Source of the DNA: an uncultured Oscillospiraceae bacterium
Lineage (GTDB): Bacteria; Bacillota; Clostridia; Oscillospirales; Oscillospiraceae
DNA length: 56,525 bases
Direction: 5' to 3'
Assembly: GCA_947599875.1 (NCBI GenBank)
Contig: CANQFV010000015.1
Coordinates: 1 to 56,525 of the forward strand
How positions within the stretch are numbered: the stretch's first letter is position 1; each line of letters begins with the position of its first letter. Below the pieces are notes generated by a model. The model did not search any database, had not been told where the DNA came from, and saw only the letters and a list, made by a program, of their open reading frames with translations. A program made the translations under genes and the position numbers. This document shows, piece after piece, positions 1-56,525 of the stretch.

Positions 1-764
1 AATACCAGCTCCCCGATGTAGTTCCACACCATGGATGCCGCCGCGCCGGTGGATACCGCGGGCGGAGATGCCGCGAAGATGGAGAAAATGATGCAGGCAA
101 GCACGATGACCGCTCCCTCCAGACAGACGGCGGCATAGCTTTTGAGGAAGCTCTTGCCCACGTTCTGTGTCGGCTCTCCCGCGAACGATGACAGCGGGAT
201 TGGGGCGATAGCGGTATACATATACATTTTGAAAAAACGCCCGTAGACACTGAGGATCATCACGAAGGACAGCACCCACACAAGCAATCCCCCTATGAGC
301 GTGACCGCCCAAAGGGGGATACTTTCAAAGAAGCCGCAGTCCTCGATAGCCGTCACGATCTCAGATGGGAGCACGGTCGTCGTTGGCGCGCCAAAGCCCG
401 CGGCATTCATGATGGAGGATACTACGCCCTGAATGATGTTCAAAAGGGCCATCATCAGCTCCATGCCGTAGGTGATGAGACACTTGGCAATGGCGAAGCG
501 CACGAACAGCTTTACCGCGTGTTCCGGCTTTTTAAGCTCCGCAAAGCTCCCGCAGGTCTTGACCACACCCACGGCAAAGAACAGTACCAAAAGCCCGTAG
601 CCAATGGCCTGGAGCGCGCCGTTGACGTTGACAATGACGCTCCAAATGGCCCCTCCCTTAAACGTCTGCGGGGATTGGGTCACAAGACTCCATATCTCAC
701 TGAGCTTGTCATTCCATGTGTCCAGCGCATTATCAATGTTTTGAACTACCCAATTATCCGACAA
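1..764 (-). CDS. TrbL/VirB6-like conjugal transfer membrane protein (3' part outside window)
   Basis: Reading from a TTG codon at 764-762 the frame stays open to base 1 (at least 254 residues). The start is MSDNWVVQNIDNALDTWND, and the TTG is preceded by a GGAGG ribosome site, which is why it is preferred. Long hydrophobic stretches follow an amphipathic N-terminus, for example around AIGYGLLVLFFAVGVVKTC and the LMMALLNIIQGVV region. This is the polytopic inner-membrane channel component that follows the Maff2 gene in Tn1549-type transfer modules, probably part of the type IV secretion pore. Identity rests on topology and position rather than on a catalytic motif. The C-terminal part is cut by the window. 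Confidence 0.75.
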   Translation of the reverse strand, partial: MSDNWVVQNIDNALDTWNDKLSEIWSLVTQSPQTFKGGAIWSVIVNVNGALQAIGYGLLVLFFAVGVVKTCGSFAELKKPEHAVKLFVRFAIAKCLITYGMELMMALLNIIQGVVSSIMNAAGFGAPTTTVLPSEIVTAIEDCGFFESIPLWAVTLIGGLLVWVLSFVMILSVYGRFFKMYMYTAIAPIPLSSFAGEPTQNVGKSFLKSYAAVCLEGAVIVLACIIFSIFAASPPAVSTGAAASMVWNYIGELV

Positions 765-824
765 CGAATTGACCTCCCTTCCGGGGCGGGTCACAAGACT
801 CGCCCCTCATTCGGATATGGGCTA

Positions 825-1199
825 TCACGCGATGATGAGGTCAAGTATCTCCTTGGCGAAGGTGATAATGATACCCCCGGCCAAAGTCAGGAAACCGTTG
901 GACCGCTGGGAGGGGTCGTGGCTCTGGAGGGACAGGCCCACCTGGACGACACCCCAGCCGAGAAGGATGAGGCCAACGGCGCGGATGAGGCCGAAGATGA
1001 AGGTGGACAGGTTGCCGACTACGGTGAGGGGATCGCCGCCGGTCGTGCCGGCGGCAAGAGCGGTCACGGAGGTGACGGTCATGACGGTGAGCGCCATCAC
1101 GACGGCGCAGTAGGCGCGGAAGCCGCGCTTGACCTTACCAGGGACGGGGAGCCGCTCGGTGTTCTTCTTGCTCACGTTCTTTTTGTTCAGGTTTTTCAT
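825..1199 (-). CDS. Maff2 family small membrane protein (VirB2/TrbC-like position)
   Basis: A 124-residue protein with a basic N-terminus (residues 1-30), a hydrophobic segment ending in ALAAG that looks like a signal or leader sequence, and two further membrane segments (about 58-80 and 100-123). The pattern and the GGDPLTVVGNLSTFIFG region match the Maff2 family of clostridial conjugative elements. It lies between the coupling protein and the TrbL-like gene, where a small pilin-like subunit would be expected. Its start overlaps the 3' end of the coupling-protein gene by 65 bases in another frame, an unusually long overlap. The pilin role is inferred from position and topology only. Confidence 0.75.
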   Translation of the reverse strand: MKNLNKKNVSKKNTERLPVPGKVKRGFRAYCAVVMALTVMTVTSVTALAAGTTGGDPLTVVGNLSTFIFGLIRAVGLILLGWGVVQVGLSLQSHDPSQRSNGFLTLAGGIIITFAKEILDLIIA

Positions 1200-3009
1200 G
1201 GTTCTTTTCCTCCAATTTCATAATTCTTTCTTCCACTTCTTCCTCGGTGAGAAGAATGTAGTTGTGTGTTTTTGTATCCGTCACGGGAGCGGCTTTTACC
1301 TTATCCGGGTCGAGCCGGAAGGAGGCAATGCTCCGGGTGTCCTCTCCGTGCCGGTACGGTTTCGTCCCGCCGTCCGTAGTGAGGCGGACATTGGGGTGCT
1401 TGAGAATGTTGTACTTGAAGTCCATCACGGGCCTCTCGCCCCGGATGAACACCAGCGCGTAGCGGTTATCCAGCATACGCACCTCGTCGGGGGTCATAAG
1501 CTCCCGCCCTGTGATCTGCCAGTTGGTGGAGTAGCTGCCGCTCCTGCCCTTGGACTGGCCGTAGGTGTTGGTGTCGATTGTTTCCTTGCCCAGCAGCTTG
1601 GAGACATACTCGTGGGTGGACTGCTCGTTGCCGCCGAGGTAGACAAACTCATCACAGTTCCCAACGATGCTCTCCCACTGTTTTTCAAACAGGGCCTTGA
1701 GCTGGGCAAGGTTCTGGATGATGATGCTGACCGAGATCTCCCGGCTCCGCATGGTGGACAGAAGCTTGTCAAACTCGTCCGGCAGGGCGACGTTGGCAAA
1801 CTCGTCCATAACGAAGTGGACGTGGACGGGCAAGCGCCCGCCGTGTACCACGTCCGCCTGATAGTAGAGCTGTTGGAAAAGCTGGGTGTAGAGCATACCA
1901 ACGATAAAGTTGAAGCTGCTGTCGTTGTCAGGGATGACCGCAAAGATGGCGGTTTTCTTTTCACCCAGGCTCCAAAGCTCCAGCTCGTCGGTCTGTGTTA
2001 TCTTTGCGAGGGATTCCAGGTTGAACTTCTCAAGCCGGGATATGAGGGTGATCTGGATAGATTTCAAGGTCTTGGCACTGCCGGAGTGGTAACTGCGGTA
2101 ATACTTGAGGGCGATATGCTCCGGGTTTTTCAGCTCAAGGCGGTCAAACAGCTCATCTAAGGGAGATTGGTAGTCCTCATTGTCCTCCCGGACTTCCCCG
2201 GCGCGAATCATCTCCATGACCATGTGGAAGTTCTGCTCATCTGCGGGGGCCTCATAATGAAGATAGAACACCAGCGCCAGCAGGAGCATTTGAGCGGCCT
2301 GATCCCAAAATGGGTCTTGTCCGCCCTTACTCTCCTTGGGCGTGGTGTTCTTAAAGAGGTTCGTCACAAGACGCTGTATGTCGTTGTCGTTGCGGAGGTA
2401 CACAAATGGGTTATAACAATGGCTCCTGTCCATGTCGATGAGGTCAATTACCTTGATGTCGTAGCCTTTCGCCTTTAGAAGCTCCCCGGTATCCCGCAGA
2501 AGTTCTCCCTTGGGGTCGAGACAGACAAAGCCGGTGTTGGCGTTCATCACGTTCGGTTTGGCGTAAAACCTCGTCTTGCCAGCGCCGGAACCGCCTACCA
2601 CAAGCACATTGAGGTTGCGCCGGTGCTTGTGTCCGTCAAGCCCGATGGCCATGTTTTGGGTCAGTATCTTATTCTCAAATACACGGCGGTCGGCGTATTT
2701 CTGCCGGATAGTTTGGGCGCTCCCCCATCTGGCGGAGCCGTGTTCCTCACGTCTGCGGTAGTTGCGGTCAGTGGAGAGGTATATCCCGATCCCAATGCCA
2801 TAGCACAGCAGAAAAATGAGGACAGTTTTTAGGCTGTCCTCACAAAGCGTGATGTTGAACGGGTCGTTAAAAGCCGTACCCGCGTTTTGAAGGAGGGCAA
2901 TCATGCCCTCCCCCAGATACGGGGCAAACAGGAGCGCAAGCCAGACAACAGGAATGGCACCGCAGGCGTAGAGGATAAGGTGCGCTTTGGAATATTTATC
3001 TGTCCTCAC
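1135..3009 (-). CDS. VirD4/TraG-type conjugal coupling protein
   Basis: A membrane-anchored AAA+ ATPase of 624 residues that links the relaxase-DNA complex to the secretion channel. Two N-terminal membrane segments (about residues 10-35 and 60-80) precede a Walker A motif GGSGAGKT near residue 140 and a Walker B FVMDEFANVALPDEFD. The KILTQNMAIGLDGHKHRRNL region is typical of the CD1115/VirD4 family of these elements. The frame is open to an ATG at 3072, but a GTG at 3009 with GAGGTGG eight bases upstream avoids a 77-base overlap with the preceding gene, so 3009 is preferred. The C-terminus is an acidic/basic tail that overlaps the Maff2 gene. Confidence 0.92.
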   Translation of the reverse strand: MRTDKYSKAHLILYACGAIPVVWLALLFAPYLGEGMIALLQNAGTAFNDPFNITLCEDSLKTVLIFLLCYGIGIGIYLSTDRNYRRREEHGSARWGSAQTIRQKYADRRVFENKILTQNMAIGLDGHKHRRNLNVLVVGGSGAGKTRFYAKPNVMNANTGFVCLDPKGELLRDTGELLKAKGYDIKVIDLIDMDRSHCYNPFVYLRNDNDIQRLVTNLFKNTTPKESKGGQDPFWDQAAQMLLLALVFYLHYEAPADEQNFHMVMEMIRAGEVREDNEDYQSPLDELFDRLELKNPEHIALKYYRSYHSGSAKTLKSIQITLISRLEKFNLESLAKITQTDELELWSLGEKKTAIFAVIPDNDSSFNFIVGMLYTQLFQQLYYQADVVHGGRLPVHVHFVMDEFANVALPDEFDKLLSTMRSREISVSIIIQNLAQLKALFEKQWESIVGNCDEFVYLGGNEQSTHEYVSKLLGKETIDTNTYGQSKGRSGSYSTNWQITGRELMTPDEVRMLDNRYALVFIRGERPVMDFKYNILKHPNVRLTTDGGTKPYRHGEDTRSIASFRLDPDKVKAAPVTDTKTHNYILLTEEEVEERIMKLEEKNHEKPEQKEREQEEHRAAPRPW

Positions 3010-3283
3010 GCTCGAACCACCTCGTCGTCGTGCGCTTCGTATCCCTCGCTTCCGCTTTCTGCGAAAGCTCACTCACTCCGCCACGACTCCTCTCCCTGCG
3101 AAATCTCCAATTTCGCGGGGGCCCCTTCTCCGTCGGGGCGTCGATGGCCTTCAGGATCAGGTCCTCCACGTCCTCAGTGGGCTTACCCTCCCGCAGACAC
3201 TCGTTTCTAAACTCGTTGAGGCCATTGACCAGGAGGCCGTGTTCCTCCGCGTCCAGCGAGAGAATCCGTTTGCTCTCGGCCAT
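2996..3283 (-). CDS. Small conserved ICE protein, unknown function
   Basis: A 95-residue protein starting MAESKRILSLDAEEHGLLV, preceded by an AGGTG ribosome site. A GTG nine bases upstream would overlap the previous stop as GTGA and cannot be excluded. The first 55 residues (a basic start, then a helical EEHGLLVNGLNEFRNECLREG region and an ILKAIDAP motif) resemble a short protein usually found just upstream of the VirD4 gene in Tn1549-type elements. The C-terminal 40 residues are Arg-rich and coincide with the disputed 5' extension of the coupling-protein frame, so the tail may be less conserved. No function is known to me. Confidence 0.7.
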   Translation of the reverse strand: MAESKRILSLDAEEHGLLVNGLNEFRNECLREGKPTEDVEDLILKAIDAPTEKGPPRNWRFRRERSRGGVSELSQKAEARDTKRTTTRWFEREDR

Positions 3284-3288
3284 GACCG

Positions 3289-4191
3289 TCACCTCGCCTC
3301 ATTGTCCTTCTGCTTCTGGGCTTTCTCCATGTTGTCGAGACTGTGACGCATATCCGAGAGCATATCGCCGGAGATCTCCCTGACCTTGCCAAGTTCCACG
3401 CGAAGCTCCTGGGCATTCATCTCCCGGTAGGATTTCGGGAGCAGGTTGAAGTTGTATCCCTCCACGGAAACCCCGTAACGGGCGCTCACCATGTAAGAGA
3501 CACAGTAGGCGGCGAACTGCGTGGAGGCCAGCTCCATGTTGTTGTGATCCATGTGGGCTTTGGCAAGCTCCTGCGACACGCCGCGGATGTAGTTGTCCCC
3601 GTCTAAGCCGGGACGGACATAGATGGTATTGGCGGAGGCGTCATATCTGGCGCTGACGTTCTCCGGGAGCTGTGTGGACACCGCGAAGTCGCAGGGGGCG
3701 TTTTCGATGAGCGCCTTGAGAAGTACGCGCGTGTCGCGTTTTGCTTTCATCACAGGCGGCTGTCTCATGGTGGTCTGCAACACGTCAAAGACCTTCTTGG
3801 GATTGTAAAAGACGCCGGTGGAGCCGTCTTCCTCGCGGGTAAACTCCTTGGGTTCAAGGATGGTGATAGCCTCGGCCCCGCGCCTGACATAAACGCCGGC
3901 ATCCTTCCAGCCGACAAAGTCCATGAGCCGGGTGGCCTCCGGCATCTGCGCGGCGATCAGGATGGCATTGGTGGCGGAATAGCGGTCAAAATGGCTCTGC
4001 ACGTCAAGATAGGTCTGAAACGCGCCACCGTCCGTCTGCATTTCCCCAGTGAACTCGTCCACCATGGCGTAGACCTCGTCACGCTCACGCTTTTTCCGGG
4101 CCGCAAATTCGTCCCGGTCAAAGGGCTCGTTGGGACGCCGACTACGGCTCTTCTGAGACTTTGCGCTGAAAATATCCTCAAAGTCTTCCAT
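3289..4191 (-). CDS. ArdC-like N-terminal domain protein, degenerate metallopeptidase part
   Basis: A 300-residue protein. Residues about 55-115 (FQTYLDVQSHFDRYSATNAI through GWKDAGVYVRRGAEAITILEP) have the layout of the ArdC N-terminal single-stranded DNA-binding domain, which protects incoming conjugative DNA. The region where ArdC proteins carry an HExxH zinc site reads SQELAKAHMDHNN, so the peptidase motif is missing. The C-terminus is a helical segment (REMNAQELRVELGKVREISG) and may be a coiled coil. It sits between PcfB and the coupling-protein genes in the transfer operon, which fits a role at the relaxosome or in antirestriction. The function is inferred. Confidence 0.65.
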   Translation of the reverse strand: MEDFEDIFSAKSQKSRSRRPNEPFDRDEFAARKKRERDEVYAMVDEFTGEMQTDGGAFQTYLDVQSHFDRYSATNAILIAAQMPEATRLMDFVGWKDAGVYVRRGAEAITILEPKEFTREEDGSTGVFYNPKKVFDVLQTTMRQPPVMKAKRDTRVLLKALIENAPCDFAVSTQLPENVSARYDASANTIYVRPGLDGDNYIRGVSQELAKAHMDHNNMELASTQFAAYCVSYMVSARYGVSVEGYNFNLLPKSYREMNAQELRVELGKVREISGDMLSDMRHSLDNMEKAQKQKDNEAR

Positions 4192-4193
4192 AT

Positions 4194-4841
4194 TCAGATC
4201 TCCTTTACAGATGTTTTATATTTCTTTCTGGGTTCAATATGGGACAAGGGTGCTTTTCCGGGGGCGGGGGCAGTTTCAGCGGAACGCCGCTGTTCCTCCC
4301 GTATCTCCCGAAGCTCCTTTCTCACGGGCGGCCTACTACGGGCGGACTCGTTCTCAGAAGTACCCCTTTCGGCTGCTGCTTTGCTCTCGGAGGTAGGCTC
4401 GGACTGACGGGGTACTCCAGTCCCGGCCTCCGTAGGGTTTTCTTTCTGCGGTTCCTCCTGCGGCGTATCTGTGGGGCCGAATAGCGCGTCCAGAAAAGCG
4501 TCCTTTTCCTGCGGGGTCGCCGCGCCACGCTCCGGCGAAGCATTGTCCACCTTGGCTTCACGGCTTTGCTGGATTTCCTCCTTTATACTGGCCATATCCA
4601 CGGTGGACAGCTTGAACCGCTCCAGGTCCTCGTCCTTGACGGCGAAAACCTTCAGCTCCTTGCCGCTTCGGATCATGGACTCCATACGCACCTTCCCGCG
4701 TGTCCTTTTCTGATCCTTTAAAATGGAGTAGAGAAGTACCGCTATCTCCTTTGCCCCGGAGCCTGCCAGCTTGATGGCAACCTCGCCGGTTTCCAAGCTC
4801 ATCCGTACCACCTGTTCGGCGGCGTCACCTGAGTAACTCAT
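4194..4841 (-). CDS. PcfB family protein (DUF3801), relaxosome accessory factor
   Basis: A 215-residue protein. The N-terminal about 100 residues (AAEQVVRMSLETGEVAIKLA, then AVLLYSILKDQKRTRGK) match the PcfB/DUF3801 family. PcfB of enterococcal pCF10 bridges relaxase and coupling protein. The rest is a disordered Pro/Glu/Ser-rich tail ending in a basic KKYKTSVKEI. The start at 4841 is chosen because GAAAGGAGG lies at the right distance upstream; an ATG 24 bases earlier lacks this. It overlaps the relaxase gene end by 17 bases, which suggests coupled translation from mobC through mobA to pcfB. Confidence 0.82.
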   Translation of the reverse strand: MSYSGDAAEQVVRMSLETGEVAIKLAGSGAKEIAVLLYSILKDQKRTRGKVRMESMIRSGKELKVFAVKDEDLERFKLSTVDMASIKEEIQQSREAKVDNASPERGAATPQEKDAFLDALFGPTDTPQEEPQKENPTEAGTGVPRQSEPTSESKAAAERGTSENESARSRPPVRKELREIREEQRRSAETAPAPGKAPLSHIEPRKKYKTSVKEI

Positions 4842-6240
4842 TTTTCTCGTTCCTCCTTTCTTCAATCTCCTGTTCTTCTATGAACCGCTCCAATTCTTCG
4901 CGTGTCTCGGCGGAGCGTTCCGCTATGCTATCGCACAAAGTAACCTCCTTTCGCAATTCCTTGAGTCTGGCGTTTATGAGCATCCGCCTCTCTATGAGCG
5001 GTGTGGTGCCGACTTCATCACCGTCACGAAAAAGGCGGCGTATGTCACGGTTGAGGGCTTGCCGTTCCTCCAAAAGAGCGGCGATCTCCTTTTTTGCCTT
5101 GGCACGGTGGCCGGATAGCTGCTCTCCCGTCTCTATGCCCTGGTTTGCGAGGAAACGTGTCTGGGCGTCCAGCCGACTGAGCTTTGCAAGGTCCTCACGC
5201 ATAAAAATAGACACCCGCTTTGCGGATGCCGGGTGCTTGACGATGATGTGCAGCTCGTAGCAGTAGCGCAGATACAACGCCCGGAGGCCGGACACGCGCC
5301 GCGCATACGGCGGCTGGTTGGCCTTACGTTCCTGTCGGACTTCCTCGCGTTCTTTCTTGGGATAGGGGGTGGATCGTGTGTACTTGCCTGTCAAACGGGC
5401 CTCAATGTCCTCCAGCGAGTAGCCCTGCCCCAGCTTGTTGAACCGAAAGAAGCCCTTGGCTCCGGGCGGCTTGAGGCCGGGATATTTGAGAGGCTTTCCG
5501 CCCTCGCCGGTGAACTTGAACTCATAGCCCTTCGCGGCAAGAGCGTTTATGAACGCCCTTTGAGAAGTGGAGGACAGAATGGCGGCGTCAATATCCTGCC
5601 GGATGGTGCCTCGGAGTGTTGGCCGGTCGTCCTGCTCCGCCTTCCACTCTGCGTAGGATTTGGACTTATCTTTGGCTTTCGCAATAACTGACAGGCCGTA
5701 CTCCCGGCAAAGCTCATCGGAAACACGTTGCATTTCCCGGTAGTCCTGCGCGGTGCGGTGGTACTTGATGCCGTCCACGAAGGACACCGTATTCACAACG
5801 AAATGAGAATGTAGATGGTTTTCCTTGTCCAGATGGGTAGCCACAAGTACCTGGTATCTGTCGCCCCACAGCCTTTGCGCCAGCTTTACGCCGATTTCAT
5901 GAGCGATCTCCGGCGTGGCCTCTCCGGGAGCGAAGGACTGATACCCGTGATATGCGATAGTCCCGCTCTCCTTGCCAAAGCGCCGCTTGACCGCGATCAT
6001 TTCTTCTCTGGCGGTGGAGGGGGAACAGTTGACGCCAGTGACGAAGCTCCGTAAGACAGGAGCTTTCTCGTCGTCAACGCGCACAGTCTTTGCGGTGTTC
6101 ACCGCGTAGTCAATAACGTCCTCCAAGCCCTGCCCCGGTTCAGTGCCGAACTCCGGGTTGTCCGTTTTCTCCGGGTTCTCAATGTATCTGACCACCTTAT
6201 CCAGACGGCCATTGACTCGCCATATGGATGTGACGGCCAT
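4825..6240 (-). CDS. mobA: MOBP-type relaxase (MobA/VirD2-like)
   Basis: A 471-residue conjugative relaxase that nicks oriT and leads the strand into the recipient. The metal-binding motif III is present as HLDKENHLHSHFVVN near residue 137, the HxDxxHxHxHxxxN pattern of MOBP relaxases. A candidate catalytic tyrosine is in VVRYIENPEKTDN near residue 20. The C-terminal half is basic and helical (KKEREEVRQERKANQPPYAR and a coiled-coil-like tail). The ATG at 6240 has GGAG five bases upstream; a GTG at 6246 overlaps the mobC stop as GTGA and is the alternative start. Together with MobC and PcfB it makes the relaxosome of this element. Confidence 0.93.
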   Translation of the reverse strand: MAVTSIWRVNGRLDKVVRYIENPEKTDNPEFGTEPGQGLEDVIDYAVNTAKTVRVDDEKAPVLRSFVTGVNCSPSTAREEMIAVKRRFGKESGTIAYHGYQSFAPGEATPEIAHEIGVKLAQRLWGDRYQVLVATHLDKENHLHSHFVVNTVSFVDGIKYHRTAQDYREMQRVSDELCREYGLSVIAKAKDKSKSYAEWKAEQDDRPTLRGTIRQDIDAAILSSTSQRAFINALAAKGYEFKFTGEGGKPLKYPGLKPPGAKGFFRFNKLGQGYSLEDIEARLTGKYTRSTPYPKKEREEVRQERKANQPPYARRVSGLRALYLRYCYELHIIVKHPASAKRVSIFMREDLAKLSRLDAQTRFLANQGIETGEQLSGHRAKAKKEIAALLEERQALNRDIRRLFRDGDEVGTTPLIERRMLINARLKELRKEVTLCDSIAERSAETREELERFIEEQEIEERRNEKNELLR

Positions 6241-6242
6241 CG

Positions 6243-6572
6243 TCACTCCAGCTTCTGGGGCAGTACCACCGCCTCGGTGATTTTCTTGACCGCCTGCTCA
6301 AATTCGCGCATACTCTCGTCATACCGGCGCGAGTCGATGAAATTGAGGGAATGGGCTTTCTGCGCGATTTGATTTATATTGTTGCCGATGCGGTAAAGCT
6401 CGCGCATCATGGAGTAGTAGTCAGGGGGCGGAGCGTCGCGGGGAACGAGGCCGTTGATGAGCTGGCGGACATAAGCCTCTCTGGAAAGGCCGCTCCGTTT
6501 CACCTTTTTGTTTAGGGCGTCCGCCTCTTTTTGATCCAGCCGCACTTTTATTTCAATCATTCTTTTTATCAT
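6243..6572 (-). CDS. mobC: MobC-like ribbon-helix-helix relaxosome protein
   Basis: A 109-residue protein with an N-terminal ribbon-helix-helix (IEIKVRLDQKEADALNKKVK then SGLSREAYVRQLI) and the NINQIAQKAHSLNFID motif characteristic of MobC/BfmRHH proteins. It should bind near oriT and help the relaxase open the DNA. It is the first gene of the transfer operon. It overlaps the relaxase frame at its stop, and the putative oriT hairpins lie directly upstream of it, as expected for this family. A second ATG four codons in is possible, but the first has a GAAGGA site. Confidence 0.9.
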   Translation of the reverse strand: MIKRMIEIKVRLDQKEADALNKKVKRSGLSREAYVRQLINGLVPRDAPPPDYYSMMRELYRIGNNINQIAQKAHSLNFIDSRRYDESMREFEQAVKKITEAVVLPQKLE

Positions 6573-6594
6573 TACACATCCTTCTTTGATATTG

Positions 6595-6680
6595 GGGTTT
6601 TAGGGGCGAAGCCCCTGACAAGCTGCCTTTTGGGGACAAAAGGCGATGCTTGCTAAGACAACGCCATACTTTTGCCTCCG
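6595..6680 (-). other. Putative oriT region upstream of mobC
   Basis: Two close hairpins lie in the gap before mobC: AGGGGC-GAA-GCCCCT at 6602-6616 and a 20-base hairpin built on GCCTTTT/AAAAGGC at 6625-6644, followed by AT-containing sequence with TTGCTAAGACAACGCC. Similar hairpin pairs lie in front of mobC in many clostridial Tn1549-like elements, where transfer starts. I infer oriT from position and structure; the nick site is not identified. Confidence 0.55.
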
Positions 6681-6684
6681 GCGG

Positions 6685-6864
6685 TCAGAGTGCGCGTTTA
6701 TGAGGGCGCTCACCAAGCCAACGCTCCCGTTTAGCCTGCATACGCTCGTCATACACAAGCTCCCGAATCATGTTGTCCAGCCACGCGCGTTCTTCAGGAG
6801 AGACGTATTTAGCTGAAACGGGAGGGGCCTTGTTCTGCGGGGATTTTTTAGCCGTGGATAACAC
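6685..6864 (-). CDS. Small basic protein, unknown function
   Basis: A 59-residue frame lies between the parR palindromes and the putative oriT. It begins at GTG 6864, which is part of an AAGGAGGTG ribosome site, so the exact start is uncertain. The C-terminal half is helical and charged (EERAWLDNMIRELVYDERMQ, then KRERWLGERPHKRAL). The upstream AAGGAGG and coding-like composition support translation. I recognise no domain. It may be the last gene of the parM-parR operon or a small oriT-proximal DNA-binding protein. Confidence 0.5.
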   Translation of the reverse strand: MLSTAKKSPQNKAPPVSAKYVSPEERAWLDNMIRELVYDERMQAKRERWLGERPHKRAL

Positions 6865-6875
6865 CTCCTTCGATG

Positions 6876-6937
6876 TGACGGCAAAATGCCGTCATGGTTT
6901 AAATCAGGCCAAAAAATATGACGGCAAAATGCCGTCA
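6876..6937. repeat. Two identical 19-bp palindromes after parR
   Basis: The perfect palindrome TGACGGCAAAATGCCGTCA occurs at 6876-6894 and again at 6919-6937, 43 bp apart (four helical turns). The second copy contains the parR stop codon. No T-run follows, so a terminator is less likely than a binding site. Candidate ligands are ParR (a parC-like centromere) or the small protein encoded just downstream. Confidence 0.75.
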
Positions 6938-7222
6938 CGAAAAGCTGTCCAGAAAATCCATGATTGTGGTATCTGTCTCATCGTCGTTATTCGAGTCTGT
7001 TTGAACCGTCTGAAAAGGCGCCGCCTTCATAGCCGCAGAAAGTTCTTCCCGAAGAACGGCACGGAACCCATTTAACAGAAGGTCGGTCTGCTCGGCCCGG
7101 TTGATAAGCGCAAGCACCGCCCGATTCATGGACACCGGGTTCAGCCTTTGAAGGTACTCCCACGCCTGCCTGTCCTCCGGGCGGTCCAAGTCAAAACGCA
7201 GGGTCATCTTTTTACATGGCAT
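6935..7222 (-). CDS. ParR-like adaptor of actin-type partition system
   Basis: A 95-residue protein starting MPCKKMTLRFDLDRPEDRQA; the ATG at 7222 overlaps the parM end by 11 bases. The N-terminus fits a ribbon-helix-helix DNA-binding fold (KMTLRFDLDRPEDRQAWEYL, then NRAVLALINR). The C-terminus is acidic (NNDDETDTTIMDFLDSF), as in ParR proteins that contact the ParM filament tip. The pairing with the actin-like gene upstream supports the call more than sequence similarity does. Its stop codon lies inside a perfect palindrome that is repeated downstream, a plausible centromere or operator. Confidence 0.68.
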   Translation of the reverse strand: MPCKKMTLRFDLDRPEDRQAWEYLQRLNPVSMNRAVLALINRAEQTDLLLNGFRAVLREELSAAMKAAPFQTVQTDSNNDDETDTTIMDFLDSFS

Positions 7223-8138
7223 GGCCACTCTTGTGTATCGCCATTTCGCAGAGGTACTCATACCCCTTTGCTGTGGCGCAGATGTCATCGCTGACGGTCA
7301 CGCGCTCCGGATCGTACTCCCCAAAGTTTCGGATAAGGCACCCGCCCCCTCCCAGCACATGGAGCCGCATGAGGGCGGGGTTGTACTCATGCTCCCGCAG
7401 AATACGGAAGATCTCACGGACATACTCGGCAGCCGTTGCCCGGATGGTTTCAAGGTAGTCCGCCTGAATGTCCGCCGTACCGAACCGCAGTACCCGGTTG
7501 ATGATGGAATCGTCCACCGTGGCGTGGTGTGTCCGCATGACATTCTCCCGGATGGCCAGCATACACTGTTGGGTTCCGTACTTTTCCGTGAACATCCGGC
7601 CCGTGACGGGCTTGCGGTCGGTGATGAACATAATGTTCATGGTGCCGTTGCCAATGTCGCAAAGCATATTGACGCCGGTGAACTCCCGGAGCTGGCTGGC
7701 CACCGCCGCGAACCCCTGGGGAAACACATCCACGCCGGCAATCTCAATGAGATATTCCTTGCCGCGGAAGGTGAACTCCACGTCCCGGTTCCGCAGGAGA
7801 TATGCCTTGAAATCCTCCCGCTGGCGGCTCACCCAAGTCAGGGGCAGGCCCACAGCAAGACGGACAGTAGCGGCAGTCAGGCCATACACATTCAGCTCAC
7901 GGGCGATGGCGGCCAGAGTGAGGATATAATAGTCGTCGTCCCCGGTCTTGTCCGCCGTGAACTCCTTGTGGCCCGTGCCGATGAGGTAGTATCTGCCGCC
8001 GTAGACCAGCAGATCGTCCTTGAATACCGGCTCGGTGTCATGGCAGGTAAGCCCAGCCGGAAAACAGCAGTTTGCGGTTTTCATGTTGCCGTAGCCGTTG
8101 TCGATGCCGATGATTTTTACATCCTGAAATTCTTTCAT
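7212..8138 (-). CDS. parM: ParM/Alp-type actin-like plasmid segregation ATPase
   Basis: A 308-residue actin-fold ATPase. Phosphate 1 motif IGIDNGYGNMKTA is near residue 10, phosphate 2 motif CDIGNGTMNIMFI near residue 160, and the adenosine-binding LHVLGGGGCLIRNFG near residue 260. Length and motif order match ParM/StbA proteins, which polymerise and push plasmid copies apart. It is followed by the ParR-like gene with a short overlap. In an ICE this suggests active segregation of an excised, replicating circular form. It follows the YodL/DUF3846 gene with a 4-base overlap, so the genes are translationally coupled. Confidence 0.88.
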   Translation of the reverse strand: MKEFQDVKIIGIDNGYGNMKTANCCFPAGLTCHDTEPVFKDDLLVYGGRYYLIGTGHKEFTADKTGDDDYYILTLAAIARELNVYGLTAATVRLAVGLPLTWVSRQREDFKAYLLRNRDVEFTFRGKEYLIEIAGVDVFPQGFAAVASQLREFTGVNMLCDIGNGTMNIMFITDRKPVTGRMFTEKYGTQQCMLAIRENVMRTHHATVDDSIINRVLRFGTADIQADYLETIRATAAEYVREIFRILREHEYNPALMRLHVLGGGGCLIRNFGEYDPERVTVSDDICATAKGYEYLCEMAIHKSGHAM

Positions 8139-8872
8139 CTCTCTTTATCTCCTCCTTCCCGTATGGGGTCTTTGATGGCTATGATCTTGCCCCTTGCCTG
8201 CACGACCCGCTCCGGGTATTTGTATAACTGCGTGTACCTCTTGAGCTGGCCATCCGTGAGGCCGGAGAATCTTTCGCCGCCGCATCCACAGATGAAGAAC
8301 GTCCCCGCAATAGCGTCACAGACATCGCCCTTTCTGTCATAGAGCGCCCGATTTAGGGGAAGCCCCTTTAACTTGCCTTCCTCGTTGCAAACAAGGCAGA
8401 CTTCTTCCTTGAAGGGGTAGACGGCCTCAATATCCCCGCCGACGATTCTCTGCATCCCGGAAAGAGTGCAGTCGATGTATGCCGGACGCGCCAGCTTTCC
8501 CGGCTCCACAATGACCACGCTGATGGCCCCTCTGTCCGCCAATGTTTTAACGGCGTTGGGGTCGAAGGGAACATTTTTGAAGCCGAAGGTGTCGCAGAAG
8601 TAAAAGCCGGGTTTTTCTCTGCCCCCGTCCACCACCTCCACCACATCGGACACCGACAGCGAATGGCCCATGAACTCTACGGGATGCTCAAGGTTGAATA
8701 CACGGTAAACGTCCTCAAGGCTTTTGCAATCCACCTTCCCCTCATAGATAAGGTCGTAGGTGGCGCTGTCCGGCGTGACACTTCCGACCTTATGAACGAG
8801 ATAATCTGTATCCATGAACATGAGGCGGTTTTCGTCGCGTTCGGGGCTTATTTGGTATATACGGATATTCAT
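8135..8872 (-). CDS. YodL-like / DUF3846 domain protein
   Basis: A 245-residue protein with two parts. Residues 1-85 (FMDTDYLVHKVGSVTPDSAT, then LEDVYRVFNLEHPVEFMGHS and LSVSDVVEV) have the YodL-like pattern common in clostridial mobile elements. Residues about 130-205 (GGDIEAVYPFKEEVCLVCNE, then LNRALYDRKGDVCDAIAGTF) match DUF3846. The biochemical role is unknown; such proteins travel with TOPRIM and giant helicase-methylase genes as possible anti-defence or replication accessories. It overlaps both neighbours by 4 bases, which places it in one operon from the giant gene to parR. Confidence 0.75.
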   Translation of the reverse strand: MNIRIYQISPERDENRLMFMDTDYLVHKVGSVTPDSATYDLIYEGKVDCKSLEDVYRVFNLEHPVEFMGHSLSVSDVVEVVDGGREKPGFYFCDTFGFKNVPFDPNAVKTLADRGAISVVIVEPGKLARPAYIDCTLSGMQRIVGGDIEAVYPFKEEVCLVCNEEGKLKGLPLNRALYDRKGDVCDAIAGTFFICGCGGERFSGLTDGQLKRYTQLYKYPERVVQARGKIIAIKDPIREGGDKER

Positions 8873-9813
8873 CGCAGTGTCATTTCCTCCTTTCCATGAA
8901 AAATGCCGAGCCGCCTCTGGAGCAGCTCGTTTACGTCCTTCCCGCAGGGTGGCGGTTCATTCAGAACCTTAAATCTATCCTGAAATCCGTGGGAGATACC
9001 TGCCGCCGCCTCCCGGCCAACCACGTCATTGTCCAGGTGCAGATGAAGCTCCCAGACTTCCGGGTGGTCTTTGAGATACTGCTCAAGCGCCATCGGCACC
9101 ACGACCTGTTGCCGGTTCTTATACACCCCGGCCAGGGATAATAGCCCGTCACGCCGCCAAGCCCGGCCTTTCATGCGCAGGAGGGTGGCGTAACTCATGG
9201 CGTCGATGGCCGCTTCAAAAAGGTGAAGCCTGCCGGAGTTCCAATCCGGGGGTATGGCAAAGGAATAGTGCTTGTCGCTCCCCGGCACTTCGCCCTTGAA
9301 ATCTCCCACCGTCCCACGGAGCGCCCCATACCTTATCTTTCCGCTGGTGTCGTACCCGGCGAACAGGGCATTGTGGTATTTCCGTGTCTCAAAGAGCAGT
9401 TTGTTGTCCAAGCAGTAGTCAACGACCTCCGGGTGGATGCCGCGGCCCATTAAATACTCCAGCACTCTATGCGTGTCGGCTGTTGTCTCAGGCATTGTAA
9501 AAGCCTTGAGCGGTTCCGGCTTTGGGGTATGAAAAACGGGCGGCATCATTGCCGCCCGCCCCGTAAGCACCTCCACCGCGTCGGTGAAGGTGTAACCCTC
9601 AACCTTTATGAGATAGTCCAGCGCCGTCCTGCCCCCAAACCCACGGGAGAACCAATGCCATTTGCCATTGGAGATTTTGAGCGAGTCATGTTCGCGGGTA
9701 CAGTAGTTTTCCCCGCCGAGGTAAACAAGGTTGTTGGGCTCGAAGGTCTGGAGATAGGTAAGCAAGTCCAGCTCTTTGGCTCTGGAAATGGCGTCCGGCG
9801 TTACATAGCCCAT
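8869..9813 (-). CDS. DUF3991/TOPRIM domain protein (primase-like)
   Basis: A 314-residue protein. The N-terminal DUF3991-like zone (YLGGENYCTREHDSLKISNG, then WHWFSRGFGGRTALDYLIKV) resembles the zinc-binding and linker part of DnaG-type primases. The C-terminal TOPRIM domain shows the glutamate in LHLFEAAIDAMSYA (about residue 205) and the DxD-like LHLHLDNDVVGREAAAG (about residue 270). It probably primes or processes the transferred or replicating strand of the ICE. It lies between DUF3848 and YodL/DUF3846 genes with 1- and 4-base overlaps. Which nucleic acid reaction it performs is not shown by the sequence. Confidence 0.82.
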   Translation of the reverse strand: MGYVTPDAISRAKELDLLTYLQTFEPNNLVYLGGENYCTREHDSLKISNGKWHWFSRGFGGRTALDYLIKVEGYTFTDAVEVLTGRAAMMPPVFHTPKPEPLKAFTMPETTADTHRVLEYLMGRGIHPEVVDYCLDNKLLFETRKYHNALFAGYDTSGKIRYGALRGTVGDFKGEVPGSDKHYSFAIPPDWNSGRLHLFEAAIDAMSYATLLRMKGRAWRRDGLLSLAGVYKNRQQVVVPMALEQYLKDHPEVWELHLHLDNDVVGREAAAGISHGFQDRFKVLNEPPPCGKDVNELLQRRLGIFHGKEEMTLR

Positions 9814-10139
9814 TATCGCTCCTGCTCCTTCTCCCGCTGGATAATCACACGAGCCCGGTCCAAGATGGTGTCTCGAATATCCTCCATATAGGTGGGGTCC
9901 CGCTTCTGCCAGTCCTTGTAGATGTCCGCCAGAGGGGAGGGGGATTTTAAGAGCGCCCTGGCATCCTTGCCGTCAAGATCAACGTCCTCCAATGAGGCGA
10001 GAACATCCTCACGCACAGAATACTCATAGGCATGGTTCAAAATCTCATCAGGCGGCTGGGACAGGAGCCATTTTCTGAACTTGTCCTGTTCTGCTGTCAT
10101 CCTCTCATAAAGTTTGTCGTTGGCTTCTTTGGCAGTCAT
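9813..10139 (-). CDS. DUF3848 domain protein
   Basis: A 108-residue helical, charged protein starting MTAKEANDKLYERMTAEQDK, with LLSQPPDEILNHAYEYSVRE and the C-terminal DTILDRARVIIQREKEQER. The pattern fits the DUF3848 family, short proteins that accompany the giant methylase-helicase gene in Tn1549-type elements. The start is set by AAGGAG nine bases upstream of ATG 10139; the frame is open further upstream, but that part overlaps nothing recognisable. Its last base is shared with the start of the TOPRIM gene. The function is unknown. Confidence 0.72.
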   Translation of the reverse strand: MTAKEANDKLYERMTAEQDKFRKWLLSQPPDEILNHAYEYSVREDVLASLEDVDLDGKDARALLKSPSPLADIYKDWQKRDPTYMEDIRDTILDRARVIIQREKEQER

Positions 10140-10221
10140 AGAAATCAACTCCTTATTATTAGACTTTTCAAATTGCGGTTTTCGGATATGTAGGCGGCAC
10201 GGGAAAACCGCGCCGCGAATG

Positions 10222-13200
10222 TCAGCGTTCCAAATCTGTGGAATCTCTGACGGGTGTACCGTTCTCACCGTCCTCCCGATCCTCGTCCACGATCTCACTT
10301 TCGTGCTTATCCAGATTGAGCTGGATGTTGAGTTCGTCGAGGCGGGCGGATTTTGTGGTCAGCTCTTCCTCTTGGGGGAAAGGCTTTTCCGCGTCTACCT
10401 TGGCGTTGGCGAGCTGGACCTTGACGTTCTCCAACTCATCACGGCAGGCGGCAAGCCTTGCTTCAAAGCCGGACAAAATGTTGTCTATCCGGGTGATGTT
10501 TCCGAAAACGTCCGCGCCCAGCTCCGCAACGTGGCTGAGTTCGTTTTTCAGCGTCATAAGATATTTGCGAGTGAAGCTGTCAAAGGACAGCTCCATAGTA
10601 AAGCCCCGGTACTGACCAATCTGGACAGCATCAGGGCTGGTCATTGATTGCATGGCGGCGAGGATGGCGCTGCCTGCCTCTTTTTTATCCGTGTAGACAG
10701 CTCCCTTGACCTCCATGGGCGAGAACCCGTCCTCGTTTGGGTGGGTATGTTCGGCAAGATGGGCTTTATCCGCCTCATAGCCGGCGATGCGCTGTTCGCA
10801 GGACGCTATCTTCTGCGGGAGATATTTGTAGATCGCGTCCTCCAGCGCGTACTTCTGGCTCAAATGGTTAGCCTTCAGGAGTTTTAGCCGCTGGACGTCT
10901 ATATCCAGGTCCATCTTCTCTTTTATGCGCGGGTCGCCGGTACACAGGGCTTTGATCTCCGCGTAGGAGAGGGCTGTCTCGTCGATGTCCTCGGCGGAAC
11001 GAACAGGGCTTTTTGAGGTCATAACCTGTCCGATGAACTTCTGCTTGCCCTCCACCAGCTGGTAAAGGTAGCTGTCGAAGGTGTTCTCCGTGACGTAGGT
11101 GTAGATGTCCACCTCCGGGTTCGTGTTCCCTTGCCGGATGATGCGCCCCTCTCTCTGCTGGAGGTCCGAGGGCCGCCACGGGCAGTCGAGATGGTGCAGG
11201 GCAATGAGCCGGGTCTGGACGTTGGTGCCGGCCCCCATCTTCTGCGTGGAGCCGATGAGTACCCGGACCTGCCCGGAACGGACCTTACCGAACAACTCCT
11301 TTTTCTGAACCTCCGTGTTGGCGTTGTGGACGTAGGCTATTTCTTCAGCCGGTATGCCCATGGCGATGAGCTTATCCCGGAGGTCGTCATATACGTTGAA
11401 GGAGCCGTCATTTTTGGGAATGGACAGGTCACAGAACACCATCTGCGCTGACCGCTCTCCTGCGGTGCGCTGCCAAATCTCAAATACGTTGTCCGCGCAG
11501 GCCCGGACCTTGCCGGTGTCACTGTCGGGGAGCATGGGGTTTAGGAGCCGCTGGTCAAGAGCCAGCTTCCGCCCGTCATTGGTGATGAGAAGCATATTGT
11601 CCTCACTGCTGTTCACCATCTTGTTGCGGACACGCTCGGCCCGTTCTCCCAGCGCCGCCACCATCTGCTTTTGCTGTTCGGACGGCTTCAGGACAACATT
11701 GTGGTAGTTTGCCTTGGGCACGGGGAGAGAAAGCATATCCGCCGTCTGTATGTCCGCTATCTCCTTAAACATGGTCATAAGCTCCGGTAGGTTGTAGAAG
11801 CGGGAAAACCTGGTTTTAGAGCGATACCCTGTCCCCTCCGGGGCCAGCTCGATGGCGGTGACAGTCTCGCCGAAGGTAGAGGCCCAGGCGTCAAAGTGGA
11901 TAAGGCCGTTGCGGGAAAGTGCGCCGTACTGCAAGTATTTCTGCATGGTATACATCTCCAGCATGGTATTGCTGATGGGTGTTCCCGTGGCGAAGATGAC
12001 GCCCTTCCCGCCTGTCAGCTCGTCCAGATAGCGGCACTTCATATAAAGGTCGCTGGATTTCTGAGCCTCGGTCTGGCTGATGCCGCCCACATTCCGCATT
12101 TTGGAGAACGCGGCAAGGTTCTTGAAATAGTGGGCCTCGTCTACAAAGAGCCGGTCCACACCCAGCTCCTCGAAGGTCACAACGTCGTCCTTGCGGCTTT
12201 GATCGTTGAGCTTATCGAGCTTTGCCTCAATAGATTTCTTGCTTTTTTCCATTTGCTTGATGGTGAACCGCTCGCCCCTATGCTCTTTTAGCTCCGCAAT
12301 GCCGTTGAGTATTTCCTCCCGTTCCTGCTCCAGAATGAACCGTTGGCGTCCGACACTCATGGGTATTTTCTCAAACTGGCTGTGTCCGATGATGATGGCG
12401 TCGTAGTCGCCGGTGGCGATCCTGCCGCAAAAACGCTTGCGGTTCTTGGTTTCAAAGTCCTTTTTCGTAGCCACAAGGATATTTGCCGAGGGATAGAGCT
12501 GGAGCCACTCGCTGGCCCACTGCTCCGTCAGGTGGTTCGGCACCACGATGAGGCTTTTCTGGCACAGCCCCAGCCGCTTGCTCTCCATCGCCGCCGCTAC
12601 CATCTCGTAGGTCTTGCCCGCGCCCACGACGTGGGCCAGGAGTGTGTTGCCGCCGTAGAGGATATGCGCGATGGCGTTCACCTGATGGGGACGAAGGGTG
12701 ATCTCCGGGCTCATACCCACAAAATTTATGTGGCTCCCATCGTACTCACGGGGCCTTACGGAGTTGAAGCGGTCATTGTAGAGCCGGCACAACCCTTCAC
12801 GGCGGTTGGGGTCTTTCCATATCCAGTCCTGGAACGCCTGCTTTATAAGCTCCTGCTTGCCCTGGGCGATGGCTGTTTCCCTCTTGTTGAGGACGGGGGT
12901 CTTGCGTCCCTCATCATCGTACACGTAGTCGAAGATACGCACATCCCGAAGGTTCAGAGTTGTCTCGATGATCTTGTAGGCGTTGATTCGGCCCGTGCCG
13001 TAGGTGTTATTGGCCTTGAGGTTGATGCGGTCATTGGACTTGCCCTCCACACTCCACTCGCCTGTGTGTTTTGAGTAGTGAACACGGATGCTCCGCTTTA
13101 AGTACGGCGGGGTAGACAGCAGCTCATACATAAACTTCTCAACGATCTCCGTGGGCAGCCATGTCGCCCCAAGCCTGACAGAGATCTCGCTGGCGGAGAG

Positions 13201-16200
13201 GTCAACCGGCTGAACAGCTTCCAGTGCGGTCACGTTGACGGTGAAATCAGGGTCGATCTCCGCCGCTTGCCTTGCCTCCTTCAGCTTGACCCGGACGTTG
13301 CCTGAGAGGTATTCGTCCGCCGTCTGCAAGCCCTGCGCCCAGCTCCCGTCTGCCGCTTCCATGTCAAAGGAGCCTGTGAGGGGGTCTTTGAAAATGACAC
13401 CTTTCAAGTCCTCCACGACCTGCGGTATCTTTTCCGAACCGCCCATCAGAGAGGCCATAAAGCTCAGGTCCACTCCCGCTTTTTCAGCCAGTGACACGGT
13501 CAGCGCCTCCGATGCGGTGTCCACGCTTGTCACGACCACCCTCTGCCGGATGGTGCGCTTTGTGAACATATCCGCTTTGCGGACAAAGTTCTGCTCATCA
13601 TCCAGTATCTCCAAGGAGGTCAACAGGAAATAGGCGCTGTCCATGCTGAACGCGGAGCTGTTGGCGCGGGAATTGATGCGCCCGTACTTCTCCACAAAGG
13701 TGTCATAGAGCTTGTTAAGGCGCTCCTGCTGTTCTTTGATGTCGCTTTCCGGGTAGTCATCGGTCTGATAGTCGATGAGTGTCCTCACGCAGTCCCGGAT
13801 ACCGATTAGGCCCTTGATGCGGCCCTGGGCGGTGACGGACACCTCCACCGGGTTCATAACGCTGTTTTCCCGGTAGTAGATTTGACCGTCAACAATGGTG
13901 TAACTGAAATTCTTCACAGACGGGTCGGCGGGAATGGCGCTGCTTACCTCCGCCTCCGGGTCGTCCATGACGTACTCCGCGATGTTGCCGTTGATGTTCT
14001 CGATGGCCTCCGCCAGCTCCGTATCCAAGTCCGCCCCCTCATGGGGCAGGCAGGCGGTTTCCGGCCCAAAGGGACCGCTGACCTCCCGCATATTCCCCAG
14101 CACCATGTCCGGGTTGTCGATGAAGTATTGGTTCATCTTTATCCCGTTGGCGTCGGTGTTCAGGTGTACCCATGCCGGCTCCTCATAAGCGAGGCTCTCC
14201 CGCTTTTGCAGGAACAGGATGTCCGATGTGACCTCCGTACCCGCGGCGGCCTTGAACGTGTTGTTGGGCAGACGGATGGCCCCCAGGAGGTCCGCCCTCT
14301 GCGCGATATACCTGCGCACATTGGGGTTCTCCTTATCCAAAGTCCCCTTGCTGGTGATGAAGGCCACAACGCCGCCCGGTCGCACCTTGTCCAGTGTCCG
14401 GGCAAAGAAGTAGTCATGGATCAGGAAGTTGTACTTGTCATAGCGCCGGTCGGGGACCTTGAAGCTGCCGAAGGGGACGTTGCCGATGGCCACGTCGAAG
14501 AAGCTGTCCGGCAGCTCAGTCTTTTCAAAGCCCTGGACGGCGATGGAGGATGTCTGATAGAGCTGTTGGGCGATGCGCCCGGAGATGCTGTCCAGCTCCA
14601 CACCGTAGATTTTAGCTTCAGCCAAGCTCTCCGGCTTCATACCGATAAAGTTGCCCACGCCGCAGGAGGGCTCCAGCACGTTGCCGGTCTTAAAGCTCAG
14701 GTTCTCAAGCGTTTGATACATGGCGCGAATGACCACGGGCGGGGTATAGAACGCGGTCAGAGACGATTCCCTCGCGGCGGCGTACTCGTTCTCGGAAAGC
14801 AGAGATTTCAGCTCCTCATAGTGACTGTTCCTGTCGTCAAAGCAGTCCGCAAGACCGCCCCAGCCCACATATTGAGAGAGAACTGTTTGCTCCTCCGGGG
14901 TAGCCAGTCTGCCTTTGCCCTCCAACTGCTTCAAGAGCCGGATCGCCGCTACGTTCCGCGCATACCGCTCGCTTGGCGTTCCGACGCCCAGGTCGTCGTC
15001 CGTAATGCGGAAGTCATGGCGCTGGACGCTCGGAATCTCCGGGTGGATAACTGTGGGTGGGAGCTTTTCACGCCGGGGACGCGGCGCAGGCGGAGGGAGT
15101 TCTGCCTTTTCAGCCTGTTCCTCCCGTCCATCTCCTGCAACCTCCATCACCTCCGCCCTTACGCTCTGGATAAGCGGATCACCGGCGAGAGCCTCCGGGT
15201 CAACCACCTCACCGTCTACGATGCCGTTCTCGGCAAGAGCCTCACGGACAGCGGCGGGGTCAACATCTGAGAAATCGTCCTCCAGAGTTTTAACGCCGGC
15301 CTTTTCATACTGCTCCCTGGTGAAATACACAAGATCATCAAAGGAAAGCCCCTCAAGCTCCATCTGGATAAGCTCTGCGAGGGAAGCGTACTGTGTACTT
15401 CCTACAAGAACATCATTTAGATAGCTGTTCATGCGGAAATTTACGAGGTCAACATTTATTTGTGCCGGTATTTCATCGTCCGTAAGTGTTGTATAGGCGA
15501 CAGGAACGCTGGTGAGGTCTGTAAAATTCCCCGGCGAACCGTACTCGTTCTCACAGAACTCGTCGATAAGCCGCTTTGCTTTGTCCAGCTCGTTTTCTGC
15601 TGGAGAAGATCCATCCTGAGACTGCTCAACGTTGCCACCCGTAACGGAATGGATCGGATTCGGCTCTCTGACCCCTCCGAACAGGGAATACGTACCGTTG
15701 CGGAACGCGGTAAGGTTTTCAAAGCCTCTCTTTCGCAACTGGTAATCGTGATCGTCCTGGGGAGTCGATTCCATTATTGGAATCATCATCTGGTGGATTG
15801 CCTCTACCTTGGCCGGGTCGTCGAGCTGAGATTCGATCTCCCTGATTGCTTCCGAGTAGTGCGCACCATAGGGATATGGTTTCGGCTGGTCTTGGGGAAC
15901 GAGGTCGAAGAAAGCCTGAATATTCTCCGCAAGCTGGCGGCGTTCATAGGTGGGCATGGCGGCGCGATCTTTCTCGGAGATGAATTTGCCGGAGGCGATC
16001 ATATCGCTGATGCGCTTCTCCACCTTGTTCCAACTGAGTTCCACCTTCGCGTAGGGTTCTGAGATACTACCGTGACTGAACTGAAAGCCCTTGCTTGTAT
16101 AAGTGAGATTATCGTTGCCACCGTAATTACCGGTGTATTCACCGTGATAGTTCTTCAGGTAATTCTCGCGGTCTTTCTGATCCGGGTGGTTGCAATAAAA

Positions 16201-19200
16201 AGAGTATATGTCCAGCCGGTAGCCGGTGCTGCCCCGGATCGCCCGATCCAGTTCATCGCCGGAGATAAAGAAACGCCGCTGAGGGTTATAACCCTCGGCG
16301 GCGGTGAAGATATGCGGTTCAAGCTGAAGATCCTCTAACCTTTGCAGGATACTTCTCGGACTGTCGCCAATGTGAGATGAGACAAGTCCTCTGCTATAGC
16401 TGTTGCAAAAGTCATTACACTCGGCAATAAGGGTCTGAAGAGAATCCGGTTTATCCAACATGGCCCGGATCAACTCGCGCACTTCCGGGAAACCAAATTG
16501 GGGCTCACTGAGCTGCCGTATGCTTTTAAAGTGCGCGTCCGCATCATTGCCGTCGATCCCGCGGTACATAAGCGAAACACTGTCCGCGAGCCTGTCCTTT
16601 TCATACTCAGGCGCGCGGTCAAGCTCACTTTGCGGCATATATCGCCCCAAATCAAGAAGCTCCCGGATGCGTTTTGCCGCTTTCTCCCAGGATACGACGG
16701 TGGCCGTGTAACTCTGTGCGGATTCTCCTACGTCGATACGGATACCGTCCCGGTTATACCAAAGAGAATATTTTCGGTCGCCGAAATAGAAGCCCGCGCC
16801 GTTTTCCCTATAATGCTCTCTGAGAAAGTCTGCGTTTTCTGCAAGGGGCTTGTCCTTCATAAACCAGGCGCAGATTATGAGACGGCTGTTTTCTTCGTTG
16901 GAGCCGATGCACAGCGCCTCGTCTATGATTTGTTGGGGGAGGTCAAAGTTGGCATCAAGCAATGACGGGCCTTCGCCTGGTGTGACAGTACCATCGGAGT
17001 CGGCCATGTCAAATATTGAGAGCTGCTGACTGTCGCGCTTTTTTCCCATCCTCTTTATGGCTTGCTTTTGTTCTTCCTCGGTAGGAAGCAATTTCTCTCC
17101 GGCGTCCAACCACTGACCCTGCTTTATCATAGCGTCAATAGTTGTTGCTACCTCATGCCACAGCATAACAGCACTTTTTTGGGGGGCCATATAAGACCCT
17201 CGGTGTATCATCAGGGCGTTGTCCCACGCCCGGTATCCAGCCCGCTGGCCGTTGGAGAGGAAGCTCTCAATCAGGGTGTTGTCAAAAAATGCCTTGATGA
17301 AATCGCCACGCTCCGTATTGTCCTCATGGGCGGTAAAAAATGCGGCGATTTCCTCCCAGTGATCTTTCATGGCATCGCTGTTACGCAGAAGCTCATTTTT
17401 CTCCGCCACATCCCCATAGAACGGAGTGTCCGACAGGGTGGGGTCAAAGCCCATGAACTGCAATCCAGTGGGGCCAACACCTCTCAGCTCGAAGCTCGCG
17501 GGATCGATACTCTCAGTGAGAAACGTACCTTCCTGAACAAGTCGGGCGATACGGCTTCTCACGTCCTCCCAGGGGAGCCGTGTTCCTTCGGGGCTTTCCA
17601 CACGAACAGCAATTAAGTCGTTTTCGCCCGTGCTGCCATATTCGCGAGCAAGCCATTCGGCGGCATTCTCGTCTCCGCCGTGGCCGGCCATATACTGCGC
17701 CACACGCTGTCTGCTGACGGAGTTTCCGTTCCACTCACGGAGAACGGCGTCTATATCGTCCTGAGAAAGCGGACGGAGCAGCTCATGAAGCTGGGGATAG
17801 GTTTCGCCAAAAACCTCCTGGTGCAGACGCTCACGGAACTTCGGCACATCCGAGAACACCTTGATGAGCTGAATATCCCCGGAATTAAGAACGGCACGAC
17901 GGACGGCGGCGTTACACTCGATTCCCGCGTTTTCCCGGTCAGAGTTGCCACAGGCGTTGCGGTAGGCGGTGTCCTCCGCGACGGCGGCGATCACTTGCGC
18001 CTTATACTGCGTAAGCTGGCTGTCAACATCAGGTTGGATAGCCTCAGTTTTTTGCTCATAAGCCCGCAGGGTATATACCCCGCGTTCCCCGGTTTTGCCG
18101 TCCACGGCTACAAAGGTCACATTGTACTTCGCTCTTAGCTTTTCAGAGTATCGTTCCAGAGAGTGTGCCGGTACACCGCACATGGGAACGCGGCCCACAT
18201 TGGGAATGTCCCGGCTGAACAGGATCAGGTCAAGGGACTCGGCTGCCTGCTTTGCGTCCTCGCCGAACATTTCGAAGAAGTCCCCGACTTGGAAAAGCAC
18301 TATATCGTCAGGATGGCCCTGCTTGACCGTGTTATAGAGATCCCACAGGCGGGCCTCCGAATGGTCAGGCAGGGCCGTCTTATCTTCTTCCGGCTGGGAA
18401 GTTAAGCGTACACCAGCTCCCTCATCGCCACTTCCTCCGCCGAGGCCCGGATGTTGTTCATCAGGCCCACCCAGCGCATCTGATCCGCGGCCTTCAGCTC
18501 CTCCGTCACGCCTTGGTCTTTTGCCATCTTCGCGGTCAGGCTCTCCACCATTTCGGTTGCCTGACGGTCCACCTCCATGAGATGTTTCTCCAGCTTCCCG
18601 CTGAGGAGCATCCCCGTGTAGAGGCCGTTCCTCTGTTTCCGCAGGTAATCTCGCCGCAGCATCCCATATTTGCCGACCTTCGGAGCCTCCGGCGCGGTCA
18701 GGTTGGGCAGAAGATAGTCCCCTTCGGTTCTGTAAGTCACTTCCATGATGTGTACCCCTTTCGTTATTTTTATTTGTGACTCCATCATAACCGCTGGCGT
18801 CACGGTTTGCAAATGTGCGATTTCTTTTTTGTTCCTCTCTCTGCTGACTGCGGACAGTGGAGGCGATCTCCCGAAGGACCATCTCGGAAATATCGCTGGT
18901 CGCCGCGCCGAGAATGGACATGGTTTCGGGAGTGTTGAACGCGGTGATACCGTAGAAATCATCCGTCGTAAAACGCCCCCAAGCATTGATGTCGCAACGG
19001 GTAAGCAGCATAAACGCCACGCTGTTTCTCAGCATTGTTTTGAACCATTCCGCCGCGCTCTGCTTGTCCAAGCTCTCAAAAAGGCTTCCGACCCTGGCCT
19101 CCATCAAATCTGTGAGGTAGTCCGAATAATTGTCCTCAACGACGGTTTTTGCCGTTGCCACGAGGCAGTCCGGCAAATCCATGCCGCCATCCACTCCGTA

Positions 19201-19578
19201 GCTGTTCTCCAGGTCCTCAATGACTGACGCCTCATAGCGGGGTTGCATGGTCCAGATGGGGGCCTCCCGTCCGGCCTCGCTGTTGGTATCTGACACATCA
19301 AAGACGTGCCGGAGCCGGTTTCGGGAATTGCCCTCCACCAGCAGGGCAATACCACGGGCACCACGGTTCACCCATCTTCCGTAGGCGTTCCAGAAGCCTA
19401 TCTCCGCGCAGGCCGTAGCTTCCGGCTTCTGTGCGTAGATAAGGAGCTGGTCCTGATAGCGGTATTTGAAATTGAAGGCGGCGGTGGTGAGGAAGTTCAT
19501 GTACGGCTCCGCGCCGGACGTGATCTCCCGTGTCGTGGCCGCCGCCAAGTCCACGATCATGTTATATTTGCTGGGCAT
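10222..19578 (-). CDS. Giant polyvalent protein: ArdC-N, MutS-I, N6-adenine methylase, SNF2-type helicase
   Basis: 3,118 residues. Residues 1-110 (YRYQDQLLIYAQKPEATACA, GRWVNRGARGIAL) look like an ArdC single-strand-binding domain. After a Gly/Arg/Glu-rich linker, residues about 400-510 (IVLFQVGDFFEMFGEDAKQA, then VPMCGVPAHSLERY) match the mismatch-recognition domain I of MutS. A long middle region holds repeated wHTH-like or LPD-type segments. Near residue 1630 is methylase motif I VLEPSCGVGNFIG, and near 1697 the NVPFGSF catalytic motif. The helicase has Walker A VVGAGKT (about 2316), DEAH (about 2479) and QQREGRIIRQG (about 2806). ATG 19578 follows GGAGGGAGAG. Such proteins are thought to protect and process incoming element DNA; the exact role is inferred. 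Confidence 0.88.
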   Translation of the reverse strand: MPSKYNMIVDLAAATTREITSGAEPYMNFLTTAAFNFKYRYQDQLLIYAQKPEATACAEIGFWNAYGRWVNRGARGIALLVEGNSRNRLRHVFDVSDTNSEAGREAPIWTMQPRYEASVIEDLENSYGVDGGMDLPDCLVATAKTVVEDNYSDYLTDLMEARVGSLFESLDKQSAAEWFKTMLRNSVAFMLLTRCDINAWGRFTTDDFYGITAFNTPETMSILGAATSDISEMVLREIASTVRSQQREEQKRNRTFANRDASGYDGVTNKNNERGTHHGSDLQNRRGLSSAQPDRAGGSEGRQIWDAAARLPAETEERPLHGDAPQREAGETSHGGGPSGNRNGGEPDREDGKRPRRDGGAEGRGSDALGGPDEQHPGLGGGSGDEGAGVRLTSQPEEDKTALPDHSEARLWDLYNTVKQGHPDDIVLFQVGDFFEMFGEDAKQAAESLDLILFSRDIPNVGRVPMCGVPAHSLERYSEKLRAKYNVTFVAVDGKTGERGVYTLRAYEQKTEAIQPDVDSQLTQYKAQVIAAVAEDTAYRNACGNSDRENAGIECNAAVRRAVLNSGDIQLIKVFSDVPKFRERLHQEVFGETYPQLHELLRPLSQDDIDAVLREWNGNSVSRQRVAQYMAGHGGDENAAEWLAREYGSTGENDLIAVRVESPEGTRLPWEDVRSRIARLVQEGTFLTESIDPASFELRGVGPTGLQFMGFDPTLSDTPFYGDVAEKNELLRNSDAMKDHWEEIAAFFTAHEDNTERGDFIKAFFDNTLIESFLSNGQRAGYRAWDNALMIHRGSYMAPQKSAVMLWHEVATTIDAMIKQGQWLDAGEKLLPTEEEQKQAIKRMGKKRDSQQLSIFDMADSDGTVTPGEGPSLLDANFDLPQQIIDEALCIGSNEENSRLIICAWFMKDKPLAENADFLREHYRENGAGFYFGDRKYSLWYNRDGIRIDVGESAQSYTATVVSWEKAAKRIRELLDLGRYMPQSELDRAPEYEKDRLADSVSLMYRGIDGNDADAHFKSIRQLSEPQFGFPEVRELIRAMLDKPDSLQTLIAECNDFCNSYSRGLVSSHIGDSPRSILQRLEDLQLEPHIFTAAEGYNPQRRFFISGDELDRAIRGSTGYRLDIYSFYCNHPDQKDRENYLKNYHGEYTGNYGGNDNLTYTSKGFQFSHGSISEPYAKVELSWNKVEKRISDMIASGKFISEKDRAAMPTYERRQLAENIQAFFDLVPQDQPKPYPYGAHYSEAIREIESQLDDPAKVEAIHQMMIPIMESTPQDDHDYQLRKRGFENLTAFRNGTYSLFGGVREPNPIHSVTGGNVEQSQDGSSPAENELDKAKRLIDEFCENEYGSPGNFTDLTSVPVAYTTLTDDEIPAQINVDLVNFRMNSYLNDVLVGSTQYASLAELIQMELEGLSFDDLVYFTREQYEKAGVKTLEDDFSDVDPAAVREALAENGIVDGEVVDPEALAGDPLIQSVRAEVMEVAGDGREEQAEKAELPPPAPRPRREKLPPTVIHPEIPSVQRHDFRITDDDLGVGTPSERYARNVAAIRLLKQLEGKGRLATPEEQTVLSQYVGWGGLADCFDDRNSHYEELKSLLSENEYAAARESSLTAFYTPPVVIRAMYQTLENLSFKTGNVLEPSCGVGNFIGMKPESLAEAKIYGVELDSISGRIAQQLYQTSSIAVQGFEKTELPDSFFDVAIGNVPFGSFKVPDRRYDKYNFLIHDYFFARTLDKVRPGGVVAFITSKGTLDKENPNVRRYIAQRADLLGAIRLPNNTFKAAAGTEVTSDILFLQKRESLAYEEPAWVHLNTDANGIKMNQYFIDNPDMVLGNMREVSGPFGPETACLPHEGADLDTELAEAIENINGNIAEYVMDDPEAEVSSAIPADPSVKNFSYTIVDGQIYYRENSVMNPVEVSVTAQGRIKGLIGIRDCVRTLIDYQTDDYPESDIKEQQERLNKLYDTFVEKYGRINSRANSSAFSMDSAYFLLTSLEILDDEQNFVRKADMFTKRTIRQRVVVTSVDTASEALTVSLAEKAGVDLSFMASLMGGSEKIPQVVEDLKGVIFKDPLTGSFDMEAADGSWAQGLQTADEYLSGNVRVKLKEARQAAEIDPDFTVNVTALEAVQPVDLSASEISVRLGATWLPTEIVEKFMYELLSTPPYLKRSIRVHYSKHTGEWSVEGKSNDRINLKANNTYGTGRINAYKIIETTLNLRDVRIFDYVYDDEGRKTPVLNKRETAIAQGKQELIKQAFQDWIWKDPNRREGLCRLYNDRFNSVRPREYDGSHINFVGMSPEITLRPHQVNAIAHILYGGNTLLAHVVGAGKTYEMVAAAMESKRLGLCQKSLIVVPNHLTEQWASEWLQLYPSANILVATKKDFETKNRKRFCGRIATGDYDAIIIGHSQFEKIPMSVGRQRFILEQEREEILNGIAELKEHRGERFTIKQMEKSKKSIEAKLDKLNDQSRKDDVVTFEELGVDRLFVDEAHYFKNLAAFSKMRNVGGISQTEAQKSSDLYMKCRYLDELTGGKGVIFATGTPISNTMLEMYTMQKYLQYGALSRNGLIHFDAWASTFGETVTAIELAPEGTGYRSKTRFSRFYNLPELMTMFKEIADIQTADMLSLPVPKANYHNVVLKPSEQQKQMVAALGERAERVRNKMVNSSEDNMLLITNDGRKLALDQRLLNPMLPDSDTGKVRACADNVFEIWQRTAGERSAQMVFCDLSIPKNDGSFNVYDDLRDKLIAMGIPAEEIAYVHNANTEVQKKELFGKVRSGQVRVLIGSTQKMGAGTNVQTRLIALHHLDCPWRPSDLQQREGRIIRQGNTNPEVDIYTYVTENTFDSYLYQLVEGKQKFIGQVMTSKSPVRSAEDIDETALSYAEIKALCTGDPRIKEKMDLDIDVQRLKLLKANHLSQKYALEDAIYKYLPQKIASCEQRIAGYEADKAHLAEHTHPNEDGFSPMEVKGAVYTDKKEAGSAILAAMQSMTSPDAVQIGQYRGFTMELSFDSFTRKYLMTLKNELSHVAELGADVFGNITRIDNILSGFEARLAACRDELENVKVQLANAKVDAEKPFPQEEELTTKSARLDELNIQLNLDKHESEIVDEDREDGENGTPVRDSTDLER
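18402..18746 (-). CDS. tnpV: TnpV-like transposon-encoded protein, overprinted inside the giant gene
   Basis: A 114-residue protein in a different frame of the same strand, entirely inside the giant gene. It starts MEVTYRTEGDYLLPNLTAPE and continues with GKYGMLRRDYLRKQRNGLYT, the signature of the TnpV family found in clostridial elements. A GAAAGGGG ribosome site precedes ATG 18746 at good spacing. In the giant frame the same DNA encodes a low-complexity linker rich in Gly, Arg, Glu and Asp, which is what overprinting on a conserved second frame would give. TnpV has no established biochemical function. The frame is open upstream to 18986, but that part has no family similarity. Confidence 0.78.
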   Translation of the reverse strand: MEVTYRTEGDYLLPNLTAPEAPKVGKYGMLRRDYLRKQRNGLYTGMLLSGKLEKHLMEVDRQATEMVESLTAKMAKDQGVTEELKAADQMRWVGLMNNIRASAEEVAMRELVYA

Positions 19579-19602
19579 GGGATCTCTCCCTCCTTTAATG
19601 TT

Positions 19603-20025
19603 TTATCTGTCGTCGCCCCTGTCACGGGGCTTTTGCTTCCCGGCCTTTTCCTGGCCATTCTGAGCCTTCGGAGGATGCTCCGCCATGTATTCCTTCAGGG
19701 AGAAACGTCCACCTACATAATGCCAATCCCTCTCCGGGTCAATATTCAATGTAGCATTGTCTATGTGTTCGATCTCCCTCAATTCAACCGGCTCGGCAGA
19801 AATCACCGCGCCCAGGTAGTTACCGTGAATTGACATTCCAAGTTGTACCGGCTCGCCAATGTGTTCCTCGCTATACCTGAGTTCATACATATACAGTCCC
19901 TCCGGCACGGTGTCACGGTCAAGACGCGCTTCGGTGTATATCATCGGTTTGCCGAGAAGTGTAACCATTGCGTAGATTCTGCTGTTTGCGTTTTCCAGAA
20001 ACATTAATTTATCTCGAATATTCAT
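19603..20025 (-). CDS. LPD28-like accessory protein
   Basis: A 140-residue protein starting MNIRDKLMFLENANSRIYAM. The central part (TVPEGLYMYELRYSEEHIGE, then VQLGMSIHGNYLGAVISAEP) resembles the large polyvalent protein-associated domain LPD28, a small beta-rich domain found alone or fused in giant conjugative proteins. The C-terminus (FSLKEYMAEHPPKAQNGQEK and a basic tail) looks disordered. It lies immediately upstream of the giant gene and in the same operon, so the two may act together on transferred DNA. The domain assignment is from memory of the pattern and not certain. Confidence 0.6.
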   Translation of the reverse strand: MNIRDKLMFLENANSRIYAMVTLLGKPMIYTEARLDRDTVPEGLYMYELRYSEEHIGEPVQLGMSIHGNYLGAVISAEPVELREIEHIDNATLNIDPERDWHYVGGRFSLKEYMAEHPPKAQNGQEKAGKQKPRDRGDDR

Positions 20026-20040
20026 GGCTCACCTCAATTC

Positions 20041-20592
20041 TTATCTCTCAACGCCCACCGGCTGGCGCTGGCGTGAAATGGAAAACCCGTAGACCTGGGC
20101 AATATCATCGCCAAGTCTACGGGTCACTCTCGTTATATCCGCACGGGTAGCGATGCCGCAGTACAGCTTTGCCCTCAGAAGATCCATCTGAGCATCCGTC
20201 ACGCCGTCTTTCCAGACCCGGTAGAGGTAATAGTTGGTGCCGTCATGGTGAACGGCGTCACAGCGGAGGTCGCCCAGCTTGTCCACATACCATGTGGAGT
20301 AGATGTCGTCCCTGCCGGAATAAAGGCAATCCCGGATATTGCCGCTGTCGATCTCCTTGTAACCCATGCGCCGCCCATTCCAAAGGCCCAGGTCGCCAAT
20401 GACGATGATGGGATTCCCAAGCTGGATGTTGAGATTTGTCCTCTCGTCCTCCAAATAATCGCCGTTTATTTCATACATGAGTTCTATGCGCTGTTCCTCG
20501 GTCAGCTCCGGGTACTGTTCCTCCAGGTCCACACGCCAGTCGTCGTAGTCGAGAGCATAGTTACTCCAGATAACGTGTCTGTCGTCGCTCAC
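20041..20592 (-). CDS. Conserved ICE protein, unknown function
   Basis: A 183-residue acidic protein. It starts MSDDRHVIWSNYALDYDDWR, then EEQYPELTEEQRIELMYEIN and NIQLGNPIIVIGDLGLWNGR. Proteins with this start and the GDLGLWNGRRMGYKEI segment recur in clostridial ICE accessory clusters, but I know no function for them. There are no membrane segments or catalytic motifs that I can see. Its start overlaps the next upstream gene by 4 bases, so it is in a tightly packed operon of small soluble proteins between the PP-loop enzyme and the giant protein. Confidence 0.68.
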   Translation of the reverse strand: MSDDRHVIWSNYALDYDDWRVDLEEQYPELTEEQRIELMYEINGDYLEDERTNLNIQLGNPIIVIGDLGLWNGRRMGYKEIDSGNIRDCLYSGRDDIYSTWYVDKLGDLRCDAVHHDGTNYYLYRVWKDGVTDAQMDLLRAKLYCGIATRADITRVTRRLGDDIAQVYGFSISRQRQPVGVER

Positions 20593-20894
20593 CTCTCGAT
20601 CCCCCTTTCGGGCGGTTTCTTTTGAACAGGCCGGACGCGCTTACCGTACAACTGTCCGGTGTCCAACTCAGTATCATCATCGGGGAATTGAGAGTCGCTG
20701 TCAAGGTTGAGTTGTTCGATGGCGATACCGGGGATATAGCTGTCACCATCGAACATGGCCCGTCCCTCGGAGAAAACCTTGGCCAGAACATCTTTTCCGG
20801 CACCATAGGTGTCATTGATGATCTTATCCGCTTCCTCTATGCTGACTTCCAGCGTGATCCCAAACCGGCCCCACAGCCCAAATTGCTCACTCAC
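20589..20894 (-). CDS. Small acidic ICE protein, unknown function
   Basis: A 101-residue protein starting MSEQFGLWGRFGITLEVSIE, with the helical EEADKIINDTYGAGKDVLAK and a tail VRPVQKKPPERGIER. It overlaps its neighbours by 4 bases on both sides, which strongly supports translation within the operon. The sequence is acidic with no recognisable motif, signal peptide or membrane segment. Like its neighbours it probably belongs to the cytoplasmic accessory set of the ICE. I cannot assign a function. Confidence 0.6.
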   Translation of the reverse strand: MSEQFGLWGRFGITLEVSIEEADKIINDTYGAGKDVLAKVFSEGRAMFDGDSYIPGIAIEQLNLDSDSQFPDDDTELDTGQLYGKRVRPVQKKPPERGIER

Positions 20895-21847
20895 CGCGCG
20901 TCACCTCGATCTCTGTGCTTGGGAGGAATGGGTTTCCCGTCCTCATCATAGTTTTTTGGGTCCGCCGCGGGACAGCCCCAGCCGAACATGGAGCCGGCCA
21001 GCATCGCCTCCGCCTGCGCCGGGGTCACGCCCCCCGACTCATTGAGTTCTGCGACGATATTAAGAGCATTCTCACGGTCGTGGCCATACTTATCTGTCCG
21101 ATAGTAGCCGTTTTCTCCCTTCTTTGCGATGATGATCTCATCACTACCGGGAATGACGCAGTAGCACTTGTCCGGGAGGGAGGAACGCAAGGGTATCACT
21201 GTGTCGCCGTTTCGCTCCATGATCTCGGCGAATTGGCAGATGTGGAAAAGCTCACTCCCCGTGCCGTTCACCTCCAGATGGCAGTCGTCAATATACCGGC
21301 AAGTCTTATCGAAATGAGTACCATCCTCTCGGATAATGCGGATCATGTCTCCGTCCGGGATACGGAACAGTTCTTTATAATGAGGGTCAATGAAACGGAT
21401 GCCCCTCGCCGCCTGCTCCAGATGGCGGTCCAGCCACCGGCGCTCGTAGCAGTAGCAGTAAAGATTGTAATCGTTGGGATAGGGATTCACCCGAAGCAGA
21501 AAGGCGTACTTCTCTGTATCTGCCCGGAAGCCAAACTGCCGGTCATCGCCCAAGCCGGCCTCCGGGTGAGCATGGCAGTAGTTGAACATGGGGATACGTC
21601 CTTTCAAGATTTCACCGTATTCCTGATTGGAACGGAGGGCATTGATAACATCATCGAACTCCGCCTTGAAATCATCCGTTTTTCTTTCCTTGTTCTCATC
21701 ATTCCAGGTGGACCAAAACCCCGTGCCGTTGCTTCCAAAATCCGCACGGAGATAGCCGATGCAGGCGGTCTGTGCCGCAATCTGGCTGCTCTGAGAGTAG
21801 CAGTAGAGCCGCTCCTGCGGCGTCATCGTCCTTATCGTCATTTCCAT
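20891..21847 (-). CDS. ICE accessory protein with GWG-ADPKNYD C-terminal motif
   Basis: A 318-residue soluble protein. The N-terminal part (QERLYCYSQSSQIAAQTACI, then GYLRADFGSNGTGFWSTWND) is a compact domain seen in ICE accessory proteins. The middle (CHLEVNGTGSELFHICQFAE) is unassigned. The C-terminal 45 residues (ESGGVTPAQAEAMLAGSMFG, then WGCPAADPKNYDEDGKPIPP) share a clear motif with the next gene, as if a common docking or LPD-type domain has been placed on two proteins. A 4-base overlap links it to the gene downstream. The function is unknown; an anti-defence role is only a guess from context. Confidence 0.65.
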   Translation of the reverse strand: MEMTIRTMTPQERLYCYSQSSQIAAQTACIGYLRADFGSNGTGFWSTWNDENKERKTDDFKAEFDDVINALRSNQEYGEILKGRIPMFNYCHAHPEAGLGDDRQFGFRADTEKYAFLLRVNPYPNDYNLYCYCYERRWLDRHLEQAARGIRFIDPHYKELFRIPDGDMIRIIREDGTHFDKTCRYIDDCHLEVNGTGSELFHICQFAEIMERNGDTVIPLRSSLPDKCYCVIPGSDEIIIAKKGENGYYRTDKYGHDRENALNIVAELNESGGVTPAQAEAMLAGSMFGWGCPAADPKNYDEDGKPIPPKHRDRGDAR

Positions 21848-21856
21848 CTTGTTCGC

Positions 21857-22543
21857 CTACCTCTCAAAATCATCTTTGCTCTTGGGCTTTATGGCCTTCC
21901 CAAGTCGGTCATAGTTTTTCGGGTCAGCCTCCGGCTTGCCCCAGCCGTGAAGCGCGCCGGCAAGCATGGCGGCCTCCTGAGCCGGAGTAACGCCCAGAAC
22001 CTCATTCAGCTTGTCTACACCCTCTCGGATTGTCGCTCCTATGGGCATGGTTCCGGTGAGGGAAACGCCGGAAACACCTCTCGTAACAATCGCCATCTTT
22101 CCCGTTTCAGGGTCAACAGCGAAACACCGCTCCGGTAGAACGGGCAAAGGACTTTTCCTGATGCCGGCTTCACCAGCCGGTTCCCGTGTCTCTCCGGCCT
22201 CCCGCGCCGCCCAATAGTCTGGATACCACCGCCGGATGCTGTCGTTGATGACCTTCTCGTACTCTCCCGGTTTCCAGTATTCGTTGACGGGAGCCTCATA
22301 CAGTCCACGATCCATCAGCTCGCGAAGCGCAACTGTGGCGGCGCAATCTTCCTCAAAGCAGACATAGCCGCGCTCCGTAAAGCAATGTTCCATTGCCTTT
22401 GCGGACAGGAGCTTTCCGGCTCTGTCCGCCGCCACCATGACACCGCCGTGGCTGGCGGTACTCACGCTGTACGCGCCGTCGCACAGTGTTTTGTAATGGT
22501 CTACCTTGCCCCAGGGGGAGCTTCTCGGTACACCTTGTTTCAT
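21857..22543 (-). CDS. DUF7007-like ICE accessory protein
   Basis: A 228-residue protein starting at ATG 22543, which has AAAGGAGGAAGG upstream; earlier in-frame codons overlap the PP-loop gene and are not used. Residues 8-40 (SPWGKVDHYKTLCDGAYSVS, then TASHGGVMVA) fit the DUF7007 pattern, and CFTERGYVCFEEDCAATVAL follows. The C-terminus VTPAQEAAMLAGALHGWGKP with ADPKNYD repeats the motif that ends the downstream neighbour. Its function is unknown. The shared tail suggests that both proteins bind the same partner, possibly the giant protein. Confidence 0.65.
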   Translation of the reverse strand: MKQGVPRSSPWGKVDHYKTLCDGAYSVSTASHGGVMVAADRAGKLLSAKAMEHCFTERGYVCFEEDCAATVALRELMDRGLYEAPVNEYWKPGEYEKVINDSIRRWYPDYWAAREAGETREPAGEAGIRKSPLPVLPERCFAVDPETGKMAIVTRGVSGVSLTGTMPIGATIREGVDKLNEVLGVTPAQEAAMLAGALHGWGKPEADPKNYDRLGKAIKPKSKDDFER

Positions 22544-22560
22544 GTATGCCCTTCCTCCTT

Positions 22561-23343
22561 TCACCACGGATAAAACAAAACGATTTGCCGGTCCTCCGCG
22601 GCAAATCGTTCCTCCAATTCTTCCACTGTCCAGTTTTCCTTGAACCTGCCCAACGGATTGTCCCCAAATTGGGCAACAGCCCGCCTGTCCATCTCCAAAA
22701 GCCGTGCCCACAGCTCCGGGTGGTAATGGCGTAACCTCCGAAGCTCCGCTATGCGTTGAAAAGGACAGCACCAGCAGGAGCAACGGTGGTATATCTCATA
22801 GAGACCGCCCCAATCAAAGCCCCGGTCGTAGCAAATCTTCAGCGCCTCCGGCTCTGTGATATGCCAGTCAACGAGGGGGTATTTGTCGTCCTTGACCCGT
22901 GACGGCTCGTCCGCCGCTATGCCGACGTAGTTGATGGCGTTGTATTCGCCCTTCAAGCGGTTGACCTCCTTGGCAATCAGGTGGGTCTTGAGTTCCCCGG
23001 TACACCATCGCACCTTCACACCGGGCCAACCATTGCCGAAGGGCGTCACGCCAAGCGCCTGCCTGTTTTCAAGGGAGGCGGTTTTCTGCTTTGGTTCCTC
23101 AAACATAAGCCACTCATAGCCATGCGGGTGGCGAAGCCGCGTCAGGTGTATTCCACGTTCAGCGTAGAGGTAGCCGTCCAGCTTGTCGAGGTGCGCGTAC
23201 ATCTCCGGGAACTCCATGCCGGTGTCCGCAGTGAGGACGGTATCTATGGGCATCCCGCGCTCTATCATCAGAAGAAGCATGGCGGTACTGTCCTTGCCCC
23301 CGGAGAGGGAAACGGCGTGGAATCGTTCTGTATCACCGTTCAT
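22561..23343 (-). CDS. PP-loop (PAPS reductase/ATP pyrophosphatase) family protein
   Basis: A 260-residue enzyme of the adenine nucleotide alpha-hydrolase superfamily. The PP-loop SLSGGKDSTAMLLLMIERG is near residue 12. VRWCTGELKTHLI (about 120), GIAADEPSRVKDDKYPLVDW and the Cys cluster CSCWCCPFQ (about 195) follow the layout of PAPS reductase-like proteins that bind an iron-sulfur cluster or activate a sulfur acceptor. ATG 23343 has GAGG six bases upstream; GTG 23367 is the alternative. Housekeeping sulfate reduction is unlikely inside an ICE. A DndC-like or nucleic-acid-modifying role is possible, but no other dnd gene is present here. Confidence 0.8.
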   Translation of the reverse strand: MNGDTERFHAVSLSGGKDSTAMLLLMIERGMPIDTVLTADTGMEFPEMYAHLDKLDGYLYAERGIHLTRLRHPHGYEWLMFEEPKQKTASLENRQALGVTPFGNGWPGVKVRWCTGELKTHLIAKEVNRLKGEYNAINYVGIAADEPSRVKDDKYPLVDWHITEPEALKICYDRGFDWGGLYEIYHRCSCWCCPFQRIAELRRLRHYHPELWARLLEMDRRAVAQFGDNPLGRFKENWTVEELEERFAAEDRQIVLFYPW

Positions 23344-23956
23344 CTCGCGCCTCACCGCCGCGTTCACGTTTTTCCTTTTGCTTCAGCCGGTATTCTGCAA
23401 GGCCCCGTTTGGCCCAATCCGGCAGTTTCGCCTCGTCCAGAGTGCCCAGCACGTCCCACCGCTTGAAGTAGCTGGTTTCACCAGAATATAGGTTCACGCA
23501 AAGGCAGGACGTTCCCCGGCTAAAGGGCGATGCGCCCGAACCACCGATACAAAGCATGATTTGGTTGGTGGCTGTCTGGTACTCACGCCGCAGATTCTCC
23601 GCCTTGATAACGACGATCTTGTTGCGAAGGTCATTGCCCTCAGAAATGGGCACACAGACCGCCCGACCGAGGGGAGCATTGTCAATACCCTGGATCTTCG
23701 GCTTGTTCAGGTCGATGCGGGTCTTTTCCGCTTGCTTGGCTATCCGCTCTCCAAATTCCTGCATGATTTCGGCATAGTCGTCACTCACCACAGCTTCGGT
23801 ATACTGCTCAAAAGGGCCGACATACTGGCAGTACGCACACAGATACCGTTCTTCTGCCGGGGCCGTAGGGCTGTCGCCTACGATAATCTCCTTGTCCCCG
23901 ATATAAATGGCGTGGATGACCTCATAGCCGTCCACCATGCGCTTATCATCGCTCAT
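23333..23956 (-). CDS. Conserved ICE protein, unknown function
   Basis: A 207-residue protein. The N-terminus MVDGYEVIHAIYIGDKEIIV is followed by a possible zinc pair in RYLCAYCQYVGPFEQY, then NAPLGRAVCVPISEGNDLRN and GTSCLCVNLYSGETSYFKRW. The ordered beta-rich pattern suggests a folded domain. The C-terminus is a charged helix (RLKQKEKRERGGEARDER). It overlaps genes on both sides by about 11 bases. Homologous sequences occur in clostridial ICE accessory clusters, but I do not know a function. Residues about 35-45 with CAYC may bind metal, though a matching second pair is not obvious. Confidence 0.62.
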   Translation of the reverse strand: MSDDKRMVDGYEVIHAIYIGDKEIIVGDSPTAPAEERYLCAYCQYVGPFEQYTEAVVSDDYAEIMQEFGERIAKQAEKTRIDLNKPKIQGIDNAPLGRAVCVPISEGNDLRNKIVVIKAENLRREYQTATNQIMLCIGGSGASPFSRGTSCLCVNLYSGETSYFKRWDVLGTLDEAKLPDWAKRGLAEYRLKQKEKRERGGEARDER

Positions 23957-24251
23957 GCTCTCGCTCCTTCCCTCTTTGAATCGTCACCTCATATTGCTGC
24001 AACTCATGTTCGCACGGAACATAAAGCAGCCCATTCTCAATGCAACGAAAGATGTCACATTCCTTGTCCGGTGAGGCAGAATAAAATCCTGAATGAGAAT
24101 AGGGGTATTTTTGCCTGCCGTCGAAATTGGAATCTGAGAAGCCCAATGCGAGATCGCGTCGAAGTCTACGGCTGATTCTAACAAAATCACCATCACTCCT
24201 TTGAAAATGACGCACGGGGACAAAGTGATACCCACCGTACTCAAATACCAT
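23946..24251 (-). CDS. Small ICE protein, unknown function
   Basis: A 101-residue protein starting MVFEYGGYHFVPVRHFQRSD. The middle has YPYSHSGFYSASPDKECDIF and the end RCIENGLLYVPCEHELQQYE. Aromatic-rich beta strands at the start and two Cys residues late in the chain suggest a small folded domain. It overlaps its neighbours by 11 bases on both sides, consistent with coupled translation. The pattern is familiar from Tn1549-type accessory regions, but no activity is known to me. Confidence 0.62.
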   Translation of the reverse strand: MVFEYGGYHFVPVRHFQRSDGDFVRISRRLRRDLALGFSDSNFDGRQKYPYSHSGFYSASPDKECDIFRCIENGLLYVPCEHELQQYEVTIQRGKEREHER

Positions 24252-24489
24252 CTTTCTTCCCTTCTTTGTTACCCATTTTCAGAAACGCTGCTACAAGTTC
24301 TCCTTTCCGAACATTGTTCTGCTCCGCCAGCACCTTGTTCTGGACGCAAAGGACAGCGCGGATGTTGGGAACGGTGATACCCGGTATCTCCACCATCTCC
24401 TCCGGCGTCACAGTCAGGATACGGACGGGGGAGTAACCGGCCTCAGCAAAGATGCGGAAAAGCCTTTGTTCAAATCTCTCTTTTGCCAT
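24241..24489 (-). CDS. Small helical ICE protein with HhH-like EIPGIT segment
   Basis: An 82-residue protein starting MAKERFEQRLFRIFAEAGYS. The segment TPEEMVEIPGITVPNIRAVL looks like a helix-hairpin-helix DNA-binding turn (EIPGI), but it is short and this is only suggestive. The C-terminus is basic (FLKMGNKEGKKDGI). It is the first gene after the adhesin; a terminator-like hairpin lies just upstream, so it may start the accessory operon that runs to parR. AAAGGACTGAG gives a ribosome site. Confidence 0.6.
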   Translation of the reverse strand: MAKERFEQRLFRIFAEAGYSPVRILTVTPEEMVEIPGITVPNIRAVLCVQNKVLAEQNNVRKGELVAAFLKMGNKEGKKDGI

Positions 24490-24526
24490 ATGATCTCAGT
24501 CCTTTCAAAAATATATTTAATATGTA

Positions 24527-24550
24527 AGCGGCCCGCCGAAGCGAGCCGCT
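24527..24550 (-). terminator. Hairpin after the adhesin gene
   Basis: AGCGGCtCGC-TTCG-GCGgGCCGCT forms a stable stem with a UUCG-type loop, followed on the minus strand by an AU-rich tract rather than a pure U-run. It separates the adhesin stop from the accessory operon and is probably a weak terminator or a 3'-end stabiliser. Confidence 0.55.
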
Positions 24551-24556
24551 GAAGGT

Positions 24557-27500
24557 TTAATAGCCGGTACGGGGGAGGGGCTGCGTGGGCGCGTAAACTT
24601 TCGTTACCCACCGGGTCACTGCCTGAATCCACTGCCCGTTGTAGACGCCGCCCGCGTCTGCCTGGTTCACAAACTGGCTTGCGTTCTTGACCCAGGAGCC
24701 AACGGTACAGTCAATTTTCGGAGCCTCCACCTGACGGAAGTTGGCGGGGACCACTCCGAACACGAACATGACCTCGGTCACATACTCATTGGAAGCCAGC
24801 CTCAAAGCCGTGGGGGAGGCGTCAAGCACATAGTTTCTGCGGGTGTCGAGGCTGTCCGCGAGAACGAGGTAGTTATCCCCGCTGGTATTGGTCTTGTATA
24901 CCACCTTATAGTTGCCCACGGCGTTGTAGGTGCCGGTAGTCACCTTGGCAAGCCTCACCGCGTCCACGGGGATCATGTCACGCCAGTAGAAGGACGTGAG
25001 GGACGTGCTGGAGTTGTTCCCGATGTTGGAGAAGGTGTAGCGGATGTTCTGACCGGGCATGACCTCGGCATAGCCGGCCTTTTGGATGGACACGTTCGTG
25101 TAAAGGCTCTTGTTCTTCACGGCCACTTTTACGATCTGGCCGGAGTGTTCAATCTCCACCTCAATCGGGGTTTTGTCCAAGGCGTAGAAGTCCGCCGCCT
25201 TGGATTCCACGATTTTATATCTTCCCAGCGGCAGGGGCTTGGAGGTAGCGACGCCGTTTTTGTTGGTGACAACGGTATCCATCAGGTTGCCGGTACGGTA
25301 GTTGTAAATCTCAAATACCGTGCCGGGTATGAGTGTTCCGGCGGGCCAGCCGTTCATGGAGTTGTAGTCCGCGCTGGTCTTGGTTATCTGGATCTGGCCG
25401 GTGACGGGGGTGTTCTTCCAGGTGATAGTCGCACAACTGCCGTACTCGATGTATACGGTTTTAGGTTGTGTGTCAAGAATGTACCCCTCGGCGCACTCAA
25501 TCTCCCGGATGGTGTATTTTCCGTCCGCCAGCTCTTTATCAATGTAGACATAGCCGTTGTTGTCGCTCTGGTAGGTGCCGACAGGATTGCCCTTGGCGTC
25601 GCTCAAAAGGAAAGTGACGCCATAGATGCCCTTGCCGGTCACGCTGTCTACCTTGTGGATGAGTGCGCTGGCGGATTTTCTGTTGGTGATCTCCAGTGTG
25701 GCGGTCTGACCGTCCTTCACCTCGATGCGGTGGGGCGTGTCGTCCAGCTTATAGCCATCGGCGGCGGCAAGCTCCGTTACCACATACCACCCTTTTTCAG
25801 CCTCCGGCAGATAGATGACGCCGTTGGAATCCGTGGTGTACGTGCCGACGATCTCGCCGTTCATCTTACGGATTTCAAAGCGAACACCCTTTATTCTCGT
25901 GCCTGTCTCAGCGTCCTTCTTGATGATGGTAAGGCCGCCAACCTTAGTGTTGTAGACCACGATGGTCTGCGTATCTCCGGGGTTGACCACCACGGTCTGG
26001 CTCCGGGTCCCCTCGTCCATGACGTAGCCTTCGAGGGGCTTTGTCTCGGTGACTACCACCGTACCCACCACGCCGGGGATGCGAATTTCCCCGTTAGCGT
26101 CGGTTTTGTAGAGGCCCTTGCTGGACAGGTGACCGTAGTCCGCGTCCACGAAACTGCCATCGGAATAGGTGATCTCAAACTCCACGCCGGCAAGGGGTTC
26201 TCCCGTTTGCTTGTCCTTCTTCTGGACTATGAGCGTTCCCTCGGCCTTGTTATAGAAGCGGAGTGTCTGAGCCTCTCCAGCCTTGATCTCAATGGTTTTG
26301 GGCGTGGTGTCCAGCACATAGCCGTCCACGGTCTTGACCTCCCGCGCCACGACAGTGGAGCCGGGTTCCAAATCCCGGATAACGATGCGCCCAAATTCGT
26401 CGGTGATGTACTCACCGTTGGAGCCGCCAATGACCTTGCCAGAAGAATCCGTCACCAGGAAGGTGACGCCCTGCAAAGGCGTGGTCGTGCCATCAATGTA
26501 TTTCTCAATGACAAGCGACACCGTGGGGTCGTTTTCAAAGACGAGATCATTCCCGGCTCCGGTGCTCACGCTGTTGGAGCCGCTCCTGACAGTAATGACC
26601 TTGGGCGTGGGGTCCAGGACGTACCCTTTGGGGACGCCGCTCTCATGCACGATGAGGGTAGTGCCGGGGATGAGACCGGTGACAGTCACCGTACCGTCCT
26701 TGCCGGTAACGTACTTTCCCAGCAGGTTGCCGTAGCTGTCTCTCACGGTAAACTCCGCGCCGGAAACGGGCTTCCCGGTGACGGAATCCAGCTTTGTGAT
26801 GGTGAGGGAAACCAGCGGCTCGTTACGGAACACCAGCGTCTGAGTGTCCTCCGCGTTGACGGTGACGGTCTGCGTCTTAGGGTCAATGACATAGCCGGGA
26901 GCCGCCTCCAGCTCTTTTGCCACGATGGTCCCCACCACGCCGTAGACGCGAATCTCGCCGTTCTCATCGGTGACGTATATTCCCTTGCTGGACATATGGC
27001 CGTTGTCATAGTCCACGAAGCTGCCGTCCGCGTAGGTCAGCTGGAACTTTGCCCCGGAGAGAAGCGCCCCTGTCACGGAGTCCTTCTTCTGGATCACCAG
27101 CGTCCCCTTGGCCTTGTTGTAGAAGCGGAGTGTCTGGACCTCGCCCTCCTTGATGAGAATGGACTTGGGGGTGGTGTCCAGCACAAAGCCGTCCAGTGTT
27201 TTGATCTCTTTTGCCACGACGGTGGTGCCGGGGGTCAGGTCCTCTATGACGATCCTACCGTTTTCATCGGTGATGTACTCGCCATTGGATTTGCCTACCA
27301 CTGCGCCGGAGGAATCCGTCACGAGGAAGGTGACGCCCTTGAGGGGCGTCGTGGTCCCCTCGATGTACTTCTCAATGACCAAAGTCGTGGACGGCGTGTT
27401 CGTGAAATACAACGTCTGCGTGTCGTTGGGATCGACTACCACGGTCTGGGGCCGGTTGTCCATGGTGTAGCCGGGGAGCGCCACCGTTTCAGTGACCACC

Positions 27501-30500
27501 AGCGTACCCACCACACCGTGGAGGACAATTTGGCCGTCCTTGTTGGTAAAGTAAATCCCGTTGCTGCTGAGCCTGCCGTTTTCATCGGGCACAAACTCGC
27601 CGGACGCGGTGGTTATCCTGAACTGTACGCCCTCCAAGGGCTTTCCGGTTCGGGAGTCCCGCTTGTCCACAATGAGCGTACCGGCCTTGGAATTCTTGAC
27701 GGTGACGATTTGCGTATCCCCGCCGTTACCAATGACCACGTTTGTGGAGGCCGCGTCCATAACGTACCCGTCAGGGGCCTTCAGCTCGGTGAGGACGTAG
27801 GTGCCGGGGGCAAGATTGCTGACCTTTATTTCCCCGTTGGAACCGGTTGTAAAGATGCCGTTCTGCGTCAGAGTGCTTGTGCCAATAACGCCGTTCAGCC
27901 CGACCTCACAGCCGGCGGAGGTGGTGATCCTGAATTCCGCGCCGGAAAGGGGCTTGCCGGTGGCGCTGTCCACCTTCTTGACGACGATTGCGCCCTTGGG
28001 CTGATTGCGGAAGGTCAGGCTTACAACTCTGCCCTCCTTAATTTGCGCCGTCTGGCTCTGGCTGTCGATAATGAAGCCCGCGGGAGCTCTCGTCTCGGTG
28101 ACGATCACACTCTTTCCGGGCTTCAGACCGGTCAAGCGTATCTCGCCCTTCTCGTCTGTGGTAAAGAGGCCGTTGCTGTCCCCGATGAGCGTCCCGTCCG
28201 CGTAGGTGATTTTGAACTCCGCGCCGGGGAGGGTGACGGAAGGATTGACGGAGCACACCTTTCTGACGAGCAGCATCCCGTCAGGGGAGTTGAGGAAGCG
28301 GACCGTGACGACACTCTGCTCCCCGTTGTCCGCCAGCAGGATCGTCTCGGAGGACTGGATGATGTTGTACCCATCAGCCGGATCGATCTCCTCCACGATG
28401 TAGGTGCCGGGGTTGAGTCCCGTCCACATGGCTACGCCGTTCTTGCCCGTGACCTTGGAGCCAATGACCGTGCCGCCAGTGCCGGAGGTGCCGCCAAGAT
28501 AGCGGAGCTGGAAGGTGCAGCCTGCAAGGGCCTCGCCGGTGACGCTGTCATACTTCTCAACTACAATCGCGTTCTTGGGGGTGTTCTCGAAGGTGACGGT
28601 CTTGCTCTCGCCGCCTCTGATGTAGAACTCCTGCGTAAAGGGTTCCTTCATCGTGTAGCCCGCGGCGGGCTCCAGCTCCGTCACTCTGTACCAGCCGTCT
28701 CTCAGCTCGTCCACGAAGAACTGCCCGTTGGAATCTGAGTAGAATGTCCCAAGGTCGTTAAGCTCCCCCGTGGTCGTGCTGTTACTGCCGTACCAAACCT
28801 CGAACTTTGCTCCCTCAATGGGGCTGCCAGTCACGCTGTCAATTTTGTTGACCGTGAGGGTGGGCTTCTTGTGGTTCTCGAAGTAGACGGTATGGTCCCT
28901 ATTGGAGTACAGCGTCACAAGCTGGCTATCCGCGTCCATGAGGTAAGGTGACGGGACGTACTTCTCGGTGATCTCATAGACGCCGGGGAGAAGGTTTTCA
29001 AGGACCGCCCTGCCGTCCTTGTCCGTCTTGACCTCATCCACACTGTGACCGTCTGCCGCCCGGACCTCAAAGACGGTTCCGGGTACGGGCTCGCCGGTGT
29101 CGGCGTCGCGTTTGACGATGATGAGGTTGGGCTTCTGGGCGTTGCTGACAACCAACTGCGCCTGCCTGCCGGGGACAAGCTCAACATGGTATTCAAGGGG
29201 ATTGCGGACATACCCCTCCGGGGCGGTCATCTCCAAGACGGAGTAAATGCCCGGCTCCAAGTCGTCAATGACGATCTCGCCGTTGGTGTCCGTAATACGG
29301 TCGAGATAGTGTGTGCCTTCCGCAACCTTGGCGATGCGGAAGGTCGCGCCGGGAAGCCGCTTGCCCGTGAGACTGTCCAGTTTCACAAGGCGGAAGGTGG
29401 GCTTGCGGGTGTTTGTGAATACAAACTGCGCGTACTCACCGCCCTCGATCTTGATGATCCGCTGTGCATCGTCAATGAGATACCCGTCCGGGGCGGCCAG
29501 CTCCTCCACGGTGTATGAGCCGGGTTCAAGGCCGGAGAGGTCTATCTCACCATTGGCGTCGGTGGTGTACTCCTGAGAGAAATCCCCGCCCACCTGGGTG
29601 ATACGGAACTTGGCGTTTGCCAGCGGTTTGAAGGTCTGGCTGTCCAGCTTAACGAGGTAGATGCCGGGTTTTACATAGTTCAAAAAAATCAACGTGCCAG
29701 TTTGACCGGCTGCAAGCTCGATTTCCTGCGGGGTGCTGTTCAGCACATGGGTGTCCGGCGCGGCAACCTCTTTCACAAGATAAGTGCCGGGTGTCAGGTC
29801 ATAGAGCAGAATTTCTCCGTTGGCGTCGGTGGTGTAGGTGCCGATCAGCTCGGAATCCCGGTAGACCTCAAAGGTGGTGTCCGGGAGAGGCTTCTTTGTC
29901 TGTGCGTCGTACTTGACGATCCGCAGGGCGGGACGCTTCTCGTTCACCACGATGAGCGTGGAAGTCTCGCCGGGGTAGAGCTTGACGTGATGCTCGGTGG
30001 AATCGAGGACGTACCCCTCCGGGGCGTTCAGCTCCTGAACGGAGTACATACCAGCCTCCAGCCCCTCCAGCGTGATGCGCCCCTGGGCATCCGTGACCTT
30101 ATCTATATAATGGTCCGGGTCATTGATGGGAGCGATCCTGAAGGTGGCGCCTGCAAGGGGCTTCCCGTCGTGGGCATCATACTTCTCCAGAATGAGGACG
30201 GGCCGCTTGGTGTCGGTAAACACGAACTCCGCGTTTTCGCCGGCAACAAGCTCTATGACACGTCTGGCCTCGTCAATGAGATACCCGTCCGGGGCGGAGA
30301 TCTCCACCACCTCATAAGCGCAGGGGTCAAGCTCGGACAGGTCGATCTCCCCGCTGGCATCTGTGGTGTACTCCTTGGAGAAGTCCCCGCCGATCTTGGA
30401 AATGCGGAACTTTGCCCCGGCCAGGGGCTGCATGGTCTGGCTGTCCAGCTTGACAAGGTGGATGCCGGGTTTTACAAGGTTGAGGAAGGTCAGGGTGTGC

Positions 30501-32686
30501 CTGCCGCTCCCGGCCTCGATCTCTATCTCCTGGGGCGTGGAGTTGACCACATACCCCTTGGCCGCGATCTCCTTCACAAGATACGTGCCGGGGTCAAGAC
30601 TGGAAAGCTCGATTTTGCCGCTGGCATCGGTGGTGTAGGAGCCCAGGAGCTGCCCGTCGTGGTAGACCTCAAAGGTCACGTCCGGCACGGGCTTCATCGT
30701 CTGAGCGTCGTACTTCAGGATGGTGAGCGACGGCTTCTCGGCGTTGGTGACGGTGATGCGGGGGTCGTCTGTGGTGGCGGGGTCGTAGTTATCCACATAG
30801 ACGCCGTACTCCCGTCCGTCCGCCACATACCCCTCCGGCGCGGCCACTTCCTTGATGGTGTAATATCCCGTCGTCACGCCGGGGACGTAGGCGAGGCCGT
30901 TGTCGTTGGTGGTGACGGTGGTGACAAGCTGGCCGTTGCGGTAGACCTCGAAGGTAGCATCGGGGAGGCTCCTCAGATTGTTCTCATCGCACTTGTATAT
31001 CTCAATGGTGGGCTTTCGGACGTTGTTGAAGGTGAGGGTGATGTCTTGGGTTCCGTCCCAATTCACGGTCTGCGGAGTGGAGTTCAGCTCGTAACCCTCC
31101 GGAGCCGTCACCTCATAGACCTTGTAACTGCCAAGGGGCAGGGTTTCAACGTCCATCACAATGGACCCCGCCTGATCCGTTGTAGCGGTGGTGTAATAGT
31201 CCCCGTCGATCTGTTCAAAGGCAATGACGGCATCCCGAAGGGAGTAGCCGGTTTGGGCATCCACCTTTTTCACAGTCAGCTTCGGCCCCAGCGGGTCCTG
31301 AACGGTAACATCTGTGATCTGGTTGGCAATCACCGTGACCTTTTGCGGCTCCACGACCATATATCCTGCGGGGGCCTGCGTCTCGGTCAGGGTGTATTCC
31401 ACATTGGGGTCAAGCAACTCCCAAAGGATAACGCCGTTCTCATTTGTTTCACCGGTCTTGGAGCTGCCATCGGAGCCGGAGAGGATAAACTTCGCCCCGG
31501 CCAGCGGCTGGCCCGCCTCATCCGTCTTGGTGACACGCAGGGAGCCCTTTTCAGTTTCCTCGCCGCCCCAGCTGAGACTGCCCTTGGCGGTCAGATTGCC
31601 CTTGGAGGGGTCGGCAATGATGTAGCTCTGCTGGGTGGAGTTTTTGTTGTAGGCCAGATAGATCTGGTACTGCATGACGTATGCGACGCAGCAAACGGTG
31701 ATCTCGCCGCTGTTCTTCGCGGCCTCCACCGGGATGCACAGCTTAGCTCGGTTGGAATACTCAAAGCCGTTGCCCATAAGGTCGTAATATCTCACGTCCG
31801 TGGGCAGGACCCATGTGGATTTTCCGCCGTAATTGCCCTTGCCCAGCTCCACGTTATCCAGAGAGGCGAAGATGGTCCCTTCGGGCGCTCCCTCGGCCCA
31901 CAGCTCAATGTTGTACCCGGAGTAGTAGGTGGAGGTGGCGGAGGCGAAGGTGAACTCGCGCGTGTAGTATTCCTTGCCGCCGATGGTTTCCTTTTTGATG
32001 CCATACTGCCCGGATTCGGCGGCTTTTTCGAGCGTCATATTGGAGGGCAGGGCCACATTTGCACCCAGCGACTCCTCCTCGGCACGGACGATCATTCCGG
32101 TTTTGGGAACACCGCTCCAATTCGCTGACTCACAGATGAGCTGCAAGGTCCTGAACACCCTGATCTGCTGCTCATCGCCCACCGGCTGCGGGACAGTTTC
32201 CCGACCATTGGTGTACTTCGTACCTTCTACGGCAAGCTGCCCCAGGGTGGCCCATATGGCAAGCTGGGTGGCGTAGGCGTATTCCTCCTCGGTGAGTCCC
32301 TTCAATAAGGACTCCTTGGGGTAGCGCCCAAGGAAGGTTTCGAGACTGTGCTGGGGATAGCTTTGCGCAAAGGCCGCCGCCGTTTCGGGGTTGGCATCGT
32401 AAACTCCGCGAATCTCCAGATTCCCGGAGCTGTACTTGAGGCCGTGGTCGATGCAATAGGCGGGCCCTGTGAGGCCGTCATTGGTGGTGTACTCGGCGTA
32501 GGAAGCGCCCAGGCGCGTACCCTTGTCGGTGGTAAGGAAGTGATTGCGGTCCACCGCTTTCACGGTGCAGGTCTTGCTCCCGTCCGCGATGGTCTGGGCG
32601 TTGGCCCCGTGGGGCATCAGGCCCACGACCATGACCACGGCGAGGGCCAACGCAAGAAATCTTTTCACTTTCCGTGTTTTTTCCAT
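24557..32686 (-). CDS. Giant thioester-domain / SpaA (Cna-B) repeat surface adhesin
   Basis: 2,709 residues. The start at ATG 32686 follows GAAAGGAG. A signal peptide (1-30, ending HGANA) precedes a thioester domain: Cys78 in AYCIDHG and Gln141 in YATQLAIW should form an internal thioester that can bind host amines covalently. After a stem to about residue 380 I count 23 Cna-B/SpaA repeats of about 90 residues. Each begins with xVxKxD, has an E in E-x-APxGY and ends with F-x-N, the Lys/Glu/Asn set for isopeptide bonds. A different domain (MPGQNIRYTFSNIGNNSSTS) follows. The chain ends PLPRTGY: a sortase motif without the usual hydrophobic segment and basic tail. The sortase and transglutaminase-fold genes lie just upstream. 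Confidence 0.93.
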   Translation of the reverse strand: MEKTRKVKRFLALALAVVMVVGLMPHGANAQTIADGSKTCTVKAVDRNHFLTTDKGTRLGASYAEYTTNDGLTGPAYCIDHGLKYSSGNLEIRGVYDANPETAAAFAQSYPQHSLETFLGRYPKESLLKGLTEEEYAYATQLAIWATLGQLAVEGTKYTNGRETVPQPVGDEQQIRVFRTLQLICESANWSGVPKTGMIVRAEEESLGANVALPSNMTLEKAAESGQYGIKKETIGGKEYYTREFTFASATSTYYSGYNIELWAEGAPEGTIFASLDNVELGKGNYGGKSTWVLPTDVRYYDLMGNGFEYSNRAKLCIPVEAAKNSGEITVCCVAYVMQYQIYLAYNKNSTQQSYIIADPSKGNLTAKGSLSWGGEETEKGSLRVTKTDEAGQPLAGAKFILSGSDGSSKTGETNENGVILWELLDPNVEYTLTETQAPAGYMVVEPQKVTVIANQITDVTVQDPLGPKLTVKKVDAQTGYSLRDAVIAFEQIDGDYYTTATTDQAGSIVMDVETLPLGSYKVYEVTAPEGYELNSTPQTVNWDGTQDITLTFNNVRKPTIEIYKCDENNLRSLPDATFEVYRNGQLVTTVTTNDNGLAYVPGVTTGYYTIKEVAAPEGYVADGREYGVYVDNYDPATTDDPRITVTNAEKPSLTILKYDAQTMKPVPDVTFEVYHDGQLLGSYTTDASGKIELSSLDPGTYLVKEIAAKGYVVNSTPQEIEIEAGSGRHTLTFLNLVKPGIHLVKLDSQTMQPLAGAKFRISKIGGDFSKEYTTDASGEIDLSELDPCAYEVVEISAPDGYLIDEARRVIELVAGENAEFVFTDTKRPVLILEKYDAHDGKPLAGATFRIAPINDPDHYIDKVTDAQGRITLEGLEAGMYSVQELNAPEGYVLDSTEHHVKLYPGETSTLIVVNEKRPALRIVKYDAQTKKPLPDTTFEVYRDSELIGTYTTDANGEILLYDLTPGTYLVKEVAAPDTHVLNSTPQEIELAAGQTGTLIFLNYVKPGIYLVKLDSQTFKPLANAKFRITQVGGDFSQEYTTDANGEIDLSGLEPGSYTVEELAAPDGYLIDDAQRIIKIEGGEYAQFVFTNTRKPTFRLVKLDSLTGKRLPGATFRIAKVAEGTHYLDRITDTNGEIVIDDLEPGIYSVLEMTAPEGYVRNPLEYHVELVPGRQAQLVVSNAQKPNLIIVKRDADTGEPVPGTVFEVRAADGHSVDEVKTDKDGRAVLENLLPGVYEITEKYVPSPYLMDADSQLVTLYSNRDHTVYFENHKKPTLTVNKIDSVTGSPIEGAKFEVWYGSNSTTTGELNDLGTFYSDSNGQFFVDELRDGWYRVTELEPAAGYTMKEPFTQEFYIRGGESKTVTFENTPKNAIVVEKYDSVTGEALAGCTFQLRYLGGTSGTGGTVIGSKVTGKNGVAMWTGLNPGTYIVEEIDPADGYNIIQSSETILLADNGEQSVVTVRFLNSPDGMLLVRKVCSVNPSVTLPGAEFKITYADGTLIGDSNGLFTTDEKGEIRLTGLKPGKSVIVTETRAPAGFIIDSQSQTAQIKEGRVVSLTFRNQPKGAIVVKKVDSATGKPLSGAEFRITTSAGCEVGLNGVIGTSTLTQNGIFTTGSNGEIKVSNLAPGTYVLTELKAPDGYVMDAASTNVVIGNGGDTQIVTVKNSKAGTLIVDKRDSRTGKPLEGVQFRITTASGEFVPDENGRLSSNGIYFTNKDGQIVLHGVVGTLVVTETVALPGYTMDNRPQTVVVDPNDTQTLYFTNTPSTTLVIEKYIEGTTTPLKGVTFLVTDSSGAVVGKSNGEYITDENGRIVIEDLTPGTTVVAKEIKTLDGFVLDTTPKSILIKEGEVQTLRFYNKAKGTLVIQKKDSVTGALLSGAKFQLTYADGSFVDYDNGHMSSKGIYVTDENGEIRVYGVVGTIVAKELEAAPGYVIDPKTQTVTVNAEDTQTLVFRNEPLVSLTITKLDSVTGKPVSGAEFTVRDSYGNLLGKYVTGKDGTVTVTGLIPGTTLIVHESGVPKGYVLDPTPKVITVRSGSNSVSTGAGNDLVFENDPTVSLVIEKYIDGTTTPLQGVTFLVTDSSGKVIGGSNGEYITDEFGRIVIRDLEPGSTVVAREVKTVDGYVLDTTPKTIEIKAGEAQTLRFYNKAEGTLIVQKKDKQTGEPLAGVEFEITYSDGSFVDADYGHLSSKGLYKTDANGEIRIPGVVGTVVVTETKPLEGYVMDEGTRSQTVVVNPGDTQTIVVYNTKVGGLTIIKKDAETGTRIKGVRFEIRKMNGEIVGTYTTDSNGVIYLPEAEKGWYVVTELAAADGYKLDDTPHRIEVKDGQTATLEITNRKSASALIHKVDSVTGKGIYGVTFLLSDAKGNPVGTYQSDNNGYVYIDKELADGKYTIREIECAEGYILDTQPKTVYIEYGSCATITWKNTPVTGQIQITKTSADYNSMNGWPAGTLIPGTVFEIYNYRTGNLMDTVVTNKNGVATSKPLPLGRYKIVESKAADFYALDKTPIEVEIEHSGQIVKVAVKNKSLYTNVSIQKAGYAEVMPGQNIRYTFSNIGNNSSTSLTSFYWRDMIPVDAVRLAKVTTGTYNAVGNYKVVYKTNTSGDNYLVLADSLDTRRNYVLDASPTALRLASNEYVTEVMFVFGVVPANFRQVEAPKIDCTVGSWVKNASQFVNQADAGGVYNGQWIQAVTRWVTKVYAPTQPLPRTGY

Positions 32687-32711
32687 AATTTCTCCTTTCA
32701 AAGTTTTGCAT

Positions 32712-32743
32712 AAAAAACGGCGTCGGATTTCTCCAACGCCGTT
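32712..32743 (-). terminator. Intrinsic terminator just upstream of the adhesin gene
   Basis: On the minus strand AACGGCGT pairs with ACGCCGTT around a 12-base loop and is followed by six Ts. The adhesin ribosome site starts about 15 bases later, so transcripts from the transglutaminase promoter must read through it. A TATAAT at 32750-32755 has no good -35, so an overlapping promoter is uncertain. Confidence 0.8.
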
Positions 32744-32763
32744 TGACGGATTATATTGTATGG

Positions 32764-33750
32764 TTATTTAGTTGAGCCGGGGACGAGGATCTCTTTTGCG
32801 AATGTGATGCGGTCCCCGTCCTCTATCTTGTACGTGGAGCCCTGCATCTCCGAGGGGTCATACAGAACAGCTTGGTATGGCCGCACGGAGGGATCATTTC
32901 CCACGTCCACTCCGCTCACGTCCACGCTCCACCATTGGCCGTCCACATAGACCTCGTTCCATTGATGGGTACTGCTTTGGACATACACGCAGGGGATGCC
33001 GGCCATGTCGCAGAGGAACTGGAAGTTAAAGGCGTAGGCCATGCAGTTGCCGGACTTCACGCTGTCCGACACAAGGACCGTGCTGGGTGTGGGTGACACT
33101 CCAGCCTTGTACGTCAGCCGGTCGCAGACATAGAAGGCGATCTGACGGACCTTCTCCTTGTCCGTGAGCCCTGACAGGGAGCTTATGAACGGTTCACAGT
33201 ATTTCGCCGCCGCCTCATATGCTGTCGGGTGGATGGAGGTGAAGTGGTAATTTCCATTGCCGTCCGATTCCAGATGATATACCGTCCAATCGCCAATCTC
33301 GGTTATGACCGACCTCATGGCATCGCGGGTTTCCGGGGACATGGGGATGGGCGTGGAGTCCCTGCCAGTGACGATGGCCTGCCGGATGGCGTTGAATGCC
33401 TCGCGGGTGTAAGCGTCGGTGAAGATGGCGGGATTGGCGATGCTGGCATCGTCAATGACCTGCTCCTCCGGCGCCACGCCGGTGTAGGGCCTGTCCGACT
33501 CGATCTGTACGGTCCGCTCCTCCTCGTTCCAATAGACATTGAAGCCCACTACCTGCCCCACGTCCCGGAGCATGACGTAATTGCTCCCGCCAATGAGGTA
33601 TGCCGGCAGCTCCACCTGCTCGCCGTCCACATAGAACGTGTTCGTGCTTCTCTCCGCCATCACCCCGGCGGCGTAAGCGGCAGTCCCGCCACAGATGGCC
33701 GCGCCAAGGGCAAAGCAGACAATTCCGTAAAGAATGGTTCCTTTTTTCAT
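32764..33750 (-). CDS. Secreted protein: copper amine oxidase-like N-domain plus transglutaminase-like domain
   Basis: A 328-residue protein. An N-terminal hydrophobic segment (residues 5-28) is a signal peptide or anchor. Residues about 38-95 (FYVDGEQVELPAYLIGGSNY, VMLRDVGQVVGFNVYWNEEE) match the copper amine oxidase N-terminal-like domain common in Firmicute exoproteins. Residues about 190-300 form a transglutaminase-fold domain with the catalytic set Cys in SGNCMAYAFNFQ, His in STHQWNEVYVDG and Asp in WWSVDVSGVDVG. It could act as a cysteine protease or cross-linking enzyme on the adhesin or cell wall. It has its own sigma-A promoter inside the sortase gene end, and a terminator follows it. 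Confidence 0.85.
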   Translation of the reverse strand: MKKGTILYGIVCFALGAAICGGTAAYAAGVMAERSTNTFYVDGEQVELPAYLIGGSNYVMLRDVGQVVGFNVYWNEEERTVQIESDRPYTGVAPEEQVIDDASIANPAIFTDAYTREAFNAIRQAIVTGRDSTPIPMSPETRDAMRSVITEIGDWTVYHLESDGNGNYHFTSIHPTAYEAAAKYCEPFISSLSGLTDKEKVRQIAFYVCDRLTYKAGVSPTPSTVLVSDSVKSGNCMAYAFNFQFLCDMAGIPCVYVQSSTHQWNEVYVDGQWWSVDVSGVDVGNDPSVRPYQAVLYDPSEMQGSTYKIEDGDRITFAKEILVPGSTK

Positions 33751-33783
33751 CGGTGTACCCTCCTTAATATGTTTTATGGCTAT

Positions 33784-33812
33784 ATTATACAGCCCATCAG
33801 GAGGGTTGTCAA
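33784..33812 (-). promoter_or_regulatory. Sigma-A promoter for the transglutaminase-like gene
   Basis: TTGACA (33812-33807) and TATAAT (33789-33784) are both perfect consensus with a 17-bp spacer. The site sits just after the sortase stop codon. An AAGGAGGGT ribosome site and ATG 33750 follow. It is the strongest promoter visible inside the ICE and may also drive the adhesin by read-through. Confidence 0.85.
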
Positions 33813-33814
33813 AG

Positions 33815-34624
33815 TTATGAGATTTCGATTGCGGTGACGCACCAGCGGTAGGGCCGCTCGTTCATCACGCAGGTGTAGAGGGTAATTTGATTATTGGGCG
33901 TTGCCGCCGTGCCGCTTGTATCTGTTTCCTGCACCTTTTCGATACTCACAACGGCGTAAGTCCTTGTACCCAGCTTGGTGGTGAGGGTGATGGTATCTCC
34001 GGCTGTCAATGTGTGAATCTTTCCGAAGATCGCGTTGGTGCCTCTGTTGTGCGCCGCCAAGCACACGTTGCCATCCCAAATACTCGTATCCGAGAAGTGG
34101 GCGGCCCCTTTTGCCATGGACGCTGTGCTGGTCCCCTCATAGATTTTCGTGTTCACGCCAATGGCGGGAATGGTCAGCGTCCCCAGGGAGCCGTCCGAAT
34201 ACTTGAGGCTGCTCGTCACCTCGGTAAAACCGGCCCCGGTGTAAGAGCGGGTATTTCCAGTCACGGTGTTTGAGGTACTGCCGGAGGTCGCGCCTCCACT
34301 TATGGCGGGAGGGACGACATTGGCACTGCTCCCGTTGACCATCGCCCCGCTGTTGGTCATATATCCGGGGGCGAGATTCGGGGTCAGGGGATAACCCGTG
34401 TTCAGGGTGTACGCGCTGGCGCTCCCAAAGGAGGGAGGGACAAGAGCGGCGTTCTTACTCGCGTCCACGTTCATATCCGGCTCGTTGGTGTAAACGATCT
34501 CAATGGACGTGTCCTCACCGTACTCGCAGCCGGGGCCGTCAATATCATATTCCAGCGCAAAGGCGGGAACGGCCAGCGCCACGACCGTACACAGAGTTGT
34601 AAGCATAGTGATTATCTTTTTCAT
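33815..34624 (-). CDS. Sortase (transpeptidase) of the ICE surface module
   Basis: A 269-residue protein. The signal peptide (1-23, ending AFALE) is followed by a long Ser/Asn/Pro-rich linker (about 25-145) and then a sortase fold. LGTLTIPAIGVNTKIYEG starts the beta barrel, His192 is in LAAHNRG, Cys252 in TLYTCVM and Arg260 in RPYRW, giving the full catalytic triad. Class cannot be set safely; the layout resembles class D-like sortases of Clostridia. The likely substrate is the LPRTG motif of the adhesin two genes downstream. Its start codon shares one base with the stop of the stalk-protein gene, so the two are co-translated. Confidence 0.9.
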   Translation of the reverse strand: MKKIITMLTTLCTVVALAVPAFALEYDIDGPGCEYGEDTSIEIVYTNEPDMNVDASKNAALVPPSFGSASAYTLNTGYPLTPNLAPGYMTNSGAMVNGSSANVVPPAISGGATSGSTSNTVTGNTRSYTGAGFTEVTSSLKYSDGSLGTLTIPAIGVNTKIYEGTSTASMAKGAAHFSDTSIWDGNVCLAAHNRGTNAIFGKIHTLTAGDTITLTTKLGTRTYAVVSIEKVQETDTSGTAATPNNQITLYTCVMNERPYRWCVTAIEIS

Positions 34625-35697
34625 CAGTTATACCTTCCTTTCTTCCACCTGATGAACAGGATGCCTCCGACTACCAGGATCACCACAACAATGATAATAA
34701 TAGGCACCAGGGGGCTTTCTCCTTTAGCGTCCGGCTCGGACGGTGTGGTCGGTTCCGTTGCCCCGGAGGGTGTGGTGTCGTCGGAAATGTCCGGCACATC
34801 GGGAACATCCGGGTCCACCGTACCCACGGGCGTGCCTGAACTACCCGTCCCATCAGGATCGTCAGGCTCATCGGAGGCGTTCGGGTTGTTGGGGTGCATG
34901 GATTCCTCCGGTATCTCCGGCTTCACCGGCGTGATCTCCACGATCTGCTCACCGTGGAAGATAGCCACATAGCGGATACGGTGGAGGTTTATTTTACTCA
35001 CCGTACCGATGTAATCTGCCGTGACCGTGTAGCCCTTGACGGAGCTTGTGGTCTTGGAGCCGGTGTAGGTGGCCGTTGCGGTGAAATGCCCGGAGGCGTC
35101 CTCTGTCCAGTTGACCGAATTGAGCGTCAGGGTGCTGCCGTTATCCTCTATGGACTTGGGGATGTAGGAGAGGTCCTGGTCGGTAAGGCCCGGATAGCTC
35201 CGGGTGACGGACAGGGACTTCGAGGACTTGCTGTACCCGGCAACCTCCACGTTGATGGACTCCAGACTCAGCTCCAAAACCCCGATAAAGCCGTCCTCCG
35301 TGATGAACTCCTTTGTCTGCGGGAGCAATCCGAGGACGGTGGCCATATCCTTGCTTTTACTGTCCACGGTGACAGTTTCGATGTGCTGGCGGCTCTCATT
35401 TTCGGGAAGCTCCTGCTTCAAAAGGTCCACCAGGGTGTAGGAGAAGCCGTCCTGCTCAAAGTCCGAACGCGGGATGCCGGCTGGGTCGTCCTCCGGGTCC
35501 AAATCGTACATCTTTCTTATCTCCGTCTTATCCTCGCTGGTAGTGACGGCGGTGGGATAGAACACCTTGATTTTCGGCGTGTCAGGCGGTTCGTCCGGCG
35601 TATCCGGCCCCTCGGCGAAGGCCACTGTGGACAGGCTGAAAACAAGGGTAAAGACGCACAACAGCATCATCGCCTTTTTTGCGGTTTTCCACTTCAT
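34624..35697 (-). CDS. Membrane-anchored extracellular stalk protein, ICE surface module
   Basis: A 357-residue protein. The start at ATG 35697 has GGAGG at good spacing. A signal peptide (1-28, ending TVAFAE) precedes a folded extracellular region (about 40-260, with KIKVFYPTAVTTSEDKTEIR and GYTVTADYIGTVSKINLHRI). Then comes an Asp/Pro/Thr-rich stalk (SDEPDDPDGTGSSGTPVGTV onward), a C-terminal membrane helix (PIIIIVVVILVVGGILFI) and RWKKGRYN. There is no LPxTG, so it is anchored by its own helix. Such proteins regularly precede the sortase in Tn1549-type elements. It may present or hold the adhesin at the membrane, which is inferred from context. Confidence 0.78.
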   Translation of the reverse strand: MKWKTAKKAMMLLCVFTLVFSLSTVAFAEGPDTPDEPPDTPKIKVFYPTAVTTSEDKTEIRKMYDLDPEDDPAGIPRSDFEQDGFSYTLVDLLKQELPENESRQHIETVTVDSKSKDMATVLGLLPQTKEFITEDGFIGVLELSLESINVEVAGYSKSSKSLSVTRSYPGLTDQDLSYIPKSIEDNGSTLTLNSVNWTEDASGHFTATATYTGSKTTSSVKGYTVTADYIGTVSKINLHRIRYVAIFHGEQIVEITPVKPEIPEESMHPNNPNASDEPDDPDGTGSSGTPVGTVDPDVPDVPDISDDTTPSGATEPTTPSEPDAKGESPLVPIIIIVVVILVVGGILFIRWKKGRYN

Positions 35698-35731
35698 TGT
35701 TTTTTCCTCCGTTCCTTTATTTTTGAGCATA

Positions 35732-35756
35732 AAAAATCCCCACGCTCCCGTGGGGT
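35732..35756 (-). terminator. Intrinsic terminator in the leader of the surface module
   Basis: CCCCACG-GGAG-CGTGGGG followed by ATTTTTT on the minus strand, 35 bases before the start of the stalk-protein gene. It would end parA-parB transcripts unless bypassed, and is the output part of the leader described next. Confidence 0.88.
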
Positions 35757-35955
35757 CAAACTCCGCTCCTGTTTGGTTTTCCGTGGTTACTTCATTCCGC
35801 TCACCTCCCGGAGTGTTACCCGCTGAGAAAAAGTCTACGCTTTCTTTTCAGCAGGTTATCTCCTGCCCTTTCAGCCGGTAACGGGGGGAGAGTGTGAGAG
35901 GGGGCGAGGCAAGTGCCTTTTCTGCCGGTCGGCAAAAGGCCCACTTCCCCCCAGG
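35757..35955 (-). promoter_or_regulatory. Structured leader with two-codon ORF ahead of the terminator (candidate attenuator)
   Basis: Between parB and the surface module lies about 200 bases without a gene. Minus-strand GTTACC-GG-CTGA (35882-35871) pairs with TCAG-CG-GGTAAC (35826-35815) and encloses two hairpins, one of them GCAGG-AGATAA-CCTGC. Next comes GGGAGGTG (35809-35802) and, six bases on, ATG AAG TAA (35795-35787), a two-codon frame. After that AACCACGG could pair with the terminator's right arm CGTGG as an antiterminator. Upstream another hairpin, GCCTTTT/AAAAGGC, lies at 35915-35940. I match it to no named riboswitch. Confidence 0.5.
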
Positions 35956-35960
35956 CGTCG

Positions 35961-36917
35961 CTACCGCGCCTCATTCTGCGCACGCTGACGTTCACGGACC
36001 CGCTTGTAGTAGTCCAGTGCTTTCACGACATAATCCTCCCTCTGCTGTGGTGACAGGCCAACGGGGATATACTGTCTCAGCCTGTCCGCCTGAAAACTGT
36101 ACTTTTCCCGCTGGTTGGGCTTTTCCTCCGACATGATGGACAGTATAACGTCGGGGTTGAGACGGCCTTCCCTTGAGAAGTCCTTCATTTTGATTGCCTG
36201 CGCCAGTGAAGGCGTGGCCTCGTCGTAGGATATGTTCTCCGCCAGAGACGATTGCTCGCTCTCCGTGAGATAAGAAAGCTCCACGGCGGGACGGAAAGCG
36301 ATTTTTCCCTCGTCCACAAGGTCAAGGAGCGGCGGGATAAGGTTGGTAAGACGAATATACCGGCGTACTTGCTCATAGCTATCACCCGTAGCTTTACCTA
36401 TTCGCGTGGATGTTAGCGCAGATTTCCCTGATAACTTCTCCACCAGTGGTGGAGAAGTCAAATCCGTCCTCTCTCCTTGCCTTTTCATGGCCTCCAGCTT
36501 CATCTTGTAAGCGTGGGCGCGTTCTGACGGAAGTACCTTCTCCCTTTGGAGGTTGGAATCCACCATGAGAATGGTGGATTCGTCATCGGTCAGCTCCCGC
36601 ACGATACACGGGACAGTCTCAAGCCCCGCCAGCTCGCTTGCCCGTTTCCTGCGGTGGCCGGACACCATCTGATAGGAGCCGTCCTCCAAGGGACGCACAA
36701 GCACGGGACTGAGGACACCGCGCTCTTTGACGCTCTCCACGAGATTTTCCATGTCCTCGTCCATGCGCACCTTGAAGGGGTGGTCGGGAAAGTCAGCGAT
36801 TTCCGTGACGGGAATATCCCGGAGGAATGTGCGTTTTGCCTTGTCCCGATCCTCCTGAGTGGAGAACAGGTCGTCAAATGCCTCTCTCAGTCCCAGGTCT
36901 ATCCCGTTCTTTTTCAA
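35961..36917 (-). CDS. parB: ParB-type partition protein
   Basis: A 318-residue DNA-binding protein of the ParB/Spo0J family. The N-terminal nuclease-like CTP-binding fold has DHPFKVRMDEDMENLVESVK, VLVRPLEDGSYQMVSGHRRK and RASELAGLETVPCIVRELTD; SGHRR is the family motif (about residue 85). The central helix-turn-helix is around GKSALTSTRIGKATGDSYEQ. TTG 36917 is the start, with GGAGGTG seven bases upstream, and overlaps the parA end by 44 bases. It should load onto a parS-like site of the ICE and work with ParA. I did not locate a clear parS. Confidence 0.9.
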   Translation of the reverse strand: MKKNGIDLGLREAFDDLFSTQEDRDKAKRTFLRDIPVTEIADFPDHPFKVRMDEDMENLVESVKERGVLSPVLVRPLEDGSYQMVSGHRRKRASELAGLETVPCIVRELTDDESTILMVDSNLQREKVLPSERAHAYKMKLEAMKRQGERTDLTSPPLVEKLSGKSALTSTRIGKATGDSYEQVRRYIRLTNLIPPLLDLVDEGKIAFRPAVELSYLTESEQSSLAENISYDEATPSLAQAIKMKDFSREGRLNPDVILSIMSEEKPNQREKYSFQADRLRQYIPVGLSPQQREDYVVKALDYYKRVRERQRAQNEAR

Positions 36918-37707
36918 GCTTCATCACCTCCTCCACCAGCGCGGTGTATGCCGCCGCAACCTTGCCCTTGCCGTCGTGGGCAAAGATGCTCTTACCCTCC
37001 ACACTGCACTCCGCCGCCCGGACGGAGAACGGTATCTCCGTGTCCAGCACCCGCAGGCCGCCGCCGATCTCCCGCAGAGACGAGATGATGTTTTTGGCGT
37101 TGTTTGTCCTGTTGTCCACCATCGTCAGCAGTATCCCGTCGATTTTCAGGCCGGGGTTGATGTTCCGACGTACCTTGGCAACGGAGCCCATGAGCTGTTG
37201 CAGGCCCTTGGTGGAGAGGTAGCTTGCCTGACAGGGGATAATGACGCTGTTTGCGGCGGCGAGGGCGTTGACGGTGAGAACATTGAGGGACGGCATACAG
37301 TCAATGAGGACGTAATCATATTCGTACTTCCTCTTGACCGCACCCAGCCAGCTTTTCATGGTGTACTCCCGGCAGAAGGCCGTCATAAGCCGCACCTCCA
37401 GACCGGCAAGGTCGATGTTGGCTGGCATCAGGTCCACGCCCTCAAGGTTTTTGATGATCCCCACGTCCAGAGACTTGAAATCTCCCACGTCCACAATCGT
37501 CTGCATCACGTCGGCAAGGGTGTTATCCAGCTCATCGGGCCGTTTGATACCCATGCTCACCGTGAGGCTGGCTTGGGGATCGGCGTCCACCAGGAGGACT
37601 TTATAGCCCTTCTGCGCGAGGCCCACGCCGAGATTTAGCGTGGTTGTCGTCTTGCCAACGCCGCCCTTTTGGTTGGTGACGGCAATGACTTTACACTTGT
37701 TGTCCAT
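36874..37707 (-). CDS. parA: ParA-type partition ATPase
   Basis: A 277-residue deviant Walker ATPase. Residues 8-18 give the KGGVGKTTTTLNLG motif, followed by VLLVDADPQASLTVSMG (Walker A') and YDYVLIDCMPSLNVLTVNAL. Length and motifs match the ParA/Soj family. The start at ATG 37707 has AAGGAGG upstream; an open upstream extension has no ribosome site. Overlap with parB shows one operon. In an ICE, ParA-ParB usually stabilises the excised form or modulates transfer genes. This is the second partition system on the element, beside the actin-type pair at 6.9-8.1 kb. Confidence 0.93.
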   Translation of the reverse strand: MDNKCKVIAVTNQKGGVGKTTTTLNLGVGLAQKGYKVLLVDADPQASLTVSMGIKRPDELDNTLADVMQTIVDVGDFKSLDVGIIKNLEGVDLMPANIDLAGLEVRLMTAFCREYTMKSWLGAVKRKYEYDYVLIDCMPSLNVLTVNALAAANSVIIPCQASYLSTKGLQQLMGSVAKVRRNINPGLKIDGILLTMVDNRTNNAKNIISSLREIGGGLRVLDTEIPFSVRAAECSVEGKSIFAHDGKGKVAAAYTALVEEVMKLEKERDRPGTERGI

Positions 37708-37780
37708 GTTTTTTCCTCCTTCCTCATAAAATACCGCCTTACGGCGAGGCGAATATGTATGTGGGCCGCCGGCCCACGGG

Positions 37781-38167
37781 TCAGCTCTGATCGTCGATCT
37801 CAAAATACAGTTCGGACGCGCCACGGTCATAGAGGTACTCGTTCGTCTCGGTCATAAACTCGTCCACGAACATCCTGAGAAGCGTGGGGCGGGCCTTGTA
37901 TTCCTCGACTTTGCCGGGGACAGCCATGTCGCAGAGGGCATAGAGGCCCCGAATCATACCAACGGCGTCGTCCACATCGTCGCAGTCGCCACGGTCAAGG
38001 AGCCGCAACAGCGCGCTCTCGAAGCACCGGGCGGTGCGGACATCCATCACGTCCAGCATGGCCTCCCAAAGCTCCTCCGCGCACTCGTAGGCCGTATGCC
38101 GCACCTCGTCCGCGATCTTGCGTTGCTTCTTCTTGGATTCGGGGAATCTGACTTTGATTTTTACCAT
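37781..38167 (-). CDS. Conserved ICE protein at the attachment-site end, unknown function
   Basis: A 128-residue protein starting MVKIKVRFPESKKKQRKIAD, then helical with ECAEELWEAMLDVMDVRTAR and a C-terminus ETNEYLYDRGASELYFEIDD. AAGGAGG lies nine bases before ATG 38167. It is the first gene inside the tRNA end, upstream of parA, and a terminator lies just before its ribosome site. The basic first 20 residues and a helical body could bind nucleic acid, but no motif proves it. No function is known to me. Confidence 0.65.
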   Translation of the reverse strand: MVKIKVRFPESKKKQRKIADEVRHTAYECAEELWEAMLDVMDVRTARCFESALLRLLDRGDCDDVDDAVGMIRGLYALCDMAVPGKVEEYKARPTLLRMFVDEFMTETNEYLYDRGASELYFEIDDQS

Positions 38168-38187
38168 TTTGAAAACCTCCTTGAAAT

Positions 38188-38216
38188 ACAAAAAGCCGGC
38201 CCTGTTCGGACCGGCT
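38188..38216 (-). terminator. Intrinsic terminator between tRNA-Arg and the first ICE gene
   Basis: On the minus strand AGCCGGTCC-GAACA-GGGCCGGCT is followed by TTTTTG. It lies 21 bases before ATG 38167 with the ribosome site in between. It should stop transcripts that run from the tRNA promoter into the ICE. Confidence 0.85.
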
Positions 38217-38264
38217 GAATATGTCATATGCACTGTTGAAATTGTTTGTACTGGCGTCATCCGC

Positions 38265-38590
38265 CTGGGAAATTAGCAGTTTTTTGAGGGTTCTAAACCT
38301 TAAATTAGCTGGAGGCCCCTTTTCGGGCCGAAAAATCCCCCATTCCTGCTAATTTGATTAGCAGAAAGTAAAATGTTGGGTTCTCCTGGCAAGGGTGACA
38401 TACCTTGAACCTGCACAATCCTCATCTGAGGCGGACTACTTTTGCTAATTGAAGTGCAAAGCGGCATATAGCTTGGTGTACGAAAAAAGCCGTGTTTGCA
38501 CAAAGGACGATTTTCGTCAGGGCAAACAAAAAAACACCGGTTTTTGTGTGCTTTCTGACGAAAACAGGGGCAAAAATCGGTGTTTTTCGG
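38265..38590. other. ICE terminal region with repeated TTAGCA motifs, no gene
   Basis: No convincing gene is present between 38,217 and the tRNA. AATTAGCAG occurs at 38,271, AATTAGCTG at 38,303, an inverted pair CTGCTAA-TTTGA-TTAGCAG at 38,346-38,364 and TGCTAATT at 38,443-38,450. The spacing and end position fit arm-type binding sites for an integrase or excisionase. A 98-residue frame on the minus strand here has no ribosome site or family pattern. Confidence 0.5.
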
Positions 38591-38667
38591 TGGCACCCTT
38601 GACGCGATTCGAACGCGTGGCCTTTCGCTTAGGAGGCGAACGCTCTATCCTGCTGAGCTACAAGGGC
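38591..38667 (-). tRNA. tRNA-Arg (anticodon CCT)
   Basis: Read on the minus strand the 77 bases fold as a cloverleaf: acceptor GCCCTTG with CAAGGGT (the first pair is G-U), D arm around TAGCTCAGCAGGATAGAGC, anticodon stem TTCGC/GCGAA with loop CTCCTAA (anticodon CCT), and T arm ACGCG-TTCGAAT-CGCGT. The 3' CCA is encoded. It lies at the inner edge of the ICE and has no promoter of its own within 52 bases; the nearest promoter is in front of the partial copy. It reads AGG codons. Confidence 0.95.
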
Positions 38668-38719
38668 ATATTCGATTTTTTGTGGGTTCGGAGCTTTCCG
38701 GGAAGCGGCCAGGCTGTTT

Positions 38720-38759
38720 CTTAGGAGGCGAACGCTCTATCCTGCTGAGCTACAAGGGC
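38720..38759 (-). repeat. Exact 40-bp copy of the 5' half of tRNA-Arg(CCT)
   Basis: This stretch is identical to 38,628-38,667: the tRNA from its first base to just past the anticodon. It stands 52 bases upstream of the intact gene in the direction of transcription and cannot fold as a tRNA alone. It is either the disrupted original gene (an attachment-site half) or a tandem partial duplication. Confidence 0.9.
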
Positions 38760-38773
38760 GTGGAACGTCCTTT

Positions 38774-38802
38774 ATTGTACCCGCAATTCCCGCGGTTGTC
38801 AA
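38774..38802 (-). promoter_or_regulatory. tRNA promoter
   Basis: TTGACA (38,802-38,797) and TACAAT (38,779-38,774) have a 17-bp spacer on the minus strand. Transcription starts just before the half tRNA at 38,759 and must run about 90 bases further to reach the intact tRNA. The position argues that the half copy marks the original chromosomal gene. Confidence 0.82.
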
Positions 38803-38865
38803 GAGTCACAGTTGGAAAAAACGGAGAAGGGCGGCGTTGTGCATCCCCGGCAGCCGGTGTTACAC

Positions 38866-38934
38866 GGGGACGGTTCCTTGGTCACACCAGTGTGCGCACT
38901 GGTGGTACAAAGAAACCGTCCCCGCTGTCCCACC
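38866..38934. repeat. GGGGACGGTT palindrome (REP-like)
   Basis: A long imperfect palindrome: CGGGGACGGTTCCTT facing AAGAAACCGTCCCCG around CACCAGTGTGCGCACTGGTG. The same outer arms with different inner arms occur at 47,047, 51,174, 55,398, 55,983, 56,104 and 56,203. The form resembles REP sequences moved by RAYT (IS200-like) transposases; none is encoded here. Confidence 0.8.
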
Positions 38935-38965
38935 TTCGTCGTCGCGGAAGTCGCGATAGCTCCCC

Positions 38966-39036
38966 GTCACGCAAGCGTGACGGCTCACTCGCAGACTTCG
39001 CTCCTCCTCTCCCCACGCAATCACGATTGCGTGGGG
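38966..39036. repeat. Two unique palindromes in the first intergenic island
   Basis: GTCACGCAAGCGTGAC (38,966-38,981) and a 26-base palindrome CCCCACGCAAT...ATTGCGTGGGG (39,011-39,036) lie between the REP and the family A element. They are absent from the other islands, so they are probably a separate small insertion. Confidence 0.6.
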
Positions 39037-39100
39037 CCCCGGTAACGCCGGGTGAAAGCCCCCGGTCAACGGAGAACGCCCCGACCCGCCCCCTCATTCA

Positions 39101-39304
39101 ATATTTTTTCCAAGGACATGTGCCTTGGAAAAAATCCCTCTTGCCGCGCAAGTGTGCGGCCCTCCGGGCCGTGCGCACAGCGCGGCAGCAGGGAATATGC
39201 CCGTGAATTCCGCAGAATTCATGGGCATATTCCCGCACGCATCTCTTTTGGCAGGAAAAGGCTGAGGGGTTCTCGTCAGAGAACCCCTCACGCCTTTTTC
39301 GCCA
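39101..39304 (-). repeat. Family A 3'-end element, copy 1 (after GH105 gene)
   Basis: It runs from six bases past the GH105 stop. In the direction of that gene: hairpin 1 at 39,304-39,250 (inner stem GGCGTGAGGGG/CCCCTCAGCC, loop TGAC), hairpin 2 at 39,234-39,191 (GAATATGCCC/GGGCATATTC around the conserved core GAATTCTGCGGAATTC), hairpin 3 at 39,186-39,143 (GCCGCG/CGCGGC) and hairpin 4 at 39,134-39,104 (CCAAGG/CCTTGG flanked by A6/T6), then ATATTGAATG. GGGGCGTTCTCCGTTGACCG follows and leads to the REP. Confidence 0.85.
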
Positions 39305-39310
39305 GTAACT

Positions 39311-40453
39311 TTACTCCTCGTCCAGCTCCCGGCTGAGCAGATGCTCCGTGTAGCACATGAGGAAGGGCGCCACACCCTTGGCGTCGTTCTCCACGATGGG
39401 CTCGGAGATATAATACTCGTAGGAGCCGTCCCGGCGGCGGTTATTCTCCGGGCCAAGGCCGGCCACCAGGCAGATGCCGCCCAGATTCAGCTTGCCGTCC
39501 CGCTCGGTGAGATACCGGTCGCAGATGGAGCGGAAGATGGCCTCGCCCCTGGGGCAGCAGCCGTACTCCAAGATCCCCAGACGTGCGCCCTTCAGGAAGA
39601 AGTAGGCCACCATCGCGCTGCCGGAGGTCTCCGGGTAATTCCCCTCCCGGCCCACCTGATTGGGCACCTGGTAGAGCATCCCGGTGTTGGTGTCGATATA
39701 GGGGATGAGATTCTGGGCCAGCTCCCGGGCGATGGCGATCATCTCGTTCTTAAAGTCGTCGTGGCCGGGGGCCAGGTAGCTGATCACATCCACCAGCGCC
39801 GCGGCGTACCAGCCCAGGGACCGGAGCCAGGGGTTCTTGGACTTACCGTCCTCCCCCGCCCAGAAGGCCTTGCCGCTGGCGTCATAGCCGTGCCGGTAAA
39901 GGCCCGTGTCGGGATCCAGCATCTTCTCATGCACGGTGCGGAACTGCCGGAGGATATCCTCATACCCCGCGCAGTTTTCAAACTCCGTGGTGTAGCGGGT
40001 GTAAAAGACCTGAGCCATATACAGCCCGTCCAGCCACACCTGGTTGGGGTAGATGGCCTTGTGCCAGAAATTCCCCTCGTGGGTGCGGGGCTGGCGGAGC
40101 AGCTGTCCGTGGAGGATCTCAATGGCCTTCCTGTACTTCTCCTTGCCGGTAGCGGCGTACAGGTCAAAGAGTACCCGCCCCTCGCAGATGTTGTCCAGGT
40201 TGTAATCCTCCTCGCTGTAGCCCAGCAGGGTGCCGTCGTCGTGGACATAGAAGTCGATGAAGTTGTCCACGAAGTCAAAATACCGCTTCTCCCCGGTGAT
40301 GTTGTACAGGTTGAGCAGGGAGATCATCATGCAGCCGTCGATATAGTTCCAGCCGTTGATCTTCCCCTCCTTGATCTTCTCGATGTTCCAAAGGGGCGTG
40401 CTGGGGGTGGAGTCCGCCATAACGCGCTCCACATAGCGTTCAATGGTGTTCAT
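39311..40453 (-). CDS. GH105 unsaturated rhamnogalacturonyl / glucuronyl hydrolase
   Basis: A 380-residue alpha6/alpha6-barrel enzyme of the YteR/RhiN type. It removes the unsaturated uronic acid from oligomers left by pectate or rhamnogalacturonan lyases. The catalytic Asp142 lies in YPNQVWLDGLYMA, equivalent to Asp143 of YteR. Other family regions are GYSEEDYNLDNICEGRVLFD and SLGWYAAALVDVISYLAPGH. There is no signal peptide, so it acts on imported oligomers. GGAGG precedes ATG 40453. It is the last gene of the pectin operon after kduI, and the family A element starts right behind its stop. Confidence 0.93.
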   Translation of the reverse strand: MNTIERYVERVMADSTPSTPLWNIEKIKEGKINGWNYIDGCMMISLLNLYNITGEKRYFDFVDNFIDFYVHDDGTLLGYSEEDYNLDNICEGRVLFDLYAATGKEKYRKAIEILHGQLLRQPRTHEGNFWHKAIYPNQVWLDGLYMAQVFYTRYTTEFENCAGYEDILRQFRTVHEKMLDPDTGLYRHGYDASGKAFWAGEDGKSKNPWLRSLGWYAAALVDVISYLAPGHDDFKNEMIAIARELAQNLIPYIDTNTGMLYQVPNQVGREGNYPETSGSAMVAYFFLKGARLGILEYGCCPRGEAIFRSICDRYLTERDGKLNLGGICLVAGLGPENNRRRDGSYEYYISEPIVENDAKGVAPFLMCYTEHLLSRELDEE

Positions 40454-40484
40454 ATAAAATCCTCCAAGCGTTCTTGCAAAACAA

Positions 40485-41327
40485 TTATTTCAGATTCTGG
40501 GTGGGGATCCCGTCCATGTCGTCAAAGTCCTGATTCTCGCCGCACATGCCCCAGATAAAGGTGTAGTTGGCGGTGCCCACGCCGGAGTGGATCGACCAGC
40601 TGGGGGAGATGACGGCCTCCTCATTGTGCATCACCAGGTGGCGGGTCTCCTGGGGCTGGCCCATCATGTGGAAGACGCACTGATCCGGGGCCACCTCGAA
40701 GTACATGTACACCTCCATGCGCCGCTCGTGGGTGTGACTGGGCATGGTGTTCCACACGTTGCCCGGCAGGAGGGCGGTCATGCCCATGCTCAGCTGGCAG
40801 CTCTCGCACACGGCGGGGTGGATGTACTGGCGCAGGATGCGCTCATTCACCGTTTCCTGGCTGCCCAGGTGGTTGTAGCGGGCCTTCTCCATCGGGATGA
40901 GGACGGTGGGGCAGGTGCGGTGGGCGGGGCTGGAATTCACATAGAACTTGGCGGGGTTGGCCTTGTCCTCGCTCTTAAAGACCAGCTCCTTGGTGCCCAT
41001 GCCCACATAGATGCCGTCCTTGGCGCCCACGCGGTATTCCGTGCCGTCCAGCACCATGACCCCGGGGCCGCCGATGTTGATGGCGCCCAGCTCCCGGCGC
41101 TCCAGGAAGTAGGGGGCCGCCAGCTCCTTAAAGGAGCCAAGTACCAGCTCCTCCTCCACCGGCATGATGCCGCCGGCGATGATCCTGTCCTGGTGGGAGT
41201 AGGTCAGGTTGATGGAGTCCGGCTCAAAGATGTGGGAGATGTGATAGTGCCGGCGCAGCTCCTGCGTGGTGTAGTGCTTGGAATCCTCCGGGTGATTGGC
41301 GTAACGCACGTCAAAATTGATGTTCAT
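40485..41327 (-). CDS. kduI: 5-dehydro-4-deoxy-D-glucuronate isomerase (KduI)
   Basis: A 280-residue cupin-fold zinc isomerase that converts 4-deoxy-L-threo-5-hexosulose uronate to 3-deoxy-D-glycero-2,5-hexodiulosonate, a central step of pectin catabolism. The zinc site is visible as PSHTHERRMEVYMYFE (about residue 190, His-x-His and Glu) and SWSIHSGVGTANYTFIWG (about residue 245, His). Full length and the start MNINFDVRYANHPEDSKHYT match the family. It lies between the TIM-barrel isomerase and GH105, whose product it uses. The ribosome site AGGAGG is close to ATG 41327. Confidence 0.95.
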   Translation of the reverse strand: MNINFDVRYANHPEDSKHYTTQELRRHYHISHIFEPDSINLTYSHQDRIIAGGIMPVEEELVLGSFKELAAPYFLERRELGAINIGGPGVMVLDGTEYRVGAKDGIYVGMGTKELVFKSEDKANPAKFYVNSSPAHRTCPTVLIPMEKARYNHLGSQETVNERILRQYIHPAVCESCQLSMGMTALLPGNVWNTMPSHTHERRMEVYMYFEVAPDQCVFHMMGQPQETRHLVMHNEEAVISPSWSIHSGVGTANYTFIWGMCGENQDFDDMDGIPTQNLK

Positions 41328-41381
41328 ATGCTTCCTCCTGTATATATGGTTATTTCAATGATTTCCTGTTGCTTGTGGGTC

Positions 41382-42239
41382 TTACACCCGCTCCCAAAGC
41401 TCCCGGATGGTCTCCACGGCCAGGGGCAGGTCGTCGCCGCAGGTCCCCTCCAAGACGAAGGTGGGGTGACTGACGGACGCCTTGATGCGGCGGATGATCT
41501 CCGCCTTGTCCAGATCTCCCTTGCCGAACCCCACCTGCTTGGGGGCCGAGCCGTCCTGGGTGAGGACGCAGTCCTTCATGTGGAAGAGCAGGATCCGGCC
41601 GCGGAAAAGCTCCAGCCCCCTGTCCAGAATGGACAGGTATTGGTGCTGATTCCCCGCGTCCATGTAGTTATAGAGGTCGAAGATGACCTTCACGTTGGGC
41701 CGGTTCATGCGCCGGATCACCTCATCCAGCACATCCGGATTCCAGCAGACGTGGCCGGCGGCGCCCTCCATCGCGATGTTCACCCCGTACCCGGCGGCGA
41801 TATCCGCCAGGGCGCCGAAGGTCTCCGCCACCAACTGATAGGACGCCTCCGTCCTGTTCTCCGGGTGATAGATCCACGGCTCGTCGTTGCGGGAGCCTGT
41901 CTCGCTCCCCACATATTCGCTCCCCAGCGCCCTGGCCGCGGCCAGGTAGTCGGCGAAGATCTGAAAACACCGCTTGGCCTTCTCCCTGTCGGAGTGGACG
42001 GGGTTGAAGTACGCCCCCACCAGGGGCACCGACAGTCCGCCCCGGCTCAGGCCCTGGCCGATCTCCCCGGCGCGCTCCGGCGTCATGGCCCCCGGCGCGT
42101 AGGGAATATCCCCGTAGGATTTGTAGCACACAAGCTGGATCCCGTCGATGTCCAGCTCCCGCGCTCTTTTGACGATCTCCTCCGTCCCCTTGACGCCCAG
42201 GTCGTGACCCCTGACGCACAGGCGGTATTCTTGGCGCAT
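41382..42239 (-). CDS. Sugar phosphate isomerase/epimerase family TIM-barrel protein
   Basis: A 285-residue xylose-isomerase-like TIM barrel. Metal-binding acids are visible: the Glu in NIAMEGAAGHVCWN, VIFDLYNYMDAGNQHQ (Asp and His pattern) and the His in RILLFHMKDCVL, with a last Glu in TFVLEGTCGDDL. It probably isomerises a keto-sugar acid of the same pathway, since it heads the kduI-GH105 operon, but the substrate cannot be read from sequence. A strong promoter lies 70-100 bases upstream and AAGGGGGAAG precedes ATG 42239. Confidence 0.82.
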   Translation of the reverse strand: MRQEYRLCVRGHDLGVKGTEEIVKRARELDIDGIQLVCYKSYGDIPYAPGAMTPERAGEIGQGLSRGGLSVPLVGAYFNPVHSDREKAKRCFQIFADYLAAARALGSEYVGSETGSRNDEPWIYHPENRTEASYQLVAETFGALADIAAGYGVNIAMEGAAGHVCWNPDVLDEVIRRMNRPNVKVIFDLYNYMDAGNQHQYLSILDRGLELFRGRILLFHMKDCVLTQDGSAPKQVGFGKGDLDKAEIIRRIKASVSHPTFVLEGTCGDDLPLAVETIRELWERV

Positions 42240-42310
42240 CCGTCTTCCCCCTTCGTGTTTGATTTTCCCGATTCTTCGGGAATTTGCACAAAACCCTTGG
42301 CAGTATTTTC

Positions 42311-42339
42311 ATTATACCGCGGCAAAGTATATAAATCAA
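42311..42339 (-). promoter_or_regulatory. Promoter of the pectin-fragment operon
   Basis: TTGATT (42,339-42,334) and TATAAT (42,316-42,311) with a 17-bp spacer sit upstream of the TIM-barrel gene. The AraC-family gene just upstream is the likely regulator. The region around 42,340-42,370 is AT-rich, but I see no clear AraC site. Confidence 0.8.
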
Positions 42340-42383
42340 TGTTTTTTTCGATATTTCATATATACAAAACGGAGCAGGGCGGC

Positions 42384-43145
42384 TCACTTCCCGGTCTGGG
42401 GCGACCGGCACCTCTTGGCGTAGGCGGAGGGGGAGCAGCCGAAGTGCTTGTTGAACACCCGGGAGAAGTACAGCGGGTCGGAGTACCCGCACATCTCCGC
42501 CACCTCGGCCACGGAGTAATCCCGGCTCCACATGGAGGACAGCATCCCCTCGGCCTTTTTCATGCGCAGGCCGGTCATATACTCCAGGGGCGTGACCCCC
42601 ACCTCTTTTTTAAACAGCTTCCGCAGATAATCGTAGTGGAAGGGCAGCTCCCGTATGGCCGCGTCCAGGGCGAAATCCGGCTGGGTGTAGCTGTGCATGA
42701 TGGCCACGCGGATCTGCTCCACAGGCTCGGAGTAGCCGCTGTTGGACAGGTAGACCATCAGGTAGCTGGAGATCAGATCCCCCAGTGCCTCCAGCACCAG
42801 CTCCCGCTTGGAGATGTCGGACTGGTAGTAGTACTTGGCCTCCCGGAAGGTAAAGGCAAACCGCCCCTCCGGGTCCTCCGCCAGGCGGAAAGCGCTTTTA
42901 GCGTGGAAGGCCGGGGCGTCCATGCGCATGTGAATGTTGGTGAAGCCGTCGGCGGAGGAGTTGGCGTGGCGGACGCGGGGCGGGATGACCACCACGTCCC
43001 CCCGGCGGTAGTTGATCATCGCGCCGTTTTCAAAGGCGAAGGCCCCCTCCCCGCCGGTGCAGTACACCAGCTCCCACTCGTCGTGGGTGTGCCACTGGAC
43101 GTCGTAGGTCTTGGAGTGTTCGCCCACATATAAAATAGAATTCAT
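42384..43145 (-). CDS. AraC family transcriptional regulator with cupin sensor
   Basis: A 253-residue regulator. The N-terminal cupin (residues 15-75: WHTHDEWELVYCTGGEGAFA, MINYRRGDVVVIPPRVRHAN) should bind a sugar. The C-terminal double helix-turn-helix has HYDYLRKLFKKEVGVTPLEY and the AraC signature VAEMCGYSDPLYFSRVFNKH. It overlaps the upstream esterase gene by 4 bases, so the two are co-transcribed, and the promoter of the catabolic operon is just downstream. It probably activates that operon in response to pectin-derived sugars. Confidence 0.9.
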   Translation of the reverse strand: MNSILYVGEHSKTYDVQWHTHDEWELVYCTGGEGAFAFENGAMINYRRGDVVVIPPRVRHANSSADGFTNIHMRMDAPAFHAKSAFRLAEDPEGRFAFTFREAKYYYQSDISKRELVLEALGDLISSYLMVYLSNSGYSEPVEQIRVAIMHSYTQPDFALDAAIRELPFHYDYLRKLFKKEVGVTPLEYMTGLRMKKAEGMLSSMWSRDYSVAEVAEMCGYSDPLYFSRVFNKHFGCSPSAYAKRCRSPQTGK

Positions 43146-43999
43146 CTCTCTCCCCCCTCGTCATGGATGACCAGGCCGCAGTCCCCGAAAAAGCGGATCA
43201 TGGCGCCGTCCCACTCCGGCACGTCCCGGCTCGTCTCCGGCACGTCGAAGGCGGGATACACCAGCTCGTCGGCCGTGGACAGGCCGTGGCGCCCGTGGGC
43301 GTAGATGTGCATGGCAAAGGGGACGCCCGCCTCCTCCAGCGCCTGGGCCAGGAGCAGGCTGTTGCGGCAGGGTACCGCCTCGTCGTCCCTGGTGTGCCAC
43401 AAAAAGACCGGGCACATGTCCGGCCGGACAAGGCGCTCCAGGCTCAGCCGGGCGCGCAGATCCCCGTCCCCGCCGGTGAGGTTCTCAAAGCTCCCGTCGT
43501 GCGTCCTGCCCCAGCTCACCGCCACGGGGTAGCAAAGCCCCAGGGCGTCGGGGCGGACGACCCGGGCGGGGGCGATGTCGCTGACCTCCGGGGCGTCAAA
43601 CATCATCCCCAGGGTCCCGCACAGGTGCCCCCCGGCGGAGAAGCCCACCGCCGCGATCATGCCGGAGTCCACGCCGTCCGCCTCCGCCGTGGCGCGGATC
43701 AGCCTCATGGCGGCCGCCGCCTCCCGCAGGGCCACGGGGAACCGGGCCGGGGCGCAGGTGTAGTTCAGCACATACGCCGCCCAGCCCCGGGCCGCGAACC
43801 GCAGGGCCACCGGCTCCGCCTCCCTGGGGGAACACCAGGCGTAGGCCCCGCCGGGGAGGATCAGCACCCCCGGGCGCAGCCGTTTCCGGACGCCCGTAAT
43901 GTCCGGCCCCTGGGGTACATACGCCGTGAGCCGGGCGCAGGCCCCCTCGGGCCTGTGTAAGCCGGTTTCTTCGTAAATATCAAGGGTTTTCACCATCAT
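43142..43999 (-). CDS. Alpha/beta hydrolase, probable carbohydrate acetyl esterase
   Basis: A 285-residue serine esterase of the BD-FAE/acetyl-esterase type. The oxyanion motif is in VLILPGGAYAWCS, the nucleophile in VGFSAGGHLCG (about residue 120), the acid in HTRDDEAVPC and the histidine in YAHGRHGLS (about residue 240). There is no signal peptide. In this operon it likely removes acetyl groups from imported rhamnogalacturonan or pectin oligomers; the substrate is inferred from context. It has its own promoter at 44,085-44,113 and is translationally coupled to the AraC gene. Confidence 0.85.
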   Translation of the reverse strand: MMVKTLDIYEETGLHRPEGACARLTAYVPQGPDITGVRKRLRPGVLILPGGAYAWCSPREAEPVALRFAARGWAAYVLNYTCAPARFPVALREAAAAMRLIRATAEADGVDSGMIAAVGFSAGGHLCGTLGMMFDAPEVSDIAPARVVRPDALGLCYPVAVSWGRTHDGSFENLTGGDGDLRARLSLERLVRPDMCPVFLWHTRDDEAVPCRNSLLLAQALEEAGVPFAMHIYAHGRHGLSTADELVYPAFDVPETSRDVPEWDGAMIRFFGDCGLVIHDEGGER

Positions 44000-44084
44000 T
44001 TCCTTGCGTCTCCCTTACCTTGGCGGCCTGAAATCCAGGCCCAATTTATCCATAGCGCTTTCCAAAATGTCCATTCGTAAGCCT

Positions 44085-44113
44085 ATAATACCCCACTTTT
44101 TCCCCACCGTCAA
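44085..44113 (-). promoter_or_regulatory. Promoter of esterase-araC
   Basis: TTGACG (44,113-44,108) and TATTAT (44,090-44,085) with a 17-bp spacer on the minus strand, about 90 bases before the esterase start. Confidence 0.75.
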
Positions 44114-44205
44114 GGGCGTATGGTCAAATCGGCCCATTTTTTCCTCCCCGGAGGCGGCTTTCCCCAGAAGCTGACAATTTTCTCCCAAAAAGGGCAAGGT
44201 TTCTG

Positions 44206-44234
44206 TTGACTTGCCCCGTCCCCCTGCATTAAAA
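44206..44234 (+). promoter_or_regulatory. Promoter of the SLH/L,D-transpeptidase gene
   Basis: TTGACT (44,206-44,211) and TTAAAA (44,229-44,234) with a 17-bp spacer. Transcription from here starts inside the longest open frame, which excludes a start at 44,211 and supports GTG 44,331. It is divergent from the esterase promoter. Confidence 0.7.
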
Positions 44235-44330
44235 TCAGAGGTAAGACCGCAGGCGCGGCAGCGCCCGGCGAAAAATGACTTGGCTCTTTCCCCGCAAGGG
44301 GTTTTTCACACGCTGAAAGGAGGACGACCT

Positions 44331-46727
44331 GTGAAACTGTTCCACCGCGCCGCGGGGCTGACCGCGGCCATCCTTCTGGCGGCAAATCTCCTGGCCGGCT
44401 CCGCCCGGGCGGCGGATCCCCGGCAGTTTACGGACATCTCCGGCCACTGGGCGGAGGCTCACCTGCGCCAGGCCGTGGAGGAGGGCCTGCTCACCGGCGA
44501 GAGCGCCACTACGCTGAACCCCAACGGCCCGGCCACCCTGGCCCAGGCCCTCACTATCCTGTGCCGGATCCTGGCCCCCACGGGCCGGGTGGACATGCCG
44601 GAGCTGGGGGACCGGTGGTACAGGCCGTATGTGGAGGCGGCCATGACCTTCGGCACACAGCCGGATCTGGCCCCCCTCACCGACGGCGTCTTCACCCGGG
44701 GCGACGCCTTCACCCTGATCGCGGAGTCCTTCCGCCTCATCCCCGCCCTGCCCGATTACACGGTGCTGGACGCCTTCCCGGACGCCGGCGACCTGACGCC
44801 CCGCCAGCGGGACGCGGCGGCGGCGATGGTGAAGCTGGGCTATCTCAACGGCACAGGCAAGGGCCTCAGCCCCCGGAAGGGCCTGACCCGGGCGGAGCTG
44901 GTGACTATGATCCTCCGCGTGGCGGAGTCCACCGTCTCCGGGGAGACGGCCCCGGACGGGCCGGACACCGCCCTGGTGCTGCGGGAGGCGGGCGGCCTGT
45001 CCGGCAAGACCTATACAAAGCCTGTGTGGATCGGCTTCTCCGCCGGGGAGGCGGATCTTCGCGGCCTCCGGGCGGACACGGTGGTGGTCCTCACGGGGGA
45101 GGCGGACGTCCTGCTGGACAGCTCGACGGCGATCCGCCGCCTGGTGCTGGCCGGCAGCCGCACGGGCTCGGTGCGCATCGATTCCGGCGCCGTGGACACC
45201 CTGGTCATCGCCCCCGGCGGCCCGGTCTCGGTGGAGATCGGCGGCGGGGTGAAAAATGTGGAGCTTACCCGGGACGCGGTGAATCTGACTGTCTCCTGCG
45301 CCCTGGACGCCCTGGCCGTCTCCGGCGGGAACTGTACCGTCAGCGCCGGCGGCCGGGTGGGCGCGGCCTCCCTGTCCGGGAGCGCCTCCGGCTGTTCCCT
45401 GACCCTCTGGGGGGAGACGGGGAGCCTCACCGTCCTGGGCCGGAATAACCGGGTGATCCTGAACGCCAACGCCGATCGCGCCACGCTGGGCGGATCCGGG
45501 TGCAGTCTGCTGGGCGTGGGCCGTGTGTCGGAGCTTACCCTGACCGGCCGCCGGTCAAACGCCGGCGTCCCGGCCACCCGCCGGGAATACGCCTATCCCC
45601 AGGGCCTGGGGGAGCTGGAGGCAGACCTGAAGGCCCCCAGAACCGTGGGCATCGCGGGGGATCTGGAGGCCGCGCTGGAGCTTTCCAACCCCGCCGTGGA
45701 GGACGTGAGCGTCTCCTGGTGGATGGCCGGCACGGTCTTGAAGACCCAGTCCGTCCGCGTGGGCAGCACGAAAACCGCCTGCACCCTGTCCTGCCCCGTC
45801 CCCAGCGGGAACCTGTCCACCCCCAACCAGTACCTGACGGCGGTGATCACCTCCCGGGCCACCGGGGAGCAGGTGACGGTCTTCGCCCCCGTCATCCTCA
45901 CGGGCGTGGAGGAGGCGCTGAACAATACCACGCTGGAGCTGCGGGACGACGGAACCGCCCCGGGTACGCTGCGTGCCGCCGCCGCCATCACCGGGGATAT
46001 CTCCGTCACTGCCTCCCTCACCTGGTACGAGGGGGATACCCCCGTCAAAACCCAGCTCGTCCGGCTGAAGGCCGGGGAGACCCAGGAGGTGAGCTTCGTC
46101 CACGACCCGGTGTATCTCACCGGCGAGGGCCTCTGTCCCGTGAGGGCGGAGCTGAAATTCACCTGCGGCCGGCGCTCCTCCGCCGTCTCCTCCCGGACTG
46201 TCGCCCTGGCCGCCGGTATTCCCTTCGAGCAGGCCCTGGCCGCCGTGTCCAGTACCTACCGGGGGGACAGGACGCTCCAGTGGGCACTGGATCACGACTA
46301 CTCCAACGCCATGAAGCTCAGCTTCATCAACGCCAAGGGATACCGCAGCGCCACGGAGTACCTGATCTGGGTGAACCGCGCCTGCCAGCGGGTCAACGTG
46401 TTCCGCGGCGCGCCGGGGAACTGGACGCTTGTGAAAACCTTTTTGTGCGGCACCGGCGCCCCGGGCAGCGCCACCCCCGTGGGGGAGTACACCGTCTGGG
46501 CCTTCCAGAAGGGCTGGTATCACTCCTATTGGGTGGAGCCGGTGGTGCGCTTCTACGACGGAACCGGCTACGCCTTCCACACGCGCCTGTGGAACCCGGG
46601 CCATAAGACCCTGCAGGACGACCGCATCGGCTTCCCCATCAGCGCCGGCTGCGTGCGCATGTACGACGAGGACTGCCAGTGGCTGTACGACAATATCCCC
46701 CTGAGAACAAAAGTGGTGGTCTTTTGA
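44331..46727 (+). CDS. SLH-domain protein with C-terminal L,D-transpeptidase (YkuD) domain
   Basis: A 798-residue exoprotein. The GTG at 44331 follows GAAAGGAGG. The signal peptide (1-27, ending GSARAADP) is followed by three SLH motifs (about 30-205: FTDISGHWAEAHLRQAVEEG, FGTQPDLAPLTDGVFTRGDA, LGYLNGTGKGLSPRKGLTRA) that anchor to wall polymers. The middle is beta-rich. The last 150 residues are YkuD-like: GSATPVGEYTVWAF, GYAFHTRLWNPG and GFPISAGCVRMYDEDCQWLY. The catalytic Cys is residue 774, in SAGC where the consensus has SHGC. It probably cross-links or attaches to peptidoglycan at the surface. A family B repeat follows its stop. Confidence 0.88.
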   Translation: MKLFHRAAGLTAAILLAANLLAGSARAADPRQFTDISGHWAEAHLRQAVEEGLLTGESATTLNPNGPATLAQALTILCRILAPTGRVDMPELGDRWYRPYVEAAMTFGTQPDLAPLTDGVFTRGDAFTLIAESFRLIPALPDYTVLDAFPDAGDLTPRQRDAAAAMVKLGYLNGTGKGLSPRKGLTRAELVTMILRVAESTVSGETAPDGPDTALVLREAGGLSGKTYTKPVWIGFSAGEADLRGLRADTVVVLTGEADVLLDSSTAIRRLVLAGSRTGSVRIDSGAVDTLVIAPGGPVSVEIGGGVKNVELTRDAVNLTVSCALDALAVSGGNCTVSAGGRVGAASLSGSASGCSLTLWGETGSLTVLGRNNRVILNANADRATLGGSGCSLLGVGRVSELTLTGRRSNAGVPATRREYAYPQGLGELEADLKAPRTVGIAGDLEAALELSNPAVEDVSVSWWMAGTVLKTQSVRVGSTKTACTLSCPVPSGNLSTPNQYLTAVITSRATGEQVTVFAPVILTGVEEALNNTTLELRDDGTAPGTLRAAAAITGDISVTASLTWYEGDTPVKTQLVRLKAGETQEVSFVHDPVYLTGEGLCPVRAELKFTCGRRSSAVSSRTVALAAGIPFEQALAAVSSTYRGDRTLQWALDHDYSNAMKLSFINAKGYRSATEYLIWVNRACQRVNVFRGAPGNWTLVKTFLCGTGAPGSATPVGEYTVWAFQKGWYHSYWVEPVVRFYDGTGYAFHTRLWNPGHKTLQDDRIGFPISAGCVRMYDEDCQWLYDNIPLRTKVVVF

Positions 46728-46748
46728 CCCCCGAAAGGGAAAAAAGGT

Positions 46749-47040
46749 GTCCGCCCTTTGGGCGGACGGGGTTATTTACTTTCCCCTCTTTGATTTCGTC
46801 AAAGAGGGGAAAGGTACAAAGGGGAGAAACCGACCAGGGGGGATTTCGATTTCCCCCCTGGACCCCCTTGAACCGACCAGTTAGGGGGCTGCGGCCCCCT
46901 ACTGGAGAAACCCCCGGGGAGCCCCCCGGGGGTTTTCTGGACGAATCGGCATCGAGCAGCCACCCGGTGGTGTGTCGCGCCCTGTGGACTGAGCCGGTGG
47001 GGGTCGGGGGCGGCTTCACGGAAACGACACCCTTCTCTGC
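46749..47040 (+). repeat. Family B multi-hairpin element, copy 1
   Basis: It begins 22 bases after the SLH gene stop. Hairpins in order: GTCCGCCC/GGGCGGAC (46,749-46,767), CTTTCCCCTCTTTGA/TCAAAGAGGGGAAAG (46,779-46,813), CCAGGGGGGA/TCCCCCCTGG with loop TTTCGATT (46,835-46,862), CCAGTTAGGGGGC/GCCCCCTACTGG (46,879-46,907) and a CCCCCGGGG/CCCCGGGGG hairpin. GGACGAATCGGC and GACTGAG follow. Two other copies lie at 50,890 and, inverted, 56,275. Confidence 0.8.
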
Positions 47041-47046
47041 CTTTTG

Positions 47047-47130
47047 AGGAGGTGGGACAAAGGGGACGGTTTCTTTGTACCACCAGTGCGCACACTGGTG
47101 TGACTAAAGAACCGTCCCCGTGTAACACCG
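47047..47130. repeat. GGGGACGGTT palindrome (REP-like)
   Basis: AGGGGACGGTTTCTTTGTAC faces GACTAAAGAACCGTCCCCGT around CACCAGTGCGCACACTGGTG. It matches the copy at 38,866 read in the other direction. It is preceded by GAGGAGGTGGGACA, as in the other islands. Confidence 0.8.
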
Positions 47131-47199
47131 GATTCCCGGGGACGCTTGACGAACCCTTCCCCGTCCCCGTGAGGCAATGGAGATCCTCAATCATCGCAA

Positions 47200-47315
47200 C
47201 ACGGGCCGCCGTGGGCGGCGGCCCCTACGGCAAATTATAAAGTTTTCTATCTTAACGCAACCGCTCTGTCACCAAACCCACCCGGGCCGATGAGGTCATC
47301 GGCCCCTACAGGGGG
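47200..47315. repeat. Family C paired GGGCCG palindromes, copy 1
   Basis: A GGGCCGCC-GTG-GGCGGCGGCCC palindrome, a conserved spacer with AAAGTTTTCTATCTTAACGC, and GGGCCGATGA-GG-TCATCGGCCCC-TACA. It is nearly identical to 55,637-55,751. These GGGGCCGA-type palindromes ending in CCTACA are common intergenic repeats in Clostridia. Confidence 0.8.
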
Positions 47316-47362
47316 ACTCTTACAGACACCAGGCGACCCCCGCCCCGCGCCCCCCCAATTTC

Positions 47363-47584
47363 AATATTTTTTGCGGGGCTTTGCCTCGCAAAAAATCCCT
47401 CTTGCCGCGCAAGTGTCCAGTCCGCAGACTGGTCGCGCAGCGCGGCAGCAGGGAACCGTTTTTGAATTCCGCAGAATTCAAAAGCGGTTCCCGCACGCAT
47501 CCCCTTGGGATTGAAAGCCCAAGGGGCTTTCAACCCAGCTCTCGTCCCCCTTGGCAGGGAAAGGCCTTTAGGCCTTTCCCGCCA
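47363..47584 (-). repeat. Family A 3'-end element, copy 2 (overlaps cysS end)
   Basis: Hairpin 1 (47,584-47,553) is short, GGCGGGAAAGGCC/GGCCTTTCCCTGCC, and contains the cysS stop codon. A TTGAAAGCCC/GGGGCTTTCAA hairpin follows, then hairpin 2 at 47,492-47,451 (GAACCG/CGGTTC arms around the same GAATTC core), hairpin 3 at 47,446-47,404 (arms CAGTCTGCGGACTGG in place of copy 1's GGGCCCGGAGGGCC) and hairpin 4 at 47,395-47,367 (GCGAGGC/GCGGGGC within A/T runs). Stems differ from copy 1 but stay paired. Confidence 0.85.
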
Positions 47585-49028
47585 GTCTCCATCTGACCCC
47601 GCCGGGCAGATCGGTAATCTGCACTCCCCGGCGGTTCAGCTCCTGCCGGATGCTGTCGGCCAGGGCAAAATCCTTCTCCTTCTTGGCCTGGGCGCGGCGG
47701 ATGACCAGCGCGTCGATCTCCGGGTCGCCCTCGCCGTCCACGGTGATCCCGCCGGTGTGGGAGGCACTCTCCCTGGCCCGGGCGTCCTCCGCCCTCCTGG
47801 CTGCGGCCTTCTCCCTGAGACTCAGCCCCAACACCCGGTCAAGCTCCGCCAGCACCGCCAGCTTCGTGGCGTCGTTGGCCTGGAGCTTCAGCGCGTCGTA
47901 CAGCGCCGTCACCCCCAGGGACGTGTTCAGATCCCCGCCCACGGCCCGGATGAACTTCTCCCGCTGCTGTGCCACCGTCTCCGGATCCACCGGGCCGTCC
48001 TGGGGATCCAGCCCCGCGATCCTGGCGATCAGCTTCCCGTAGGCCCCCTGGGCGTTGTCCAGATTCTCCCAGCTGAACACCAGCGCCTTCCGGTAGTGGC
48101 TCTGGAGGCAGAAGAAGCGGTAGGCCAGGGGGTCGTACCCCTTTTCCTCCAGCAGGGAGACGGTGAGGAACTCCCCCTTGGACTTGGACATCTTCCCGTC
48201 ACTGGTGTTTAGGTGATGCACATGGAACCAGCACCCGCACCAGGGGTGCCCCAGGAAGCTCTCGGACTGGGCGATCTCGTTTGTGTGGTGGGGGAAGGCG
48301 TTGTCGATGCCGCCGCAGTGGAGATCCAGATACTCCCCGTTGTACTTCAGGGAGATGGCGGAGCATTCGATGTGCCACCCGGGGTACCCTACGCCCCAGG
48401 GGGAGTCCCACTTCAGGGCCTGATCCTCAAACTTCGACTTGGTGAACCAGAGGACGAAGTCGTTCTTATTCCGCTTGTTCCGATCCTCCTCCACGCCCTC
48501 CCGGACGCCCACCTGGAGATCCTCCTCGTCGTGGTCGAAGAAGATGTGGTACCGCTCCAGCCTGGAGGTGTCAAAATACACGTTCCCCCCGGCGATATAG
48601 GCGTACCCCTTGTCCAGCAGTCCCTCTATCATGGCGATAAATTCCGGGATCAGCCCCGTGGCGGGCTGTACCACATCCGGCCGCTTGATGTTCAGCTTTT
48701 GGCAGTCGGCAAAGAAGGCGTCGGTGTAGAACTGGGCGATCTCCATCACCGTCTTGTGTTCCCGGCGGGCGCCCTTGAGCATCTTGTCCTCGCCCTCGTC
48801 GTTGTCGCCGGACAGGTGTCCCACGTCCGTGATATTCATCACCCGGTTCACATCGTACCCCTGGAACCGGAGGAATTTCTCCAGCACATCCTCCATGATG
48901 TAGCTGCGCAGATTGCCGATGTGGGCGAAGTGATACACCGTGGGGCCGCAGGTGTACATCTGCACCTTGCCGGGGGTGTGGGTCTTGAACTCCTCTTTTT
49001 TATGTGTGGCGGAATTGTACAGGTACAT
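47568..49028 (-). CDS. cysS: Cysteinyl-tRNA synthetase
   Basis: A 486-residue class I synthetase. The HIGH motif is FAHIGNLR (about residue 34) and KMSKS is DGKMSKSKGEFL (about 270). Zinc ligands are Cys27 in MYTCGPTVYH, a Cys in HIECSA, and His/Glu in HHTNEIAQSE. The anticodon-binding C-terminus is complete through GVRWR. The last residues LAGKA and the stop come from hairpin 1 of a family A repeat, so the repeat forms the gene end. It follows cysE by six bases and is under the Cys T-box. Confidence 0.96.
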   Translation of the reverse strand: MYLYNSATHKKEEFKTHTPGKVQMYTCGPTVYHFAHIGNLRSYIMEDVLEKFLRFQGYDVNRVMNITDVGHLSGDNDEGEDKMLKGARREHKTVMEIAQFYTDAFFADCQKLNIKRPDVVQPATGLIPEFIAMIEGLLDKGYAYIAGGNVYFDTSRLERYHIFFDHDEEDLQVGVREGVEEDRNKRNKNDFVLWFTKSKFEDQALKWDSPWGVGYPGWHIECSAISLKYNGEYLDLHCGGIDNAFPHHTNEIAQSESFLGHPWCGCWFHVHHLNTSDGKMSKSKGEFLTVSLLEEKGYDPLAYRFFCLQSHYRKALVFSWENLDNAQGAYGKLIARIAGLDPQDGPVDPETVAQQREKFIRAVGGDLNTSLGVTALYDALKLQANDATKLAVLAELDRVLGLSLREKAAARRAEDARARESASHTGGITVDGEGDPEIDALVIRRAQAKKEKDFALADSIRQELNRRGVQITDLPGGVRWRLAGKA

Positions 49029-49034
49029 GGTGGT

Positions 49035-49682
49035 CTATTCCTCTCCTTTTTGAGATTTCAGCATTTGTGTCAGCTCGTCAACTCTGGCTCTCAGGGCGCA
49101 AAGCTCCGCCTTTACGGGGTCGGTGACGCTGACCTGATCCACGTTGTCGGCGTAGGGCACCCGCTCCCCGGCGATCCGCACCACCCGGGCGGGCACGCCC
49201 ACGGCGGTGGAATCCGGCGGCACGGCGCTGAGGACAACGGCCCCCGCGGCCACCCGGGAGTTGTCCCCCACGGTGAACGGCCCCAGGAGCTTGGCCCCTG
49301 CCCCGATCAGGACGTTGTTGCCCACGGTGGGGTGCCGCTTGCCATGCTCCTTCCCCGTGCCGCCCAGGGTGACGCCCTGGTAGAGCAGCACGTCGTCCCC
49401 GATGACGGCCGTCTCCCCGATGACGATGCCGGAGCCGTGGTCGATCACCAGTCTGCGGCCGATAGTGGCCCCGGGGTGGATCTCGATCCCCGTCCGCCGC
49501 TTGGCGTGTTCGGAGATCATCCTGGCCAGCAGGGTGTGGCCCCGGGTCCACAAAAAATGCGCCCTTCTGTACGCCCGCTCCGCCCTGGGGCCGGGGTAGA
49601 CCATCAGGATCTCAAAGGCCGACCTGGCCGCCGGATCCCTGGCCTTGTACGCGTTTACCGTCTCGCGTGTTCGCTCAAACAT
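49035..49682 (-). CDS. cysE: Serine O-acetyltransferase
   Basis: A 215-residue hexapeptide-repeat acetyltransferase that makes O-acetylserine for cysteine synthesis. The left-handed beta helix is seen in IEIHPGATIGRRLVIDHGSG, IGETAVIGDDVLLYQGVTLG and GTGKEHGKRHPTVGNNVLIG. Catalytic His residues lie in DHGSG and in KRHPTVG. The N-terminus is short, as in Firmicute enzymes. The C-terminal 30 residues form a helix (KAELCALRARVDELTQMLKS). It is the first gene behind the Cys T-box and is co-transcribed with cysS, which couples cysteine supply to its charging. Confidence 0.95.
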   Translation of the reverse strand: MFERTRETVNAYKARDPAARSAFEILMVYPGPRAERAYRRAHFLWTRGHTLLARMISEHAKRRTGIEIHPGATIGRRLVIDHGSGIVIGETAVIGDDVLLYQGVTLGGTGKEHGKRHPTVGNNVLIGAGAKLLGPFTVGDNSRVAAGAVVLSAVPPDSTAVGVPARVVRIAGERVPYADNVDQVSVTDPVKAELCALRARVDELTQMLKSQKGEE

Positions 49683-49716
49683 ATTCTTAAAACTTCCTGT
49701 CCTTTCCGGGAGAAAA

Positions 49717-50035
49717 TGAAAAAGCGCCCTCTATGGGTCCACCCCATAGGAGGCGCTCTTGCGCGGTTCCACTCCCGTTTATCCCTTGCCGGCGCTTCAC
49801 GCGCATACCCAGTGAAAAGGATCCGCTCACGGCGGCCCTGGCCGCCCGGCGCCTTCTGATCCGTATGCGTATCACCGGCTCCGGCCTTAACGCGGCCGCC
49901 ACGGAGGGCCGTTTCCTGCCCTCCCGCTCCCGGGCGCACTTCACGCCGGTTCCGTCAGGCGCGTTTTCAGCTTCCCCGCGCCCTCTCTGGGACTTCCCCC
50001 ACGCTACTCTTCCCGTTCATCGCGGTACTTCATTG
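49717..50035 (-). promoter_or_regulatory. T-box leader, specifier TGC (Cys)
   Basis: On the minus strand the leader starts near 50,035 and contains a stem I region with AAGAGTAGCGTGG and the specifier loop GTGAAG-TGC-GCC; the TGC codon is 49,938-49,936. The T-box sequence AGTGGAACCGCGC lies at 49,773-49,761. The terminator AGCGCC...GGCGCT plus T-run is at 49,757-49,717, followed by cysE. Uncharged tRNA-Cys should favour the antiterminator and raise cysE-cysS expression. Confidence 0.93.
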
Positions 50036-50080
50036 TATGCACAGTGTATCAGACAGCCGCCCAATCGTCAAGAGAAATTT

Positions 50081-50620
50081 TCACAGATCTCCCTTGACCA
50101 GCACGGCCCCGTTTTTGGCAAAATACTCCACCCCGGACACAACGGTGGTCACCAGGATCACGATCCAGACCAGAGTGTTGACGGTGAAGGAGCCGAAGAG
50201 CCGGACGGAGGCCAGCGGCGTCATCATCACGCAAAGGCCCACCATCGTGCAGGCGGTCTTGATCTTCCCGCTCCAGCCGGCGGCCATGACAACGCCGTTG
50301 GACGCCGCCACCATCCGCAGCCCGGATACAGCCAGCTCCCGGGCGATGACCACCATGCACACCCAGGCGGGCATGGTCCCCTGCTCCACGAAGATGACCA
50401 TCGCGGAGATGACCAGCAGCTTGTCCGCCAGGGGGTCCATAAACTTCCCGAAATCCGTCACCAGCCCCTTGGCCCTGGCGATCTTTCCGTCTGCCAGATC
50501 CGTGAGGGACGCGATGATAAAGATGGCCAGCGCCACCCACTTGTTCCAGAGCAGCAGCACCGCCATAAAGACGGGAACAAGGATCATCCGCAGGACTGTC
50601 AGTTTGTTGGGTAAATTCAT
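50081..50620 (-). CDS. pgsA: CDP-diacylglycerol-glycerol-3-phosphate 3-phosphatidyltransferase
   Basis: A 179-residue membrane enzyme that makes phosphatidylglycerol phosphate. The CDP-alcohol phosphatidyltransferase motif is complete: DLADGKIARAKGLVTDFGKF, then MDPLADK, which gives the DG..AR...G...D...D pattern (about residues 40-66). Several membrane helices follow. The start at ATG 50620 has GGAG at good spacing; the frame is open upstream, but that part is Arg-rich and lacks a ribosome site. Its own promoter is at 50,730-50,758. Confidence 0.95.
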   Translation of the reverse strand: MNLPNKLTVLRMILVPVFMAVLLLWNKWVALAIFIIASLTDLADGKIARAKGLVTDFGKFMDPLADKLLVISAMVIFVEQGTMPAWVCMVVIARELAVSGLRMVAASNGVVMAAGWSGKIKTACTMVGLCVMMTPLASVRLFGSFTVNTLVWIVILVTTVVSGVEYFAKNGAVLVKGDL

Positions 50621-50729
50621 AAGGTTCTCCTTTCCTCTACGGCCTCTTTTGCCTCTCTCGCGTAAGTACCATCGAAGTGCGGCCGCCGCAAAATCCACCG
50701 CCGTAAGCAACCTGTTCTTCTTTCCTTAC

Positions 50730-50758
50730 ATTATACTTACTTCACTCAGATTTGTAAA
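50730..50758 (-). promoter_or_regulatory. pgsA promoter
   Basis: TTTACA (50,758-50,753) and TATAAT (50,735-50,730) with a 17-bp spacer on the minus strand, about 110 bases before the pgsA start. Confidence 0.78.
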
Positions 50759-50889
50759 GCGCAATCTTGCGTTTGTCAGCGCCTCGGAGTCTTTTTTGCC
50801 GCAGTCCGGGCGGGGGCCGGGGCATTCCCGCAGGGAAAGGAGTCCGCCTGAAAGGCGGAGGGGGAGGGGGTTCCCGTAGGGAATAAGGT

Positions 50890-51170
50890 GTCCGCCCGCA
50901 GGGCGGACGGGGGATGTTACTTTCTCCTCTTTTGTGTTGACAAAAGAGGAGAAAGTAACAAAGAGGAGAAAAGCAACCAGGGGAGGGATTTCGATTTTCC
51001 CTCCCCTGGACCCCACCTTTTAAAAACGACCAGTTAGGGGGCTGCGGCCCCCCTACTGGAGACACCCCCGGGGAGCTGCCCGGGGCTTGTTGGACGAATC
51101 GGTGTTTTGCAGCCACATGGCGGTGCGTCGCGTCCTTGGGACTGAGTTTTTTGGAAATCGGGGGCGGTTT
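50890..51170 (+). repeat. Family B multi-hairpin element, copy 2
   Basis: The same order as copy 1: GTCCGCCC/GGGCGGAC (50,890-50,908), GTTACTTTCTCCTCTTTTGT paired with its complement (50,916-50,959), CCAGGGGAGGGA/TCCCTCCCCTGG around TTTCGATT (50,977-51,009), CCAGTTAGGGGGC/GCCCCCCTACTGG (51,030-51,059), a CCCCGGGG/CCCGGGG hairpin and GGACGAATCGG. Stem changes in hairpins 2 and 3 are compensated. Here it lies behind the pgsA promoter, not behind a plus-strand gene. Confidence 0.82.
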
Positions 51171-51173
51171 TCG

Positions 51174-51312
51174 GAGGTGGGACAGCGGGGACGGTTTCTT
51201 TGACTGAGGAGGTGGGAAGTTCCCCCGTAAAAGGCGGGACTGAGGGACGGTTTTTTTGTACCACCGCAGCGAAGCGGAGGTGTGACAAAAGAACCGTCCC
51301 TCTGTAACGCCG
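51174..51312. repeat. GGGACGGTT palindromes (REP-like), double unit
   Basis: CGGGGACGGTTTCTTTGACT is followed by GAGGAGGTGGGAAGTTCCCC and a second palindrome, GAGGGACGGTTTTTTTGTAC facing GACAAAAGAACCGTCCCTC around CACCGCAGCGAAGCGGAGGTG. It leads into the family A element at 51,361, as at 38,866 and 55,398. Confidence 0.78.
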
Positions 51313-51360
51313 GGTAAAGACCTCCGAACAACGAAACACCCCCCGTCCCGCACCCCTCAT

Positions 51361-51567
51361 TCAATATTTTTTCCAAGGACATGTGCCTTGGAAAAAATCC
51401 CTTATGCCGCGCAAGTGTGCGGCCCTCCGGGCCGTGCGCGCAGCGCGGCAGCAGGGAATATGCCCATGAATTCCGCAGAATTCATGGGCATATTCCCGCA
51501 CGTCCCCCCCTTGGCAGAAAAAGGATTTCGGGTTCTCATCAGAGAACCCGAAATCCTTTTTCGCCAG
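51361..51567 (-). repeat. Family A 3'-end element, copy 3 (after gph)
   Basis: It starts one base past the gph stop. Hairpin 1 (51,567-51,513) has inner stem GGATTTCGGG/CCCGAAATCC with loop TGAT. Hairpin 2 (51,497-51,454) is GAATATGCCC/GGGCATATTC around the GAATTC core, hairpin 3 is 51,449-51,406 and hairpin 4 is 51,397-51,367 (CCAAGG/CCTTGG). Hairpins 2-4 are almost identical to copy 1, while hairpin 1 differs with compensated pairs. Confidence 0.85.
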
Positions 51568-51568
51568 C

Positions 51569-52213
51569 TTATACCAGCTTCAGCACATCCCCCGGGCTAC
51601 CGGCCAGGGCCTTGGCCCCCAGGGAGCGCAGGTACTCCGGGGAGCGAAAGCCCCAGCACACGCTGACGCAGTCGATCCCCGCCGCGGCGGCGGTTTTCAG
51701 ATCCACCTCGGAATCCCCCACATAGACCGTCTCATAGGGCTGGCTCCACAGCTCCCGCATGGCGGCGCGGACTGTGTCCGGGGAGGGCTTGCGGGCGATG
51801 CCCGGGCGCTCGCCGATGGCCACGGAGACATACGCCCCGAAGAATTGGCGCACAAGGGCGCGGACGTTATCGTCGGGCTTGTTGGAGACAACAGCCAGCT
51901 TATACTCCTTGGCCGTCAGGGCGCGCAGTAGCTCCACCACCCCGGGGTACGGGGCGGTCTTGATGGCGTTGTGCTGCTGATACCAGTCCACATACTCGGC
52001 CAAAATGCCGTCAAACCCGGGTGTGGCCGCCCCGTCGGGGAGGGCGCGCTCCAGGAGCTTCCCGGAACCGTTGCCCACAAAGGCCCGGATCTCGTCTATA
52101 GAGCGGGGCGGGTAGCCGTACTTTTCAAGGATGTGGTTCACACTGTCCCGGATGTCCTCTAAGGTGTTGAGCAGCGTGCCGTCCAGGTCAAAAATAACGG
52201 TGGTGTATCTCAT
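51569..52213 (-). CDS. gph: HAD family phosphatase, phosphoglycolate phosphatase-like
   Basis: A 214-residue HAD hydrolase. Motif I is VIFDLDGTLLNT (Asp nucleophile at residue 9), motif II AVVSNKP, motif III Lys in ARKPSPDT and motif IV VYVGDSEVDLKTA. The helical cap between motifs I and II is of the PGP/Gph size. The substrate may be phosphoglycolate or another small phosphate; sequence alone does not decide. ATG 52213 overlaps the preceding gene stop by 4 bases. It is the last gene of a three-gene operon and is followed directly by a family A element. Confidence 0.87.
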   Translation of the reverse strand: MRYTTVIFDLDGTLLNTLEDIRDSVNHILEKYGYPPRSIDEIRAFVGNGSGKLLERALPDGAATPGFDGILAEYVDWYQQHNAIKTAPYPGVVELLRALTAKEYKLAVVSNKPDDNVRALVRQFFGAYVSVAIGERPGIARKPSPDTVRAAMRELWSQPYETVYVGDSEVDLKTAAAAGIDCVSVCWGFRSPEYLRSLGAKALAGSPGDVLKLV

Positions 52214-52455
52214 CCGACGATGTCGATCCCCCAATCGGAGACGATCTTGTTCAGAAGGCGTGCCAGGGCCACGGTGCCCTCCTTGGTGATCAGGACGCTG
52301 GCCACCTCGTCGGCCACCTGGGCGGACACGTCGGTGAGCGCCCCCTGCTTCATGGAGAAGTTGTGTTCCGTGTAGATGTGGGCGAAGGACAGGGCCACCT
52401 CGGACTGATTCTTGTTGTGGGTGATATTGAAGGTGTTGGCAAATACCGGCTTCAT
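52210..52455 (-). CDS. Conserved protein of unknown function (81 aa)
   Basis: Starts MKPVFANTFNITHNKNQSEV and continues ALSFAHIYTEHNFSMKQGAL, DVSAQVADEVASVLITKEGT. A short soluble beta/alpha protein. Very similar-looking small proteins occur in gut Clostridia, but I know no function. It overlaps gph by 4 bases and the TSCPD gene by one base, so it is translated with them. No metal or nucleotide motif is visible. Confidence 0.75.
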   Translation of the reverse strand: MKPVFANTFNITHNKNQSEVALSFAHIYTEHNFSMKQGALTDVSAQVADEVASVLITKEGTVALARLLNKIVSDWGIDIVG

Positions 52456-52715
52456 CAGGCGCCCGCCTCCTCCCGGAGGGCCTCCTCAAGGGCGATGGCG
52501 ATCTGATCGGGGCAGGAGGTGCCGCGCATACCGCACTGCGTCCCCTTCAGCCGCGGGATCACGTCCTCGGCCCGCTGGCCCCGGAGAAGGGCGCAGATGC
52601 CCTTCAGGTTGCCGTTGCAGCCGCCCTCCACCGTGATATTCTGGATCACGCCGTCTTCAAGAACAATGTCATACCGGCGCGAACACACGCCGTGGGGAAT
52701 AAAAACCTTTTCCAT
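52455..52715 (-). CDS. TSCPD domain protein (TIGR03905 type)
   Basis: An 86-residue protein with the TSCPD motif in MRGTSCPDQIAIALEEAL, plus FIPHGVCSRRYDIVLEDGVI and VEGGCNGNLKGICALLRGQR. This small domain also occurs at the end of some class II ribonucleotide reductases, where its Cys residues may bind metal or act in redox; the free-standing form has no firm role. ATG 52715 follows AAGGAAG; the longer open frame upstream overlaps the promoter and is rejected. First gene of the operon with the 81-residue gene and gph. Confidence 0.85.
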   Translation of the reverse strand: MEKVFIPHGVCSRRYDIVLEDGVIQNITVEGGCNGNLKGICALLRGQRAEDVIPRLKGTQCGMRGTSCPDQIAIALEEALREEAGA

Positions 52716-52773
52716 AGTGCGTCTTCCTTTCTGTGAGAGCTTGTCTCCCCCGGGCCTTGGGGGGAACAAGCCC

Positions 52774-52802
52774 ATTATAACGCCGTTTCCCGATTTTCGC
52801 AA
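52774..52802 (-). promoter_or_regulatory. Promoter of the TSCPD-gph operon
   Basis: TTGCGA (52,802-52,797) and TATAAT (52,779-52,774) with a 17-bp spacer on the minus strand. It is divergent from spoIIP. Confidence 0.8.
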
Positions 52803-52864
52803 CATAGTTTGGACTTTTTGCGCATAAGCTCCCCTATGGAATCGTACAGGGAGGGGGAGCGGCG

Positions 52865-54067
52865 TTGTACAGGGTCGGCCAAAGGTCGGTGGGACGGCTT
52901 GCGTGGCTCGTCAAAAGACTTGGTGTGGTGGTGTGCGGGTGTCTCTTGCTGCGGGCCGCCGCGGGGCTGGTGGAGGGGGGCATCGTCCTGCCGGAGAGAC
53001 TGGGGACGGCGGTGCTGGCCCTGGAGCTTCCCGGGGGCGGGGAGGCTGTCCTTCCCGAGGCGGGGGACCCGGCGCAGGAGGCCCAGCCCCCTGAGGAGGA
53101 CACGGGGGATGCCTCCCCCGCCCCCGACGGGGAGGAGGGCCTGTCCCCCATCGTCCCGGGAGGGACGCAGATCCCCGGGGAGCCCCAGGGCGGGGGCGCG
53201 TCGGATGGGGACGCCGCCCCGCTGCAGGAGGGGGACGACTCCGAGGACGCCGATCCCCCCGTTTCCCCGGAGCCTGAGGCGGCGGAGCGGGACGCCATCG
53301 GCACCACCATAACCGGCAAGGGCGGCGGGTACACCGCGGCGGGGGACGGGATCTACATCAAGAACAAGACCACCTATGACATCGACGTGGAGTCGTATCT
53401 TCAAAGGCCCCTGGACTTCTCGGTGGAGGCGGGGGACGCGGTGCTGATCATCCATACCCACTCCTCCGAGGCCTACAACCCCACGCCGGAGGACGCCTAT
53501 GTGGCCTCCGACCCCTCCCGGACGGAGGATCCCGCCCACAACGTGATCCGGGTGGGGGACGAGCTGGAGCAAGTGCTGACGCAGCGGGGGATCAAGGTGT
53601 ACCACAACCGGGGACTGTACGACTACCCCAGCTACACCGGCTCCTATGACAGGGCCTTGGCGGCCATCAAGGAGGAGCTGGCGGCCCACCCGGAGATCAA
53701 GGCGGTGATCGACCTGCACCGGGACGCCCTGGAGGGGGACGGGGTGCTGTACAAGACCGTGGCCGACGTGGGGCCGGAGCCGTCCGCCCAGGTGATGATC
53801 CTGTGCGGGACGAATTTCTCCGGACTCAAGCACCCCGACTGGCAGGAGAATATGGGTTTCGCCGTAAAGCTCCAGGCGGCTATGGCGGAGAAATACCCCA
53901 CCCTGGCAAGGCCCATGAAGGTCTCGGAGTACCGCTACAACCAGCACGCCACCCCGGGTTCGCTGATCCTGGAGGTGGGCACCAACGGGAACACCCTGCG
54001 GGAGGCCCTGACGGCGGTGCGGTATTTCGGGGAGTGTATGGCGGACGTCCTCACGCACCAGAGCTGA
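52865..54067 (+). CDS. spoIIP: Stage II sporulation protein P
   Basis: A 400-residue sporulation amidase/endopeptidase that thins septal peptidoglycan during engulfment. An N-terminal membrane segment (about residues 14-36) precedes an acidic Pro/Gly-rich linker (55-145). The catalytic domain has LIIHTHSSEAYNP (His197, His199, Glu202), VIDLHRDALEG and SLILEVGTNGN, the SpoIIP/amidase zinc pattern. The start is TTG 52865, supported by AGGGAGGGGGAG upstream; no ATG is close. SpoIIP normally works with SpoIID and SpoIIM in the mother cell; the spoIIQ-like gene follows. Confidence 0.92.
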   Translation: MYRVGQRSVGRLAWLVKRLGVVVCGCLLLRAAAGLVEGGIVLPERLGTAVLALELPGGGEAVLPEAGDPAQEAQPPEEDTGDASPAPDGEEGLSPIVPGGTQIPGEPQGGGASDGDAAPLQEGDDSEDADPPVSPEPEAAERDAIGTTITGKGGGYTAAGDGIYIKNKTTYDIDVESYLQRPLDFSVEAGDAVLIIHTHSSEAYNPTPEDAYVASDPSRTEDPAHNVIRVGDELEQVLTQRGIKVYHNRGLYDYPSYTGSYDRALAAIKEELAAHPEIKAVIDLHRDALEGDGVLYKTVADVGPEPSAQVMILCGTNFSGLKHPDWQENMGFAVKLQAAMAEKYPTLARPMKVSEYRYNQHATPGSLILEVGTNGNTLREALTAVRYFGECMADVLTHQS

Positions 54068-54177
54068 GCCGGGGCGGAAATTTTCGGGAAAAACGTGTAT
54101 AATCCCCAAAAGCCGGGGAAATAATAGCTTCCGTAAGAAAAACGCGGCGGACAGCCGCGGATTACGGAGGACGACCC

Positions 54178-55008
54178 ATGCGCGAGAGGAAAGGTTTTTC
54201 AACGCGTGTTGAGGAGTTCCTGAGCGGAAAGGGCTTTTACATAGTCCTTTTCGTGTGCGTCGCCATTATCGGAGTTTCGGCGTGGCTGCTGCTGTTTTCA
54301 CAGCACTCCCCCCTGGCTTCCGGCGGCGAGGGGGACTATCTTGACGTGATGGGGGATGTGGACGACCCCGCCGGCGACGATAAGACCGGCAAAACGGACA
54401 CCCAGACCCAGGAGCCGGAGCATCAGGTCCCGGCGCCCAGTCAGAACACACTGACGCCCAACCAGCCGGAGGGGGAGGACCGGGACGCCGTCACCGTCCA
54501 GCCCAAGCCCCAGGAGCAGGACAAGCCGGACAAACCGGATGAGCCGGTGACGCCGGAGGCGGATCCGGACGAGGGAAAGGTCACGGACGTGAAGGACATC
54601 ACCTTCATCTGGCCGCTGAACGGCGAGGTGACGATGGCCTACTCCCCCACGGCGCTGATCTATGACAAGACGATGGGGGACTGGCGCGTCCACAAGGGCA
54701 TCGACCTGGCGGCGAGGCTGGGGACAAAGGTGCTGTGCTGTGCCAACGGCACGGTGACTAAGGTGGAGGAGGACAGCCGCTACGGCACGGTGGTGGAGAT
54801 CGACCACGGCGCGGGACTTGTGTCCACCTACGCAAACCTTGCGGGGACGCCCACCGTGAAGGTGGGGGACGCCGTGACGGGAGGCTCCGTCATCGGCTCC
54901 GTGGGCTCCACCTCCCTCTATGAGACGGGGGACGACGCCCACCTGCATTTCGCCCTCACCCTGAACGGGGAGAGCGTGGACCCGTCCAAGTATCTTCCCA
55001 AAAAGTGA
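54178..55008 (+). CDS. SpoIIQ-like M23 peptidase
   Basis: A 276-residue protein. One membrane helix (about 20-42) is followed by an acidic Pro/Gln/Glu linker (45-140) and a LytM domain. His172 and Asp176 in WRVHKGIDLAA and the His255-x-His257 pair in DDAHLHFALT are all present, so, unlike Bacillus SpoIIQ, the zinc site looks intact, as in clostridial SpoIIQ. Its position 110 bases after spoIIP supports a role in the engulfment channel with SpoIIIAH. TACGGAGGACGACCC precedes ATG 54178. The family A element begins on the base after its stop codon. Confidence 0.85.
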   Translation: MRERKGFSTRVEEFLSGKGFYIVLFVCVAIIGVSAWLLLFSQHSPLASGGEGDYLDVMGDVDDPAGDDKTGKTDTQTQEPEHQVPAPSQNTLTPNQPEGEDRDAVTVQPKPQEQDKPDKPDEPVTPEADPDEGKVTDVKDITFIWPLNGEVTMAYSPTALIYDKTMGDWRVHKGIDLAARLGTKVLCCANGTVTKVEEDSRYGTVVEIDHGAGLVSTYANLAGTPTVKVGDAVTGGSVIGSVGSTSLYETGDDAHLHFALTLNGESVDPSKYLPKK

Positions 55009-55345
55009 CTGGCGGAAAAGGATTAAGGGTTCTCTGACGAGAACCCTTAATCCTTTTCCTGCCAAGGGGGACGGAGGCTGGCTTGAAAGGCCGCAGGGGT
55101 TTAGGTTGGCTTGAAAAGCCACGGGGGCCTTCTGGCGAGGGCGGTTTTCCGCGCCTCTCCCACCCTGGCGGCAACCCCTGCGGCCTTTCAATGCCAAGGG
55201 GATGCGTGCGGAAACGCCCCATCGAATTCTGCGGAATTCGATGGGGCGTTTCCTGCTGCCGCGCTGTGCGACCAGTCTGCGGACTGGACACTTGCGCGGC
55301 AAGAGGGATTTTTTCCGACGTACATGCCGCCGGAAAAAATATTTG
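55009..55345 (+). repeat. Family A 3'-end element, copy 4 (after spoIIQ-like gene)
   Basis: Hairpin 1 (55,011-55,063) has inner stem GGATTAAGGG/CCCTTAATCC with loop TGAC. An enlarged hairpin follows: TTGAAAGGCCGCAGGGGTT at 55,083 pairs with AACCCCTGCGGCCTTTCAA at 55,172-55,190. Hairpin 2 is 55,210-55,253 (GAAACGCCCC/GGGGCGTTTC around GAATTCTGCGGAATTC), hairpin 3 is 55,258-55,300 and hairpin 4 is 55,309-55,339 (CCGACG/CGCCGG). It ends in ATATTTGAATTG, then GGGGCGTTCTCCGTTGACCG. Confidence 0.85.
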
Positions 55346-55397
55346 AATTGGGGAGAGCAGGACGGGGCGTTCTCCGTTGACCGGGGGCTTTCTCCCG

Positions 55398-55577
55398 GCG
55401 TTACAGAGGGACGGTTCTTTAGTCCCACCTGCGGTGTGACAAAAAACCGTCCCTCAGTCCCGCCTTTGACGGAGGAACTTCCCGTCTTCTGAGGAGGTGG
55501 GACAGCGGGGACGGTTCTTTTGTCACATCGGAGCAAAGCGGAGATGGGACTAAAGAACCGTCCCCGTGTCACACCGG
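55398..55577. repeat. GGGACGGTT palindromes (REP-like), double unit
   Basis: GAGGGACGGTTCTTTAGTCC faces GACAAAAAACCGTCCCTC; then GGAGGAACTTCCCGTC; then GCGGGGACGGTTCTTTTGTC faces GGGACTAAAGAACCGTCCCC around an ACATCGGAGCAAAGCGGAGAT arm. The order mirrors that of the copy at 51,174 read from the family A side. Confidence 0.78.
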
Positions 55578-55636
55578 CTTCCCGTAGACGCACGACGCCG
55601 CCTTTCCCTGTTTATTTTGCCGCCCTCAATCAACGA

Positions 55637-55751
55637 CACGGGCCGCCGTGGGCGGCGGCCCCTACGGCAAATTTTAAAGTTTTCTATCTTAACGCAACCG
55701 CTCTGTCATCCAACCCGCCCGGGCCGATGAGGTCATCGGCCCCTACAGGGG
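55637..55751. repeat. Family C paired GGGCCG palindromes, copy 2
   Basis: Nearly identical to 47,200-47,315, including the spacer AAAGTTTTCTATCTTAACGC and the GGGCCGATGAGGTCATCGGC palindrome. This suggests recent duplication or conversion between islands. Confidence 0.8.
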
Positions 55752-55840
55752 GATTCCTACAGGCAGTGGGGGCCGCCTCCCTTGGCGGCCCGCCTGCCGA
55801 AATGCTCCAATGTCGCGGTCAACGTACAAACCTTCCTCCT

Positions 55841-55945
55841 TGCCGTAGGGGCCGACGACCTCGTCGGCCCGCGTTTCGATTACCACCGTATATCGATTTA
55901 ACGCAACTCAAACGACGCGGGCCGCCGTGGGCGGCGGCCCGTACA
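55841..55945. repeat. Family C degenerate copy
   Basis: GTAGGGGCCGACGA-CC-TCGTCGGCCC, then an AT-rich spacer with ATCGATTTAACGCAACTC, then GGGCCGCC-GTG-GGCGGCGGCCC. The palindromes are in the opposite order relative to copies 1 and 2. The stretch 55,752-55,840 between the copies also holds a GGGCCGCC-type palindrome. Confidence 0.65.
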
Positions 55946-55982
55946 TATTGAATGGATGGTAACGCTCTTTTTCCGTTCCTTT

Positions 55983-56266
55983 GAGGAGGTGGGACAGCGG
56001 GGACGGTTTCTTTGTACCACCAGTGCGCACACCGGTGTGACTAAGGAACCGTCCCCGTGTCACACCGGCTTCCCGGCGACGCACGACGTACCCTTCTCCG
56101 TGCCCCACAGGGGACGGTTCTTGTGAACCACCTCCGCTTACGCTGCGGTGTCCCACAAAAACCGTCCCCGTGAGGCAATGATACCGCTCTATCTTCGATA
56201 CATGAGGAGGCGGTTCAACAGGGACGGTTCTTCGTGGGGCCCCTGTGACAAAAAACGTCCCCGTCC
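55983..56266. repeat. Cluster of three GGGGACGGTT palindromes (REP-like)
   Basis: Units at 55,983-56,068 (inner arm CAGTGCGCACACCGG, close to the copy at 47,047), 56,104-56,179 (arm CCTCCGCTTACGCTGCGG) and 56,203-56,266 (short, arm GGGGCCCC). No gene is visible between 55,346 and 56,454. Confidence 0.75.
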
Positions 56267-56274
56267 CCTGCCAG

Positions 56275-56454
56275 CTCAGTCCCAAGGGCGCGCCACATAG
56301 CCCCCGTGGCTGCATAAAGCCGATTCGTCCAGAAAACTCCCGGGCAGCACCCCGGGGGTTTCTCCAGTAGGGGGCCGCGGCCCCCTAACTGGTCGTTTTT
56401 AAAAGGGGAGTCCAGAGGGGGAAGATCGAAATCCCCCTCTGGTCGGTTGAAACT
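56275..56454 (-). repeat. Family B element, copy 3, truncated
   Basis: On the minus strand: CCAGAGGGGGA/TCCCCCTCTGG around TTTCGATC (third hairpin), CCAGTTAGGGGGC/GCCCCCTACTGG (fourth), CCCCCGGGG/CCCGGGAG (fifth), GGACGAATCGGC and GGGACTGAGC. The first two hairpins are missing; the copy stops at AACCGACC, where IS3-type sequence begins. Confidence 0.78.
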
Positions 56455-56525
56455 TGTCAAGATTAGTGGACACCTAAAAGAGAGAAAAACCTACTTGGTG
56501 CGTAGTATCCGATGCTGGAGTGGAG
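56455..56525 (-). mobile_element. IS3-type element, 3' end at the window edge
   Basis: TGTCAAGATTAGTGGACACC at 56,455 looks like the terminal inverted repeat of an IS3-family element and lies directly beyond a transposase C-terminus. The rest of the element is outside the window. It has apparently inserted into the family B copy. Confidence 0.6.
56463..56525 (-). CDS. IS3-family transposase C-terminus (partial)
   Basis: The last 20 codons of a frame entering from beyond the window: LHSSIGYYAPSRFFSLLGVH then TAA. LHSSIGY-x-(S/A)P is the typical end of the IS3 OrfB integrase domain (RLHSSIGY/NP-type motif). Only the C-terminus is available, so subgroup and integrity cannot be judged. Confidence 0.65.
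   Translation of the reverse strand, partial: LHSSIGYYAPSRFFSLLGVH

Follow-up and report, generated by a model that had tools for sequence, protein, structure and literature searches.

A mobile repeat family with a structured core at gene 3' ends in Oscillospiraceae, probably an IS1182-type miniature element

In a 56,525-nucleotide stretch of DNA from an uncultured Oscillospiraceae bacterium (here called the window; contig CANQFV010000015.1, assembly GCA_947599875.1), four unrelated genes are followed by copies of the same multi-hairpin sequence, which we call family A. An initial annotation, made from the sequence alone, had left two readings side by side, a selected RNA structure and a palindrome-copying mobile element. 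We therefore asked what kind of element family A is, how far it extends, and which strand and which process keep its fold.

Layout of the four window copies

All four copies proposed in the initial annotation are present, with the strands -, -, - and +. Read away from the gene, the element consists of hairpin 1 (HP1, of the CTGGCG/CTGTCG type), HP2 (a near-perfect palindrome with the loop TGCG), HP3 and HP4 (with an A6/T6 stem), and the same hairpin order was confirmed in four of four copies. Copy 1 (39102..39305, -) follows a Glyco_hydro_88 (GH105-like) gene (39311-40453, -) and has HP1 at 39248-39305, HP2 at 39191-39234, HP3 at 39143-39185 and HP4 at 39103-39135. Copy 2 (47365..47585, -) is located at the end of cysS (47568-49028, -); here two HP1-type hairpins (47501-47585) precede HP2 (47451-47492), HP3 (47404-47445) and HP4 (47366-47396). 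Copy 3 (51361..51567, -) starts 1 nt after a HAD/gph-like gene (51569-52489, -), with HP1 at 51511-51567, HP2 at 51454-51497, HP3 at 51406-51448 and HP4 at 51366-51398. Directly 3' of the stop codon of an M23 peptidase gene (54178-55008, +) lies copy 4 (55009..55345, +), which is composed of HP1 (55009-55065), HP2 (55210-55253), HP3 (55259-55300) and HP4 (55308-55340). HP1 is modular; copies 2 and 4 contain an extra HP1-like hairpin, and copy 4 has more inserted sequence besides (second HP1-type hairpin and insert at approximately 55078-55202, judged by eye). The full form of the element in relatives is about 235 bp long.

The start close to a stop codon described earlier was found again, with the first CTGGCG 5 nt (copy 1), 1 nt (copy 3) and 0 nt (copy 4) past the stop. 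Copy 2 represents the case of a stop inside the element, since the cysS stop codon TAA lies within the loop of the (outer) hairpin 1.

The initial annotation could not match the element to a named family, and Rfam scans agreed with this. Searching the window with Rfam release 15 at gathering scores yielded tRNA matches only, none over family A; in 20 loci from other genera, searched at E values up to 1, the sole match near the element was Xoo8 with 22.7 bits (gathering score 90; L106, 1474-1508). A UNCG tetraloop and a kissing loop came into consideration as candidate motifs of HP2 and HP4, and integron attC sites and group II-C introns as possible comparisons.

Recurrence and conservation of the fold

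Copies were collected from the window's genome (G000; 2.73 Mb, 89 contigs; own copies), from sister species (genus copies) and from other genera (distant copies). A 23-base core pattern with at most three mismatches occurs at 225 places in the window's genome (120 forward, 105 reverse) and the reversed pattern at 0, showing that family A recurs there beyond chance. Its density is about one copy per 12 kb. With a 207-base copy as query, about 41 distinct main places were found (40 candidates were scored).

A plain DNA search detected the element in 17 of 25 genus genomes (the window's genome and 16 of the 24 others) and in none of 15 genomes of other genera. Using model R1 on genomes of the same family under strict filters, we obtained element matches in at least 95 of 200 genomes and at least 62 of 106 genera; the genome count is a lower bound, since just 16 candidates per genome were scored. 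In a class-wide sample with eight candidates per genome, 3 of 391 matched, namely the window's genome, another member of its family and, weakly (36.8 bits), a genome from a different family. The distant set used below comprises 29 copies with nhmmer scores of at least 35 bits, taken from 56 distant loci. Among named records the exact pattern was present in at least eight stretches; these eight belong to MAGs of 'uncultured Oscillospiraceae bacterium' with the name Lapin, and because of this name the MAGs probably come from rabbit.

According to the initial annotation, stems change between copies while pairing is kept. This was borne out on a much larger set, alignment A2, which contains 39 copies, 27 from the genus and 12 from the window's genome (two of 41 were excluded and own copies were thinned to one in three). 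RNAalifold predicted 46 pairs, 29 of them changed on both sides. Paired cells amounted to 96.7%, compared to 80.9% in shuffled and 33-54% in slid alignments, and 290 cells carried double changes, compared to 87 after shuffling and no more than 63 after sliding. A second, model-aligned set has 39 rows from 37 genomes. Ten genus genomes supply 11 of the rows; the remaining 28 come from 22 other genera and consist of the best match in each of 27 genomes plus one second copy. There, 95.5% of the cells are paired and 504 carry double changes versus 148 after shuffling, values to be read with the fact that model fitting favours the model's own structure. Pairing in the core is retained through change, most clearly in HP3 and HP4.

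Position at gene ends and strand preference

The proposal to tabulate the distance from upstream stop codons was followed up on the own copies, and the spacing rule holds in many more of them than the four in the window. In 51 of 107 own copies, a CTGG[CG] or CTGTC motif that starts a hairpin is located 0-12 nt past the stop of an ORF with 100 or more open codons, compared to 32 of 1371 such motifs elsewhere in the loci and to 3 of the 28 control motifs among these at which a hairpin starts. A looser count of stop distances without the hairpin condition gave 55 of 101 own copies, at least two of them inside the HP1 loop (L026 and one in L150), and of the 46 own copies that depart from the spacing rule in this count, 13 have the stop inside a stretch resembling HP1. 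The nearest codon-scored gene on the HP1 side, at a distance of up to 500 nt, is directed towards the element in 90 own copies versus 13 (n=112), 48 genus copies versus 11 (n=69) and 22 distant copies versus 4 (n=29); sites with divergent genes number 3/112, 1/69 and 1/29, respectively. Most copies are therefore located downstream of a gene, with HP1 nearest to that gene. Random position and orientation relative to genes, named in the initial annotation as the mark of a plain repeat, were not what we found: both are non-random, as the stop spacing and the gene orientation show. In a terminator scan of copies 3 and 4, HP1 was not called as an intrinsic terminator, perhaps because its T-run sits inside the stem; one terminator-like match was reported at 55291-55303, and shuffled sequences gave a mean of 1.0.

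The fold was then compared between strands. For 70 distinct cores the minimum free energy was computed on both strands. All 28 genus cores and 32 of the 42 own cores have the lower value opposite to the gene, the other 10 own cores on the gene strand, and the corresponding structures contain 207 G.U pairs on the opposite strand versus 40 on the gene strand. HP3 and HP4 together fold better on the non-gene strand in all 69 genus copies, in 93 versus 14 of 110 own copies and in 27 versus 2 of 29 distant copies, so that the bias is weaker in the window's species than in the genus; 578 strong-folding control windows were split 297 versus 271 by strand. HP2 has no such bias: opposite versus gene strand counts are 32 versus 24 in genus copies, 25 versus 82 in own and 8 versus 17 in distant copies, the latter two groups tilting to the gene strand.

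Several wobble pairs are found at fixed places in the model-aligned rows. HP3 has U.G at pair 55-97 in all 39 rows, G.U at pair 56-96 in 28 and U.G at pair 53-99 in 23, and HP4 has G.U at pair 12-24 in 21. In copy 1, HP4 and HP3 taken on the strand opposite its gene (39103..39185, +) have the orientation in which the helices contain these family G.U pairs instead of A.C mismatches. Since the fixed G.U and U.G pairs of HP3 and HP4 correspond to A.C mismatches on the gene strand, the simplest account is that selection acts on the opposite strand as a single strand, most likely RNA. An RNA transcribed from the bottom strand of the HP3-HP4 module is accordingly a tentative prediction from the fold, to which we give slightly less than an even chance. 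A scan for promoter-like sites did not reveal a clear bottom-strand promoter in 68 genus, 111 own and 29 other copies (27/68 versus 11 shuffled, 4/111 versus 11 and 4/29 versus 4). Where a right-hand gene was called, its strand is often the opposite one (52/94 own, 31/55 genus and 14/19 distant copies), and a convergent gene could transcribe the bottom strand at about half of the sites. A DNA-level process may have shaped HP1 and HP2. Because HP2 is a near-perfect palindrome without bias to the opposite strand, the palindrome copying suggested initially could apply to HP2 and perhaps to HP1.

Mobility and the origin of the family

Orthologous gene ends in sister species were inspected next to those of the window's species, from which they are distant (best full-length cysS match 85% identity). 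Of 23 cysS 3' ends (about 330 nt each), three carry the element (G000, G011 and G005). Genome G020 lacks the element and shares with G005 a terminator whose loop contains the stop codon; G018, which has the same next gene as G011, lacks the element as well. Four of 23 gph 3' ends (about 290 nt each) are occupied: the window's own copy; a full element in G018 that is flanked on both sides by AGGGGAGGGTTTGGAACCCTCCCCT; an element in opposite orientation in G019, adjoining a terminator shared with the convergent gene; and remnants of HP4 and HP1 in G012, where an IS1182-like end lies next to a terminator. The neighbour gene of G019 is also present in G002, G013 and G010, in which the element is absent. 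We read these sites, from the sequence comparison, as probable repeated independent insertions at gene-end stem-loops.

For 66 of 69 genus copies enough flanking sequence was available, and the threshold was set at the 99th percentile of mismatched flanks (about 1% pass). By this measure the two flanks of a copy match in 33 of the 66, mostly with a terminator-like stem-loop on each side; among the best 25 of these 33 matches, 24 contain a stem-loop (19-35 bp, by eye), for example GAACGGTGCCGTGGGTTTGCCCACGGCACCGTTT, and the exception is a 68-bp repeat (L190). In other genera the same test gave 3 of 29 at first and 1 to 6 of 29 depending on the offset. Flank duplication is scarce in the window's genome (3/107; 0/100 with a longer right window).

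Loose patterns for terminal inverted repeats of the IS1182 kind detected the right end in 27, the left CTGTC in 43 and both in 23 of 66 genus copies, and both ends in just 2 of 29 distant copies. Most own copies lack them (right end 1/110, left CTGTC 12/110), which is why we file the window's copies as derivatives of an IS1182-family MITE, not as full members. Autonomous IS of the genus follow the same target rule, a duplicated stem-loop: the four with both ends located (of 30 loci) have CAGnnTGTCAAAAAA-type ends and a stem-loop on each side, so that the rule is seen in 33 of 66 genus element copies and in 4 of 4 IS. Two genus transposases scored 381 and 385 bits on the NCBIfam IS1182 model (cut-off 270). 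Of the 25 genus genomes, 10 have a PF13751 match (above the cut-off in 9); all 10 carry the element, and the 8 genomes without it have no match, a distribution that genome reduction may confound; there is no PF13751 match in the window's genome, and IS1182 is missing in 7 of the 17 element-bearing genus genomes. Taken together, stem-loop target duplications, IS1182-like ends and empty as well as filled orthologous sites establish that family A is mobile.

Other carriers were considered and rejected. The core is not part of the autonomous IS1182, as the strong match among the 30 IS loci (L063) lies outside the IS; a weak one (L066, 30.9 bits) begins at the right edge of the IS and extends into the flank. 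That two copies in inverted orientation move together as a composite also seems unlikely: such pairs occur, but most of 100 places inspected among the 225 lie outside them. A plasmid origin found no plasmid match. A phage origin was dismissed with one and three phage-collection records giving partial matches, all of them 'Bacteriophage sp.' faecal scaffolds without annotation (one marked UNVERIFIED), and two strict IMG/VR patterns giving none.

The reading we favour, and consider probable, is that family A is an IS1182-type miniature non-autonomous element which targets gene-end, chiefly terminator-like stem-loops and carries a structured module that is probably a bottom-strand RNA. An IS1182-type transposase would move it in trans. 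In relatives, insertion would copy the target stem-loop, and the duplication itself is observed there. In the window's species, insertion may instead replace the stem-loop, in the inverted-repeat-replacing mode of IS1272, because 51 of 107 copies start 0-12 nt past a stop, yet duplication and right end are lacking; HP1 behind the stop codon would then act as the new terminator. The HP3-HP4 module would be the conserved cargo of the element, and its opposite strand would most likely be transcribed into a structured RNA of the element's own; alternatively, at about half of the sites this strand would lie in the 3' UTR of the convergent gene. Such an RNA might serve transposition, stability or tolerance by the host. 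That this RNA is needed for movement, in trans or in cis, as an RNA-assisted DDE transposition in which an IS1182-type enzyme is led to terminators, seems highly doubtful to us.

Three other explanations were weighed against this reading. A host-serving 3'-end RNA, that is a structured 3' UTR module stabilising or terminating host mRNAs, would fit the tight stop spacing in the window's species (51/107 versus 32/1371 in the control), the non-random gene orientation and the covarying stems. The functional 3'-end RNA put forward initially is nevertheless weakened, since the element is found at few orthologous gene ends (3/23 for cysS, 4/23 for gph) and HP3 and HP4 favour the strand opposite the upstream gene; duplicated target stem-loops in relatives speak against it as well, and we regard it as very improbable. 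Of the two initial readings each thus stands in part: pairing exceeds shuffled and slid controls, and mobility is supported.

Template switching at palindromes gives Watson-Crick palindromes, and a plain palindromic DNA repeat of the REP/BIME kind, with arms matched by template switching between inverted repeats and without RNA function, could explain HP2 in the window's genome, where 73 even-length copies (78 parsed, of 112) have 36 distinct outer stems, 66 of the 73 show at most one mismatch and an antisense wobble excess is absent. This genome also contains REP-like GGGACGG repeats and one Y1_Tnp gene. Such a repeat leaves unexplained the U.G pairs at fixed places (39, 28 and 23 of 39 rows in HP3, 21 of 39 in HP4) and the 207 versus 40 G.U pairs by strand, and is quite improbable as the whole explanation. 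Spread by a REP-associated tyrosine transposase, with copies in the window's species as parts of mosaic repeats and the IS1182-like form of relatives merely ancestral, draws on the GGGACGG-type sequence shared to the right of many among 40 own copies (by eye), on the Y1_Tnp protein, which is above the Pfam cut-off, and on the missing PF13751 match in this genome. We consider it unlikely: the protein reaches only 54.7 on the REP_Tyr_transpos model (cut-off 80), and the neighbouring repeat is missing at some own copies (L007, L011, one in L017).

REP, BIME and REPIN sequences with their RAYT are high-copy, palindromic and intergenic with mosaic neighbours, and family A likewise; unlike them it is much longer, has IS1182-like ends in relatives and shows stem-loop duplication. 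Other systems are closer. IS1272, of the IS1182 family, is reported to insert into stem-loops, which are partly lost in the process, without duplicating the target, and in one study five of seven insertion sites were confirmed terminators (PMC4923244); for IS1272 and TnSha1 of Staphylococcus the mode is named inverted-repeat-replacing transposition (PMC4923244, PMC5678879). Family A resembles both in its stem-loop targets without primary-sequence specificity, several of theirs being confirmed terminators, and in the IS1182-family transposase that would move it, and the stem-loop loss without target duplication resembles the window's species (PMC4923244, PMC5678879). Family A differs from the autonomous IS1272 in being non-coding and about 235 bp long in relatives, with up to about 225 copies and a conserved internal fold, and its relatives duplicate the stem-loop. 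With prokaryotic MITEs that have structured transcripts (PMC10969869) it shares short length, lack of coding sequence, terminal inverted repeats, intergenic position, nested repeats and stable folds; this comparison group includes pneumococcal BOX, RUP and SPRITE (PMC3049150). Gene-end orientation, the stem-loop target, the modular first hairpin and a strand-biased covarying core, present in 22 further genera among the aligned rows, set family A apart. No paper describing family A was found by title and abstract start; in the literature searched in this way the kind of transposition is known, whereas the structured strand-biased core, the family-wide range and the copy number are not described. 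If the favoured reading is true, a family-wide mobile element of gut bacteria rewrites gene 3' ends with a structured and strand-biased core. Two questions then become testable: by what route IS1182 transposition into stem-loops copies or replaces a terminator, and what makes a miniature element keep an RNA-like fold with fixed U.G pairs across many genera.

Inspection of the distant loci by eye gave two further observations. Many distant members have an additional hairpin past HP4, followed by CTCTGCGAGGC-like sequence, and repeated stem-loops can be read in several more of the distant copies.

Possible nested insertions and unusual flanks

Between the gene end and the conserved core of family A, the repeated multi-hairpin element at gene 3' ends, a module of about 100 nt resembling the first hairpin, HP1 (CTGGCTTGAAAGGCC...GGCCTTTCAATGCCA), recurs with inserted sequence. 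It is present at 55066-55205 in the window and also at the loci L022, L028 and L258, and this recurrence suggests that insertions are nested in hairpin loops. The only family A copy of the window's own genome with its right end found (L261, around 1448) has an HP2-like palindrome as its left flank, as if the element had been inserted into HP2 of another element. A copy from a related genome of the same genus (L190) is flanked by a near-identical direct repeat of 68 bp, which looks like coding sequence and not like a terminator.

A second repeat family and a transposase-like gene

To the right of many family A copies lies a second repeat family (GGGGACGGTTCTTTTGTC ... inverted), located in the window at 47034-47162, 51159-51344, 55479-55608 and 55971-56105. 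The window's own genome contains one Y1_Tnp gene (REP-associated tyrosine transposase-like), at L165.

Weak matches to the family A model

A single weak model match (L120, 1501-1607, minus strand; 36.8 bits) was found in a genome from another family of the class, and it contains hairpins resembling HP3 and HP4. A weak core match (L066, 1958-2056, minus strand; 30.9 bits) begins where an autonomous IS1182 element ends on its right side and extends into the flank of that element; it is perhaps a decayed family A element adjoining the IS1182.

Further repeats and long reading frames

Near copy 1 of family A, part of the tRNA-Arg(CCT) gene (38591-38667, minus strand) is repeated 52 bp away as an exact direct repeat of 40 bp (38628-38667 and 38720-38759). 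The window also contains two very long open reading frames on the minus strand, one of 3118 aa (10222-19578) and one of 2714 aa (24557-32701), the latter overlapping internal direct repeats at 26061-31000.
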